Positions 1-45,321 of a stretch of DNA of 45,321 nt are shown here, piece by piece. The translations under genes and the position numbers were made by a program. The DNA is taken from contig CAKUJD010000012.1 of the NCBI GenBank assembly GCA_934661195.1, positions 1-45,321 of the forward strand. The letters run 5' to 3'. Numbering within the stretch: the first letter of the stretch is position 1; every line of letters starts with the position of its first letter. Under the pieces are notes generated by a model that saw only the letters and a list, made by a program, of their open reading frames with translations, made no database searches and was not told where the DNA came from. This DNA comes from an uncultured Muribaculaceae bacterium. GTDB taxonomy: Bacteria; Bacteroidota; Bacteroidia; Bacteroidales; Muribaculaceae.

Positions 1-33
1 AGAGAAGCAAACTGATTGCTATGACTGATTAGT

Positions 34-80
34 GTTGCCGCCCCATTGCTCAGAAATGAATGCGTGGCGGCAACTTTTTA
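34..80 (+). terminator. Probable intrinsic terminator of the gene left of the window
   Basis: A 9-bp perfect inverted repeat (GTTGCCGCC at 34-42, GGCGGCAAC at 66-74) is followed at once by TTTTTA. The 23-nt loop is longer than usual. It fits the end of a plus-strand gene lying off the left edge, but could also act as an attenuator in the leader of the transporter that starts at 124. Confidence 0.5.
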
Positions 81-123
81 AGATACACTTCACTAAATAA
101 TACAAAAACATTAACCAAAAGAA

Positions 124-1605
124 ATGAAAGAAGACGTTTACAGTTCACTTGGTGGACAACGCTCAAAGTTCATGTCGTGGCAGATTCGCACTATCCTCGT
201 CACTATGGTGGGGTACGCGCTTTTCTACTTCGTGCGCAAGAACTTTTCGCTGGCCATGCCTGGCCTGACGGCAGAGTATGGTATCTCTAACAAGAGCTTC
301 GGCTGGATTCTGTTTGCCGGCTCGCTTGTGTATGGATTCTCACGCTTCATCAACGGCTACCTCGTTGACCGCGTGAAGGGCCGCATTGTGATGGCCGTGG
401 GCCTGCTGCTGTGCGCGCTGTCGAACTTCGCGTTCGGCTTCGGCGCCAACCTTAGCGCGCTCATCACCGGCCAGCAGAACGGCCCCGACATGGTGAACAT
501 GCTCATTATGGTGATGGGTGTGACCATCATCCTCAACCAGTATTTCCAGGGCATGGGTTATCCTCCGTGCGCCCGCATCCTGCCTCACTGGATTCACCCC
601 AGCGAGCTGGCCACAAAGATGAGCATCTGGAACTGCTCGCACTCGGTGGGCGCATCGCTGGCCGTGGTGCTGTGCGGCTACCTGATGGGCACCATGGGCA
701 CCGACATGAGCAACAACCCCGACGTGGTGGCCCGCATCACAGCCAACCTTGGCGGCGACGCCATGGCGGCCCAGCAGGCCGTGCAGTATGCAGCCCACAT
801 CGGCGCTTGGAAGCTCTGCTTCTATGTGCCCGCCTGCCTGGCAGTGTGCGGTGCCATCATGATTTTCCTCACACTGCGCGACGAGCCTAAGGAAGTGGGC
901 CTGCCCGACCTGCCCGGCACCAACCTTGGCGGCCTCAAGGCTGCCGAGAAGAGTGCCAAGGCCCGCAAGAAGTTTGAGAAGGTGATGGTGTGGCGCAACC
1001 GCTGGGTGTGGACATTCTGCATCGCCAACCTGTTTGTGTATGTGGTGCGCATGGGCGTGCTCGACTGGGGCCCGAAGTTCCTCACCGAGAGCCGCGGCCT
1101 CAACATCAAGGACGCTGCCTGGACGGTTGCCGCATTTGAGATTGCCGGCATCGTGGGCACACTGGTGGCAGGCTGGCTCACCGACAAGCTCTTCAAGGGC
1201 AAAGGCCACCGCATGTGCGTGGTGTGCATGCTGGGCGCAGCAGTGTTCATGACCATATTCCGCTTCCTGCCCAACTCGGCCAGCCTCGGCCTGACAGCCG
1301 CCGTGCTGGTGGGCGCAGGCTTCTTCATCTATGGTCCGCAGGCCCTGATCGGCATCGAGCTGGGCAACCAGGCCACCAAGGAGGCTTCGGCGCGCGCCAA
1401 CGGCATCGCCGGCATTCTGGGCTATCTGGGCTCGGGCCTCTCGGGCATCCTGGTGGGCTATGTGGCCGACAGCTATGGCTGGACACACGTGTTTGAGACC
1501 ATCATTGTGGTGGCCGTGATCGGCATGTTTGTGCTCATTTCGATGTGGAACGCTCCGCGCGACGGCTACGAGCGCAGCCAGCAGATCAACTACGACGAAG
1601 ACTAA
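124..1605 (+). CDS. glpT: Glycerol-3-phosphate / organophosphate antiporter, GlpT-UhpT type MFS
   Basis: A 493-residue inner-membrane transporter of the organophosphate:phosphate antiporter family, which brings in glycerol-3-phosphate or a related sugar phosphate in exchange for phosphate. The sequence carries the family's substrate-binding arginines in recognisable settings: YFVRKNFSLAMP (R38, K39) in the first helix, and VYVVRMGVLDWGP (R309) at the start of the second half, matching the two arginines that bind phosphate in E. coli GlpT. About twelve hydrophobic segments are visible, with a charged central loop near residues 255-295. The length is slightly above the usual 450. No TAnnTTTG promoter box is visible in the 44 bp between the upstream hairpin and the ATG. 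GlpT is the best guess; UhpT or PgtP specificity cannot be excluded by eye. Confidence 0.85.
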   Translation: MKEDVYSSLGGQRSKFMSWQIRTILVTMVGYALFYFVRKNFSLAMPGLTAEYGISNKSFGWILFAGSLVYGFSRFINGYLVDRVKGRIVMAVGLLLCALSNFAFGFGANLSALITGQQNGPDMVNMLIMVMGVTIILNQYFQGMGYPPCARILPHWIHPSELATKMSIWNCSHSVGASLAVVLCGYLMGTMGTDMSNNPDVVARITANLGGDAMAAQQAVQYAAHIGAWKLCFYVPACLAVCGAIMIFLTLRDEPKEVGLPDLPGTNLGGLKAAEKSAKARKKFEKVMVWRNRWVWTFCIANLFVYVVRMGVLDWGPKFLTESRGLNIKDAAWTVAAFEIAGIVGTLVAGWLTDKLFKGKGHRMCVVCMLGAAVFMTIFRFLPNSASLGLTAAVLVGAGFFIYGPQALIGIELGNQATKEASARANGIAGILGYLGSGLSGILVGYVADSYGWTHVFETIIVVAVIGMFVLISMWNAPRDGYERSQQINYDED

Positions 1606-1670
1606 GCATCAATCCTAATCTCACGCCCCGGGCCGCTTGCCAGCCCGGGCTTCACGAGACCTAAAAAACG

Positions 1671-1750
1671 AAGGGCGTGGGGAAATTTCAGGAGCGCCCC
1701 ACCGCAGTGGCGGGAGCCGCCGCACGGAATTTTCCCACGTCCTTGTTTTT
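1671..1750 (+). terminator. Intrinsic terminator after the GlpT-type transporter
   Basis: A 17-bp stem (1671-1687 with 1728-1744, two G-U wobbles, otherwise complementary) is followed by GTTTTTATATAT. The 40-nt loop contains a further small GC-rich hairpin. An additional 7-bp hairpin (CCCGGGC at 1627-1633 with 1643-1649) lies just upstream. This separates the transporter gene from the phosphatase gene at 1789. Confidence 0.7.
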
Positions 1751-1788
1751 ATATATGTATTCATACCACTCTAAAATCAAACAAAGCT

Positions 1789-2655
1789 ATGCAATTTGAC
1801 AAATACATGAGCCCCATGAGCGAAGAGAAGCTGATGGAGGCTTGCGCCCGCATCAAGCATGTGGCGCTCGACATGGACGGCACCATCTACATGGGCTCCA
1901 CCCTGTTTCCCTACACCAAAAAGTTTCTTGCCGACCTCACGGCCAACGGCATCACCTACTCATTTCTCACCAACAACCCCACCAAGAGCCACAAGGACTA
2001 TATGGCCAAACTCGAAAAGCTGGGCATTGAGTGCACCGACGAGCAGATGTACACCTCATCGATAGCCACCATCGACTACATAAAGCAGCACTATCCGCAG
2101 GCCAAGCGCCTCTTCACCCTGGGCACGCCCAGCATGCAGGAGGAATTCCGCAAGGCAGGCTTCGAACTGTGTGCCGACGACCCCAACGACCGTCCCGACG
2201 TGCTGGTGGTGGCATTCGACACCACACTGGTGTATTCGCGCCTGTGCCGCGCCACATGGTGGGCGTCGAAGGCCGACATCCCCTACATTGCCACCAACCC
2301 CGACTGGGTGTGCCCCACCGACCAGGAGGTGATACTGGTGGACTGCGGCTCGATATGCAAGGCCATTGAAGGCGCGTCGAAGCGCGTGCCCGACGTGGTG
2401 ATAGGCAAGCCCAACCCCAACATGCTATACTGCATCCGCGACAAGCGCGGCCTCAAGAGCGAGGAGCTGGCCATGGTGGGCGACCGCATCTACACCGACG
2501 TGAAGACGGCGCAGAACGCCGGTTCGCTGGGCGTGCTGGTGCTTTCGGGCGAAACCACACTCGAAACCGCCGTGGCAAGCAATCCGCAGCCCGACATCAC
2601 CGCCCTCAACATCGAGGAGTTTGGCCGCCTGCTGCTGAAGTCGCGCGGCAAATAA
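1789..2655 (+). CDS. HAD-IIA family phosphatase (NagD / phosphoglycolate-glycerol-phosphate phosphatase type)
   Basis: A 288-residue cytoplasmic phosphatase with the complete HAD catalytic set. Motif I is LDMDGT, with nucleophile D28 and acid D30. Motif II is LTNN (T61, N62, N63), motif III lysine is in IGKPNP (K207), and motif IV is GDRIYTD (D232, D237). The cap domain between about residues 85 and 190 is of the C2 kind found in NagD, PLP phosphatase and glycerol-3-phosphate phosphatase. Its position after a GlpT-type transporter suggests it could dephosphorylate glycerol-3-phosphate or a similar small phosphate ester, but HAD-IIA enzymes are promiscuous and a strong terminator stands between the two genes. 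There is no signal peptide. No consensus promoter is visible upstream. Confidence 0.85.
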   Translation: MQFDKYMSPMSEEKLMEACARIKHVALDMDGTIYMGSTLFPYTKKFLADLTANGITYSFLTNNPTKSHKDYMAKLEKLGIECTDEQMYTSSIATIDYIKQHYPQAKRLFTLGTPSMQEEFRKAGFELCADDPNDRPDVLVVAFDTTLVYSRLCRATWWASKADIPYIATNPDWVCPTDQEVILVDCGSICKAIEGASKRVPDVVIGKPNPNMLYCIRDKRGLKSEELAMVGDRIYTDVKTAQNAGSLGVLVLSGETTLETAVASNPQPDITALNIEEFGRLLLKSRGK

Positions 2656-2812
2656 CGCCTGTTGAGAGCATTTCAACGCATTGGCAGCACGGCTGTGCTA
2701 AAGCATATTAACCGGGCAGCGCCGCTTTTCGCCTATCCATTTTAACAAAAAAGTATAAAACGGACGAAAATTGGCTTTAAATGCTCATAAATGTAAAAAA
2801 AAGTTGGAAAAA

Positions 2813-2844
2813 TTTGGCCATATGCGGAATTTGCTCTATTTTTA
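2813..2844 (+). promoter_or_regulatory. Bacteroidetes-type promoter for the porin-propeller operon
   Basis: TTTG at 2813-2816, a 20-bp spacer, then TATTTTTA at 2837-2844, one base from the TAnnTTTG -7 consensus. The predicted start near 2852 leaves an AT-rich leader of about 80 nt before the porin ATG. Confidence 0.5.
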
Positions 2845-2929
2845 CGCTATGAAAGTTTTAGAGAGCTAAAACCAAATTAACTGCAACTGATAAATTATAT
2901 TTTATATCCCTAATTAATTACATTTGTTT

Positions 2930-4099
2930 ATGAAACGATTTTTATCTGTAATGATTGGTTGCGCTGCGCTGGCTTGCCCGGCATTCGCAGCTGAAGTGAG
3001 CGCCCCCGAGGCTGCTCCCGAGGCATCTGCTGAGGCAGCTGCCGCTCCCCAAGAGTCGACTTGGCAGAAGGTGCTTGCACACATGCCCAAGATTTCTGGT
3101 TACCTGCAGACAGGCTGGAACTTCACCAGCAACAAGAACAGCTCTTCTTCTTCGTTCCAGGCTAAGCGTCTCCGCTTAATCATGGACGGCAACGTGAGCG
3201 AGAAGGTTGACTTCCGCCTGCAAATCGAGGCCTTCAACGGCATCGCCGGCTCAACCAACGGCAACGGCCAGAAGAACATCCAGGTGATGGACGCATTCGC
3301 AACTTGGAAGATTGCTCCCGAGTTCAAGATCCGCGCCGGTCAATTCTACACTCCAATGGGCTATGAGAACTACGACATCTCGCCCGCAACTCTGGAGACT
3401 GTGGACTTCTCTAACATCGTTTACCGCATTGCCTGCCGCAACCCCTACGAATACAACTTTGTGGACTACGGCCGCGACCTGGGCGTTATGCTCATCGGTG
3501 ACATCGGCGACAGCGGCGAAGGCTACCGCTACTTCCACTACGACTTTGCTGTGACCAACGGCTCGATTCCCTGCAAGGACGACCGCAACAACAGCAAGGA
3601 CATTATTGCCAGCGTGACAATCCGTCCGTTCAAGAACTTCAACGTTAAGGCCACCTACAACTGGGGTGAGTATTCATCGCAGGCTCTGGCTGGCGGCAAT
3701 GGCGTTGGCGAAGGCAAATACAACCCGATGCACCGCTTCGTGGCAGGCGCATGGTATAACGACCCCAACGGTCTTGACCTGCGCGCTGAATACGGCTTCG
3801 CAAAGTCGAGCAAGAACGGCAACGACGTGGTTAAAGAGCAGGGCGCATATGTGTTCGCCGGCTACCACGCAGGCAAGTTCCTTCCCCTCGTTCGCTGGGA
3901 CATGTATAAGGACGATATGAACAAGCTGACTGCCGGTGCCAACTACAACCGCGTGCTCGTGGGCTGCACCTACCAGCTGTTCAAGAACGTGAAGATCCAG
4001 CTCAACTATGGCCACTTCTTCTACAACAGCGACGTTGAGAAGGCCGTTGGCTACAAGGGCAGCGAGCAGGTTCAACTCATGGGCCTCTTCAAGTTCTAA
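2930..4099 (+). CDS. OprO/OprP-like phosphate-selective porin
   Basis: An outer-membrane beta-barrel of 389 residues. It starts with a clear signal peptide (MKRFLSVMIGCAALACPAFA), then an Ala/Pro/Glu-rich linker to about residue 45. The barrel follows, with alternating aromatic and polar strands (SGYLQTGWNF, KIRAGQFYTPMGYEN) and a terminal phenylalanine in LMGLFKF typical of outer-membrane proteins. The pattern FKIRAGQF..PMGYEN followed by a conserved arginine-rich stretch is characteristic of the OprO/OprP family, whose named members pass phosphate or polyphosphate; specificity here is not proved. I chose the ATG at 2930 because it begins the signal peptide; an in-frame ATG at 2924 would add two residues. 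It shares a transcription unit with the propeller gene 99 bp downstream. Confidence 0.8.
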   Translation: MKRFLSVMIGCAALACPAFAAEVSAPEAAPEASAEAAAAPQESTWQKVLAHMPKISGYLQTGWNFTSNKNSSSSSFQAKRLRLIMDGNVSEKVDFRLQIEAFNGIAGSTNGNGQKNIQVMDAFATWKIAPEFKIRAGQFYTPMGYENYDISPATLETVDFSNIVYRIACRNPYEYNFVDYGRDLGVMLIGDIGDSGEGYRYFHYDFAVTNGSIPCKDDRNNSKDIIASVTIRPFKNFNVKATYNWGEYSSQALAGGNGVGEGKYNPMHRFVAGAWYNDPNGLDLRAEYGFAKSSKNGNDVVKEQGAYVFAGYHAGKFLPLVRWDMYKDDMNKLTAGANYNRVLVGCTYQLFKNVKIQLNYGHFFYNSDVEKAVGYKGSEQVQLMGLFKF

Positions 4100-4198
4100 T
4101 TTTAAAAACAAATCCAAACCGACAAGATTGCTAATTAAGTTCTCAAACTTAACTTACAATATTATTAACAACCAACTAATTAAACAAAGACAAGCGTT

Positions 4199-5182
4199 AT
4201 GAAAAAGTTAATGTTTATTTTGGCTGCCGCTTGCTTAGCAGGCACAGTTGCAAACGCTCAGCACCTGGGCACAGAGTATCGTCTGAAGAAAGTGGTAGAG
4301 GTTCCTGGCCGTCAGGGCATCGCCGCTGACAAGAACTTCTTCTATGTGAGCGACACTCGTGGTCTGTACAAGTTCGACCACAACTGGAATCTGGTTGCTA
4401 AGCGCGTTCAGACTAAGTCTGACCCCCTGTTCCCGCATCCCGAGCAGGCCAACCACTTTGGCGACATCGACGTATACGATGGCAAGATCTACACCGGCAA
4501 CGAGAAGTTTGAGTTCGGCCGTGGCCAGAACATCGCCGTCAGCGTGTATGACGCCAACACTCTGAAATGGATCAAGGATATTCCATGGTGCGCAGAATCA
4601 GGCCAAGTAGAGGTGTCTGGTCTTGCAGTTGACCGTGAGAAGAACCTCATCTGGATGAGTGACTGGGTGGACAGCCGCTATGTATATGCTTACAGCCTGG
4701 AGACTGGCAAGTACTACACCAAGATGCAGTGCCGTCCTACTCCTTACTGGTGCCAGGGTATTTACATTGCCGATGGCAAGATGCTCTTCTCTGCTGACGA
4801 CGGTGAGTCGGCTTACGGCATTGCAGACTGCATCTACATTGCCGACGTGAGCAATGTTCCCTACACTGGTCTGAAAGATGGTACTGAGGTCGTTAAGGAG
4901 ACTCCGTTCTCTGTGAAGCTCGAAAACGGCAAGCCCGTTATGCGCACTGGCAAGATTGCCGCTGGCGCAATCGCTGGCAAGCTGTCGCTCTTCCGTGAGA
5001 TGACTGACTTCCGCCGCGCTGGTGAGATCGAAGGTCTGACCGTAGATCCCAACACCGACGACCTGCTCGTGCTCAACAACCGTGGTACTCAGATTTGCCT
5101 TGGCATGTCGCTCGCTCCGTTCAGCGAAGAGGGTTACACTAAGGAGATCCACGAGGTTTACGTTTACGAGAAAGTTAAATAA
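4199..5182 (+). CDS. Secreted beta-propeller protein, SdiA-regulated / phytase-like type
   Basis: 327 residues with a signal peptide (MKKLMFILAAACLAGTVANA) and no lipobox. The rest reads as repeated four-stranded blades: GIAADKNFFYVSDTRGLYKFD, HFGDIDVYDGKIYTGN, EVSGLAVDREKNLIWMSDW and EIEGLTVDPNTDDLLVLNN. The EGL...DP...LLVL pattern resembles the SdiA-regulated and phytase-like six-bladed propellers, whose activities are mostly unknown. The gene follows the porin in the same direction and ends at a strong terminator, so the two are probably co-expressed in the cell envelope. A role in binding or hydrolysing a phosphate-containing substrate is possible because of that neighbour, but no catalytic residues can be assigned by eye. 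Confidence 0.65.
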   Translation: MKKLMFILAAACLAGTVANAQHLGTEYRLKKVVEVPGRQGIAADKNFFYVSDTRGLYKFDHNWNLVAKRVQTKSDPLFPHPEQANHFGDIDVYDGKIYTGNEKFEFGRGQNIAVSVYDANTLKWIKDIPWCAESGQVEVSGLAVDREKNLIWMSDWVDSRYVYAYSLETGKYYTKMQCRPTPYWCQGIYIADGKMLFSADDGESAYGIADCIYIADVSNVPYTGLKDGTEVVKETPFSVKLENGKPVMRTGKIAAGAIAGKLSLFREMTDFRRAGEIEGLTVDPNTDDLLVLNNRGTQICLGMSLAPFSEEGYTKEIHEVYVYEKVK

Positions 5183-5254
5183 TCATCTTGTGTGTAATGC
5201 TTCGTAGAAAGTCGAGCATACAACAATAGGATTATTATATAAATTTTAATGGGG

Positions 5255-5290
5255 TGTGTCCTGCACGTGAGTGTAGGACACATTTTTTTT
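5255..5290 (+). terminator. Intrinsic terminator closing the porin-propeller operon
   Basis: A perfect 8-bp stem (TGTGTCCT at 5255-5262 with AGGACACA at 5275-5282), a 12-nt loop, then eight T residues (5283-5290). A classic rho-independent terminator. Confidence 0.85.
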
Positions 5291-5327
5291 GCCACGGCCG
5301 CCTGCGGTGATTTTGCTTCAGTTTTCG

Positions 5328-5335
5328 TATCTTTG
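5328..5335 (+). promoter_or_regulatory. -7 box of the TPR/HTH regulator gene
   Basis: TATCTTTG is an exact match to the Bacteroidetes TAnnTTTG -7 box, 42 bp before the chosen ATG at 5378. No TTTG is found 19-21 bp further upstream, so promoter strength may depend on another factor. Confidence 0.45.
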
Positions 5336-5377
5336 TGGCATAGAAGCTGTACACAACCGCTATACACACAGCAATTG

Positions 5378-7153
5378 ATGAGGAGATTAGCCATATTAGT
5401 CCTGCTGCTGCTCGCCGCCACAGCGCGGTGCGCGGCGGTCGACGTGCATGCCCAGCTCACCAGCATAGGGAGGCAGTGCGCAGCATGCGGCATAAAGGGC
5501 AGCAGGCAGGCTGCACCGGTCGACTCGCTGCTGCGCATGCAGCCGAGCAAGGTGAGCCGAGAGGCTATGCTGAAAGCAGTGTATGACGTGATGGCAAGCC
5601 TGAACCGCAGCCAGCAATACAGCCAGTGCGTGAGGCTTGGGTCGGCTGTGGTGCCTCAGCTAAGCGAAGGCAACGGCAGCAAGGAGGAGCTGCAATACTA
5701 CATCTACATGCTCGACGAGCTTGGGGCGGCATGCAGCAGCACGGGATTGCTGTCGGAGCTGTGCGACACCTACAACCGCGCCCTGAGCATAGCCAAAACA
5801 CACGGCATGAAGGCAGAGGAGGCTGTGCTGCTCAACAATCTGGGCACAATGTATTCGGGCCAGGGCGACCATGGCAAGGCCGAAAGCTGCCTGCGCCAAG
5901 CCATTAAGATAAACGAGGCCGCCGGCAACCGCGAGAGGCTGATGGTGAACTACAACAACCTGTCGGGCGACATGGTGGCACGCGGCAGCCTCGACAAGGG
6001 TCTTGAACTGGCCTATCTGGCCCTGCACCAGCTCGACGGACTGAGCCAGCCCGACCTTGAGATGCTGATGAGGCGCAACATAGCCAGCATCTACCGAAAG
6101 CAGGGTCAGCCTCAGATGGCCCTTGAGATGACCAGCAAAATAGCCGACTACCAGCAGCGGCACGGCCAGCTGATGTATCTGAGCGACACCTACCGCCTGA
6201 TGGGCGCAATATATGCCGACATGGGGCAGGCAGGCCAGGCACGCAGCTACTACGAGAAGGCGCTGGCAGTAAACGGCGGCGCCGCCACAGTGGAGCAGCG
6301 CATCGTGCTGCTGGGGGCCCTGGCCGACATCTGCGCCGCGCAGCACGACTACACGGCAGCCTACACCGCCATGAAGCAGCGCTCGGCCCTGCACGACTCG
6401 GTGGCTTCAGCCGAAAACGCCAGCCGCACACGCGTGATCGAGAACCTATATGCCAGCGAGCAGTCGCTGCTGCAACGCATCGACACGCTGCGCACATGGC
6501 GCGCCGCCCTGCTGTGGGCGCTGGCACTGGCCGTTGTGTCCGCCGCTGCCGCCATCTACTTCATCATCAGGACAACACGCATGCGAATGCGCAAGAAGTT
6601 TTCCATTATGCAGCAGGCGACCAACAGCGACGGCCAGCTGATGCGCCAGCTGCGCGAGCAGCACGCGGCCGAAGTGGCACAACTCAATCAGCGCATCGCT
6701 CAGCTCGAAGACGAGGCGCGCCACACTGCCGCCGCCGGGATGACACGCAGCATCGCCGCCATGCACAACGGCGAATACATCAGCGAACTCAACAGCCAAC
6801 TGAAGGCGGCTTTGCTGAAGTTAAACCCCAAAAACACCGAGGCCCGCACCGCGGTGCGCAGCGTGCTTGCACTCATCGCAAGCTATGAAAGCGGTTATTC
6901 GGCCGAAGAGTTCCGCGAGATATTCGACAAGGTGTATCCGTCGTTTTTCGACAATCTGTTTGAACGCGTGGGTGAACTCACGCCAAAGGAAATGCGCCTG
7001 TGCGCGCTCATCCGCCTTGGGCTGTCGACCAAGAGCATTGCCGACATCACATTCCGCGAAGTGCGCAGCGTGGAGTCGGCACGCAACCGCCTGCGCAAGA
7101 AATTCGGCCTGAAGCAGCAAGACAGCCTTGTTACATTTTTGCATCAATTCTAG
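5378..7153 (+). CDS. Membrane-spanning TPR regulator with C-terminal LuxR-like HTH
   Basis: 591 residues. A signal peptide or N-terminal anchor (MRRLAILVLLLLAATARC) is followed by tetratricopeptide repeats to about residue 370. Clear repeats include AVLLNNLGTMYSGQGDHGKAESCLRQAIKIN and TYRLMGAIYADMGQAGQARSYYEKAL. One transmembrane helix spans about residues 374-396, then a charged coiled coil at about 410-455. The C terminus (about 534-580) holds a LuxR/GerE-like helix-turn-helix with LTPKEMRLCALIRLGLSTKSIA. Predicted topology is periplasmic TPR and cytoplasmic HTH, so it could act as a one-protein membrane sensor and regulator, a layout known in Bacteroidetes. The frame is open upstream to 5249, but that start would lie inside the preceding terminator; 5378 starts the signal peptide and follows a consensus -7 box. 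The T9SS surface-protein gene downstream is a possible target. Confidence 0.75.
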   Translation: MRRLAILVLLLLAATARCAAVDVHAQLTSIGRQCAACGIKGSRQAAPVDSLLRMQPSKVSREAMLKAVYDVMASLNRSQQYSQCVRLGSAVVPQLSEGNGSKEELQYYIYMLDELGAACSSTGLLSELCDTYNRALSIAKTHGMKAEEAVLLNNLGTMYSGQGDHGKAESCLRQAIKINEAAGNRERLMVNYNNLSGDMVARGSLDKGLELAYLALHQLDGLSQPDLEMLMRRNIASIYRKQGQPQMALEMTSKIADYQQRHGQLMYLSDTYRLMGAIYADMGQAGQARSYYEKALAVNGGAATVEQRIVLLGALADICAAQHDYTAAYTAMKQRSALHDSVASAENASRTRVIENLYASEQSLLQRIDTLRTWRAALLWALALAVVSAAAAIYFIIRTTRMRMRKKFSIMQQATNSDGQLMRQLREQHAAEVAQLNQRIAQLEDEARHTAAAGMTRSIAAMHNGEYISELNSQLKAALLKLNPKNTEARTAVRSVLALIASYESGYSAEEFREIFDKVYPSFFDNLFERVGELTPKEMRLCALIRLGLSTKSIADITFREVRSVESARNRLRKKFGLKQQDSLVTFLHQF

Positions 7154-7372
7154 CCACATAACAAACTAATCGAAGCTTATAAACAACATTTAATTTAAAT
7201 CTATCATCGGTTTCTAAATTTTTATTTTACTTTTGTTGCTGTCGAAGCGGAGCTATTAAGTGCTGCATTTCAAGCATATACACTGTGGTGCAGTGGTAAT
7301 TGTCGGTGCAGCGTGAAAGGCACGCAGTAGTTATTGCATGGCTCAAAGCCAACCAGTTGACACAATATTGCC

Positions 7373-7380
7373 TAATTTTG
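7373..7380 (+). promoter_or_regulatory. -7 box of the large T9SS-type surface protein gene
   Basis: TAATTTTG matches TAnnTTTG exactly, 35 bp before the ATG at 7416. A TTGACA lies at 7357-7362, too close to be the -33 box, and no TTTG stands at the normal distance. The gap 7154-7415 holds nothing else recognisable. Confidence 0.45.
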
Positions 7381-7415
7381 CAGCAAAAAGACACAATCCA
7401 TAATTTCATTGAAAC

Positions 7416-10400
7416 ATGAGAAAGGAACTTTTACTCACCACTATGCTCGCAGCCGCGGCGGCGTGGCCGGCAGCGTCGGCGCAGACGCTGAGCGCCACAT
7501 TTGAGGCCGACAGCGTGACGGCCGGTGGCTGGACCGAAGTCCATGCCGCAGCGGGCAAGGGACTGTGGACGCAGACCCAGTATGCCACCGACACACAGTT
7601 CAAAAGCGGCCAAATCACCGTAAACAAACTTGGCGGCGCCAAATGCGCCGCGTCAAAAACCGGCGGCCTTATGGCCATGGGCAAAGTGCCGCCCAGCAAC
7701 TGGCTGATTTCACCGCCCGTGACCATAGGCAATGGCGACGCGCTCAACTTTATGATGGCTGTGGCCGCAGGCTACAACACCAGCAATGTGACAAGCGACG
7801 CGCAGCGCATCAGGCTCGACGTGCTGGTGTCGACCACCACGGCCGACACCACTGCATTCACCGACACGCTGATGTGCGAAATTCCACGCGCCTACACCGA
7901 CTGGCACTGGCGCAGCCTTGACCTGAGCAAATATGCCGGCAAGACAGTGCGCATAGCCTTCCACGACCACGGGTCGCCCATAAGCAACTTTGTGTCGCAA
8001 ATGCTGTATCTCGACAATGTGACCATTGCCGCCGGGGCAAAAACCGACATGAGCGCCAGCCGCATTGGCGCATTCACAAGCGGCACGCTGAGGCAGCAGC
8101 CAGTGAGCGTGCGCGTGAGCAACTACGGCGCCGCGGTGAGCAGCTTCAAGGTGGGCTATGACATCGACGGGGCCAACACTGTAACGGAGACCATAAGCCA
8201 CCCACTGGCAGCTGGCGACACCCTGCTGCACACATTTGCACAGCAGGCCGTGTTTGACGCAGGCAGCCACACCGTGCGCACATGGGTGGCAGCCAGCGGC
8301 GACGCCTATGCAGCCAACGACACCACAAGCGCCACCGTAGAAATCGTTGAGAACTCCGCCCTGCCCTACTCTGCCTCCGAAGCCAACCTGCAGCAGGCAC
8401 TGGCCTCATCGTACAGCTACCGCTCCACAGGCTGGACCTATATGGACCGATACAAGGCATGGGTCTACACACCTGCCAAAAAGGCTTCGGTGCTCTACAC
8501 CACCAAGGGTGTGAGTCTGAAAAAAGGCAAAGTTAAAGTGAAGATGCTGTGCGCCTCCACCGACGACAATGCCAGCGTCAACATCTATCTGACGCAGACC
8601 AAGGGCAAATTCGAGACTCAGGCGGGGGCGCGATCGCTCACCAAGACGCTCGATCCCGAGTATCAAAACTTCACATTCGATGTGCCGGCCGACGGCGACT
8701 ACATAATAGGCCTCTCCGCAGCCACCGCAGGGCAAGTGACGGTATCGCAAATCACCTACTGCGAACCGTATGAAGACGTGCAGTGTCTTGACATCACCGC
8801 GCCATCGGCTGCCGTCCTTGCCTCTGCCGCCAACCCGGTAGCCATGAAGGTGCGCAACGACGGGCAGAAGGTGCAGACAGCCGTAAAGGTTGCCTACCAG
8901 ATTGACGGCGGCACAGCCGTCGAAGAGCAGATAGCCAGCCTGCAGCCCAACCAAGAGGTGGAATACACCTTCAGCAAGCAGGCCGACCTTAGCACGGCCG
9001 GCACACATACGCTCCGTGCTTGGGTCAGCACAGCCGACGACGGCGACCGCAGCAACGACAGCATAGCCAAGGCCGTGTATGCGTATGCGCCCCACTCGTT
9101 CCCCTACCGCACCAGCTTTGAGGCCGCAGCCGACTCGCTGGAGTGGAGCAGTGTGAACGTTGACGCCGACGCCGCCTACTGGGGAGTGGAGAGCACCCCG
9201 GGATATGCCATCGACGGACAGCGCACGCTCTACCTCAACTACGCCCCAGGCGTGAAGCACAACGACTATGCCGTGTCGCCAGCCATTGCCCTCAGCGGTG
9301 GCCAAAAGGGCCGAGTGTCGTTCTACTACGGCCTCAGCACCACCTACGGCACCAGCAAGATGCAGATTCTGCTCACCAAAGACCCCACTCTCGAAGGGCT
9401 GCTGACCGATGCCAAAGTGCTCAGCACCATCAGCGTCAGCGGCAAGGGCTACAGCTATGCCAACGCCTACTTCGACATTCCCGACACCGAGGGCGGCAAC
9501 TACTACTTCGCCATACTGGTGACCGAGGGCAGCGACCAGATATTTGTGGACGACTTCAGAGTGGATGCGGCCAATGAAGTGGCGCTGGTGGGCGCCAGCT
9601 CGAGCGTGACAGGCAGCAGCTATGACCCTGCCGACGGCCAGCTGACAGTGGCCATCGCCAATTATGGCATGGCCGACCTGAGCGGGGCCAAGTTCACCTG
9701 CAAGGTGACGGGCACCGACGGCGGCAAGACGGTGTCGGAGCAAACCATTACCGGTGCATACCAGGGCACCATCAAGGCCGGCGAGACGGCCACCTGCACA
9801 CTGGCCGACAAGGCTCAGTTCACCAAGCCAGGCACCTACACCTTTGCCGTGAGCATGACATGCGACGGCGATGCCGACGCCAAAAACAACACGTTCCAGG
9901 CCGAAGGCCCCACCAAGTGGGCTACCCTCAGCGTGCCAGCCACCATTGGCTTTGAAAACACAAGCGACAACGCCGCCCTGCAGCTCGACGCCACCAAGAA
10001 GTGGAGTGTGAGCAGCTACACTCCCTACCAGGGCACACGCTCGCTGGTACACAACGCCAAGGCTGCCGATGCCAGCAACGGCGACTGGGCATACCTCAAC
10101 CGGGTGCACATCCCGGCCGGCACCTACAACGTGAGCTTCTTCTGGAAAACGATGACGGGCAACACCGCCGACAAATACAAGCAGAACTTTGCCGTGTATC
10201 TTGGCACTGAAGCCAGGCCAGAGGCAATGACCATAAAAGTGGCTGAGTTGACCGACACCCTCAATGCCGACCACAAGGCCACCAAGGAAATGGCCACAGT
10301 CACCATTGCCAACGATGGCGACTACTATCTGGGCGTGCAGTGCACCACCACCAACACGTGGGGCTATCTGGTGACCGACCAGTTTGCCATCGAAGCGCCA

Positions 10401-11156
10401 GCCAAGGGCATTGCAGTGACAACGGAAGCCCCCTACAAGGCCGACTTCGCCACCCGCGAGGGCGAATGGTATCACTACCACCCAACCGCAACTTCCAACC
10501 AGTGGGCAGTGGCCACCGAAGGCGGCGACACAGCCGTGTATGCATCGCGCACCTACACCGACTGGATGAAGCAGTGGAAAACTCCGAGCCTCTATGAGGC
10601 ACCGGCATTCAGCCTTGAGGCAGGCGCAAGCTATGAGGCCTCATTCAACTACAGCATTGCAGGCACCGATGCGGCCAACCCGCTCAACGGCGAGTCGAAG
10701 CTGCGTCTGCTGCTGGCCGACAAAGACGTGCCCTCGGCATTCACCACCACAGTGGCCAGCGGCGACGAGAGCTACATCGCCAGCGCACAGGAGCGCGGCA
10801 CAGCCAAGGGCGCCTTCACAGTGCCGCAAAGCGGCGTCTACTATCTGGCGTTCCTGCCCGAGAGCAGCGTCAGCGCCAAGTTTGGCATCCACTCGTTTGA
10901 GCTGAAGCGCCTCCAAGCCACAGGCATCGGCACAACCGAGGCCGCAGGCACCACAGTGACTGTGAAGCGCAACCGCGTGGACATCAGCGGTCCATACACC
11001 AGCTGCGCCATCTACACCATGGGCGGCGTGCAGCTGGCCAGCGTGGCCGGCCAGAGCAGCGTCAGCCTTGCCGACCTGGCCACAGGCGTGTATGCCGTTA
11101 AGGTGACTCTGCCCGGCGGACAGCAAATAGTGAAGAAAGTGGCCGTGACGCGCTAA
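7416..11156 (+). CDS. Large modular surface protein: four anchor-J-like modules and a T9SS sorting tail
   Basis: 1246 residues with a signal peptide (MRKELLLTTMLAAAAAWPAASA). At least four jelly-roll modules of the choice-of-anchor-J / cleaved-adhesin kind can be seen at about 25-200, 560-720, 840-990 and 1005-1165. Typical phrases are NWLISPPVTI, DYAVSPAIALSGG, FVSQMLYLDNVTI and DQIFVDDFRVD. CARDB-like Ig domains separate them, with repeated wording such as TFSKQADLSTAGTHTLRAWV and HTFAQQAVFDAGSHTVRTWV. The last 75 residues end in a T9SS type A sorting domain (LATGVYAVKVTLPGG...KKVAVTR). It is therefore probably exported by T9SS and displayed or released as an adhesin or glycan-binding protein. 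I see no catalytic motif. It is preceded by the TPR/HTH regulator and followed by a strong terminator. Confidence 0.75.
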   Translation: MRKELLLTTMLAAAAAWPAASAQTLSATFEADSVTAGGWTEVHAAAGKGLWTQTQYATDTQFKSGQITVNKLGGAKCAASKTGGLMAMGKVPPSNWLISPPVTIGNGDALNFMMAVAAGYNTSNVTSDAQRIRLDVLVSTTTADTTAFTDTLMCEIPRAYTDWHWRSLDLSKYAGKTVRIAFHDHGSPISNFVSQMLYLDNVTIAAGAKTDMSASRIGAFTSGTLRQQPVSVRVSNYGAAVSSFKVGYDIDGANTVTETISHPLAAGDTLLHTFAQQAVFDAGSHTVRTWVAASGDAYAANDTTSATVEIVENSALPYSASEANLQQALASSYSYRSTGWTYMDRYKAWVYTPAKKASVLYTTKGVSLKKGKVKVKMLCASTDDNASVNIYLTQTKGKFETQAGARSLTKTLDPEYQNFTFDVPADGDYIIGLSAATAGQVTVSQITYCEPYEDVQCLDITAPSAAVLASAANPVAMKVRNDGQKVQTAVKVAYQIDGGTAVEEQIASLQPNQEVEYTFSKQADLSTAGTHTLRAWVSTADDGDRSNDSIAKAVYAYAPHSFPYRTSFEAAADSLEWSSVNVDADAAYWGVESTPGYAIDGQRTLYLNYAPGVKHNDYAVSPAIALSGGQKGRVSFYYGLSTTYGTSKMQILLTKDPTLEGLLTDAKVLSTISVSGKGYSYANAYFDIPDTEGGNYYFAILVTEGSDQIFVDDFRVDAANEVALVGASSSVTGSSYDPADGQLTVAIANYGMADLSGAKFTCKVTGTDGGKTVSEQTITGAYQGTIKAGETATCTLADKAQFTKPGTYTFAVSMTCDGDADAKNNTFQAEGPTKWATLSVPATIGFENTSDNAALQLDATKKWSVSSYTPYQGTRSLVHNAKAADASNGDWAYLNRVHIPAGTYNVSFFWKTMTGNTADKYKQNFAVYLGTEARPEAMTIKVAELTDTLNADHKATKEMATVTIANDGDYYLGVQCTTTNTWGYLVTDQFAIEAPAKGIAVTTEAPYKADFATREGEWYHYHPTATSNQWAVATEGGDTAVYASRTYTDWMKQWKTPSLYEAPAFSLEAGASYEASFNYSIAGTDAANPLNGESKLRLLLADKDVPSAFTTTVASGDESYIASAQERGTAKGAFTVPQSGVYYLAFLPESSVSAKFGIHSFELKRLQATGIGTTEAAGTTVTVKRNRVDISGPYTSCAIYTMGGVQLASVAGQSSVSLADLATGVYAVKVTLPGGQQIVKKVAVTR

Positions 11157-11189
11157 GGCGCAAGCGGCACACGCCACACCTCATTAGCC

Positions 11190-11237
11190 AAAGGCACACG
11201 GGAGCGCAGCAATGCTCCCGCGTGCCTTTGCTTTTTA
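11190..11237 (+). terminator. Strong intrinsic terminator after the large surface protein
   Basis: Sixteen-base arms (11190-11205 and 11214-11229) pair with a single mismatch around an 8-nt loop, followed by GCTTTTTA. The 3' arm ends in TTTG, which also serves as the -33 box of the next promoter. Confidence 0.9.
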
Positions 11238-11258
11238 GTGGCGTTTGCCCTAACTTTG
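11227..11258 (+). promoter_or_regulatory. Bacteroidetes promoter for the DUF6056 gene, overlapping the terminator
   Basis: TTTG at 11227-11230, an exact 20-bp spacer, and TAACTTTG at 11251-11258, both boxes perfect. The -33 box lies in the terminator's 3' arm. The ATG at 11290 is 32 bp past the -7 box. Confidence 0.75.
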
Positions 11259-11289
11259 CAGCACCCAACCACAACCCTAATCAGCGAAA

Positions 11290-12966
11290 ATGAGCAAAAC
11301 TGTAACACACCACACCGCCTACTGGGCGGCCATCGCCGCCGCCACGGCAGTGTTTGCCCTGATGTCGGCCCTGACCACGCTCAAGGACGATGACATCATC
11401 TACACATTCATCGACAACTCGGGCGGCGTGCCCATGACCTCGCTGGCCGATGTCATCCGCTCGCACGCCAGCCACTTCGTCACCACCAACGGCCGCTTTG
11501 CCAACTTCCTGGCGCAGCTGTTTTGCGGCCTGCTGGGCAAGACTGCCTTCGATGTGTGTAATGCCGCCGTGTTTGCCATCACGCTGCACCTCACAGCCGA
11601 CCTCAGCACCCACGGACGCAGGCCAGCTGTGGTTGTGGCCCTCACGTTTGCCTTTGTGATGCTGTCGTTCCCCAACCCGGGCGAAACCATGATGTGGCTC
11701 ACGGGCAGCGTGAACTATCTGTGGGCCGCGGCAGCCACGCTGGCGCTGTGGTGGTGGCTTAGGCGCAACCTGCACCGCAGCCTTGGCGCGGCAGGGTGCG
11801 TGGTGCTGTTCATTGCCTCGGCCGTGGCCGGCAACATGAACGAGGCCACCTCGTTTGGCTTCTTCACCGGCATGGCCCTGTGGCTGGCACTCGACCGCAG
11901 CCGCCTGACTCGCGCCGCTGTGGTGTCAATGTGCGGATATTTGGCCGGAATAGCGGTGATTGTGGCCTCGCCCGGGGCGTGGGAGAGGCTCGACGACGGC
12001 GGCACCATAGTTGGCGGCATGGGTCTGGTGCAAACCGTGCTGCAGCGGCTCTACATCACTGGCGGACGCAGCGCGCTTTATGTGTTTCCGGCACTGATGG
12101 TTGTGTGGGCGGCTGTCTGCCTGCTTAGACTGCACTTCACGGCGCGCCTTCGCGGCGCGGTGGGCAGCGACGTGTGGTGCGTGTTTGCCGGCTCGCTGCT
12201 GTGGATGCTGCTGCTGGGCGTCAACCGCTCGCGCGCGTTCACATTCTACGCCATGGTGTCGTTTATCGGCATTGCCGCGGTGGTATGGCGCGCAGTGGAG
12301 GGCCACAGGCGGTGGCAGCAGTGGGCCACGGCGGTCCTGGTGGCCGCCAGCGTGTGGCCCGCAGCCCGTGCGGTGGGCGTGCTGTGGCGGTTCCGCGCCT
12401 ACGACCGCGGCGTGAAGGAACAGATTGCCGCCGCGCCGGCACAAGCGGTGATAGAGGCCAGCGTGTTTCGCGAGCAAAACCGCTTTCTGATGCCTGTGTG
12501 CTACTATTCGTCCAACTACTACATCTACAACACCTACTACTGCTACTACTTTCACAAGCAAAACGTGCAGTTTCTGCCGCCAAACGTGCTGCGCCGCTAC
12601 CGCAGCGGCCGCATGCTGGAGGGCGGCCGGCCCATGGCGCAGCTGCGCAGCAGCATGCCTGCCGTGGCCAGCACCGTGTATGAGTTTCCCGGCGAGGACT
12701 TCGCCGTGGTGCCGCTCAGCAGCCAGCGCTACACCACCACCATGCGCATAGGGGCGCGCATTACCTCCAGCAGCGGCCTCGACGCTCAAGAGATGCGGCG
12801 GCGCTACATGCTGGGCCTGGGCACCGACAGTTCGCCCATCAACACCTATCACGTGGTGTGCCGCGGACGCACCTACATGGTGCTGCCCGCGCTGCCGCCC
12901 ACAGTGAGCAGCATCACGCTGCCCCTGCCGCACGCCCAGGAACTGAAATTCACGCGGACAAAGTAG
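11290..12966 (+). CDS. DUF6056-family multi-pass membrane protein (GT-C-like)
   Basis: 558 residues with about ten hydrophobic helices up to roughly residue 365 and a soluble C-terminal part of about 190 residues. The first loop after helix 1 has an acidic DDD cluster (D33-D35, in LKDDDIIY) followed by a TTNGRFANF motif near residue 65. This acidic-then-GR..N layout is typical of DUF6056 and resembles GT-C glycosyltransferases, which use acidic residues in the first extracytoplasmic loop and a lipid-linked sugar donor. A role in glycosylating an envelope component is an inference only. The C-terminal part has a striking tyrosine run (CYYSSNYYIYNTYYCYYF, about residues 400-420). The gene is monocistronic with its own promoter; a weak GCGG/CCGC hairpin with a T run at the stop codon may end it. 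Confidence 0.65.
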   Translation: MSKTVTHHTAYWAAIAAATAVFALMSALTTLKDDDIIYTFIDNSGGVPMTSLADVIRSHASHFVTTNGRFANFLAQLFCGLLGKTAFDVCNAAVFAITLHLTADLSTHGRRPAVVVALTFAFVMLSFPNPGETMMWLTGSVNYLWAAAATLALWWWLRRNLHRSLGAAGCVVLFIASAVAGNMNEATSFGFFTGMALWLALDRSRLTRAAVVSMCGYLAGIAVIVASPGAWERLDDGGTIVGGMGLVQTVLQRLYITGGRSALYVFPALMVVWAAVCLLRLHFTARLRGAVGSDVWCVFAGSLLWMLLLGVNRSRAFTFYAMVSFIGIAAVVWRAVEGHRRWQQWATAVLVAASVWPAARAVGVLWRFRAYDRGVKEQIAAAPAQAVIEASVFREQNRFLMPVCYYSSNYYIYNTYYCYYFHKQNVQFLPPNVLRRYRSGRMLEGGRPMAQLRSSMPAVASTVYEFPGEDFAVVPLSSQRYTTTMRIGARITSSSGLDAQEMRRRYMLGLGTDSSPINTYHVVCRGRTYMVLPALPPTVSSITLPLPHAQELKFTRTK

Positions 12967-13045
12967 CCGCCGCTTTTTTAACGACAATAGAGACAATTGG
13001 AGACAATTTTTGTGTGGGGGGGGGTGACGATAGCGAGGCATTATC

Positions 13046-13327
13046 CCCTTAGAGATAAAATGTGTGTAGGCAGGTATGCAGCGCGGGCGTAGCGATAGCG
13101 AAGTCCGCGCAAAATGCCTGCTTTGTTGCCAGCTACACAAATGCATTCCAGTGGGATGCGACAACAGACCGATTCTGCTAATATGCTGATCGTTGCGTTG
13201 TGACACGTTACTAGGTGCAGTGGTCGCATTCCTCTGGAATGCGTGTCTCGGGTGGACGATTAGCAGGCATTTCGCGTCGGCTGTGCCTCCGCTGCATACC
13301 TGCCTACACATATCCAATCCCTATGGG
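13046..13327. repeat. 282-bp nested imperfect inverted repeat in a gene-free convergent gap
   Basis: The outer arms 13046-13074 and 13299-13327 pair over 29 bp with six mismatches. Within and next to them, 21 bp (13063-13083 with 13290-13310) are perfectly complementary. Further in, 11 bp (13112-13122 with 13262-13272) are perfect, and about 20 bp (13143-13162 with 13223-13242) are nearly so. The inner blocks are themselves small hairpins (GCATTCC..GGATGC, GCATTCC..GGAATGC), and the right edge has AATCCC-TAT-GGGATT. No open frame of convincing composition and no transposase is present. It may be a MITE-like or REP-like dispersed element, or a structured RNA. The rest of the gap (12967-13045) holds three GACAAT copies and a run of nine G. 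Confidence 0.6.
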
Positions 13328-13386
13328 ATTGTTTCCGCCCTCTGCGCCATTCTTTCAACTTTAAACCCTCAATCTTAAACTTTAAT

Positions 13387-13423
13387 GCGGGCTTACGCCC
13401 GGCGGGCGCGGCATGCCGCGCCC
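13387..13423. repeat. Tandem GC-rich palindromes (REP-like)
   Basis: A small hairpin (CGGGC-TTAC-GCCCG at 13388-13401) is followed by a perfect 20-bp palindrome centred on GCATGC at 13404-13423. GC-rich palindromes with this core often recur between genes in Bacteroidales; that this one is repeated elsewhere in the genome is a recollection, not something the window shows. Confidence 0.5.
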
Positions 13424-13452
13424 CTACTACTAATTTACTTAATATCAGGCAT

Positions 13453-13498
13453 TAAAAACAGCATGGGCGCACGGGAATTTGCATTCCTGTGCGCCCAC
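13453..13498 (-). terminator. Intrinsic terminator of the T9SS-tailed PKD protein gene
   Basis: Arms 13463-13477 and 13484-13498 pair over 15 bp with two wobble-type exceptions around a 6-nt loop. Read on the minus strand the hairpin is followed by GCTGTTTTTAA. Confidence 0.85.
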
Positions 13499-13523
13499 GG
13501 GGTGTTCTCTCTTTATGCTGCGG

Positions 13524-15263
13524 TTACTTCACGAGCACTTTGACTGCTGTGCGGCCGGTCTTTACGATATAGGCCGAAGCGGGCCAAGACGATGCGTCGA
13601 CGGTGAGCTGCGCGCCTGCCGAAACGGCGGCATAGAGGCGCGCGCCTTGCAGGCTGTAGACTTCAACGCCTTCGCCTGCACCAAGGCCGCTGACCACGAT
13701 TGAGCGGCCTGCCACACGCACACTGGCGGCACCATCGGCGCCAACGCCCTCAACGCCTGTGGCGGTGCGCTGACTCATGATGATCTGTGCCTCAACGGCC
13801 AGGCCGAGAGCGTCGTCGTCATCGCTGCCACTGATGGCCTTCACTGTGGTCCAGCCACTGGCGGGGCACACCGAGAATGTGGTGGCGCCAGAGGCGTGGC
13901 GGTAGCCGCGCAGGGCCAAATAGTCGGTGAGGCTGCTGCTGAGGCTCGGGTCGAAGTCGAGCACCACGTGGAAGGGGCCGCTTACGCTGATGGGCGACTT
14001 AAACGACACGTTTGCCACAGCATTGGTCACAGCCGATGTGCCAAACAGGGCAGCCTCGGTGGTGGCGTAGCGGCCATACTCCTGCGACTCGCAAGGCAGG
14101 CCTGCGCTGTCGGCCACCAGTTTGATGGTCACGGCATAGTCGTTGTGTCCCATCACATACGACGAGCCGTATTTGCTAATGGGCAGAAGGATGCCGGTAA
14201 CCATGGCGTTGGCGCGCTCGGGCAGGTTGAAGCGCTCGGCAAACTTGTTGTAGTGGCTGTTGAAGCCCAGTTTGTATTCAGTGCCGATGCTCACTGTAGA
14301 GAAGTTGGGGTCGGTGGTGAGCAGCGAGTCGGCGGCGCAGCGAGTCTTGGCAGTACCAGTGTAGGCGTCGCCCACGACCCTCACGGCCAGTGTGGCGGTT
14401 GCCACGCTGTCGCTGTTCTCGTTAGACGCTTTGAGCGACACCTCGTAGGTGCCGCTGACGGGATAGTTGACCACAGGATTCTTCTCGGTGGTGGTGCCGG
14501 GGTTGCCGCCAGTGGTCCACAGATAGGAAGTGGCGTTTTGCGAGAGGTTGGTGAACGCCAGCTGGTTGTCGGTGTAGAGCAGCATCTCATTTTTGTCGGT
14601 AAACACGCCGTCGGAGGGCAGAGCAAACGCGGCCACGGCCTCGTTGGAGTCGGCCGAAGTCACCGACACATCGTCGATGGCCACCACATAGCCCCTCTGC
14701 TCGGTGCAGTTGTTGAAGCCAAAGTAGTAGTTGCCGCTGGCAGTGGGGGTGAACTCAGCGCTCACCACAGTCCACTCCTTGTAGTTGGCCTGGGGCAGGT
14801 CGAGCAGCACGGTGCTTTGTGCGGCCTCGGTGGTGTCGGTGCCCACGGTGAGGCGGATATGCTCCTTCAGCGAAGTGGTGCCGCCGGTGGCCAGAATGCG
14901 GCAGGCCACGGTGTATTGCTTGCCGGCCACAAGCGTGACGGCGGGAGAGATGGCCCAGTCGTTGCGCGCGCCATACACGGTGCTGTTCACAAGATACAGG
15001 CCGTCACCGGCGGGGTTGAGGGTGGAGTTGGTGCGCACCTTGAAGCGCTTGGTGTTGCCGCTTTTGCCAAATATGGTCCAGCCCTTGTAGTCGCAGGTGG
15101 TTTTGGGGTTCAGCACCTTAGAGGCATCGTTGAAGTTCTCAACGTAGGGCACTTGGCACACGGTGTCGGTGCCGGCGGGCGCTTTAAGCGCGGCGGCATT
15201 GACCGTGGCCACGCCACACAGCGTGGCGGCAGCGGCTGCCGCAATTGTAAATTTAGTTGCCAT
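13524..15263 (-). CDS. Secreted anchor-J / PKD protein with T9SS sorting tail
   Basis: 579 residues. After a signal peptide (MATKFTIAAAAAATLCGVATVNA) comes a choice-of-anchor-J jelly roll at about residues 35-210 (VPYVENFNDASK, NDWAISPAVTLVAG, YVVAIDDVSVTS). A PKD-like domain follows at about 215-300 (FTNLSQNATSYLWTTGG, then SGTYEVSLKASNENSDS). A further beta-rich region runs from about 310 to 495, and a C-terminal T9SS type A sorting domain starts near ATGVEGVGADG and ends AYIVKTGRTAVKVLVK. It is probably exported across the outer membrane and either attached or released; no catalytic motif is visible, so adhesion or binding is the likely role. The ATG at 15263 is used; an upstream in-frame TTG would add two residues. 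It has its own promoter and terminator. Confidence 0.75.
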   Translation of the reverse strand: MATKFTIAAAAAATLCGVATVNAAALKAPAGTDTVCQVPYVENFNDASKVLNPKTTCDYKGWTIFGKSGNTKRFKVRTNSTLNPAGDGLYLVNSTVYGARNDWAISPAVTLVAGKQYTVACRILATGGTTSLKEHIRLTVGTDTTEAAQSTVLLDLPQANYKEWTVVSAEFTPTASGNYYFGFNNCTEQRGYVVAIDDVSVTSADSNEAVAAFALPSDGVFTDKNEMLLYTDNQLAFTNLSQNATSYLWTTGGNPGTTTEKNPVVNYPVSGTYEVSLKASNENSDSVATATLAVRVVGDAYTGTAKTRCAADSLLTTDPNFSTVSIGTEYKLGFNSHYNKFAERFNLPERANAMVTGILLPISKYGSSYVMGHNDYAVTIKLVADSAGLPCESQEYGRYATTEAALFGTSAVTNAVANVSFKSPISVSGPFHVVLDFDPSLSSSLTDYLALRGYRHASGATTFSVCPASGWTTVKAISGSDDDDALGLAVEAQIIMSQRTATGVEGVGADGAASVRVAGRSIVVSGLGAGEGVEVYSLQGARLYAAVSAGAQLTVDASSWPASAYIVKTGRTAVKVLVK

Positions 15264-15343
15264 TAGCAATTTAACTTTTAGAATTTTGGTTGATTATAAT
15301 TATTTTGAACTATGTTCACTATAGACTGTAGAAACCGATGGCA

Positions 15344-15374
15344 CAAAATTAATAATTTAAAGCCATCCGGCAAA
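15344..15374 (-). promoter_or_regulatory. Bacteroidetes promoter for the T9SS-tailed PKD protein gene
   Basis: On the minus strand: TTTG (plus-strand CAAA at 15371-15374), a 19-bp spacer, and TAATTTTG (plus-strand 15344-15351). Both boxes are exact and the expected leader is about 75 nt. Confidence 0.7.
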
Positions 15375-15400
15375 GCCATGGCCACAATTATTAACACTGA

Positions 15401-15435
15401 CAGCCGCCCAAAGCCATGGAGGCCGTGGGCGGCTG
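15401..15435 (-). terminator. Hairpin downstream of the NPP gene
   Basis: Fifteen-base arms (15401-15415 and 15421-15435) pair with two mismatches around a 5-nt loop. The minus-strand sequence after it (TGTCAGTGTTAATAATT) has only a weak U tract, so termination may be partial. Confidence 0.45.
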
Positions 15436-15469
15436 CCTGCATGCGCCACGTGCGGGCGCGCGATGAACT

Positions 15470-16669
15470 CTATTTAAGCATGTCCTGCACCTCGTTGAGG
15501 TTGCCGTCGCACGGCGAGGGCACCACTCCCAGCAGGTGGGCAAGCAGCGGGTAGACGTCAACGTTGCGGAACTTGTCGGGCTTCACATAGCCCGCCTTAA
15601 AGTCGGGCCCGATGGCGCGGAAGCCCACCTGCATGTCGCTGGCGGTGTTGTCGAAGCCATGCGAGCCGCCTTGGACCACGCGGCCGTCGGTGAAGAGCCA
15701 GCCCACATCGGGCAGCACCACCACGTCGCCAATGCGCGGATTGGTGCCGTAGTGCAGATAGGCCGGCACCTGGGCACGCTTCCACACGCGGATGTGGTCA
15801 ACGCCCTGCAATGCGGCCACCACCGAGTCGGCATATTCTGGCCGCTTCACATACACCTGCCCGGGCAGGTTGCCCTCCACGCGCTCGATCCACTCGGCCT
15901 TGAGGTGACGCATCACCGGCACCGTGCGGTCGGGGCCCGTCCAGGCCATGCCGTGGTCGCCGGTGACAATCAGGTTGACCTCGCTGCCAATGGGCAGAGC
16001 CTTGATGGCCGTCCACATGGTGGACAGCAGCGAGTCGAGGCTTTCGATGGCGCGGCGGGTGGGCTTGCTCACGGGGCCATAGCTGTGGCCGCTGTGGTCG
16101 GGCTCCTCGAAGTAGCACATCACCAGGTGCGGGCGCTTGCCCTCGGGCAGGCTGAGCAGGCGCAGCACCTCGGCCTTGCGCTCGTCGAAAGTGAGCAGCG
16201 GCTTCTTCATGTAGTCGTGCCAGTAGGTGGCGTGGCCGCCCTTGATGGGCACATCGCTGCCCACCCAGTAGACGGTGGCTGTGGGCACGCCTTGGCGCTT
16301 TGCCGTGAGCCAGATGGGGTCGCCGCCATAGTAACGCGGATTGGTGCGCGAGCGGGCATCGCCCAGCGAATACACCTCGCCAGTGGACCGGTCGAGGAAT
16401 GAGTTGGCCACTATGCCATGGTGGTCGGGATAGAGGCCGGTGGCCAGCGTGTAGTGGTTGGGAAACGTTTTGCTTGGGAACGAGGGCGACATCACCGCCT
16501 TAACGCCCTGACGCGCCATTTGGTCGAAAAACGGCGTGTCGAAGGCTTCGGCATAGTCCCATCGGAATCCGTCGAGCGACACTATCACGGTGTAGCGGCC
16601 ATTGCCGGCGGCCACTGCTGCCAGGGCCACGAGTGCGGTGGCCAGCAGCGTCATAAGTCGTTTAGTCAT
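15470..16669 (-). CDS. Exported nucleotide pyrophosphatase/phosphodiesterase (NPP, alkaline phosphatase superfamily)
   Basis: 399 residues with a signal peptide (MTKRLMTLLATALVALAAVAAG). The full two-metal active site of the NPP family can be read: D33 in VSLDGFRWDY, nucleophile T68 in SKTFPNHYTLATGLYP, D191 and H195 in EPDHSGHSYGP, D238 and H239 in TGDHGM, and H337 in GGSHGFDN. NPP enzymes hydrolyse phosphodiester and pyrophosphate bonds in nucleotides, nucleotide sugars or lysophospholipids in the periplasm; the substrate here is unknown. The frame is open upstream to 16801, but the ATG at 16669 begins the signal peptide and lies about 40 bp after a perfect promoter. The gene is probably monocistronic. 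Confidence 0.85.
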   Translation of the reverse strand: MTKRLMTLLATALVALAAVAAGNGRYTVIVSLDGFRWDYAEAFDTPFFDQMARQGVKAVMSPSFPSKTFPNHYTLATGLYPDHHGIVANSFLDRSTGEVYSLGDARSRTNPRYYGGDPIWLTAKRQGVPTATVYWVGSDVPIKGGHATYWHDYMKKPLLTFDERKAEVLRLLSLPEGKRPHLVMCYFEEPDHSGHSYGPVSKPTRRAIESLDSLLSTMWTAIKALPIGSEVNLIVTGDHGMAWTGPDRTVPVMRHLKAEWIERVEGNLPGQVYVKRPEYADSVVAALQGVDHIRVWKRAQVPAYLHYGTNPRIGDVVVLPDVGWLFTDGRVVQGGSHGFDNTASDMQVGFRAIGPDFKAGYVKPDKFRNVDVYPLLAHLLGVVPSPCDGNLNEVQDMLK

Positions 16670-16708
16670 GCTTGAGTCTTTTTTTATTGTTTTAATGCGA
16701 GTTTGGCG

Positions 16709-16740
16709 CAAATTTACCCTTTCCGCGCCATTTGCGCAAA
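16709..16740 (-). promoter_or_regulatory. Bacteroidetes promoter for the NPP gene
   Basis: On the minus strand: TTTG (plus-strand CAAA at 16737-16740), an exact 20-bp spacer, and TAAATTTG (plus-strand 16709-16716). Both boxes are perfect. Confidence 0.75.
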
Positions 16741-16751
16741 TTTGGCGCGGC

Positions 16752-16810
16752 ATAAAAAACAGGCATGGGGAGCGCAGCACGATGCGTGTGTGTGCTGCCA
16801 CTCCCCATGC
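16752..16810 (-). terminator. Intrinsic terminator of the Oar-like TonB receptor gene
   Basis: Arms 16763-16780 and 16792-16810 pair (CTCCCCATGC with GCATGGGGAG plus an inner GTGCTG/CAGCAC block). On the minus strand the hairpin is followed by CTGTTTTTTATG. Confidence 0.85.
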
Positions 16811-16843
16811 GGGTGTTATGAGTGATTAAGAGTTGGCCTGTGA

Positions 16844-19800
16844 TTAGAACACAAACTTAACGCCAATCTGAGCGTGCCAGCGGCTGCTGATGTTGGCCTT
16901 CTTAGGCTCGGTGTAGCCGTTCCACTGGTATTTGGCTGCCATTGCGCCATTGGCAAGCTTCTGAGTGCCCACGCAGGTGAGCGGAGTCACGTTGTATACG
17001 TTGCCATAGCTTGCGCCCCAGTCCTTGTTGAGGAGGTTGGCGAAGTTGAGGATGTCGGCGGTGAACACAATCTTGCTGCCGCGGCTCTTCAGAGCGAAGA
17101 ACGTCTGGGCAAAGTGCACATCGATCTGATTTTCCCAGGGAGCCATGTTGCTGTTGCGGTCGGCATAAGCGCCGCGATGGTTCTTGGCATAGCTATCACC
17201 CTCGATGAACGACTCGAAGAGGGCGCGCTGCTCGGCAGCGGTCTGCTTAACCACAGTCTGGCCGTCCTTCTTGGTGGTGATGTCAGTGAAGATCATGTTG
17301 TTCAGCTCGTCCTTGGTGGGGATGTAGAGCAGTGAATTGCCGCGGTAGCCGTCGCCGTTGTAGTCGGTGCTCTCGCTCATGGTGAGGCTGTAGCGCTGAC
17401 CATTGTAGCCGTTGTAGGTAACGGCGAAGTTGGTCTGCAGGAAGCCGTTGGCATACTTGGGAGTGGTGTAGCCCACAGTCACAAGCACACGGTTGGGCTG
17501 GTCGAACGACGAGTAGCTGAGAGTGGGGCTGTTGGTGTCGACTGCGTAGTTGTATTTCCAGTTAGAGTAGGCCACCGACGAAGTACCGTCGTTAACCGAC
17601 TTGGAGTGGCCGAAGGTGTAGCTGGCCAGCAGGTCGAGACCGAAGTCGAAGTTACGCTCGATGATGCCGCTCACGCTGTAGCTGAAGCCGCGGTCGGTGT
17701 TCTCGAGATTGATGATTGAGTTGTAGCTCTTGTCAACGCTGTAGTAGGGAGCGGCGCTGGCCTGCGAGCCTGCCACTGCATAGATCGAGCCCGACTGGGT
17801 GAGGGCGAGGTTGCTGACATACATGTTGTTGAACGTCTTGCTGTACATGCCCTCCAGAGTGAACTTCCAGCCGTAGGGCAGACGCTGCTCGAGAGCGAGG
17901 TTGGCGCGGAGCACCTGCGGATAGCGGAACTTCTTGCTGACGGTGGCAATGTCCTGAGGAGCAGCCTTGCCGCTTGTGAGCTTGGCCACGAGGTCTTGCG
18001 GATTGGTGGTGACGGCAGGGATGTCGGCAGCATTGTTGATGGTAGTGCCCTTCACCTCCATGCCGGTGTTGTTGAATGTGTTAGAAATCCACACAAACGG
18101 CACGCGGCCGGTGAAGAGACCCAGACCGCCGCGGAACAGCGTGTTGTGGCTGTCGTTGGCATAGATGCGGAAGCCGAAGCGCGGCGACAGCATCAGCTTG
18201 GTCGAGGGAGTCTCGCCCACGCGGGGCACGAGGCCCTTCTTCTCGGCAAAGGCGTTGAAGTCGGGGTTCTCGGTGGGGTTGTTGATGATGAACGGCACGT
18301 CAACGCGCAGGCCGTAGGTGAGCTGCAGGTTGCGGCTGTAGTCATACTTGTCTTGAACATAGAAGCCGAGCTGAGCGGCCTTGGTCTGTGGAGCATAGCG
18401 CAGGTTGCCGCCGCTGAGCACGGGGTCGGCGCAGCGGAAGTAGAATGCGTTGGGCTTGTTGTTGAAGAAGTCGTCGAGCGAGTTGTAGGCCCACTCGCCA
18501 TTGTTGTACTGCATGAAGAGGTTTTTGAGTACAAACATCTCGTTGTGCGTACCGAAAGTGATGGTGTGGTTGCCCTTGTACCACGACAGGTTGTCTTCCA
18601 GCAAGTAAACGTCCTGGTCGAGGCTGTTGGCGCCCGAGCTGTACTCGGTGCCGATGTTCACAGTGATGTTGCGGCGGCTCTCGTCTTCAGAGGCCACGTT
18701 GCGGATGTAGAATGTGGGTGCCTGGTAGGGCACGTCGCGGTGGTCGCGCACGCGGGTGTAAGATGCGCGCAGCTCGTTGTAGAACGAGGGGCCGAAGTTA
18801 GAGTTCAACTCAGCCACAAACGCGTTGGTGAGGTTGTTGAAGCGGTAGGTGGAGTTGTTGAAGTAGTAGGTGGTGTAGCCCACGCCATACTTGTCGTCGT
18901 AGGCATCGAGGTGCTGGTAGCGCAGAGCCAGCTTGTGGTTCTGGTTGATGTTCCAGTCGAGGCGGGCAAGAATGTCGAAAGAGTTGCGCTTCACATCGCG
19001 GCGGCCGTAAGACTCATCAATGCCGGTGAGTTCCTTGTAGCGGTCGGCGATGCGCTGTGCTGTGGCTGCGCCCAGATAGGTGCTGTTGAGGCCTGCGTAG
19101 TAGCTCGAGGGATAGCTCTCGTTGTGGTTCTCGAGGTTGACGAAGAAGAAGAGCTTGTCCTTGGCGATGGGGCCGCTGATGTTGCCGCCCACAGTGTAAT
19201 AGTGCTGCTTGGTGAGGGGGCTCTTCACGTTGCCGTTGGAGGCGTCATACTTGCCATAGAAGTCCTGATTGTTGTAGTAGCCGAACACGGTGGCGTGGAA
19301 GTCGTTAGTTCCCTGCTTGGTGATGGCGTTGATGCCACCGCCGGTGAAGCCGCTCTGGCGCACGTCGAAGGGGGCCACCACCACCTGGATTTCCTGGATT
19401 GCGTCCATCGAGATGGGGTTGGCACTGGCCTGGCTGCCGTTGGTGCCGCCCGACGACAGGCCGAACACGTCGTTGGTCACGGCGCCGTCCACCTGGAAGC
19501 TGTTGTAGCGGTTGTTGGTGCCTGAGAACGAGATGCCGCCAATCTTCGAGCGGTTGGCAAGAGGCATGTTCTTAACCACATCGTAGATGTTGCGGTCGAT
19601 TGAGGGAGCGCCCTCGATTTTGCCAAGCGAGAAGTTGCGCGCGGCGCCCGTCTGCTGCAGGCGGCCCTGGCCGGTGACCACCACCTCGCTGAGGTTCTGG
19701 CTGCCGGTGGCAAGCTTGGCGTTGAGTGTGAAGGTCTCGCCCAGCTGCAGGACGATGCCGTCGTACTGGCTGGCTTCGTAGCCCACATAGCTCACCTTCA

Positions 19801-20038
19801 CGGTGTAGGGGCCGCCGGTGCGCATACCCTGCATGGTGAAGCGGCCGTCGAGGTTGCTCACCGCATTGTACTTGGTGCCCGATGGCACGTGCACGGCCTG
19901 CACCGTGGCGCCAACCAGCACCTCATTGTTCTCGTCGGTAACCACACCGCTCATCGTCGATGTTGTCACCTGCGCGTTGATGCCCATGGCTGTGAGCAGC
20001 ATGGCCACCAGTGCGAAAAGTTTGATTCTCTTTAACAT
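16844..20038 (-). CDS. Oar-like TonB-dependent outer-membrane receptor
   Basis: 1064 residues. A signal peptide (MLKRIKLFALVAMLLTAMGINA) is followed by a carboxypeptidase-D regulatory-like domain at about 27-110 (SGVVTDENNEVLVGATVQAV). A TonB box-like stretch (LSEVVVTGQG) and a plug domain with FQVDGAVTNDVFGL and MDAIQEIQVVVAPFDVRQSGFTGGGINAITKQGTN come next, then a long beta-barrel ending IGVKFVF. The phrase VAPFDVRQSGFTGGGIN is characteristic of Oar-type receptors, a SusC-related group usually encoded without a SusD partner; none is present here. The ligand is unknown; some Oar proteins are linked to export of large proteins or protease signals rather than nutrient uptake. The gene has its own promoter about 300 bp upstream, giving an unusually long leader. 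Confidence 0.85.
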   Translation of the reverse strand: MLKRIKLFALVAMLLTAMGINAQVTTSTMSGVVTDENNEVLVGATVQAVHVPSGTKYNAVSNLDGRFTMQGMRTGGPYTVKVSYVGYEASQYDGIVLQLGETFTLNAKLATGSQNLSEVVVTGQGRLQQTGAARNFSLGKIEGAPSIDRNIYDVVKNMPLANRSKIGGISFSGTNNRYNSFQVDGAVTNDVFGLSSGGTNGSQASANPISMDAIQEIQVVVAPFDVRQSGFTGGGINAITKQGTNDFHATVFGYYNNQDFYGKYDASNGNVKSPLTKQHYYTVGGNISGPIAKDKLFFFVNLENHNESYPSSYYAGLNSTYLGAATAQRIADRYKELTGIDESYGRRDVKRNSFDILARLDWNINQNHKLALRYQHLDAYDDKYGVGYTTYYFNNSTYRFNNLTNAFVAELNSNFGPSFYNELRASYTRVRDHRDVPYQAPTFYIRNVASEDESRRNITVNIGTEYSSGANSLDQDVYLLEDNLSWYKGNHTITFGTHNEMFVLKNLFMQYNNGEWAYNSLDDFFNNKPNAFYFRCADPVLSGGNLRYAPQTKAAQLGFYVQDKYDYSRNLQLTYGLRVDVPFIINNPTENPDFNAFAEKKGLVPRVGETPSTKLMLSPRFGFRIYANDSHNTLFRGGLGLFTGRVPFVWISNTFNNTGMEVKGTTINNAADIPAVTTNPQDLVAKLTSGKAAPQDIATVSKKFRYPQVLRANLALEQRLPYGWKFTLEGMYSKTFNNMYVSNLALTQSGSIYAVAGSQASAAPYYSVDKSYNSIINLENTDRGFSYSVSGIIERNFDFGLDLLASYTFGHSKSVNDGTSSVAYSNWKYNYAVDTNSPTLSYSSFDQPNRVLVTVGYTTPKYANGFLQTNFAVTYNGYNGQRYSLTMSESTDYNGDGYRGNSLLYIPTKDELNNMIFTDITTKKDGQTVVKQTAAEQRALFESFIEGDSYAKNHRGAYADRNSNMAPWENQIDVHFAQTFFALKSRGSKIVFTADILNFANLLNKDWGASYGNVYNVTPLTCVGTQKLANGAMAAKYQWNGYTEPKKANISSRWHAQIGVKFVF

Positions 20039-20336
20039 AAGGAACTAATAAGTGATTGATTAGTGTATATTAATTTATATTCAGAGTCTACCGTTGCGCG
20101 CCACGCGGGCGCAGATGGGTATAGCGAAACCGCCCCACTCGACAGCTATTGGCAGTCGGACGGGGCGGTTATGGCGGACAATGGTGGCTCGCAATGGTGA
20201 TAGCCAAACGCGGGTTGCAAAAACCGAAATTGCGCGCCGGGCGCCTTGTGCGCCATACGCTCAAACTGATATTTGAGATTAGCTGCCGACATCAGAGTCA
20301 CTAATTGTGTAAAACCTAAAACAATGTAATTTTGCG
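20039..20336 (-). other. Long 5' leader of the Oar-like receptor gene with a stable hairpin
   Basis: The predicted transcription start near 20330 leaves about 290 nt before the ATG at 20038. The leader contains a 9-bp perfect stem (20128-20136 with 20162-20170), extended inside by CGAC/GTCG (20140-20143 with 20155-20158). There is no U tract after it, so it is not an ordinary terminator. A motif here (GCGGGCG at 20105-20111, then TAGCGAA and CCGC) also occurs in the 13-kb repeat. No known riboswitch is recognised, and no credible gene is seen. Confidence 0.4.
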
Positions 20337-20368
20337 CAAAGATAGTGCTAATCTTTGTTTTTAACAAA
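20337..20368 (-). promoter_or_regulatory. Bacteroidetes promoter for the Oar-like receptor gene
   Basis: On the minus strand: TTTG (plus-strand CAAA at 20365-20368), an exact 20-bp spacer, and TATCTTTG (plus-strand 20337-20344). Both boxes are perfect. It lies just past the ruvC stop codon. Confidence 0.75.
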
Positions 20369-20433
20369 ACTATCGGTAAATTTAACTTTTTTGTTATAAT
20401 ATTTTTTCCGAGCCTGAAGTCATGGCATTGGGG

Positions 20434-21039
20434 CTACTTCACGCGGTCGGGGTGGGCGGCGATGAAGGCTTTCCACGACTTCGGGCCGCGCGCCAGGGCG
20501 GGCTTGCGGCTCTCGTAGTGGTGGCACAGGGCGGCGGCAAGGGCATCGGTGGCATCGAGGAACTCGGGCATTTGGCTCTTGTCAAAGCCCAGCTCACGCT
20601 GCAGCATGGCGGCCACCTGCTCCTTGCTGGCGGCACCGTTGCCGGTGATCGACAGTTTGATTTTGCGCGGCTCATACTCGGTGATGGGCACCTGAAAGTT
20701 GAGCGCGGCGGCCATGGCCACGCCCTGGGCGCGGCCAAGTTTGAGCATCGACTGCACGTTTTTGCCGAAGAAGGGGGCCTCGATGCTCATCTCGTCGGGC
20801 AGATACTGCCTGATGAGCCCCGTGACACGCTCGAATATGCGGTGCAGACGCATGTAGTGGTCGTCATAGCGGTTGAGTTTGAGCACGCCCATGGCAATCA
20901 GGTGGGGCTTGCCGCGCTTGATGCCCAGCAGGCCATAGCCCATCACATTGGTGCCAGGGTCGATGCCTATGATTATGCGGTCCCACTGGCGCAGCTCGGG
21001 CGACGGTCGGGTGTCGGTGCTGCTGCTCGTCGTCGTCAT
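20434..21039 (-). CDS. ruvC: Holliday junction endonuclease RuvC
   Basis: 201 residues. RuvC is the dimeric resolvase that cuts Holliday junctions moved by RuvAB during recombination repair. The four catalytic acids are in place: D27 in [16 protein letters not shown]87 in [10 protein letters not shown], and D162 and D165 in [16 protein letters not shown]. The fold's RAQGVAM and EYEPRKIK segments are also typical. The first 18 residues ([10 protein letters not shown]...) are a short variable extension. The frame remains open upstream, but that part is the DUF4286 gene read in another frame; the ATG at 21039 overlaps the DUF4286 stop by four bases (ATGA), which indicates translational coupling. 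Confidence 0.93.
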
Positions 21040-21347
21040 TGGCCTATCTCTATTTGCTCCATCATGGTGGAGAATCCAGCTAAGCGGCGGCCGAAGTGGG
21101 CCGTGAGGTCGGCCATGAGCCGCTTGCCCGTTGACTGATACCAGCGCTGCAGCTCGCCCAGCGACGGGGCCTGCAGCTGCAAGGCGTAGCCCACCCCGCC
21201 CTCTTGCTGCGCCATGATGCGCATTAGCTGCGGAGAGCTGACTCGGCCGCCTTGCATGGCCTGCGGCACATAGGTGGAGCGAATCCACTCGATGAACTCC
21301 TCCACGGCGTCGCCGCTCACGCTGAATGTGGTGTTGTATACAATCAT
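21036..21347 (-). CDS. DUF4286 family small protein
   Basis: 103 residues, no signal peptide or membrane segment. [28 protein letters not shown] at the N terminus and a later YALQLQ strand fit the ferredoxin-like, dimeric alpha/beta barrel look of DUF4286 proteins. The function is not known. It overlaps ruvC by four bases, so the pair is one operon; a role next to Holliday-junction processing is suggested only by position. A consensus -7 box stands 33 bp upstream. Confidence 0.75.
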
Positions 21348-21379
21348 TGTTGATGTGTGTGCTTACGTTTATCCGGGTG

Positions 21380-21387
21380 CAAAGATA
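21380..21387 (-). promoter_or_regulatory. -7 box of the DUF4286-ruvC operon
   Basis: Minus-strand TATCTTTG, an exact -7 match 33 bp before the DUF4286 ATG. No TTTG occurs 19-21 bp upstream, so it looks weaker than the other promoters here. Confidence 0.45.
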
Positions 21388-21470
21388 CAACAAAAGGTTG
21401 AGAGTGCGGAGAGCTTAAAACAAAATCACTGGAAATGACCGGATTAGAGTCGCAAAAGAGCACTGCGCAC

Positions 21471-21511
21471 AAAAAGCAGGAAAGGCGCCCGGCAATACAA
21501 TGCCCGGCGCC
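21471..21511 (-). terminator. Intrinsic terminator of the epimerase-transporter operon
   Basis: Eleven-base arms (21484-21494 with 21501-21511) pair with one mismatch around a 6-nt loop. The minus-strand sequence then reads TTTCCTGCTTTTTG. It ends the minus-strand arm of the PUL. Confidence 0.75.
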
Positions 21512-21533
21512 ATTCCAACATTATGAGAAACTT

Positions 21534-22736
21534 TTATTTGCCAATGGCCGATGAGCCGCTGTGCGCAATTTTGTCCAACGTCTGCCAGCATTGATACAAG
21601 CCTCTCGGCACATGGAAGCAGCCCTTCCATTTTCCGCCCTTGAGAGGCAGCAGCACCTCACCTCTGCGATTCAGATATCCGAACCATTCGGGAGCGTCTG
21701 GGTCCTTGAAATGCGTCCATGCATAGTCATGCACTTTTTCAAACCATTGCCAGCACTCTTTGCGGCCGGTGAGCTGATAGCCTTTCAGCAGTGAAATCAA
21801 CGTCTCCATATGCACCCACCACAGCTTCTGATCCCATTCCAGTTCTTGGGGAGGACAGTCCTTGCGGTCCATAAAATAGAATATGCCGCCGAATTCCTTG
21901 TCCCAACCGTAGTCAATCATATTCAATGTTATGTCGACAGCCTTGTCGATGATATCTTTTCTGCCAAGGCGCACTCCGAGATCCATGCAAAACCACATCG
22001 CCTCAATGGCGTGTCCGGGATTCATGTGGCGTCCTTCAAACGAATCGCACAGCTTATTGTCGGCAGTCACATTCTCCACCACCAAGCCAAGTTCCGGACG
22101 GTAGAACACATCAAGCACCTCATGCAGGCAAGTGTCGATAGTCTGGTTGAGATATTCCGGCTCAATCATATGCTCTATCTCCAAAGCCACGTTGCAGAGA
22201 ATCATCGGCAAAGCGAAATTCTTCATGTCGCGTGTGCCTGAATGCAACTTGTTCCACTTGCCCTTCGGGTTTTCTTTTTTCGACAGTATGATGTCGAATG
22301 TGTTGCGCGCTATGTCTTCATATTCCTTGTTGCCGGTGGCAAGCGCCAGCTGGCCAAAAGCAATTGTGGCAAACGTGTAGGAAAATATGTTGTAGGGGTC
22401 GACCAACGGGTTACCGGCCCTGTCCAACGAAAAATACCAGTTGAATTTGCCGTCGTGCCCGTGACGCTTCAAGAATTCACCGCCCCTCACCGCGCATTCA
22501 AGCCACTCATCGCGTTTCTCAAGCTTGTTGTAGAGCATTGAGAACAGCCACACCTCACGTCCCTGCATCCACACAAACTTATCTGTGTCATAGACGTTTC
22601 CATAACGGTCAAGACACGAGAAATAACCGCCACACTCTTTGTCCTGCGACTTGTCGAGCCAAAATGGCAACACATTGTCGAGCAACTCTGACTTATACAG
22701 ATTCGCAAGCGCCTCTATTTTTTTATCCATCACCAT
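21534..22736 (-). CDS. AGE-family sugar 2-epimerase (N-acylglucosamine 2-epimerase type)
   Basis: 400 residues with the (alpha/alpha)6-barrel signatures of the AGE family: KFVWMQGREVWLFSMLY near residue 60, GRHMNPGHAIEAMW (H242), KLWWVHMETLISL (H309) and GKWKGCFHVPRGLYQ (H375). H242 and H375 correspond to the catalytic pair. AGE enzymes interconvert GlcNAc and ManNAc; relatives epimerise cellobiose or mannobiose at the reducing end. The KLWW.HMET and KG..FHVPR wording looks closer to the GlcNAc type, and Bacteroides sialic-acid loci use an AGE-like ManNAc epimerase, but by eye the oligosaccharide type remains possible. No signal peptide, so it acts in the cytoplasm on sugar brought in by the MFS gene 7 bp upstream. 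ATG 22736 is chosen; ATG 22730 is equally plausible, and longer starts run into the MFS gene. Confidence 0.8.
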   Translation of the reverse strand: MVMDKKIEALANLYKSELLDNVLPFWLDKSQDKECGGYFSCLDRYGNVYDTDKFVWMQGREVWLFSMLYNKLEKRDEWLECAVRGGEFLKRHGHDGKFNWYFSLDRAGNPLVDPYNIFSYTFATIAFGQLALATGNKEYEDIARNTFDIILSKKENPKGKWNKLHSGTRDMKNFALPMILCNVALEIEHMIEPEYLNQTIDTCLHEVLDVFYRPELGLVVENVTADNKLCDSFEGRHMNPGHAIEAMWFCMDLGVRLGRKDIIDKAVDITLNMIDYGWDKEFGGIFYFMDRKDCPPQELEWDQKLWWVHMETLISLLKGYQLTGRKECWQWFEKVHDYAWTHFKDPDAPEWFGYLNRRGEVLLPLKGGKWKGCFHVPRGLYQCWQTLDKIAHSGSSAIGK

Positions 22737-22743
22737 ATATGAT

Positions 22744-24156
22744 TTAATGTTTGTTTTCTTTCTCTGTGATTCTCTCAATTTCTTCAAGACTCAGCCCTTT
22801 GGTTTCCGGAACGCATTTGTGGACAATGACGATATACGGGACACACATCACAGCAAACAGCATGAAGGTGCCAACCGGGGTGAGCCGCAAAAGCATCCAC
22901 GGTGTGAGCTGCCCAATCAGATACGTGCCTATCCACAACGAGAATCCGGCAATCGACATGGCCAGCCCTCTCACTTTCGTTGGATACATTTCCGACAGCA
23001 ACACCCACACGACGACGCATATCGAGATAGCGCAACAGAATATGTAGGCCAGGAAAAACGCCAGCAGCAGCAATGGAGACAGCCCCAGCGATGATCCAAA
23101 CGCAAAGTAGACGGATATGAGGACGAGAGACACTATCATCCCGCCAACTCCGTAATAGACAAGCTTTTTACGCCCAACCTTGTCAATTATCAGCAATGCA
23201 AGAACCGTTGTGAGCATATTGACCGAGCCAACGAGCACCTGATAAAACAGCGAGTCGCCTCCCGAGAGGCCGCTGTCGGTGAATATCGACGGGCCATAGT
23301 AGAGCACCGCATTGACGCCCATAAACTGGCCAAGAATCGCTATCGCCACTCCAACAGCGACCATCTTTCTGACACCGGGGCGTAAAAGCTCACGCCATTC
23401 CACACGTTCTTCGCTCCCAATAGCCGAGCGTATGTTTGAAAGCTCCCGCGACGCGTCCTGCTTGTTAAGGTATATCTTTCCGACAATTGCGGCTGCCTCA
23501 GCCTCACGCCGCTTAAGCACCAGCCATCTTGGCGATTCCGGAATAAAGAATATTATCACAAGGAATAGGGCAGCGGGCAGCGTCTCCATCCCAAGCATTC
23601 CGCGCCACGACTCTGTGCCAAAGACAGTTGCGACGAAGCCGCTTTGCGAAACAGCCGCCGCAGGCTCAAACCGAAGCAGCGCATAGTTGGCGATGTAAGC
23701 GCCAAGGAAGCCTACGGTTATGGCCAGCTGATACAGCGAGACCAACCGCCCTCTGTGCTCAGGCACCGACACCTCCGATATGTACAGCGGAGAGATTATC
23801 GACACCATTCCAATGCCTACGCCTCCGACAATTCTGTATGCCACCAACTCGCTGAACGACGCCGACACAGCGCATCCAGCCGCCGACACCGTGAACAACA
23901 GCGCCGACAGGATCATAGCCTTCTTGCGCCCCAGGCTGTCGCCTATCATTCCTGCCACAGCCACGCCAAAGATGCTTCCCACCAATGCACAGCCCACATA
24001 CCAGCCTTTCTGCAATGCATCGAGCGAAAACTGATGCCCGACAACATCGATGGTGCCGGAAATGACAGCCGTGTCGTAGCCAAACAGGAATCCGCCTACA
24101 GCCGCCACAACGGCAATAAACGAGACGTAGGCCATGTTTGCTTTTCCAACAATCAT
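22744..24156 (-). CDS. Sugar porter family MFS transporter
   Basis: 470 residues, twelve predicted membrane helices, inner membrane. Sugar-porter signatures are present: GGFLFGYDTAVISG in helix 1, GDSLGRKKAM, YISEVSVPEHRGRLVSLYQ, FIPESPRWLVLKRR before the central loop, DKVGRKKLVYYG, and VPETKGLSLEEIE at the C terminus. The family takes up monosaccharides such as xylose, galactose or glucose with protons. Here it likely imports a monosaccharide or short oligosaccharide freed by the periplasmic enzymes of the locus and passes it to the epimerase downstream. It lies between the DUF4434-like gene (19 bp) and the epimerase gene (7 bp) in one operon. Confidence 0.88.
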   Translation of the reverse strand: MIVGKANMAYVSFIAVVAAVGGFLFGYDTAVISGTIDVVGHQFSLDALQKGWYVGCALVGSIFGVAVAGMIGDSLGRKKAMILSALLFTVSAAGCAVSASFSELVAYRIVGGVGIGMVSIISPLYISEVSVPEHRGRLVSLYQLAITVGFLGAYIANYALLRFEPAAAVSQSGFVATVFGTESWRGMLGMETLPAALFLVIIFFIPESPRWLVLKRREAEAAAIVGKIYLNKQDASRELSNIRSAIGSEERVEWRELLRPGVRKMVAVGVAIAILGQFMGVNAVLYYGPSIFTDSGLSGGDSLFYQVLVGSVNMLTTVLALLIIDKVGRKKLVYYGVGGMIVSLVLISVYFAFGSSLGLSPLLLLAFFLAYIFCCAISICVVVWVLLSEMYPTKVRGLAMSIAGFSLWIGTYLIGQLTPWMLLRLTPVGTFMLFAVMCVPYIVIVHKCVPETKGLSLEEIERITEKENKH

Positions 24157-24175
24157 AAAATTATTCTTTTTAGTA

Positions 24176-25249
24176 TTAACGTTTATCTTCTATGCCGAAA
24201 TATTCACAATAGCGGTCAAAAAGATGGCCGGCCTGCAGATAAGCGGATTGCGGACTCATGAAATGCGAGAACTCAAAGGTTATGGCCTTGTCATACCCCG
24301 CCCGCTTCGCCGCCTCGAGCTTCATGCGCAGCTTCTCGAATTTTATCGGGAGAAATTTTATGGGCATGTCCCGGTCGAATGTTTCGGCATTCGTCCAGCA
24401 TTTTATGCCATACCGGTCGGCAAGCTTTTTGTTGACCTCGAAGAAAGCGTCGAGCTCATCGTAATCGATGTGTCCGTCCTGAAAGGCACATGCGTCAATC
24501 ACATCATGTATGCCCGCAAAAATCTCATTCCACTCCCGCTCATGCTCTTCCACCGAAACGCCGGCATCCTTCGTCAGACTTGACGACGCTGCCATCACAG
24601 CCTTCTTGCCGTCGATCCATGGGGAGATGAACGTGGGCAAGCCTCCCGACACGTCTTTGCACTGCTTGCCAAGCGTGTGGAACGCAGCCACAGCGCCCTT
24701 GGTCTTTCTCGAGATTTCGGTGCTCACATACCAGCCTCCAAAGCTTTTATGCCGGGAGCCATAGTTTTCCCACACCTCGTCAACGACAAAACGGTTGTGC
24801 TCCATTTCCATTGTCATGTCGCCGGTGTCCCAATACACGCCGGAGTCATAAAGGCCGAAATAGAACTTCATTCCATAGCGGTCCGACAGGCGCAGAAACA
24901 TGTCGAGCAAGTCGACCGACGGCCTATAGCACCCTTTACCTATAAGATAGGCTGACGGATATGTTATGAATTTGCGGTAGCCGCTACGGATCATCACCAC
25001 AGTGTCTATCCCAATCGATTTCATATAGCGGAAATCAGTGTCCCATTCCTTCTCGCCCCAGTTCTGATGAGGGATGTCGTGAGAAATCTCATCCAAGAAT
25101 GTTCCGGTTATTCTCAGCGCATTGCCACTGTGGGCAAGCGGTTCCAACCCGCCAGAGTGCCGGCTGCCGCCAGCCATGATCCGCTGTGGGACCAGCCCTG
25201 CAAGCCCCAATGCCGTCAAGCTTTTTATGAAGGTTCGTCTGTCAAGCAT
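24176..25249 (-). CDS. Tat-exported DUF4434-like putative glycoside hydrolase
   Basis: 357 residues. The N terminus has a twin-arginine signal (DRRTFIKSLTALGLAGLV, residues 3-20), so the protein is probably exported folded to the periplasm. The rest looks like a TIM barrel: ITGTFLDEISHDIPHQNWGEKEWDTDFRYMKSIGIDTVV at the start, then KFYFGLYDSGVYWD, GGWYVSTEIS (candidate catalytic E near residue 175), ACAFQDGHIDYDEL, CWTNAETFDRD (candidate E near 285) and ITFEFSHFMSPQS. This order of strands is that of DUF4434, a GH5/clan-A-like family with little biochemical work. It is first in the minus-strand PUL operon; AAGGA precedes the ATG. The catalytic assignments are inferred from motif shape. Confidence 0.65.
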   Translation of the reverse strand: MLDRRTFIKSLTALGLAGLVPQRIMAGGSRHSGGLEPLAHSGNALRITGTFLDEISHDIPHQNWGEKEWDTDFRYMKSIGIDTVVMIRSGYRKFITYPSAYLIGKGCYRPSVDLLDMFLRLSDRYGMKFYFGLYDSGVYWDTGDMTMEMEHNRFVVDEVWENYGSRHKSFGGWYVSTEISRKTKGAVAAFHTLGKQCKDVSGGLPTFISPWIDGKKAVMAASSSLTKDAGVSVEEHEREWNEIFAGIHDVIDACAFQDGHIDYDELDAFFEVNKKLADRYGIKCWTNAETFDRDMPIKFLPIKFEKLRMKLEAAKRAGYDKAITFEFSHFMSPQSAYLQAGHLFDRYCEYFGIEDKR

Positions 25250-25278
25250 TCCTTTAAATTTATTTGTTTCCGGTTTCG

Positions 25279-25309
25279 CAAAGGTAAATATTTTTATTAT
25301 ATGAGCAAA
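25279..25309 (-). promoter_or_regulatory. Bacteroidetes promoter for the DUF4434-MFS-epimerase operon
   Basis: On the minus strand: TTTG (plus-strand CAAA at 25306-25309), a 19-bp spacer, and TACCTTTG (plus-strand 25279-25286). Both boxes are exact, 30 bp from the ATG. Confidence 0.7.
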
Positions 25310-25326
25310 GCGTTACAAAAATATTT
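25286..25326. promoter_or_regulatory. Candidate ROK operator: AT-rich inverted repeat over the promoter
   Basis: AAATATTTTT at 25286-25295 and AAAAATATTT at 25317-25326 are perfect 10-bp inverted repeats separated by 21 bp. The dyad is centred at 25306, on the -33 box of the minus-strand promoter, so a bound dimer would block it. ROK repressors such as NagC and Mlc bind AT-rich dyads. AT-rich DNA makes chance matches more likely. Confidence 0.4.
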
Positions 25327-25356
25327 TATTAAGTCAGACATTTTTAATTAAAAAAA

Positions 25357-25388
25357 ATTGTTTATGCGGATTTTTCTGGTTTACTTTG
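25357..25388 (+). promoter_or_regulatory. Probable promoter for the ROK-susC-susD operon
   Basis: ATTG at 25357-25360, a 20-bp spacer and TTACTTTG at 25381-25388: each box has one mismatch to TTTG / TAnnTTTG. It lies 41 bp before the ROK ATG. It is weaker than its divergent partner, consistent with a regulated or autoregulated promoter. Confidence 0.45.
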
Positions 25389-25428
25389 CCCCAAGAAACA
25401 AAATTTGCAATTAGCTTTTTAATCAAAA

Positions 25429-26634
25429 ATGATTTCTACCTTAATAAAAGAAATAGGGAAAGGCACAAAAAGTGCAGCTTTGAAGAAGCGTGTGATATCC
25501 TTTTTTATGAAAAATGGATTTTACACGCTCCCCGACTTGGCGAAATCACTTGGGCTCAGCATTCCCACAATCACAAAGCTCGTGGAGGAATTTTCCTGCA
25601 TGGGAATCGTAAAAGAGCGTGGCAAGCTGGAGACCAACGGCGGACGCCATCCTGTGCTTTACGGGCTCAATCCCGACTCTTGCTATTTCGCCGGAGTTGA
25701 CATGAACAAAGACTCGGTGAGCATAGGCCTAATTGACTTTTGCGGCGACATGGTGGAAAAGCAAATTGGCATCGCATATAATTTCGAGAACACTCCAGCG
25801 GGGCTCGACCGCCTCTGCGACATTATAAGGGTGTTCATTTCGAATCTGAGCATCGACAAAGAGAACATTATTAAAATAAACCTAAACATTTCCGGGCGCG
25901 TCAACCCCCAATCGGGCCACAGCTACAGCCGGTTCAATTTCGAGGAGCAATCGCTTGCCGAAGTTCTGACAAGAAAAATCGGGATTTCAGCCTGCATCGA
26001 GAACGACACGAGGGCGATGACCCTGGGCGAATACACATTCGGCAACTGCTCGAATGAACAGAATGTGATATTCGTGAACGTCGGATGGGGCCTTGGCATC
26101 GGAATGATTCTTGACGGCAAAATCTACAGGGGCAAATCAGGATTTGCCGGAGAATTCGGACATATGGTGACATTCAACAATGAAGTGATGTGCCACTGCG
26201 GCAAAAAAGGCTGCCTCGAGACGGAAGCATCCGGCAGCGCGCTGCACCGCAAGCTGATAGCCAGACTCGAAGCCGGCGAAAATTCAATTCTCGCAAAGAA
26301 ATTCAGGACAGAGGGCGACGTGTCGCTCGACAAAATCATAGATGCCGTCAACCACGAAGACCTCCTATGCATTGAGCTGGTTGAGGAGGTAGGGCAAGTG
26401 CTCGGCAGGTGGATCGCCGGCCTTATCAACATTTTCAATCCTGAAAAAGTAGTGATCGGCGGCAGTTTGTCGATGACAGGAGACTACATACTGCAGCCGA
26501 TAAAGACCCTCGTCAGGCGCTACTCGCTCAACCTCGTCAACGAAGACACCAAAATCGAGCTTTCGCAGCTTGGCGACCAGGTGGGGCTGATAGGAGCCTG
26601 CGCAAATGCACGAATACGGGCGTTTGACAGTTGA
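25429..26634 (+). CDS. ROK-family transcriptional regulator (NagC/Mlc/XylR type)
   Basis: 401 residues. An N-terminal winged helix-turn-helix (about 15-70, with FYTLPDLAKSLGLSIPTITKLV) precedes a ROK domain. The ROK zinc site is complete: GEFGH (H245) and CHCGKKGCLE (C255, C257, C262). Sugar-binding positions E242, H245, E264 and N192-D193 (ENDTRA) are kept. The ATP-binding loop, DxGxT in ROK kinases, reads GVDMNKDSVSIG, so kinase activity is unlikely and a repressor role is favoured. ROK regulators usually release DNA on binding a sugar or sugar phosphate, often GlcNAc-6-P or a monosaccharide. The gene is first in the plus-strand PUL operon, 85 bp before susC with no promoter in between, and diverges from the transporter-epimerase operon; it probably controls both. 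Confidence 0.85.
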   Translation: MISTLIKEIGKGTKSAALKKRVISFFMKNGFYTLPDLAKSLGLSIPTITKLVEEFSCMGIVKERGKLETNGGRHPVLYGLNPDSCYFAGVDMNKDSVSIGLIDFCGDMVEKQIGIAYNFENTPAGLDRLCDIIRVFISNLSIDKENIIKINLNISGRVNPQSGHSYSRFNFEEQSLAEVLTRKIGISACIENDTRAMTLGEYTFGNCSNEQNVIFVNVGWGLGIGMILDGKIYRGKSGFAGEFGHMVTFNNEVMCHCGKKGCLETEASGSALHRKLIARLEAGENSILAKKFRTEGDVSLDKIIDAVNHEDLLCIELVEEVGQVLGRWIAGLINIFNPEKVVIGGSLSMTGDYILQPIKTLVRRYSLNLVNEDTKIELSQLGDQVGLIGACANARIRAFDS

Positions 26635-26719
26635 GGCGCAGCCACAGCTTCCAAACGCAGATTTACACCAACGATCCTAACAAACATATCATTATACAAA
26701 ACTAAACTACACCCAAAAA

Positions 26720-29700
26720 ATGAGACTGAATAGTTTTTTAAGTGCGTTTTTGGCCCTTGCCTTCGCCACTGCCGCCCAAACGGCTCTTGCCCAAGCATTC
26801 ACAGTGCAGGGCAAAGTTGTGGATGACAAAGGCGAGCCTATGATAGGTGTCACCATCACCGGAAAGGGAGGCAAGACACTCAATGTCACAGATTCGGAAG
26901 GCAGATACACAATCAGCCTTAGCTCTCCAACGAAGTTGAAGTTCTCTTATGTGGGCACAGAGACTGTTACTCTTGATGCCAAGAAGGGCCTCAACAAAGA
27001 CATTGTCATGCATCCGTCGGCCACAGCCCTAGAAGATGTCGTAGTCGTAGGATTCGGATCACAGAAAAAGATCAACCTCACCGGTTCCGTACAAAGCATC
27101 AGCAGCAAAGACATTCTGCGCGCCAACGTGTCGAATGGCTCGGCCGCACTTCAGGGCATTGTGCCAGGCCTTACAGCCATGCAGACATCCGGACAGCCGG
27201 GCAACGACCAGGCGTCATTGCGGCTCAGGGGCTTGGGCTCGCTCAACTCATCCACGTCGCCGCTCATCCTTATCGACGGAGTGGAAGGCGACTTCAACCG
27301 CATTGACCTCAACAACATCGAGTCGATATCCGTGCTGAAAGACGCCGCTTCTGCATCGATATATGGATCGCGCGCATCGAATGGTGTGATTCTCGTCACC
27401 ACCAAGCGCGGAGCTGAAGGCAAGCCCACCGTCACCTTCAACGGATACGTCGGGATCAACACCCCCACAACCTTGCCCGAGCCCACATCGGCAATCGAAT
27501 ATATGCAAGCCGTGGACGCAGCGCGCAAAAACGCCATGCAGCAGCCACTGTACACCGACATAATCGAAATTTACAAGAACGGAGGCGTCGACCAGACGAA
27601 CTATTACGACACCGACTGGAAAAAAGAGGTGCTTAAAAGTTCGGCCCTTGTCCAAAACTATTCAGTGGGCGTGAGCGGCGGCAGCGAGTTCTTGAAAATC
27701 TATGCTTCTGCCGGCTACTACACCCAAGACGGCCTGATCGACAACAACAAATTCTCACGCACGTCACTGAGACTCAACACCGACATGAAGGTCAACAAGT
27801 GGATGAAACTTGGCGTTGACGCAAGCGTACGCCAAGCCAACGCAAAATCGCCCGTATTGGATTCACCGACCAACATCATCGGCAAAGCCTTGACCATGAC
27901 ACCCATCATGTCGGGCATCAACGCCGACGGCACATACGGCTACGGCATCAACGGCACAAACCCGATTGCCATGGTGCGCTGCGGATGCACGTCCAACAGC
28001 GTTGCGCCTGAATACATCATTAAGACATCGCTCACCCTTACGCCTTTCAAAGGCCTCTCGGTGTTCGGCTCCTACACCTGGAAGCGCAACGACGGAGAGG
28101 TGAAGGCGTTTGCAAAGCCATACGACACCTACGAGAACGGCGTGTTCAAGGGGGCGTTCCCCACCACCGGCTCTTCAATGTCGGAGCAACGCACAAAGAC
28201 GGTGCGCAAGCAGTATGACCTCACTGGCACGTACGAGAACACATTTGGCAAAAACTACATGAAAGTGCTGCTCGGCTTCCAATCAGAGGAGCTAAACTAC
28301 AACTATCTGACTGCCGGACGAAAGAATTACTATTACGACGGTTATGAAGACCTCATCAACGGCGACGCCACGACACAGACCAATTCAAGCGCGCGCTACT
28401 CATGGGCGATGCTGTCTTATCTGTTCAGGGTGAACTACTCTTTCGACGACCGCTACCTGCTTGAAGTGAACGGACGCTACGACGGCACCTCGCGATTCAT
28501 CGGCAGCCAGCGCTGGGGCTTCTTTCCCTCAGTTTCGGCAGGCTGGAGAATCTCTCAGGAGCCGTTTTGGGAATCCGCGAGAGACGTCATGAGCAACTTC
28601 AAGCTGAGGGTGTCATACGGCACACTCGGCAACCAGTCGATCAACAGCTACTATCCCTACTCGGCTGCAATCGGAAGTTCTCCTGCCTACGGATACTGGT
28701 TTGACAAAGAATTTTCATCGGGTGTGGCACAGACCGTGCTTGCCAACCCCAACATCACTTGGGAGAAATCGCACCAGTTCGACGTCGGCATCGACTACGC
28801 CTTCCTCAGCAACAGGCTGAGCGGCAGCTTCGACTACTACGTGCGCAACATCAACAACATGCTCCAGCAGTTCCCCGTGCCATTGTTCGTATCAATGACA
28901 TCGCCGTGGGAAAACGCCGGCTCGATGAGAAACAACGGCTGGGAATTCTCAGTAACATGGCAAGACAGAATAGGCAACGTAGACTACTACATAAAGGGCA
29001 ACATCTCGGACGTCAAGAACAAGGTGACAAACCTCTATGGCAATGAATACAAGAGCAGCACACGACTGACAACGGAGGGCAAGCCCTACGGCTCCTGGTA
29101 CGGATATGTGGCTGACGGATTCTTTACCTCGCGCGAAGAAATCGAAGCGTCTCCAGTATACGGCGGCAACAAAGCCAACGTGGCTCCCGGCGACATCAAA
29201 TACAAAGACATCTCCGGCCCCGACGGTGTGCCCGACGGCAAAATCGACAGCTACGACCGCACAATAATCGGCAACCCCACTCCACGCTATGAGTTCGGAC
29301 TCACCCTCGGCCTGCAATGGAAAGGCATCGACTTCTCGGCATTCTTCCAGGGCGTAGGCAAGAAAGATGTGTACTACGCAGGTGCCGGCGCGCGCGCTTT
29401 GTGCGGCAACTACACCATCTACAAGTACCAGCTCGACTACTGGACAGAGGAGAACCAGAACGCCAAGTTCCCCCGCTTGCTTGAAGACCCGAATGCTTCA
29501 AACCCCAACAACATGATTTCATCGTTTTGGGTGAAGAGCGGAGCCTACTGCCGTCTGAAGAACTTGGTAATCGGTTATACGGTTCCTTCTGCAATAACGC
29601 GCAAAGCCCAAATCTCAAAGATTCGTGTGTATGCCAGCGTGCAAAACCTGTTTACAATCAAGAATAACTTCTACGAAGGCTTCGACCCTGAAAGCAGCAT

Positions 29701-29767
29701 CGGCTCGGGCGCAAGCCTCTACCCGCTTAACAAGACATTCGCTTTCGGACTAAACGTTGAATTCTAA
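26720..29767 (+). CDS. SusC-type TonB-dependent glycan importer
   Basis: 1015 residues. Signal peptide MRLNSFLSAFLALAFATAAQTALA, then a carboxypeptidase-D regulatory domain at about 27-100 (QGKVVDDKGEPMIGVTITGKGG), a TonB-box region (LEDVVVVGFGSQKK), and a plug at about 110-215. The SusC plug phrases LRLRGLGSLNSSTSPLILIDG and ISVLKDAASASIYGSRASNGVILVTTKRG are clear. A long barrel ends with FAFGLNVEF. There is no N-terminal STN or anti-sigma-interacting extension, so signalling through an ECF sigma pair is not expected, in line with the ROK gene next to it. It forms an outer-membrane complex with the SusD partner, whose gene starts 15 bp downstream, to import oligosaccharides. Confidence 0.93.
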   Translation: MRLNSFLSAFLALAFATAAQTALAQAFTVQGKVVDDKGEPMIGVTITGKGGKTLNVTDSEGRYTISLSSPTKLKFSYVGTETVTLDAKKGLNKDIVMHPSATALEDVVVVGFGSQKKINLTGSVQSISSKDILRANVSNGSAALQGIVPGLTAMQTSGQPGNDQASLRLRGLGSLNSSTSPLILIDGVEGDFNRIDLNNIESISVLKDAASASIYGSRASNGVILVTTKRGAEGKPTVTFNGYVGINTPTTLPEPTSAIEYMQAVDAARKNAMQQPLYTDIIEIYKNGGVDQTNYYDTDWKKEVLKSSALVQNYSVGVSGGSEFLKIYASAGYYTQDGLIDNNKFSRTSLRLNTDMKVNKWMKLGVDASVRQANAKSPVLDSPTNIIGKALTMTPIMSGINADGTYGYGINGTNPIAMVRCGCTSNSVAPEYIIKTSLTLTPFKGLSVFGSYTWKRNDGEVKAFAKPYDTYENGVFKGAFPTTGSSMSEQRTKTVRKQYDLTGTYENTFGKNYMKVLLGFQSEELNYNYLTAGRKNYYYDGYEDLINGDATTQTNSSARYSWAMLSYLFRVNYSFDDRYLLEVNGRYDGTSRFIGSQRWGFFPSVSAGWRISQEPFWESARDVMSNFKLRVSYGTLGNQSINSYYPYSAAIGSSPAYGYWFDKEFSSGVAQTVLANPNITWEKSHQFDVGIDYAFLSNRLSGSFDYYVRNINNMLQQFPVPLFVSMTSPWENAGSMRNNGWEFSVTWQDRIGNVDYYIKGNISDVKNKVTNLYGNEYKSSTRLTTEGKPYGSWYGYVADGFFTSREEIEASPVYGGNKANVAPGDIKYKDISGPDGVPDGKIDSYDRTIIGNPTPRYEFGLTLGLQWKGIDFSAFFQGVGKKDVYYAGAGARALCGNYTIYKYQLDYWTEENQNAKFPRLLEDPNASNPNNMISSFWVKSGAYCRLKNLVIGYTVPSAITRKAQISKIRVYASVQNLFTIKNNFYEGFDPESSIGSGASLYPLNKTFAFGLNVEF

Positions 29768-29782
29768 AAAACATCAAAAGCA

Positions 29783-31540
29783 ATGATAAAGACAATATCA
29801 AAATATATTCTCGTCGCTGCAACAATAGCGCTTGCCGGATGTTCTGACTTTCTCGACAGGGAGAACCCCGCCTACGACAACCGCGGATTCTATAAATCAG
29901 AGCAGGGATTGAAAGAAGGCGTGACCGGCGTTTATCAAAAATTGTATTTCGACATGAACTGGTCGGTGCCGGCATGCATCGTCCTCGACCACTACACGGC
30001 CTATGGCCTGGAGCAGGATGAGAACAGATCGATCGGCGCCGGAGGGTCGCTCAACCCCGACAACGGCAAAATCCAAGCGTTCTGGTCGGGAGAATACGGC
30101 ATAATCGCCCGTGCCAACTCCGTAATCGCAGGCGCTGAGGATGCAATCGACCAGATGTCGGAAAAATCCAAGCAATACTTCGCCGAAGCCCGCGTGCTGA
30201 GGGCGTATGCCTACTACAACCTGATTTCCGCATACGGCGATGTCCCGTTCTTCACCGACCCTGTGACCATCGAGCAGTACAAGGCCGGACGGACACCTAA
30301 AGGTGAAATAATCGAATTCCTGACAAAAGACCTCAACGACGCTGCCGAGGCTTTGCCATGGACAGCCTCTGAACGCGGCCGTGTGGACAAAGCCGTTGCC
30401 TATGGCTTGATTTCGAGAATCTGCCTTTTTGCCGGCAGCTTCAATGTAGACAACAAGGGCCAGGACTACTTCCGCCAAGCCGCAGAGGCAGCATCGAAAG
30501 TGATTGGCAAACGCCACCTGGCAAATAAGTTCGACGACCTGTTCAATCTGACTGGCCAGGCAAAAAGCGACGTGCGCGACGAGTGCCTTTGGGAGCTGAT
30601 GTATTCCACTTCGGGCACCAAAAAGCTCCACACCGTGGGCTACGGGCACTCTTCACGCAACTACGGCTCGTCAGTGCGCTTCCCGAGCAGCCTTATCGTT
30701 GACACCTACGAATGCATCGACGGCAAACGCATCGATGAGTCGCCGCTCTACGACCCCAAGCACCCGACAAAGAACCGCGACCCCCGCTTTGAGGCCACTC
30801 TTGCCGGACATATGGACACCGTCTACTACACAAACACCGACGGCAGCAACCCGCTGAAGTGCGTCATCAACATCTACGACGCGAAGACGAGCTTCTACCC
30901 TCGCCGCAACAAGTGGTATTCTTCCAACAACGTCGACGTGACAGGCACAAGCCCCTCGCTCGTGAACTGCGGCGTGGGCTACGTGTGGCGCAAGTATGCC
31001 AACGAGACTACCGAGCAGCTGATGAGCTCATCTTCCAACCTCATCCTCATGCGCTATGCCGAGATTCTTCTGAACTATGCCGAGGCCAAAATCGAGCTAG
31101 GCGAGCTTGACGAATCGGTCTACTCTGCAATCAACGCAGTGCGCAACAGAGCAGGAATGCCCGACGTCGCAGCCGACAGAAAGGGCAACCAAGACAAGAT
31201 GCGCCAGTTGGTGCGGCGCGAGCGCAAGGTTGAGTTTGCACTGGAAGGCCTGCTGTTTGTGGATGTGCGCAGATGGGGCATCGGCGACCTACTGAACAGC
31301 CAGCCGTCATACGGGCAGCCGTTGCCGTCAATCAAATACGAAGGACTCGCTGACACGGACATTCCCAACTTCAAGACATCCAGCCGCGCCGACCTCAACG
31401 ACATCCCGTCGTATGAGGCATACAAAGAGAAACTCCGCGTACGCGACAAAAACAGATTCTGGGATCCTAAATTCATGTGGTGGCCCATACCGCGTGTGGA
31501 GACCGATCGCGACCCGAACTTGACAAACCCCGATTATTAA
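29783..31540 (+). CDS. SusD-type surface glycan-binding lipoprotein
   Basis: 585 residues. A lipoprotein signal ends at C20 (VAATIALAGCSDF). The family's alpha-helical TPR-like fold is evident: EGVTGVYQKLYFDMNW near residue 45, AEARVLRAYAYYNLISAYGDVPFFTD near 130, RNRAGMPD...RQLVRRERKVEFALEGLLFVDVRRWG near 460, and a final FWDPKFMWWPIPRVETDRDPNLTNPDY typical of SusD C termini. It caps the SusC barrel and captures the glycan on the cell surface. The gene sits 15 bp after susC and 17 bp before the DUF6259-like glycosidase gene, clearly in the same operon. Confidence 0.93.
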   Translation: MIKTISKYILVAATIALAGCSDFLDRENPAYDNRGFYKSEQGLKEGVTGVYQKLYFDMNWSVPACIVLDHYTAYGLEQDENRSIGAGGSLNPDNGKIQAFWSGEYGIIARANSVIAGAEDAIDQMSEKSKQYFAEARVLRAYAYYNLISAYGDVPFFTDPVTIEQYKAGRTPKGEIIEFLTKDLNDAAEALPWTASERGRVDKAVAYGLISRICLFAGSFNVDNKGQDYFRQAAEAASKVIGKRHLANKFDDLFNLTGQAKSDVRDECLWELMYSTSGTKKLHTVGYGHSSRNYGSSVRFPSSLIVDTYECIDGKRIDESPLYDPKHPTKNRDPRFEATLAGHMDTVYYTNTDGSNPLKCVINIYDAKTSFYPRRNKWYSSNNVDVTGTSPSLVNCGVGYVWRKYANETTEQLMSSSSNLILMRYAEILLNYAEAKIELGELDESVYSAINAVRNRAGMPDVAADRKGNQDKMRQLVRRERKVEFALEGLLFVDVRRWGIGDLLNSQPSYGQPLPSIKYEGLADTDIPNFKTSSRADLNDIPSYEAYKEKLRVRDKNRFWDPKFMWWPIPRVETDRDPNLTNPDY

Positions 31541-31557
31541 TCAAGAACAGAAGGACT

Positions 31558-33591
31558 ATGACACACAAAGTCATAACAGCAATAATCGCTACGGTTCTCC
31601 CAGTCCTGCCTGCCTTTGCCAGGACAACGGTGAGGCAGAATGCAGCTACGGTGACCATCGCCAACGACAATGTGGCGATGGCATTCACCGGCAGCGGCAC
31701 TTTCGACATCGTGTCGATGAAGCATCAAGGCGTGGAACTGGTGAAAGCCGGCGACAACAAGCAGCCATGGTGCCTGACATATCTGGGTGAGCAGGGCGAG
31801 ACTCCCGCTATCGACCCCCGCTATGCCATTTACCGCGGCTGGCGGGTGGAAGACAGCGACACGGCTAAGACAATTGTCTTCACGTGGCACACCCGCCTTA
31901 AATACGACGGCGGGAACTACCCTGTGGAAATGAGGGTCACGCTTGGCGACAATTCCGACCTTGTGCAATGGAATCTGTCGGCCAAAGTGCCAGGCAACTG
32001 GGTTGTGACCGATTTCGTGTTTCCCGACATTGCCATCAAGTCGCCCGGAGAAGGCTCGGTCATCACTCCTGGCGGATGGGGAAATGAGTATGCGCTGGAG
32101 GAGAACGGCGACTACGAGGCCAACTACCCGTCGTGGAACGCCTCGATGCAGTTGGTTATGCTCACCGCCAAAAACGGCACATTCTATTATTCGCCCGAAG
32201 ACCGCAACGCCTGCGGCAAGATGATGCGCATAAAGGAGAAGGATGGGGCCGTGAGCTTCCGCACCGAGGTGGTAGCGTCACACGGATGGACCGACACGGC
32301 ATCACACCGGTTCTGCATCCCATGGCCTACGGTCACGGGAGCCATGCCGGGCAACTGGAGCGACGCCGCCGTGAAGTGGTACCGACCATTCGCATTGTCA
32401 ACCCCATGGGGAAGCAAGACGCTGAAAGAGCGCAACATTCCTGAATGGCTTGTGGAAAAAGACCTGTGGATGCGTGCCAAATATCTTGGCGACACCACTG
32501 TTGCAGCTGTCAACAAAGCCATTGACTACTTTGGCAACGACATCAGTTTCCATTGGTATTTCTGGCACAACCACAGCTATGACTCGCACTATCCCGACTA
32601 TTTCCCGGCAAAACCCGAGTTCAAGCCCATAGTGCGCATGGTGAGAGACAAAGGCTGCCAAGTGATGCCCTACATCAACGGCAGGCTTTGGGACCCAGGC
32701 ACAGAGAGCTATGCGCTGCGCAATGGGAAAGACGCCTCATGCCGGCGCGCCGACGGGGCCTTGTACACGGAGGTCTACCCCACTTCCATTGTGCCGAACT
32801 CAGTCACCTGCCCGTCGTCGCCAATATGGAAGAGCATAATTCTCGAGCTTGCCGACCGCATCCAGAATGAACTGCAGACCAACGGACTCTACATTGACCA
32901 AGTGGCAGCGGCAGCCCCCTATCCATGCTATGCCAGCAACCACAACCATCCAAAAGGCGGCGGAGAGTTCTGGTATAAGTCATACAAAGACATTATGGAT
33001 GAGTTGCGTGCCAACCATCTGAAAAAAGGAAACATAGTGTTTTCCGAAGAAAATGCCGAATGCTACATTCCATGCTTCGACATATTGCTGACGGTCAACA
33101 CTCCGCACAACCCCAAATGCAAGATTGTGCCGCTATATCCTCTGATATACTCCGACCGCGTGCTGACTTGCGCCTATACGTATTCACCCTACACCGACGT
33201 GACGAAAGGAGAATTCCGCTACCAGAACATGCAATGCTTCCTCTACGGCTCCCAGCTCGGATGGGTTGACCCCCGGTTGCTGTGGGTAAACGGCCAAGCA
33301 GAATATGAGGCTGAATTCCTCCGCAATCTGGCGGAATTGCGCAAAAAACAGCACGACGTGTTTATCGGAGGCCGCTACCTCGGGGAAATCATCCCTACTG
33401 GTGACAATCCTGTTGTCGACGTGCCCACTTTCGGCAAAGACAATGTTGTGAAAGGCGCATTGTGGGAAAGTCCCAAAGGGAAGCGCGTGATGTATGTGGT
33501 CAACAGCGACAGCAAGCCACACCGCGTGGCGCTGCCAAACGGACAAGAGCTTACACTCGACCCAATATCAGGCAAAAGAATAAACCTGTAA
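31558..33591 (+). CDS. Exported DUF6259-like putative glycoside hydrolase
   Basis: 677 residues with a signal peptide (MTHKVITAIIATVLPVLPAFA) and no lipobox. A beta-sandwich of about 230 residues (galactose-mutarotase-like: VTIANDNVAMAFTGSGTFDIVSMKHQGVEL) precedes a TIM barrel. There the strand ends LQTNGLYIDQVAAA (D447) and NIVFSEENAECYIP (E497/E498) give a plausible nucleophile and acid/base. A short beta domain closes the protein. This layout resembles DUF6259 and related clan-D-like enzymes; the sugar specificity cannot be told. The frame is open back to 31477, overlapping susD, but ATG 31558 follows AAGGA and starts the signal peptide. The next gene starts 4 bp after the stop. Confidence 0.65.
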   Translation: MTHKVITAIIATVLPVLPAFARTTVRQNAATVTIANDNVAMAFTGSGTFDIVSMKHQGVELVKAGDNKQPWCLTYLGEQGETPAIDPRYAIYRGWRVEDSDTAKTIVFTWHTRLKYDGGNYPVEMRVTLGDNSDLVQWNLSAKVPGNWVVTDFVFPDIAIKSPGEGSVITPGGWGNEYALEENGDYEANYPSWNASMQLVMLTAKNGTFYYSPEDRNACGKMMRIKEKDGAVSFRTEVVASHGWTDTASHRFCIPWPTVTGAMPGNWSDAAVKWYRPFALSTPWGSKTLKERNIPEWLVEKDLWMRAKYLGDTTVAAVNKAIDYFGNDISFHWYFWHNHSYDSHYPDYFPAKPEFKPIVRMVRDKGCQVMPYINGRLWDPGTESYALRNGKDASCRRADGALYTEVYPTSIVPNSVTCPSSPIWKSIILELADRIQNELQTNGLYIDQVAAAAPYPCYASNHNHPKGGGEFWYKSYKDIMDELRANHLKKGNIVFSEENAECYIPCFDILLTVNTPHNPKCKIVPLYPLIYSDRVLTCAYTYSPYTDVTKGEFRYQNMQCFLYGSQLGWVDPRLLWVNGQAEYEAEFLRNLAELRKKQHDVFIGGRYLGEIIPTGDNPVVDVPTFGKDNVVKGALWESPKGKRVMYVVNSDSKPHRVALPNGQELTLDPISGKRINL

Positions 33592-33595
33592 AAGC

Positions 33596-35290
33596 ATGAA
33601 ATCGATCGCATTTGTAATATTACTGTCTGCAATCCAAGCAGCCTTTGCCCGTCCAGCTACCACATGGACTGTGATGGGCAAAGAGCTGGCCGTTGACACC
33701 GTGAAGCATTGCCAACTCGGGCCGGGCACTTACGTAACGATACTTGACCTGACTGGCGACCATCGGCAACGGGTGTTTTTCACAACCACCGACCTCGGCA
33801 ACCCGCTTGTGCAGATAAAGACAATCTGCGGAAACAATGATTTAAAAACGAACCAGACTGTTCCTCAGATGGCAGGCAACAATGGAGACAAAAATTGTGA
33901 ATACTTTGCCGGCGTCAATTCCGACTTGTTTTCGGGCAACGGCCCTATCGGCACAACGATTGTAGATTCTGAAATCTACAAGACAGCCAGGACTGCAACT
34001 GGATGGTACTCCGTTGGGTGCGACAGTGAAAAGCGCCTTAGCTTCGGGCAGTTCTACCCCACATTCAAGCTGGTGTCGACCGCCACAGGACAAATGTCGG
34101 CAAAGAGCGTCAACACTCCGCGAGAGTCAAACGATTTTGTCATTTTCACCGACAAATATGGAGCAGCGACGGGCACCCCGGCCAATGGCGTAGAAGTGGC
34201 GGCCGTTTGCCTCGACAGCGGGCTGTCGGCCTACGGGACCTCGCATTACCAAGTCACGGCGGCGCCTCAATCAGGTGTCGGCAACATGCCGATTCCAGCA
34301 GGAGGAATCGTGCTGTCGGCTAACGCGTCATGGTATATGGACCCATTGAAAAAGCTGAAGGTAGGCGACACCATCAATATTACCCCCACATTCACCCTCA
34401 ATGGCAAGGCCATTGACCAACTTCAGGAAATGAGCGGCGGATGCCCGATGATTCTGCAAGACGGCAGCATCCTCAACACCGACAAAGTGCTCGACCATCT
34501 GTCTTCACGGCGCCCCCGCACCGCCTTAGGGATTGACAAGGCGGGAACCAAAATGGTTATGATGGTGGTGGACGGCGACAAGTTCAACGCCGGGATATCC
34601 GACGGCATCACATCGAAGGAGCTTGCCTGCATGATGCAGAATGCCGGTTGCCAGACGGCCATCAACTTCGATGGAGGCGGCTCGTCGACCATTTATTCCG
34701 AAACGCTTGGAGTGCTCAACCGTCCAAGCGACGGGCAACTCCGAAAAGTAAGGAACGGATGGTTTTTGGCTGCGCCGAAAACCGCTGACACAGATGTGGA
34801 GTCGATCGCATTTGCCGACTATGCAAAGACTATTGCCGCAGGCTCTGCCTATAGGCCAACAGTGTACGGATACAACAAGGACGGATACCTCATCGATGCC
34901 GACCTGGCGGGTTGCACCTTCTCATGCTCGCCCGACAGCAATGTCAGCATTGAGAACGGCACATTCACCTTCAGCCAGGCAGGCACCTACCAGATTGAGG
35001 CAAGCCACAACAGCACTACCGCCAAAATCCGCATTACAGTCACCGGCAACTCCGGCGTCAGACTCACATCGGCCGGCAACAACAGGATGAGAGTGACGGC
35101 AGAGCCAGGGGCAGGTGTGAAAATAACCATTCCCTACGATTCAAGCATACGGCTGTTCAATTGCCAGGGCGTTTGCCTGAACACTGTGAAATGCAAGGCT
35201 GGAACAATATTCATGCCCACATCAGGCTTGTCGTCCGGACTATATTTCATAGCGACTGATAAAGAAATTCGTAAATTACCTATCAAGTAA
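33596..35290 (+). CDS. Exported phosphodiester glycosidase (NAGPA family) with Ig-like and T9SS-like C terminus
   Basis: 564 residues. After a signal peptide (MKSIAFVILLSAIQAAFA) comes a phosphodiester glycosidase domain of the NAGPA / uncovering-enzyme family, about residues 35-395. Hallmarks are EYFAGVNSDLFSGNGPIGTTIVDSEI, PRTALGIDKAGTKMVMMVVDG (R308) and the signature NFDGGGSSTIY (D359). In animals NAGPA removes GlcNAc from GlcNAc-1-phospho-6-mannose; bacterial members act on sugar-1-phosphodiesters more broadly. An Ig-like domain follows at about 400-485 and the last 75 residues look like a T9SS sorting tail (LSSGLYFIATDKEIRKLPIK). It is embedded in the PUL, 4 bp after the glycosidase gene and 32 bp before the propeller gene, suggesting the target glycan carries a sugar-phosphodiester. 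Confidence 0.85.
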   Translation: MKSIAFVILLSAIQAAFARPATTWTVMGKELAVDTVKHCQLGPGTYVTILDLTGDHRQRVFFTTTDLGNPLVQIKTICGNNDLKTNQTVPQMAGNNGDKNCEYFAGVNSDLFSGNGPIGTTIVDSEIYKTARTATGWYSVGCDSEKRLSFGQFYPTFKLVSTATGQMSAKSVNTPRESNDFVIFTDKYGAATGTPANGVEVAAVCLDSGLSAYGTSHYQVTAAPQSGVGNMPIPAGGIVLSANASWYMDPLKKLKVGDTINITPTFTLNGKAIDQLQEMSGGCPMILQDGSILNTDKVLDHLSSRRPRTALGIDKAGTKMVMMVVDGDKFNAGISDGITSKELACMMQNAGCQTAINFDGGGSSTIYSETLGVLNRPSDGQLRKVRNGWFLAAPKTADTDVESIAFADYAKTIAAGSAYRPTVYGYNKDGYLIDADLAGCTFSCSPDSNVSIENGTFTFSQAGTYQIEASHNSTTAKIRITVTGNSGVRLTSAGNNRMRVTAEPGAGVKITIPYDSSIRLFNCQGVCLNTVKCKAGTIFMPTSGLSSGLYFIATDKEIRKLPIK

Positions 35291-35322
35291 CTATTTTATA
35301 ACTATTAAAAAAACAAACAACA

Positions 35323-36606
35323 ATGAAAAGAAATTTACTTTTTGGCGCAGCTTTGATTGCCAGCATGGCAGTTACCGCTCCGACAGCGACTGCGAAATCC
35401 TCGATGGATCACAATCTTAAATGCTTGTGGATGAACACCGATGTTGCTCCACTGCACACTTCGGCACGTCAGGGTGTTGCCGTCAACGGCAAATTCTACC
35501 TTCAGAACAAGGACACCCAGAAAATCGAAATCTGGAACGAGACAGGCAAAATCGGTGAGCTGGATTCCGGCAAAGGCACCAACATCACACGCGACGACGC
35601 CGGCAACATCATTGTCCGCACTGGCGAGTTCAACACCAATTACAATGTGAACAAGGGCGTGAGAATCATCTCCACGACAGGCGAAGTCAAAGATTTTGAA
35701 ATCGCCGGCATTCCCGGCGGACGTGCTGACTTTTGGGGACACGTTGCCGGCGATGTAATGTCGGACAATGGCGGCACTCTGTTTATGGGCACAATGTGGC
35801 AGCCCAACTTGATTGAAGTGCCTATTAAGAAAGGAGCTCAAGTGGTTAATGACACCTATGCCTACAACTTCGTGCAGAATGAGGCTATCAAAGTAAGCGG
35901 CACATTCACCACCACCCACACCATTTGCGCCTACATGTTCGAACCAGAGTCGATAGCACTGCTGTCGCCCAACGTAAAAACGACAAACACCACCTCAGGA
36001 AATGGAAACTCAATCTACCGCCTTACACTTGATGAAGACGGCAACTGGGTTCCAACCGGATTCTATGTGACACCTAACCACAACGGCTGCTCAGGATTTG
36101 AAATCTTCAAGCTCAACGACAAGAAATACATCGTCTATCCTTCTGGCTCGAACAATGCCGACGGCTTTACCGTAGCGTCGTTGAAAGTGAAGGACACGCC
36201 TGCCAACGAAGAGACTGACAAAGATGTGCGCATTGCAACAAAATATGCGGAAGCCAAAGAAGACGGTTCCGACGTTTTGTTCAAAAACAACGCTTTCTAT
36301 GGATGCCACTTCACAGTGGAGCCGGCTACAGAAAATTCCGTTTATATCTACGAGTACGTTCCTAACGCATACATTGCAAAATATGAGCTCACTATCGACA
36401 ACTCGGCAGTAGAAGGCGTTGAGGCAGAAGACGACGCAGTCGTTTACGGTGCCAACGGCAAAATCGTTGTGAAAGGCGAAGGCGTTGCCAATGTATATAC
36501 AGCCTCTGGCGCCCTTATTGCAACTGGCAGCGGCACAATCAACTGCGATGCAGGCCTCTATATTGTCAATGTAAATGGCAAGACGACTAAGGTTATCGTT
36601 AAATAG
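35323..36606 (+). CDS. Secreted beta-propeller-like protein with T9SS sorting tail
   Basis: 427 residues with a signal peptide (MKRNLLFGAALIASMAVTAPTATA). The main part (about 28-345) is beta-rich with blade-like repeats: ARQGVAVNGKFYLQNKDTQKIEIWNETGK, GTNITRDDAGNIIVRTGEF, NGGTLFMGTMWQPNLIEV and GCSGFEIFKLNDKKYIVYPSG. The last 75 residues form a T9SS type A sorting domain (SAVEGVEAEDDAVVYGANGKIVV ... AGLYIVNVNGKTTKVIVK). I do not recognise the family and see no catalytic motif. In a PUL such a protein is most likely a surface glycan-binding protein, a role often filled by SusE/SusF-like lipoproteins, which are absent here. A strong terminator follows, so it closes the first plus-strand transcription unit. 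Confidence 0.6.
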   Translation: MKRNLLFGAALIASMAVTAPTATAKSSMDHNLKCLWMNTDVAPLHTSARQGVAVNGKFYLQNKDTQKIEIWNETGKIGELDSGKGTNITRDDAGNIIVRTGEFNTNYNVNKGVRIISTTGEVKDFEIAGIPGGRADFWGHVAGDVMSDNGGTLFMGTMWQPNLIEVPIKKGAQVVNDTYAYNFVQNEAIKVSGTFTTTHTICAYMFEPESIALLSPNVKTTNTTSGNGNSIYRLTLDEDGNWVPTGFYVTPNHNGCSGFEIFKLNDKKYIVYPSGSNNADGFTVASLKVKDTPANEETDKDVRIATKYAEAKEDGSDVLFKNNAFYGCHFTVEPATENSVYIYEYVPNAYIAKYELTIDNSAVEGVEAEDDAVVYGANGKIVVKGEGVANVYTASGALIATGSGTINCDAGLYIVNVNGKTTKVIVK

Positions 36607-36631
36607 CACGAATATTCTATAACCGATAAAA

Positions 36632-36687
36632 TGGGACAGGCGCATCAGCGAAGCTGTTTTTGGTAGCGCCTGCCCCATTTCTTTTTA
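36632..36687 (+). terminator. Intrinsic terminator inside the PUL
   Basis: Twelve-base arms (36632-36643 with 36666-36677) pair with one mismatch and are followed by TTTCTTTTTAA. The loop itself contains CAGC-GAA-GCTG followed by TTTTT, a nested second hairpin. No consensus promoter is found before the next gene at 36716, so partial read-through probably feeds the GH3 operon. Confidence 0.75.
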
Positions 36688-36715
36688 AGTTACAACCCTA
36701 TTTTCCCCCATTGAT

Positions 36716-39700
36716 ATGACAAAACGCTTCCTTTCAGTGGCTTTATTGACAATTGCCGCATTGTGCGCCACACTGAATGCCGCAGAGCTCATCACAGAGA
36801 ACGACATCGATGCGATTGTCGCCCAAATGACCTTGGAGCAGAAGGCAAGAATTCTTGTAGGAGCTGATGGCAAAAACGACAACATAAGCCATCTTGTAGC
36901 AGGCGCCGCCGGATGGACCTATGAGATTCCGTCATTGGGCATTCCTTCCATAAATCTGGCTGACGGTCCAGTGGGTGTCAGAATAAATCCTGTGCCGTCG
37001 GAAAAAGTCTCGATTAAATATGACAGTCAGGGCATTCCCGTTGTCACATCAGCAACTTCAAGTCCTTCTGGCGGGCTGCGCACATTCTGCACATGCTTCC
37101 CCTCGACAACGGCTCTTGCCGCCACGTGGGACACAAATGCCGCCGACTGGCAAGGCCGGTGCATGGCCAATGAAGCCAAGGCATATGGCGTCGACATCGT
37201 CTTGACCCCCGGCATCAACATTATGCGTAACCCACTTTGCGGGCGCAACTTTGAATACTTCTCAGAAGACCCTCTGCTCACAGGCAAAATGGCCGCCGCC
37301 ATCATCCGAGCCATTCAAGGATGCGGCATAGGCACAAGCCTCAAGCATTTCGTGGCCAACAACCAGCAGACCGGCAAAAAATTCAATGATGCAAGAATTT
37401 CTCAGCGTGCCCTACGCGAAATCTATCTCAGGGCATTCGAGATATGCGTAAAGGAAGCCAACCCATGGACCGTGATGGGATCATACAACAAAATAGCCGG
37501 CCAATTCACCCAAACGAACAAAGACTTAATGGTGAGGCTGCTCCGCAACGAGTGGGGATACAACGGGCTGGTGCTTACCGACTGGACCGTGCGCCGACCC
37601 ACGGCCGACCTGCTAAATGCCCGCTGCGGCCTGATAATGCCCGGCGATGAGGAAATCGTGCAGGAAATCATCGATGCTGCCAACACTGGGAAAGTTTCGG
37701 CCGAGGCCATCGACGCCTGCGTGAAAGACGTGCTCCGCGTTGTGGCGAAATCCATAACAGCCAAGGGGTGGCACTTCACCACTCCTGCGCTTGCCGACAA
37801 TGCGGCGGCATCAAGAAAGATCGCATCAGAATCGATGGTGCTTCTGAAGAACGACAACAATACGCTGCCCTTGAAAGCCGGTTCAAAAATCGCGCTGTTC
37901 GGAGCCACCGCATATAAGTCGATAGCTGGCGGCACAGGCTCGTCGAACGTCAACAAGCCATACGTCATCGACATTTCCACCGGTCTTGAGAACGCCGGCT
38001 TCACCATAGGCAGCAGAGTGGCTGAAATCTACCGCAAATACAATGATTTCCGTACCGTCCTCGATGACAAATTTCCCGACTGCCCGGATTGGCAGAAGAT
38101 TTCATACCACCGCACTGTGTCTCCGGAAATGGACATCACAGGTCACGAGGCCCTCGTGGCTGAAGAAATCGGCAACAGCGACATTGCTGTCGTTGTCATC
38201 GGGCGCGGCTCAGGCGAGACTTCCGACAGAACTGTTGAAAACGACTTCAACCTCACTGCCGAAGAAACGGCTCTGATTAGCAAAGTGGGTGCCGAATGCC
38301 GCAAACAGGGCAAAAAAATGGTTGTCGTCCTCAACGTGTGCGGAGTGGTCGAGACCGAATCCTGGAAATGGAATGCCGATGGCATACTCATGGCTTGGTT
38401 CCCAGGTCAGGAATGCGGCAACGCCGTTGCCGATGTGATTTCAGGCAAAGTGAATCCCTCCGGAAGACTGCCAATGACGTTCCCGCTGAAGTATGCCGAC
38501 ATTCCTTCGGCAAACAACTATCCATACGTTGGCCAGACCGCGGGACGCAACTTTGACTACACTGACTACGAGGAAGACATCTGGGTGGGCTACCGCTACT
38601 TCTCCACATCGCACCGCCGTGTGTCGTTTCCTTTCGGCTATGGCCTGAGCTACACGAATTTCGCCTACTCCAAGCCCGCGGTAAAAAAGGCCGGTGACAA
38701 ATGGACGGTGAGCGTGAATGTGAAAAACACAGGAAGCGTTGCCGGCCGCGAAGTAGTTCAGCTCTACGTAAAGTCGAACCAAGCAACCGACTCCATCACC
38801 AGGCCGGAAGCTGAACTCAAAGCATTTGCAAAGACAAGGCTGCTTGCGCCAGGAGAAAGCGAAACCGTGAAGCTGTGGTTCAGCGCAAGAGACATCGCCA
38901 CGTTTGACGAGCAGTCATCCGCCTGGCTGACAGACAAGGGAACATACACAGTGCAATTGCGTAATTCAGCCGATCCTGCCTCGAAGCTAAGCTCTTCGCA
39001 GTTCAAAGTAGGCAAGACCCTCGAATGGAAAGTTGAAAACATTCTTGCTCCGATAAAGCCTGTAAAAGTAATGAAATGCGACACCATTCAGGAATACCCC
39101 AAAAACGGTATCCGCGACTTGGCTTTGATCTATCAAGGCGGAGCAAAGCGAATCGACTGGACCGCCAATCAGTTTCTGCCCTACGTGACCCACAAATTCT
39201 CCGACGGGCACAGAGACTGGCTATTCGACGGGTTTCTGTTTCTTGACTTCAACGATGGCATGGGACACACCTTCATTCCTCAATATGGCGCGAAAAACGC
39301 CCGCAAGCAGGAATGGGAATGGTATCTCGACCGCCTGTTTGAAAAAGGCAAGTCGCTCGACGCCCTTGACAAATGCATCGGTCAGCAGATCGACTCAATC
39401 GGCGCCCCCGGATTCAAGCATAAAGTGGTGCTGACCATTCCGACCCCTATCGCCGGACAGACTGATTGGGGCAAACTCGGCAACCGCACGCTGATTTTCG
39501 ACAACTACGGAGACCGTTCAGCTGCCGCCATATGGTTTATCGACGAATTGGTGGAGCGTTTCGCCAAAGCCGGATACAAACATCTGGAATTGTCGGGCCT
39601 CTATTGGGTGGACGAAGACATCTGCCACACAAAAGACCTGGTGAAGCACATTGCGCCTGCCGTGCACGCCAAGGGACTTGAATTCATCTGGATTCCATAT

Positions 39701-40090
39701 TACAGGGCAAGAGGCTACGACCGCTGGAAAGAGCTGGGATTTGACATTGCATACTACCAGCCCAACCATTTCTTCGACAAGAAAATTCCCGACTCCCGCC
39801 TCGACGACGCCTGCAATGAGGCTCTTAGCCTTGGAATGGCTATGGAATTTGAGTGCGATTCGAAAGCCCTTTACGGCTCAAAGGATTCATCGTATGGCCG
39901 CATGCAGGCCTACATCAGCGCATTCCGCCGTCACCACGTCTTTGCCACATCGGCCATTGCCTACTACACCGGCAGCCGTGGGCTGATAGACATGGCAGCC
40001 AACCCCAACGCCAAGAACCAGACAATAATGGACGAATTGGCTAAAATAATCGTCGACAGGCGGCACAACAGCAAGTTGACAATTAAATGA
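36716..40090 (+). CDS. Exported GH3 glycosidase fused to a DUF4855 domain
   Basis: 1124 residues with a signal peptide (MTKRFLSVALLTIAALCATLNA). The GH3 part spans about 25-780: an N-terminal barrel with SLKHFVANNQQTGK and GLVLTDWT (nucleophile D289), an alpha/beta domain with IGRGSGETSDRT (probable acid/base E501), and a fibronectin-III-like domain (VKNTGSVAGREVVQLYV). This E..DR arrangement is that of beta-glucosidase-type GH3 enzymes. From about 790 to 1110 there is a DUF4855 domain (DLALIYQGG, WLFDGFLFLDF, LSGLYWVDED with E967, GLEFIWIPYYRARGYDRW, DIAYYQPNHFF), probably a second TIM-barrel hydrolase. Stand-alone GH3 enzymes of this layout are about 750-850 residues, so the extra 330 residues are a true fusion. 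The reading frame is continuous. It heads a sub-operon with 4-bp overlaps. Confidence 0.8.
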   Translation: MTKRFLSVALLTIAALCATLNAAELITENDIDAIVAQMTLEQKARILVGADGKNDNISHLVAGAAGWTYEIPSLGIPSINLADGPVGVRINPVPSEKVSIKYDSQGIPVVTSATSSPSGGLRTFCTCFPSTTALAATWDTNAADWQGRCMANEAKAYGVDIVLTPGINIMRNPLCGRNFEYFSEDPLLTGKMAAAIIRAIQGCGIGTSLKHFVANNQQTGKKFNDARISQRALREIYLRAFEICVKEANPWTVMGSYNKIAGQFTQTNKDLMVRLLRNEWGYNGLVLTDWTVRRPTADLLNARCGLIMPGDEEIVQEIIDAANTGKVSAEAIDACVKDVLRVVAKSITAKGWHFTTPALADNAAASRKIASESMVLLKNDNNTLPLKAGSKIALFGATAYKSIAGGTGSSNVNKPYVIDISTGLENAGFTIGSRVAEIYRKYNDFRTVLDDKFPDCPDWQKISYHRTVSPEMDITGHEALVAEEIGNSDIAVVVIGRGSGETSDRTVENDFNLTAEETALISKVGAECRKQGKKMVVVLNVCGVVETESWKWNADGILMAWFPGQECGNAVADVISGKVNPSGRLPMTFPLKYADIPSANNYPYVGQTAGRNFDYTDYEEDIWVGYRYFSTSHRRVSFPFGYGLSYTNFAYSKPAVKKAGDKWTVSVNVKNTGSVAGREVVQLYVKSNQATDSITRPEAELKAFAKTRLLAPGESETVKLWFSARDIATFDEQSSAWLTDKGTYTVQLRNSADPASKLSSSQFKVGKTLEWKVENILAPIKPVKVMKCDTIQEYPKNGIRDLALIYQGGAKRIDWTANQFLPYVTHKFSDGHRDWLFDGFLFLDFNDGMGHTFIPQYGAKNARKQEWEWYLDRLFEKGKSLDALDKCIGQQIDSIGAPGFKHKVVLTIPTPIAGQTDWGKLGNRTLIFDNYGDRSAAAIWFIDELVERFAKAGYKHLELSGLYWVDEDICHTKDLVKHIAPAVHAKGLEFIWIPYYRARGYDRWKELGFDIAYYQPNHFFDKKIPDSRLDDACNEALSLGMAMEFECDSKALYGSKDSSYGRMQAYISAFRRHHVFATSAIAYYTGSRGLIDMAANPNAKNQTIMDELAKIIVDRRHNSKLTIK

Positions 40091-41082
40091 TGCAAGTCAC
40101 GAATATTATGTTTAAAGCATTGAAATCGGCGCTCCATATTTTAGTTTTGTCGTCGGTATTTATTTTCCCCGCCAAAGCCACAATGCACGTGGCTTTGAGC
40201 GGGGAACTGCTTCATATCAAGTCGCAGTTGGAGGGGCCGCACACTATCAGTTATGAGTTCAGCCGATGCATGGCCAACCATCTGTACACATTCAGCCGTG
40301 TGCTTGTCGACACCACCATAGTCAATGAGGCAACGAGCGACAATATAGGGCCGTTTTTAATCGACGGAGCTGGATGGACCGGAGGCAATCACCTGCTTGC
40401 CAACGGATTGCCATCGGCTTATACCGACAGCGTTTTCATATATGTTGACGGCCGCCGAATAGTGAACGACTTCTCGGGTGAAGCGCAATGCGTGACGGTG
40501 TGCGTGTGCAACACACTGCTGAATCCGTCTGATTCAAGCCAAAAATTCTGTACGGAATCCGTCACCTACTCAATTTGCGGCAACAGCATCCAAGTGTCGG
40601 CCACCCACCACTACCTCAACCGCCAGCCTCTGACGGTTGCCCGCTATTATGGGATGCAGTCGATGATGATTGGAGAGACAGAAATTCTGACCCCGGGAGG
40701 TGAATACTCCAAATGGACTCCAGTGGACAGTGTCGACAGGTTCACCCGTAAATCGGCTCCACACTTTCATCAATTCATCGAGAAATCGAATGTTTGCTAT
40801 GCCGCAGCGTTTTTGACCGACGCCGGACTGGGCGACCATCACCTCATAGGCGACGATGATGTGGTATTTATCGGCAACTCATGGAGCAAGTCGTACCACA
40901 AGCTCATCGGCAATTCCATTGTCAAAGGCGGAGAGACCACACATTGGGAAGGAATATACACTTGGTTCCTAAACCCGCTCATCTCCGATCCGGATTATTT
41001 TTCGTATATTGGCCACTTCAATGGCAAGCAGGCCATTTTCTTCCACAACAAATTGAACGATCTTATCACTCCATTAGAATGA
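40087..41082 (+). CDS. Unrecognised secreted protein of the PUL
   Basis: 331 residues. I do not recognise the family. The signal peptide appears to start at MFKALKSALHILVLSSVFIFPAKA, so translation may begin at 40108; ATG 40087 overlaps the GH3 stop by four bases (ATGA), which argues for coupling from 40087. The mature part is beta-rich with conserved-looking phrases: DNIGPFLIDGAGWTGGNHLL near residue 85, SATHHYLNRQPLTVARYYGMQSMM, GLGDHHLIGDDDVVFIGNSWSKSYHKLI and HWEGIYTWFLNP. Clustered His, Asp and Trp residues suggest a sugar-binding or catalytic cleft of a jelly-roll or mutarotase-like fold, but this is only an impression. It lies between the GH3-DUF4855 gene and the EEP gene, overlapping both by four bases, so it is made with them. 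Confidence 0.7.
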   Translation: MMQVTNIMFKALKSALHILVLSSVFIFPAKATMHVALSGELLHIKSQLEGPHTISYEFSRCMANHLYTFSRVLVDTTIVNEATSDNIGPFLIDGAGWTGGNHLLANGLPSAYTDSVFIYVDGRRIVNDFSGEAQCVTVCVCNTLLNPSDSSQKFCTESVTYSICGNSIQVSATHHYLNRQPLTVARYYGMQSMMIGETEILTPGGEYSKWTPVDSVDRFTRKSAPHFHQFIEKSNVCYAAAFLTDAGLGDHHLIGDDDVVFIGNSWSKSYHKLIGNSIVKGGETTHWEGIYTWFLNPLISDPDYFSYIGHFNGKQAIFFHNKLNDLITPLE

Positions 41083-41876
41083 AAACTATTAAGAATTTAT
41101 TGCTATTAAGCCTTTTGCTTCTGTCGGCAGCCAGCTTTAAAGCCAACGCCGCCGATAAGGAGTTGGTGGTGATGACCTACAACATCCGCGCTGGCAGCCT
41201 GACGTCGATCGACTCTCTTGCGGATTTCATCAACAGCCACCACCCCGACTTTGTGGCGCTGCAGGAGGTGGACGTCATGACCAAACGCGCCAATGCAAAA
41301 AAAATGAATGGAATCAACATCGTGTCGGCACTGGCTGCAAGGACCAACATGTTCGGCTATTTTGGCAAGGCGCTCAATTTTGCCGGCGGCTATTACGGCA
41401 TTGCGATTCTGTCGCGACACCCGTGCAAAAAGATGGAATGCTTCCAGCTTCCAAATCCCAAGCAAACGGAGCAACGGGTGCTTTTATTAGGAAAATTTGA
41501 AATCGACGGGAAACGGGAAATGGCTTTTGCCTGCACGCATCTTGACGTAAAAAGCGCCGAGACAAGAGGCTTGCAGGCCGATTTCATCATCAACAAAATC
41601 AAAGGCGTGTCCCTACCCACTATAATCGGAGGCGATTTCAACGCCTATCCAGAGGAATTGTGCTCTCTGAAATTCCATGCTGCAATGACCGACATTTCAG
41701 GATGCGAGCCTACATTTCCTGCCTGGAGTCCGGACAGAAAGATTGACTACCTGTTTGTCTACGCTCCTTCGCCGTCATTTAAGCCCCATTTCAGCACAAC
41801 CACCCTGCCCGACCAGTTGTCGGATCACAGGGCTATTGTCGCGAAGCTAAAGCTAAGCGACCTTTTACAGCCTTAG
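41079..41876 (+). CDS. Exported endonuclease/exonuclease/phosphatase (EEP) family phosphoesterase
   Basis: 265 residues. A signal peptide (MKTIKNLLLLSLLLLSAASFKANA) precedes an intact EEP domain: MTYNIR (N35), LQEVD (E63), THLDVKS (H154), IIGGDFNAYP (D186, N188), KIDYLFV (D223) and SDHRAI (D249, H250). These are all the metal-binding and catalytic residues of the DNase I / sphingomyelinase / inositol-phosphatase superfamily. Being exported and in a PUL, it more likely cleaves a phosphoester or phosphodiester on the glycan or a lipid headgroup than nucleic acid, but the family alone does not decide. ATG 41079 overlaps the preceding stop by four bases. The gene ends the PUL; no clear plus-strand terminator follows. 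Confidence 0.85.
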   Translation: MKTIKNLLLLSLLLLSAASFKANAADKELVVMTYNIRAGSLTSIDSLADFINSHHPDFVALQEVDVMTKRANAKKMNGINIVSALAARTNMFGYFGKALNFAGGYYGIAILSRHPCKKMECFQLPNPKQTEQRVLLLGKFEIDGKREMAFACTHLDVKSAETRGLQADFIINKIKGVSLPTIIGGDFNAYPEELCSLKFHAAMTDISGCEPTFPAWSPDRKIDYLFVYAPSPSFKPHFSTTTLPDQLSDHRAIVAKLKLSDLLQP

Positions 41877-41947
41877 CAATCCACTCATTTTTTTACAAAC
41901 GACACGCAATTTTTCAACCACGCGCCGCTGGCCCGCGGCTGAAAAGC

Positions 41948-41986
41948 GCAAAAAAACAGGGCCCTGCAAATCGCTGCGGGGCCCTG
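41948..41986 (-). terminator. Intrinsic terminator of the GDPD-porin operon
   Basis: Eleven-base arms (41957-41967 with 41976-41986) pair with one mismatch around an 8-nt loop. The minus-strand sequence continues with seven T residues (plus-strand A run 41950-41956). It is shared space with the end of the converging PUL operon. Confidence 0.8.
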
Positions 41987-42074
41987 CCAACCATTAACTA
42001 ATAAAAATTACTGGATTCCTTGTCGTTAAGGAATTTGCTGCATTTATTATGAAACTACTGCTTGTGTATCGATC

Positions 42075-43439
42075 TTAGAATGTGAACTGCACACGGGCTT
42101 GAACTGAGTGAACGTTCTTGTCGTGGGGCAGACGGTCGATGTTGATGTGGTGCCAAGTGTAGTTGAGCATCACCTGCGCATACTTGTTGAATGCGTAGTT
42201 GAGGCCCACAGTGGTCGAGTAGATGTCGCCACCGCCCACGCTGGTTGCACCGGTTGCAGGCCAGTCGACCATGTAGCCCTCGGCATAGTACTGGTCGCGG
42301 CCGGCCGAGTAGTACTCGCCCTTGGTGAGGTCGTTGAGGCCGGTGAAGTTGAAGCGGCCCACGATTTCGAGCGACTTGCCATTGAGGCCGTTGAGCACAG
42401 CGTCGTGCTTGTTGTAGGTGTAGTCTTTGCCGAAGATCTTGTAGCCAGCCTCAACGTATGCGCCGTTGAAGTGGTTGGTGCGGATCTTGTTGGCGTTCTC
42501 CCACACGTCGGGATCGCCCCAGCCGTCGATGTTGTCCTGCTGAGCGATGAAGATGCGGTAAGAGTCGCGGTGCTTGGTCACAATTTTGTGCTTGTATTCA
42601 GCGCGGATGAAGAAGTCGGGGTTCACGAAGAGAGCCTCGGCGCCGAGGTCGATCACCTCATTGGCCCACGGCAGAGTGCAGCTCGAGAATCTGTTGTTCT
42701 GGTCAACATAGGTCTCCAGAGGCTGGCCGAGCGACAGGGTCTTCTTGAGCACTGTGGCGCCCTTAGTGGTGTATTCCTCACCGCCGCCCAGCTTGCTGTA
42801 GCGTGCGCTCACACCCACGTGGAAGGCGTTGTTGGCCTCGCTGGCCTGGCGATAGAGCCAGCGGCCGCTGAGTGTGAGGCCGTTGTAGCCGGCATCGATG
42901 CGGTTGTATGCGCTTTCGGTGAACACACCCTGATACAGGAACACGTTGTTAGACGAATACTTGTAGGTGGCGCCCAGCTCGCGGCCCTCGCCCAGCGAGG
43001 TGGCCATGCCCGGACGCGAGATGAAGTGGTAGGCACCGAGCGACGTCTGAGCGGCCATTGTGCCGGCGGGGTCGTTGTAGTAGCCCACCTTCACTGCGTG
43101 AGTGGCGTCGTTGCCGTCCTTGGCAGAATACTGCAGGAAGATGTTCTTCTGCGAGAATTTGCCGCCGCCGAAGCCGAAGTCGGCATAGAAGTACCAGTTT
43201 TGGCCGTAGGCCATGCTGGTGCGGATGCGGGCGTCGCTGATGGTGGCGCCGCTGTGCAGCGGAGTGAACTCGGTGTTGTAGAGTGCGGCGTCGGCCATGA
43301 AGCGCGCGCCCACTGTGAACTTAACCTTATTCTCCTTGTTCTCGATGTTCAAGGTGGGGTCGTTGTCGAAATCCTGTGCAGTGGCCGAGAGGGCCATGGC
43401 TGCCAGTGCCGACATCAGAATATATTTGCTATTTTTCAT
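42075..43439 (-). CDS. OprO/OprP-like porin, second copy type
   Basis: 454 residues. Signal peptide MKNSKYILMSALAAMALSATA, a short acidic linker, then a barrel with alternating strands (VGARFMADAALYN, YFYADFGFGGGKFSQKNIFLQYS, YVEAGYKIFGKDYTYN) and a final aromatic residue in VQARVQFTF. It is in the phosphate-selective porin group but differs clearly from the one at 2930: it is longer and shares little wording. It lies 71 bp downstream of the GDPD lipoprotein gene with no terminator between and an intrinsic terminator after it, so the two form an operon. It may admit glycerophosphodiesters or the products of the GDPD, which is an inference from the pairing. Confidence 0.75.
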   Translation of the reverse strand: MKNSKYILMSALAAMALSATAQDFDNDPTLNIENKENKVKFTVGARFMADAALYNTEFTPLHSGATISDARIRTSMAYGQNWYFYADFGFGGGKFSQKNIFLQYSAKDGNDATHAVKVGYYNDPAGTMAAQTSLGAYHFISRPGMATSLGEGRELGATYKYSSNNVFLYQGVFTESAYNRIDAGYNGLTLSGRWLYRQASEANNAFHVGVSARYSKLGGGEEYTTKGATVLKKTLSLGQPLETYVDQNNRFSSCTLPWANEVIDLGAEALFVNPDFFIRAEYKHKIVTKHRDSYRIFIAQQDNIDGWGDPDVWENANKIRTNHFNGAYVEAGYKIFGKDYTYNKHDAVLNGLNGKSLEIVGRFNFTGLNDLTKGEYYSAGRDQYYAEGYMVDWPATGATSVGGGDIYSTTVGLNYAFNKYAQVMLNYTWHHINIDRLPHDKNVHSVQARVQFTF

Positions 43440-43510
43440 TTTGTTTGAAATCTGATTAAATATTGTGATTGAAAGTTGTTCTCTCTCTCTTTCCTTCGAC
43501 GTTTATGTTA

Positions 43511-45205
43511 TTAGTAGCCAATGTGCTTGAGAGTCTCCTGAGCGTCGGGCACAGTAGAGGGAGCCTGGCTGTTGTCGTAGTAGGTGCCGGGGTGGAACGG
43601 GTTGGGCAGCTTGGCGTTGCAGCGCATGCCGTTGTCGAGCATATACTGCAGGTTCATCTCGCTGTGGTTGGTGAAGCAGCCGTCCATGTAGATGGGCCAT
43701 GTGGCGCTCTCGCCGGGGAATGTGCTCACGCTGGTCTTGGGGATGGTGAGCTTCATCAGGTCGTCGAACTCGGTGGTGAAGCCGTAGTTCCAGTAGCCCA
43801 TGTATTTGGTGATCTGAGCCTGAGAGTCGAACGAGTAGGGGTGGTTGATCATGCCTGCACGGCGCACCATGTAGGCCTGCCACGGGCAGTTCATTTCAGG
43901 ATAGTTGTTGGGCGCGCCAGAGATGGCCGGGCCTATGATGTGGCAGCCGCGGTCCTGCATATACTTGATGAAGTCGGCCACGCCGGTGGGGGTGTCGTAG
44001 GCGATGTCGGTGGCATAGGCGGGCGAGCTGGTCCACAGCAGGTAGCACATGGGGATGCGGCCCTTGTACACCTGATATGCGCGGTCAACAGCGTCGAACG
44101 AGAACGTTTGCAGAATCACCTTGCCGTTGGTGTTGCCCACGTTCACCTTGCCGTTGCGGTAGAACTCGGTGTCGGTTGCGGGCTTGGTGATGATGTTCCA
44201 GCCCCACTTGTCGAGCTCTTGGTACACGCGAGCCTCCATGTCCTTGGGCTGTGCCCAGCTCTCCTTGAACTCGATGTAGATGCCGGGACGGTTGCCTGTG
44301 TCGCTGGGGTCGTTGACGTATGCGTTAGAGAAGTCGTAAACGAGGAAGTCCATGTAGCGGCTCTGTGCGGTGTAGGTCTTGCCCTCAACGGTGGTCGAAG
44401 GAGCGGTGCCGCAAATTTCGAGCAGGCTCTTGCCCTTGAGTGAGTTCTTCACGTGGTAGGGCAGAATGCGGCGGCCCTTAGCGTCGCGGTTCAGTTTCTT
44501 GCCCTCGGCATATGCGATTTGGTCGGCAAGTGCGCTGATGTAGAGGCCGTTGCTGTAGCTCACCTGTGCATGGGGGTTGGTGCGCCATGCGTCCTGAGTC
44601 TCCTTCAGGGGGTCGTTGGTCGATGCGAAGTTGGCGCGTGCCAGCTCGGGGGTGTCTTCGTTAAACCAGCTGCCGGCGTCGAGCATCAGCAGCTCGGCGT
44701 AGTAGTAGTTGCGGGGATAGTAGCTGTAGTAGTTGCCCAGGTCGTTGTTATACTGGGTTTCGATGTCTTCCTCCGAGAAGTTGCAGGGAGTGCCGTCTTC
44801 GTAGGTGAGCGAGCGGTAGAATGCCTTGCGGATGTTGGGCACCTGGTCGCTGAAAGTGCTTTGGATGTTGGTGGTGCGCTTCAGGTTGTCGTCGTGGAGC
44901 GAGAGCACCACGCCGTCCTTGGTGGCCTGGAGGTCCGACTCCAGATAGTCGGCGCCCATTTCACGGGCCCAGCGCCACGAAGCCTCGGTCTCCTCGGGAG
45001 TCCAGTAGGTGCTGCCGCGGTGGGCGATTACTGCATACAGGGGCACGTAGTCGCGCACCTTGGCAAGCTCGGGATTCAGAACCTGCACGTCAATGTCCTT
45101 TGCTTGTTTGTTGTAGTCTGTGAACTGCTGTTCATCAGAGCACGAAGTCATGGCAAATGCGGCCGCGAGACCCAAGATGCCAATTTTTACAAACTGTTTG
45201 TTCAT
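43511..45205 (-). CDS. Glycerophosphodiester phosphodiesterase (GDPD) lipoprotein with insertion
   Basis: 564 residues. A lipoprotein signal ends at C22 (LAAAFAMTSCSDE). The GDPD active site is intact: H62 in AHRGSTYWTPEET, E71, E89 and D91 in YLESDLQATKDG, H104 in LSLHDDN, and a later IEFKE strand (E312, K314). GDPD enzymes hydrolyse glycerophosphodiesters such as glycerophosphocholine to glycerol-3-phosphate and an alcohol. Compared with a typical domain of about 250-300 residues this protein is long: roughly 75-120 extra residues lie between H104 and IEFKE, including a tyrosine-rich stretch (NYYSYYPRNYYYAE). It is probably anchored to the outer membrane or periplasmic face. Its glycerol-3-phosphate product would suit the GlpT-type transporter at the left end. 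Confidence 0.85.
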   Translation of the reverse strand: MNKQFVKIGILGLAAAFAMTSCSDEQQFTDYNKQAKDIDVQVLNPELAKVRDYVPLYAVIAHRGSTYWTPEETEASWRWAREMGADYLESDLQATKDGVVLSLHDDNLKRTTNIQSTFSDQVPNIRKAFYRSLTYEDGTPCNFSEEDIETQYNNDLGNYYSYYPRNYYYAELLMLDAGSWFNEDTPELARANFASTNDPLKETQDAWRTNPHAQVSYSNGLYISALADQIAYAEGKKLNRDAKGRRILPYHVKNSLKGKSLLEICGTAPSTTVEGKTYTAQSRYMDFLVYDFSNAYVNDPSDTGNRPGIYIEFKESWAQPKDMEARVYQELDKWGWNIITKPATDTEFYRNGKVNVGNTNGKVILQTFSFDAVDRAYQVYKGRIPMCYLLWTSSPAYATDIAYDTPTGVADFIKYMQDRGCHIIGPAISGAPNNYPEMNCPWQAYMVRRAGMINHPYSFDSQAQITKYMGYWNYGFTTEFDDLMKLTIPKTSVSTFPGESATWPIYMDGCFTNHSEMNLQYMLDNGMRCNAKLPNPFHPGTYYDNSQAPSTVPDAQETLKHIGY

Positions 45206-45252
45206 AAGTGTAGTTTAAATTGATTTATAAGTGAATTAAATTATCGAAAGGC

Positions 45253-45300
45253 TGCCTTGCCGGCCGGCTCGCTTGCGCACGGCCCGTGGCCGGCGAGGCA
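45253..45300. other. Large GC-rich hairpin upstream of the GDPD gene
   Basis: Thirteen-base arms (45253-45265 with 45288-45300) pair with one wobble around a 22-nt GC-rich loop. Neither strand has a strong U tract next to it. It may be a terminator of an upstream minus-strand gene off the edge, or a REP-like palindrome. No promoter boxes are visible in 45206-45321. Confidence 0.4.
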
Positions 45301-45321
45301 TTGTGATTAATCGCTGTTTTG

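Follow-up and report, generated by a model that had tools for sequence, protein, structure and literature searches.

The window analyzed here, a 45,321-nucleotide stretch from an uncultured Muribaculaceae bacterium, carries between positions 21534 and 41876 a PUL whose gene content had been predicted from the DNA alone. That content was borne out, with every named family above its Pfam cut-off and the coordinates in agreement with the open reading frames (Table 1). By its gene content the locus qualifies as a PUL, with a SusC/SusD pair, a carbohydrate-active enzyme (GH3) and a ROK regulator in one run. The gaps between successive genes from ROK to EEP are 85, 15, 17, 4, 32, 109, −4 and −4 bases, sizes consistent with a single operon, and the DUF4434, MFS and AGE genes run divergently from it.

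Table 1. Genes and intervening features of the PUL, with positions in the window and Pfam matches.
Feature	Positions	Strand	Basis
AGE, N-acylglucosamine 2-epimerase	21534..22730	-	PF07221, 272.5 bits (cut-off 23.4)
Sugar-porter MFS transporter	22744..24156	-	PF00083 (Sugar_tr), 362.8 bits (cut-off 22.3)
DUF4434 protein, twin-arginine-like signal	24176..25249	-	PF14488, 273.4 bits (cut-off 30)
Divergent intergenic region, 179 bases	25250..25428	.	between DUF4434 and ROK
ROK regulator with HTH	25429..26634	+	PF00480, 183.8 bits (cut-off 22.9)
SusC-like TonB-dependent transporter	26720..29767	+	PF00593, PF07715, PF13715
SusD-like surface lipoprotein	29783..31540	+	PF07980, 164.6 bits (cut-off 23.1)
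DUF6259 protein, exported	31558..33591	+	PF19773, 347.5 bits (cut-off 28.7)
NAGPA phosphodiester glycosidase family protein	33596..35290	+	PF09992, 99.1 bits (cut-off 25)
UNK1, unrecognized secreted protein	35323..36606	+	no Pfam match above cut-off
GH3 + Fn3-like + DUF4855 fusion	36716..40090	+	PF00933, PF01915, PF14310, PF16147
UNK2, unrecognized secreted protein	40087..41082	+	no Pfam match above cut-off
EEP, endonuclease/exonuclease/phosphatase family protein, exported	41079..41876	+	PF03372, 62.7 bits on a longer ORF (cut-off 24.5)

The AGE gene likely begins with an ATG at 22730, in a frame that stays open to a TTG at 22787, and its product belongs with the epimerases at 709.2 bits on the NCBIfam equivalog NF052547 (cut-off 600), its nearest solved chains being 2gz6 and 6f04. 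The DUF4434 protein scored 16.1 bits on TAT_signal, under the cut-off of 22.7. An N-terminal HTH (PF13412, 22.6 bits against a cut-off of 21.9) marks the ROK protein as a regulator. DUF6259, which starts at about 31558, appears glycosidase-like from the conserved acids in its alignment. DUF4855 had been expected as an enzyme in its own right. The family is indeed present (PF16147, 368.4 bits, cut-off 27), but as the last part, from about 39101, of a single protein of 1124 amino acids, where it follows GH3 N-terminal (PF00933, 125.7 bits), GH3 C-terminal (PF01915, 162.3 bits) and Fn3-like (PF14310, 67.8 bits) domains. Two unrecognized secreted proteins are encoded in place of the one first described, and UNK1 ends, by eye, in a C-terminal sorting-like tail. 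The EEP gene has a signal-peptide-like start of its own at 41079, the start of the longer ORF at 40881 falling within UNK2. A search of solved structures returned no relative of DUF4855. For DUF6259 nothing but antibody chains came up (E 0.02 or worse), and for UNK2 one chain at E 0.27; the matches to both were taken as chance.

The window PUL represents a conserved but rare family of PULs, here called type A, with members in Bacteroides salyersiae, in B. nordii, in Muribaculaceae and in other Bacteroidales. A NAGPA scan of one genome per species across 84,980 species, from which the best 80 of 439 confirmed stretches were taken, gave the same gene order in 12 of 79 loci, in all of which the presence of NAGPA itself is by construction. 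The same order recurs in loci reached through DUF4855 or DUF6259, and it is therefore more than chance; seven type-A loci came without a NAGPA query, drawn around a genome (G001) that is itself a NAGPA match. Type-A SusC and SusD are 56–72% and 48–80% identical to those of the window, as against about 26–33% in GH89-type loci. UNK1 is kept in type-A loci, weakly (25–28%) and in multiple copies in L010 and L011. Gene calls in the relatives came from a greedy longest-ORF script, in which the SusD of L010, and perhaps other genes, lay hidden behind an antisense ORF, and many neighboring genes were named by similarity to a reference set or by eye, without Pfam.

The DUF4434, MFS and AGE genes run straight into SusC/SusD in two relatives (G041 and G476), which argues that they and ROK are part of the PUL; in L031 the MFS and AGE genes run into SusC. 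Of 119 genomes in the genus of B. salyersiae, 40 have a DUF4434 match of at least 73% identity: all 12 that are DUF4855-positive, versus 28 of the 107 others (Fisher p = 6e-7). In B. salyersiae and in B. nordii the AGE gene does not adjoin the PUL, which may therefore yield another sugar in these two species.

The original prediction was of a ROK-controlled PUL, and ROK does adjoin the PUL, co-directionally, in the window, in G497 (L139) and in G476 (L137), while it is divergent in G041 (L128). This arrangement is not general, however, among relatives. ECF-sigma/FecR-type genes precede SusC in L003, as assigned by Pfam, and in L004, L005, L007, L008 and G093, as assigned by similarity or by eye, and ROK control of type-A PULs at large is not supported as stated by the sequences. 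When 15 upstream regions were scanned for inverted repeats, no site emerged as a shared ROK operator.

The phosphodiester enzymes themselves look like true members of their families. In NAGPA the motifs RPRT, DG and DGGGS are invariant in 20 aligned rows, and in EEP the residues N35, E63, H154, D186, N188 and D223 are invariant in nine rows, that of L008 ending before the SDH motif. Relatives add a GDPD-family phosphodiesterase, with its motifs kept, and a GDSL esterase. This EEP or GDPD family, at 100 bits or more, was found in 5 of 12 type-A loci and in none of 30 other NAGPA loci (p = 9e-4), the latter being L012–L041 without L031, plus L078, which are shorter (median 17.3 kb versus 21.6 kb, five under 8 kb), with 37 loci (L042–L077 and L079) outside the scoring.

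Judged by their sequences, fusions tie the parts of the PUL together. Besides the GH3+DUF4855 protein of the window, there are GH3+GDSL and GDPD+EEP fusions in L117, UNK2+DUF4855 in L118 and DUF4855+GDSL+GDPD in L136. UNK2 has 237 homologues, and PF03372 (EEP) is carried by 25 of the best 120; DUF4855 is fused to GDPD in 68 of the best 120 of 1076 hits, and both counts include many near-identical clusters. The added GDPD and the fusions uphold the claim that enzymes of phosphodiester families are part of this PUL family.

They are not, though, its constant feature. Among the seven loci found via DUF4855 or DUF6259, NAGPA occurs in five and EEP or GDPD in four, and in two (G041 and G497) the core PUL stands without any of the three families in the locus. 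These two loci make the phosphodiester set a recurrent accessory, and a phosphodiester glycan as the defining target of the PUL, as first proposed, does not hold. No NAGPA match was found in the whole genome of G041, which carries unlinked GDPD- and EEP-like genes, and G497 encodes a GDPD+EEP fusion away from the locus, along with another NAGPA-family gene, so that the set is "dispensable" for the locus only. Within the window PUL, no phosphatase was recognized for the phosphate monoester that NAGPA would leave.

A core PUL that occurs on its own would also fit a rather unlikely reading in which the NAGPA, EEP and GDPD folds were repurposed as glycosidases or binding proteins for a phosphate-free substrate. 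The frequent joining of DUF4855 to GDPD, a related GDPD fused to a 3-keto-disaccharide hydrolase, and the solved matches of the L003 GDPD (3no3 first at 192 bits, then 7wwc/7ww4, deposited as beta-1,3(4)-glucanase, at 144 bits) point the same way. Against this, EEP and GDPD retain their catalytic motifs, and the same genomes have further PULs in which EEP genes adjoin phosphate-ester genes, lying beside GH89 and a glycerate kinase, in one case with an alkaline phosphatase, or beside an MFS of the organophosphate-antiporter class and NanE.

We give an even chance to the preferred reading, a ROK-linked PUL for an N-acetylhexosamine glycan with an accessory set for phosphodiester removal; that the target contains amino sugars is probable. 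SusC/SusD usually import soluble glycans, and the pair here, as members of that family, would take up a soluble oligosaccharide or glycoconjugate. Exported DUF6259, GH3-DUF4855 and DUF4434 could then cleave glycosidic bonds, NAGPA the sugar-1-phosphodiesters, and EEP, coupled to UNK2, a second phosphodiester; in relatives this might fall to GDPD, or to EEP and GDPD, with a GDSL esterase stripping acyl groups. The released N-acetylhexosamine would enter through the sugar porter, AGE would interconvert ManNAc and GlcNAc, and a sugar-bound ROK would free the promoters.

A sharpened form of the original prediction, with a phosphodiester polymer of bacterial walls of the teichoic-acid type as the target, seems a little less probable than repurposed folds. 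The linkage unit of wall teichoic acid is ManNAc-GlcNAc-1-P, and GlpQ is of the GDPD family. Every enzyme would have its matching bond, with NAGPA acting on GlcNAc-1-P links, GDPD or EEP on glycerol-phosphate links, GDSL on D-alanyl or acetyl esters and GH3 on side sugars, and with AGE handling ManNAc. The AGE equivalog match, the GDSL and GDPD of relatives and the fusions favor it, and GlpQ and PhoD are named as teichoic-acid phosphoesterases in PMC11488536, but the two of seven NAGPA-independent loci that have none of the three phosphodiester families speak against it.

It is improbable that the PUL scavenges headgroups of host or plant glycolipids or of GPI type, with GlcN/GlcNAc, inositol or glycerol phosphate and acyl groups. 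DUF4855 is paired with GH89 in five of six related loci, some of which have DUF5009 and calcineurin-like phosphoesterases, and the EEP of L009 exceeds the cut-off of 27 for PF23226 (PGAP2IP C-terminal domain) at 36.8 bits; the window EEP, however, falls below it at 16.9, no inositol-handling or alpha-mannosidase family was found among the window proteins scanned, the type-A loci showed no GH89, and SusC/SusD favor soluble glycans. Yeast alpha-mannan is set aside (a phosphate-bearing mannan was among the substrates put forward by the original prediction), as the GH92, GH76, GH125 and GH38 alpha-mannosidase and mannanase families that are the hallmark of such Bacteroides PULs, otherwise alike in being SusC/SusD PULs, were not found in the 20 window proteins scanned (from about 11 kb on) or in the relatives' proteins scanned. 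A sialic-acid operon, suggested by AGE and the porter, was likewise rejected, with no lyase or sialidase in the window proteins scanned.

The N-acetylhexosamine PUL with its accessory set may belong to something larger. Tentatively, gut Bacteroidales might hold an undescribed modular toolkit of three PUL modules for phosphodiester-bearing aminosugar glycans, feeding on teichoic-acid-like or phosphoglycerate-bearing glycans of neighbors or host. The first module would be the type-A PULs (NAGPA, EEP, GDPD, GDSL), in which UNK2 would be the partner of EEP, and DUF4434, DUF4855 and DUF6259 would be new glycosidase families. In the second PUL, tandem EEPs would stand with GH89, a glycerate kinase and a GntP-type transporter, while the third would join EEPs to the organophosphate-antiporter-class MFS and NanE; PULs of both kinds occur in genomes carrying type A. 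If the phosphodiester reading is true, the locus would be an entry point to PULs that consume phosphate-bridged glycans and would place five uncharacterized families (DUF4434, DUF4855, DUF6259, UNK1 and UNK2) in a shared pathway. Type A is carried by the named, cultured species B. salyersiae and B. nordii, and is thus directly testable.

None of the papers listed by literature searches for PULs related to teichoic acid, to ROK or to phosphodiesters concerned this locus, the teichoic-acid search giving one review on an unrelated subject, and no paper was found that mentions a phosphodiester glycosidase together with Bacteroides. The human NAGPA, or mannose-6-phosphate uncovering enzyme (UCE), takes GlcNAc off GlcNAc-P-mannose diesters, according to PMC12024695. 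It and the bacterial DUF2233 proteins are of the same Pfam family as the window NAGPA, which has motifs in common with 3ohg; the solved matches found for the window protein, 3ohg (53.6 bits) and 5h3k, are bacterial, and they are partial in coverage. One of the papers that mention DUF4855, DUF4434, DUF6259 or DUF2233 names BT0442, and the B. thetaiotaomicron region BT0438–BT0454 is named in PMC10434189. As described, that region holds GH89, SusC/SusD, DUF4855, DUF5009, a GHL10-type protein, a calcineurin-like phosphoesterase and a sugar porter, and has DUF4855 and the sugar-porter MFS with SusC/SusD in common with type A, from which it differs in its GH89. Loci of this kind elsewhere (L119, L121–L125) also have GDSL-type esterases, and some have AGE, GDPD or NAGPA-family proteins. 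A related B. thetaiotaomicron locus is stated to be induced in vivo by a substrate that is not known, and an answer for type A would bear on that question. SusC/SusD also occur with exported phosphodiesterase-family proteins, as in type A, in 576 loci without CAZymes (PMC6499787) and in Flavobacterium phosphate utilization loci (PMC8115612). As described there, such loci have PF00149 or PF01663 without known CAZymes, or serve phosphate scavenging, whereas in type A, as seen in the window, NAGPA and glycosidase families are accompanied by an epimerase and a sugar porter.

Two divergent gene runs separated by 179 bases make up the locus at 21534-41876, and the gene content proposed for it was confirmed with corrections, all of the named families lying above their Pfam cut-offs. 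Two unrecognised secreted proteins (UNK1 and UNK2) are present where one had been claimed, and the DUF4855 protein, correctly placed in its family, also carries a GH3 part that went unnamed. The intergenic gaps in the plus-strand run are only -4 to 109 bases, and therefore ROK to EEP would likely be a single transcript. Products downstream of ROK have, by eye, signal-peptide-like starts, with SusD the only lipoprotein-like one among them. Tails resembling C-terminal sorting signals were seen in NAGPA and UNK1 (33596-36606) and in a beta-helix protein of a relative (L145, 8117-9685), with PF18962 below cut-off, and SprA_N of the type IX secretion system was found in 9/10 genomes carrying type A, the conserved PUL family of the window locus, G041 being the exception. 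Next to the PUL, on the minus strand, a three-gene row (13524-20038) combines another phosphodiesterase-family gene with an outer-membrane receptor. Past EEP, on the opposite strand, lies a gene pair (42075-45205) whose GDPD is of a different subfamily from the GDPD of the relatives' PUL (19% identity).

Features of the window locus and of its neighbours
Feature	Coordinates	Strand	Support
PKD/CBM protein	13524-15269	-	
Type I phosphodiesterase PF01663	15470-16801	-	
TonB-receptor-like outer-membrane protein	16844-20038	-	
AGE	21534-22730	-	Pfam above cut-off
Sugar-porter MFS	22744-24156	-	Pfam above cut-off
DUF4434	24176-25249	-	Pfam above cut-off
ROK	25429-26634	+	Pfam above cut-off
SusC	26720-29767	+	Pfam above cut-off
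SusD	29783-31540	+	Pfam above cut-off
DUF6259	31558-33591	+	Pfam above cut-off
NAGPA	33596-35290	+	Pfam above cut-off
UNK1	35323-36606	+	Unrecognised
GH3 + Fn3-like + DUF4855 fusion	36716-40090	+	Pfam above cut-off
UNK2	40087-41082	+	Unrecognised
EEP	41079-41876	+	Pfam above cut-off
Beta-barrel-like outer-membrane protein	42075-43439	-	No Pfam match
GDPD lipoprotein-like protein	43511-45205	-	PF03009 65.9 bits

A search of related genomes for the gene order, suggested with the original prediction, found that it recurs. In a NAGPA-alignment scan of one genome per species (84,980 species), which retained the best 80 of 439 confirmed stretches and gave 79 loci, SusC-SusD-DUF6259-NAGPA were adjacent in 12, namely L001-L011 and L031, with L010 counted although the ORF caller missed its SusD. 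Among the names in the record titles are B. salyersiae, B. nordii, Massilibacteroides, Muribaculaceae, Prevotellaceae and Porphyromonadaceae. Where the contig continues, UNK1, GH3, DUF4855 and UNK2 mostly follow NAGPA; GH3 is absent from L005, and L001, L002, L006, L011 and L031 end early, at a contig end or the limit of the fetched stretch, with L006 showing the beginning of a window-like GH3+DUF4855 fusion. Some relatives add a GDSL esterase or a GDPD protein (in L003, PF14606 at 211.7 bits and PF03009 at 71.2 bits). The family is rare: the DUF6259 profile (E <= 1e-100) matches 5/393 genomes of the order, one of them (G409) with no SusC labelled within the fetched stretch, and DUF4855 is present in 12/119 genomes sampled from the genus to which B. 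salyersiae belongs. The L008 record of B. nordii has NAGPA (9977-11697) and UNK1 (11740-13013) each broken into two ORFs, through decay or sequencing error. In L010 and L011, SusC is preceded by two perfect inverted repeats, one after the other and similar in sequence, a candidate terminator, attenuator or operator. Downstream of the type-A PUL of G003 (L117, 2637-6387) are GH27-type (Melibiase_2) and GH36 genes, a hint of alpha-galactosyl or related residues in the substrate of that lineage.

DUF4434-MFS-AGE, the left-hand genes of the locus, are part of the PUL. G041 (L128, L120) has a single run of DUF4434-MFS-AGE-SusC-SusD-DUF6259-GH3-GDSL-DUF4855-UNK2 with ROK divergent, G476 (L136, L137) a single run of ROK-DUF4434-MFS-AGE-SusC-SusD-DUF6259-UNK1-NAGPA-GH3-[DUF4855+GDSL+GDPD]-UNK2, and L031 has MFS-AGE upstream of SusC. 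B. salyersiae and B. nordii (L110, L112) carry DUF4434-MFS and EEP, without AGE, directly before an ECF-sigma gene and the PUL, and in G003 and G005 (L115, L114) DUF4434-MFS and ROK are elsewhere in the genome, AGE accompanying DUF4434-MFS in G003. Within the genus of B. salyersiae, a DUF4434 match of at least 73% was found in 12/12 DUF4855-positive genomes versus 28/107 others. The window AGE exceeds the equivalog cut-off for N-acylglucosamine 2-epimerase, and ManNAc or GlcNAc would therefore be expected inside the cell. The ROK control first proposed is not general, the type-A PUL probably being linked to ROK in some lineages and to ECF/FecR in others.

The proposal of a PUL for a phosphodiester-containing glycan was partly supported, the phosphodiester-family set being physically integrated. 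UNK2, DUF4855, GH3, GDSL, GDPD and EEP are interconnected through fusions: GH3+DUF4855 in the window, GH3+GDSL and GDPD+EEP in L117, UNK2+DUF4855 in L118, DUF4855+GDSL+GDPD in L136, and, among the matches listed, DUF4855+GDPD in 68/120 homologues and UNK2+EEP in 25/120. In the window, the UNK2 and EEP reading frames share four bases. NAGPA, UNK1 and DUF6259 are tied to the set by position only.

The phosphodiester-family set is not constant in the type-A PUL. Seven type-A loci were reachable via DUF4855 or DUF6259 (G001, G002, G093 and G041; G475, G476 and G497, from a DUF6259 search that found G001 again), and NAGPA occurs in five and EEP or GDPD in four (G001, G002, G093, G476), neither of the latter being found in the loci of G475, G041 and G497. 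The G041 and G497 loci are without all three, and G041 has no NAGPA match across its whole genome. Simple loss is countered by two features of G497, an unlinked GDPD+EEP fusion (L149) and a distinct NAGPA-family gene that lies in another PUL, and by unlinked GDPD- and EEP-like genes kept in G041. EEP or GDPD of the PUL family (at least 100 bits) lies within the fetched stretch in 5/12 type-A versus 0/30 other NAGPA-scan loci scored, the latter being shorter on average.

As to whether these folds act on phosphate, the EEP motifs are conserved across nine aligned rows and the GDPD rows retain HRG, E-x-D and the downstream H. Set against phosphate action for GDPD are the likeness of the L003 protein, closest to 3no3, to its next matches 7wwc/7ww4, deposited as beta-1,3(4)-glucanase (144 bits), and a fusion joining GDPD to a 3-keto-disaccharide hydrolase (PF06439, 163.5 bits) in the related locus L121 (12658-14133). 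For EEP, a second PUL with SusC-SusD and two to three tandem EEPs occurs in 6/10 genomes searched for EEP, in genomes carrying type A (L145, L146, L147, L148, L151, L152). Downstream in 5/6 are a GH89 about 30% identical to that of L119 and then a glycerate-kinase-like start (Pfam checks in L145), the L151 stretch stopping short of the GH89 position; a GntP-type transporter comes next in L146 (Pfam) and L145 (by eye), and the L152 locus includes an alkaline phosphatase. A third PUL, of identical order in B. salyersiae (L144) and B. nordii (L153), holds a Pfam-confirmed EEP, a second EEP-like gene, a PgtP/GlpT-class MFS (top NCBIfam match the PgtP subfamily, 241 bits, below the cut-off of 407.75), NanE (ManNAc-6-P epimerase, 243.4 bits, cut-off 189) and a phosphohexomutase. 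Such phosphate-ester-consuming genes beside EEP favour true phosphodiester chemistry.

Taken as a whole, the window locus is a probable N-acetylhexosamine PUL into which a phosphodiester-family set is physically integrated as an accessory, and its substrate may be teichoic-acid-like, phosphoglycerate-bearing, a glycolipid or unphosphorylated. Literature searches did not find its combination of glycosidase families, NAGPA, epimerase and sugar porter with SusC/SusD. Another type of DUF4855 locus, with six examples (L119, L121-L125) that resemble the B. thetaiotaomicron BT0438-BT0454 region (PMC10434189), has GDSL-type esterases and, in 5/6, GH89; some of the six also have AGE and GDPD fusions (L119, L121), NAGPA-family proteins (L124, L125), DUF5009 (L119, L122) or calcineurin-like proteins (L119, L121), and the L121 GDPD fusion adjoins AGE-MFS-DUF4434 and an FAD-dependent oxidoreductase. 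Loci that pair SusC/SusD with phosphodiesterases are already known in principle, as two published accounts indicate (PMC6499787, PMC8115612).
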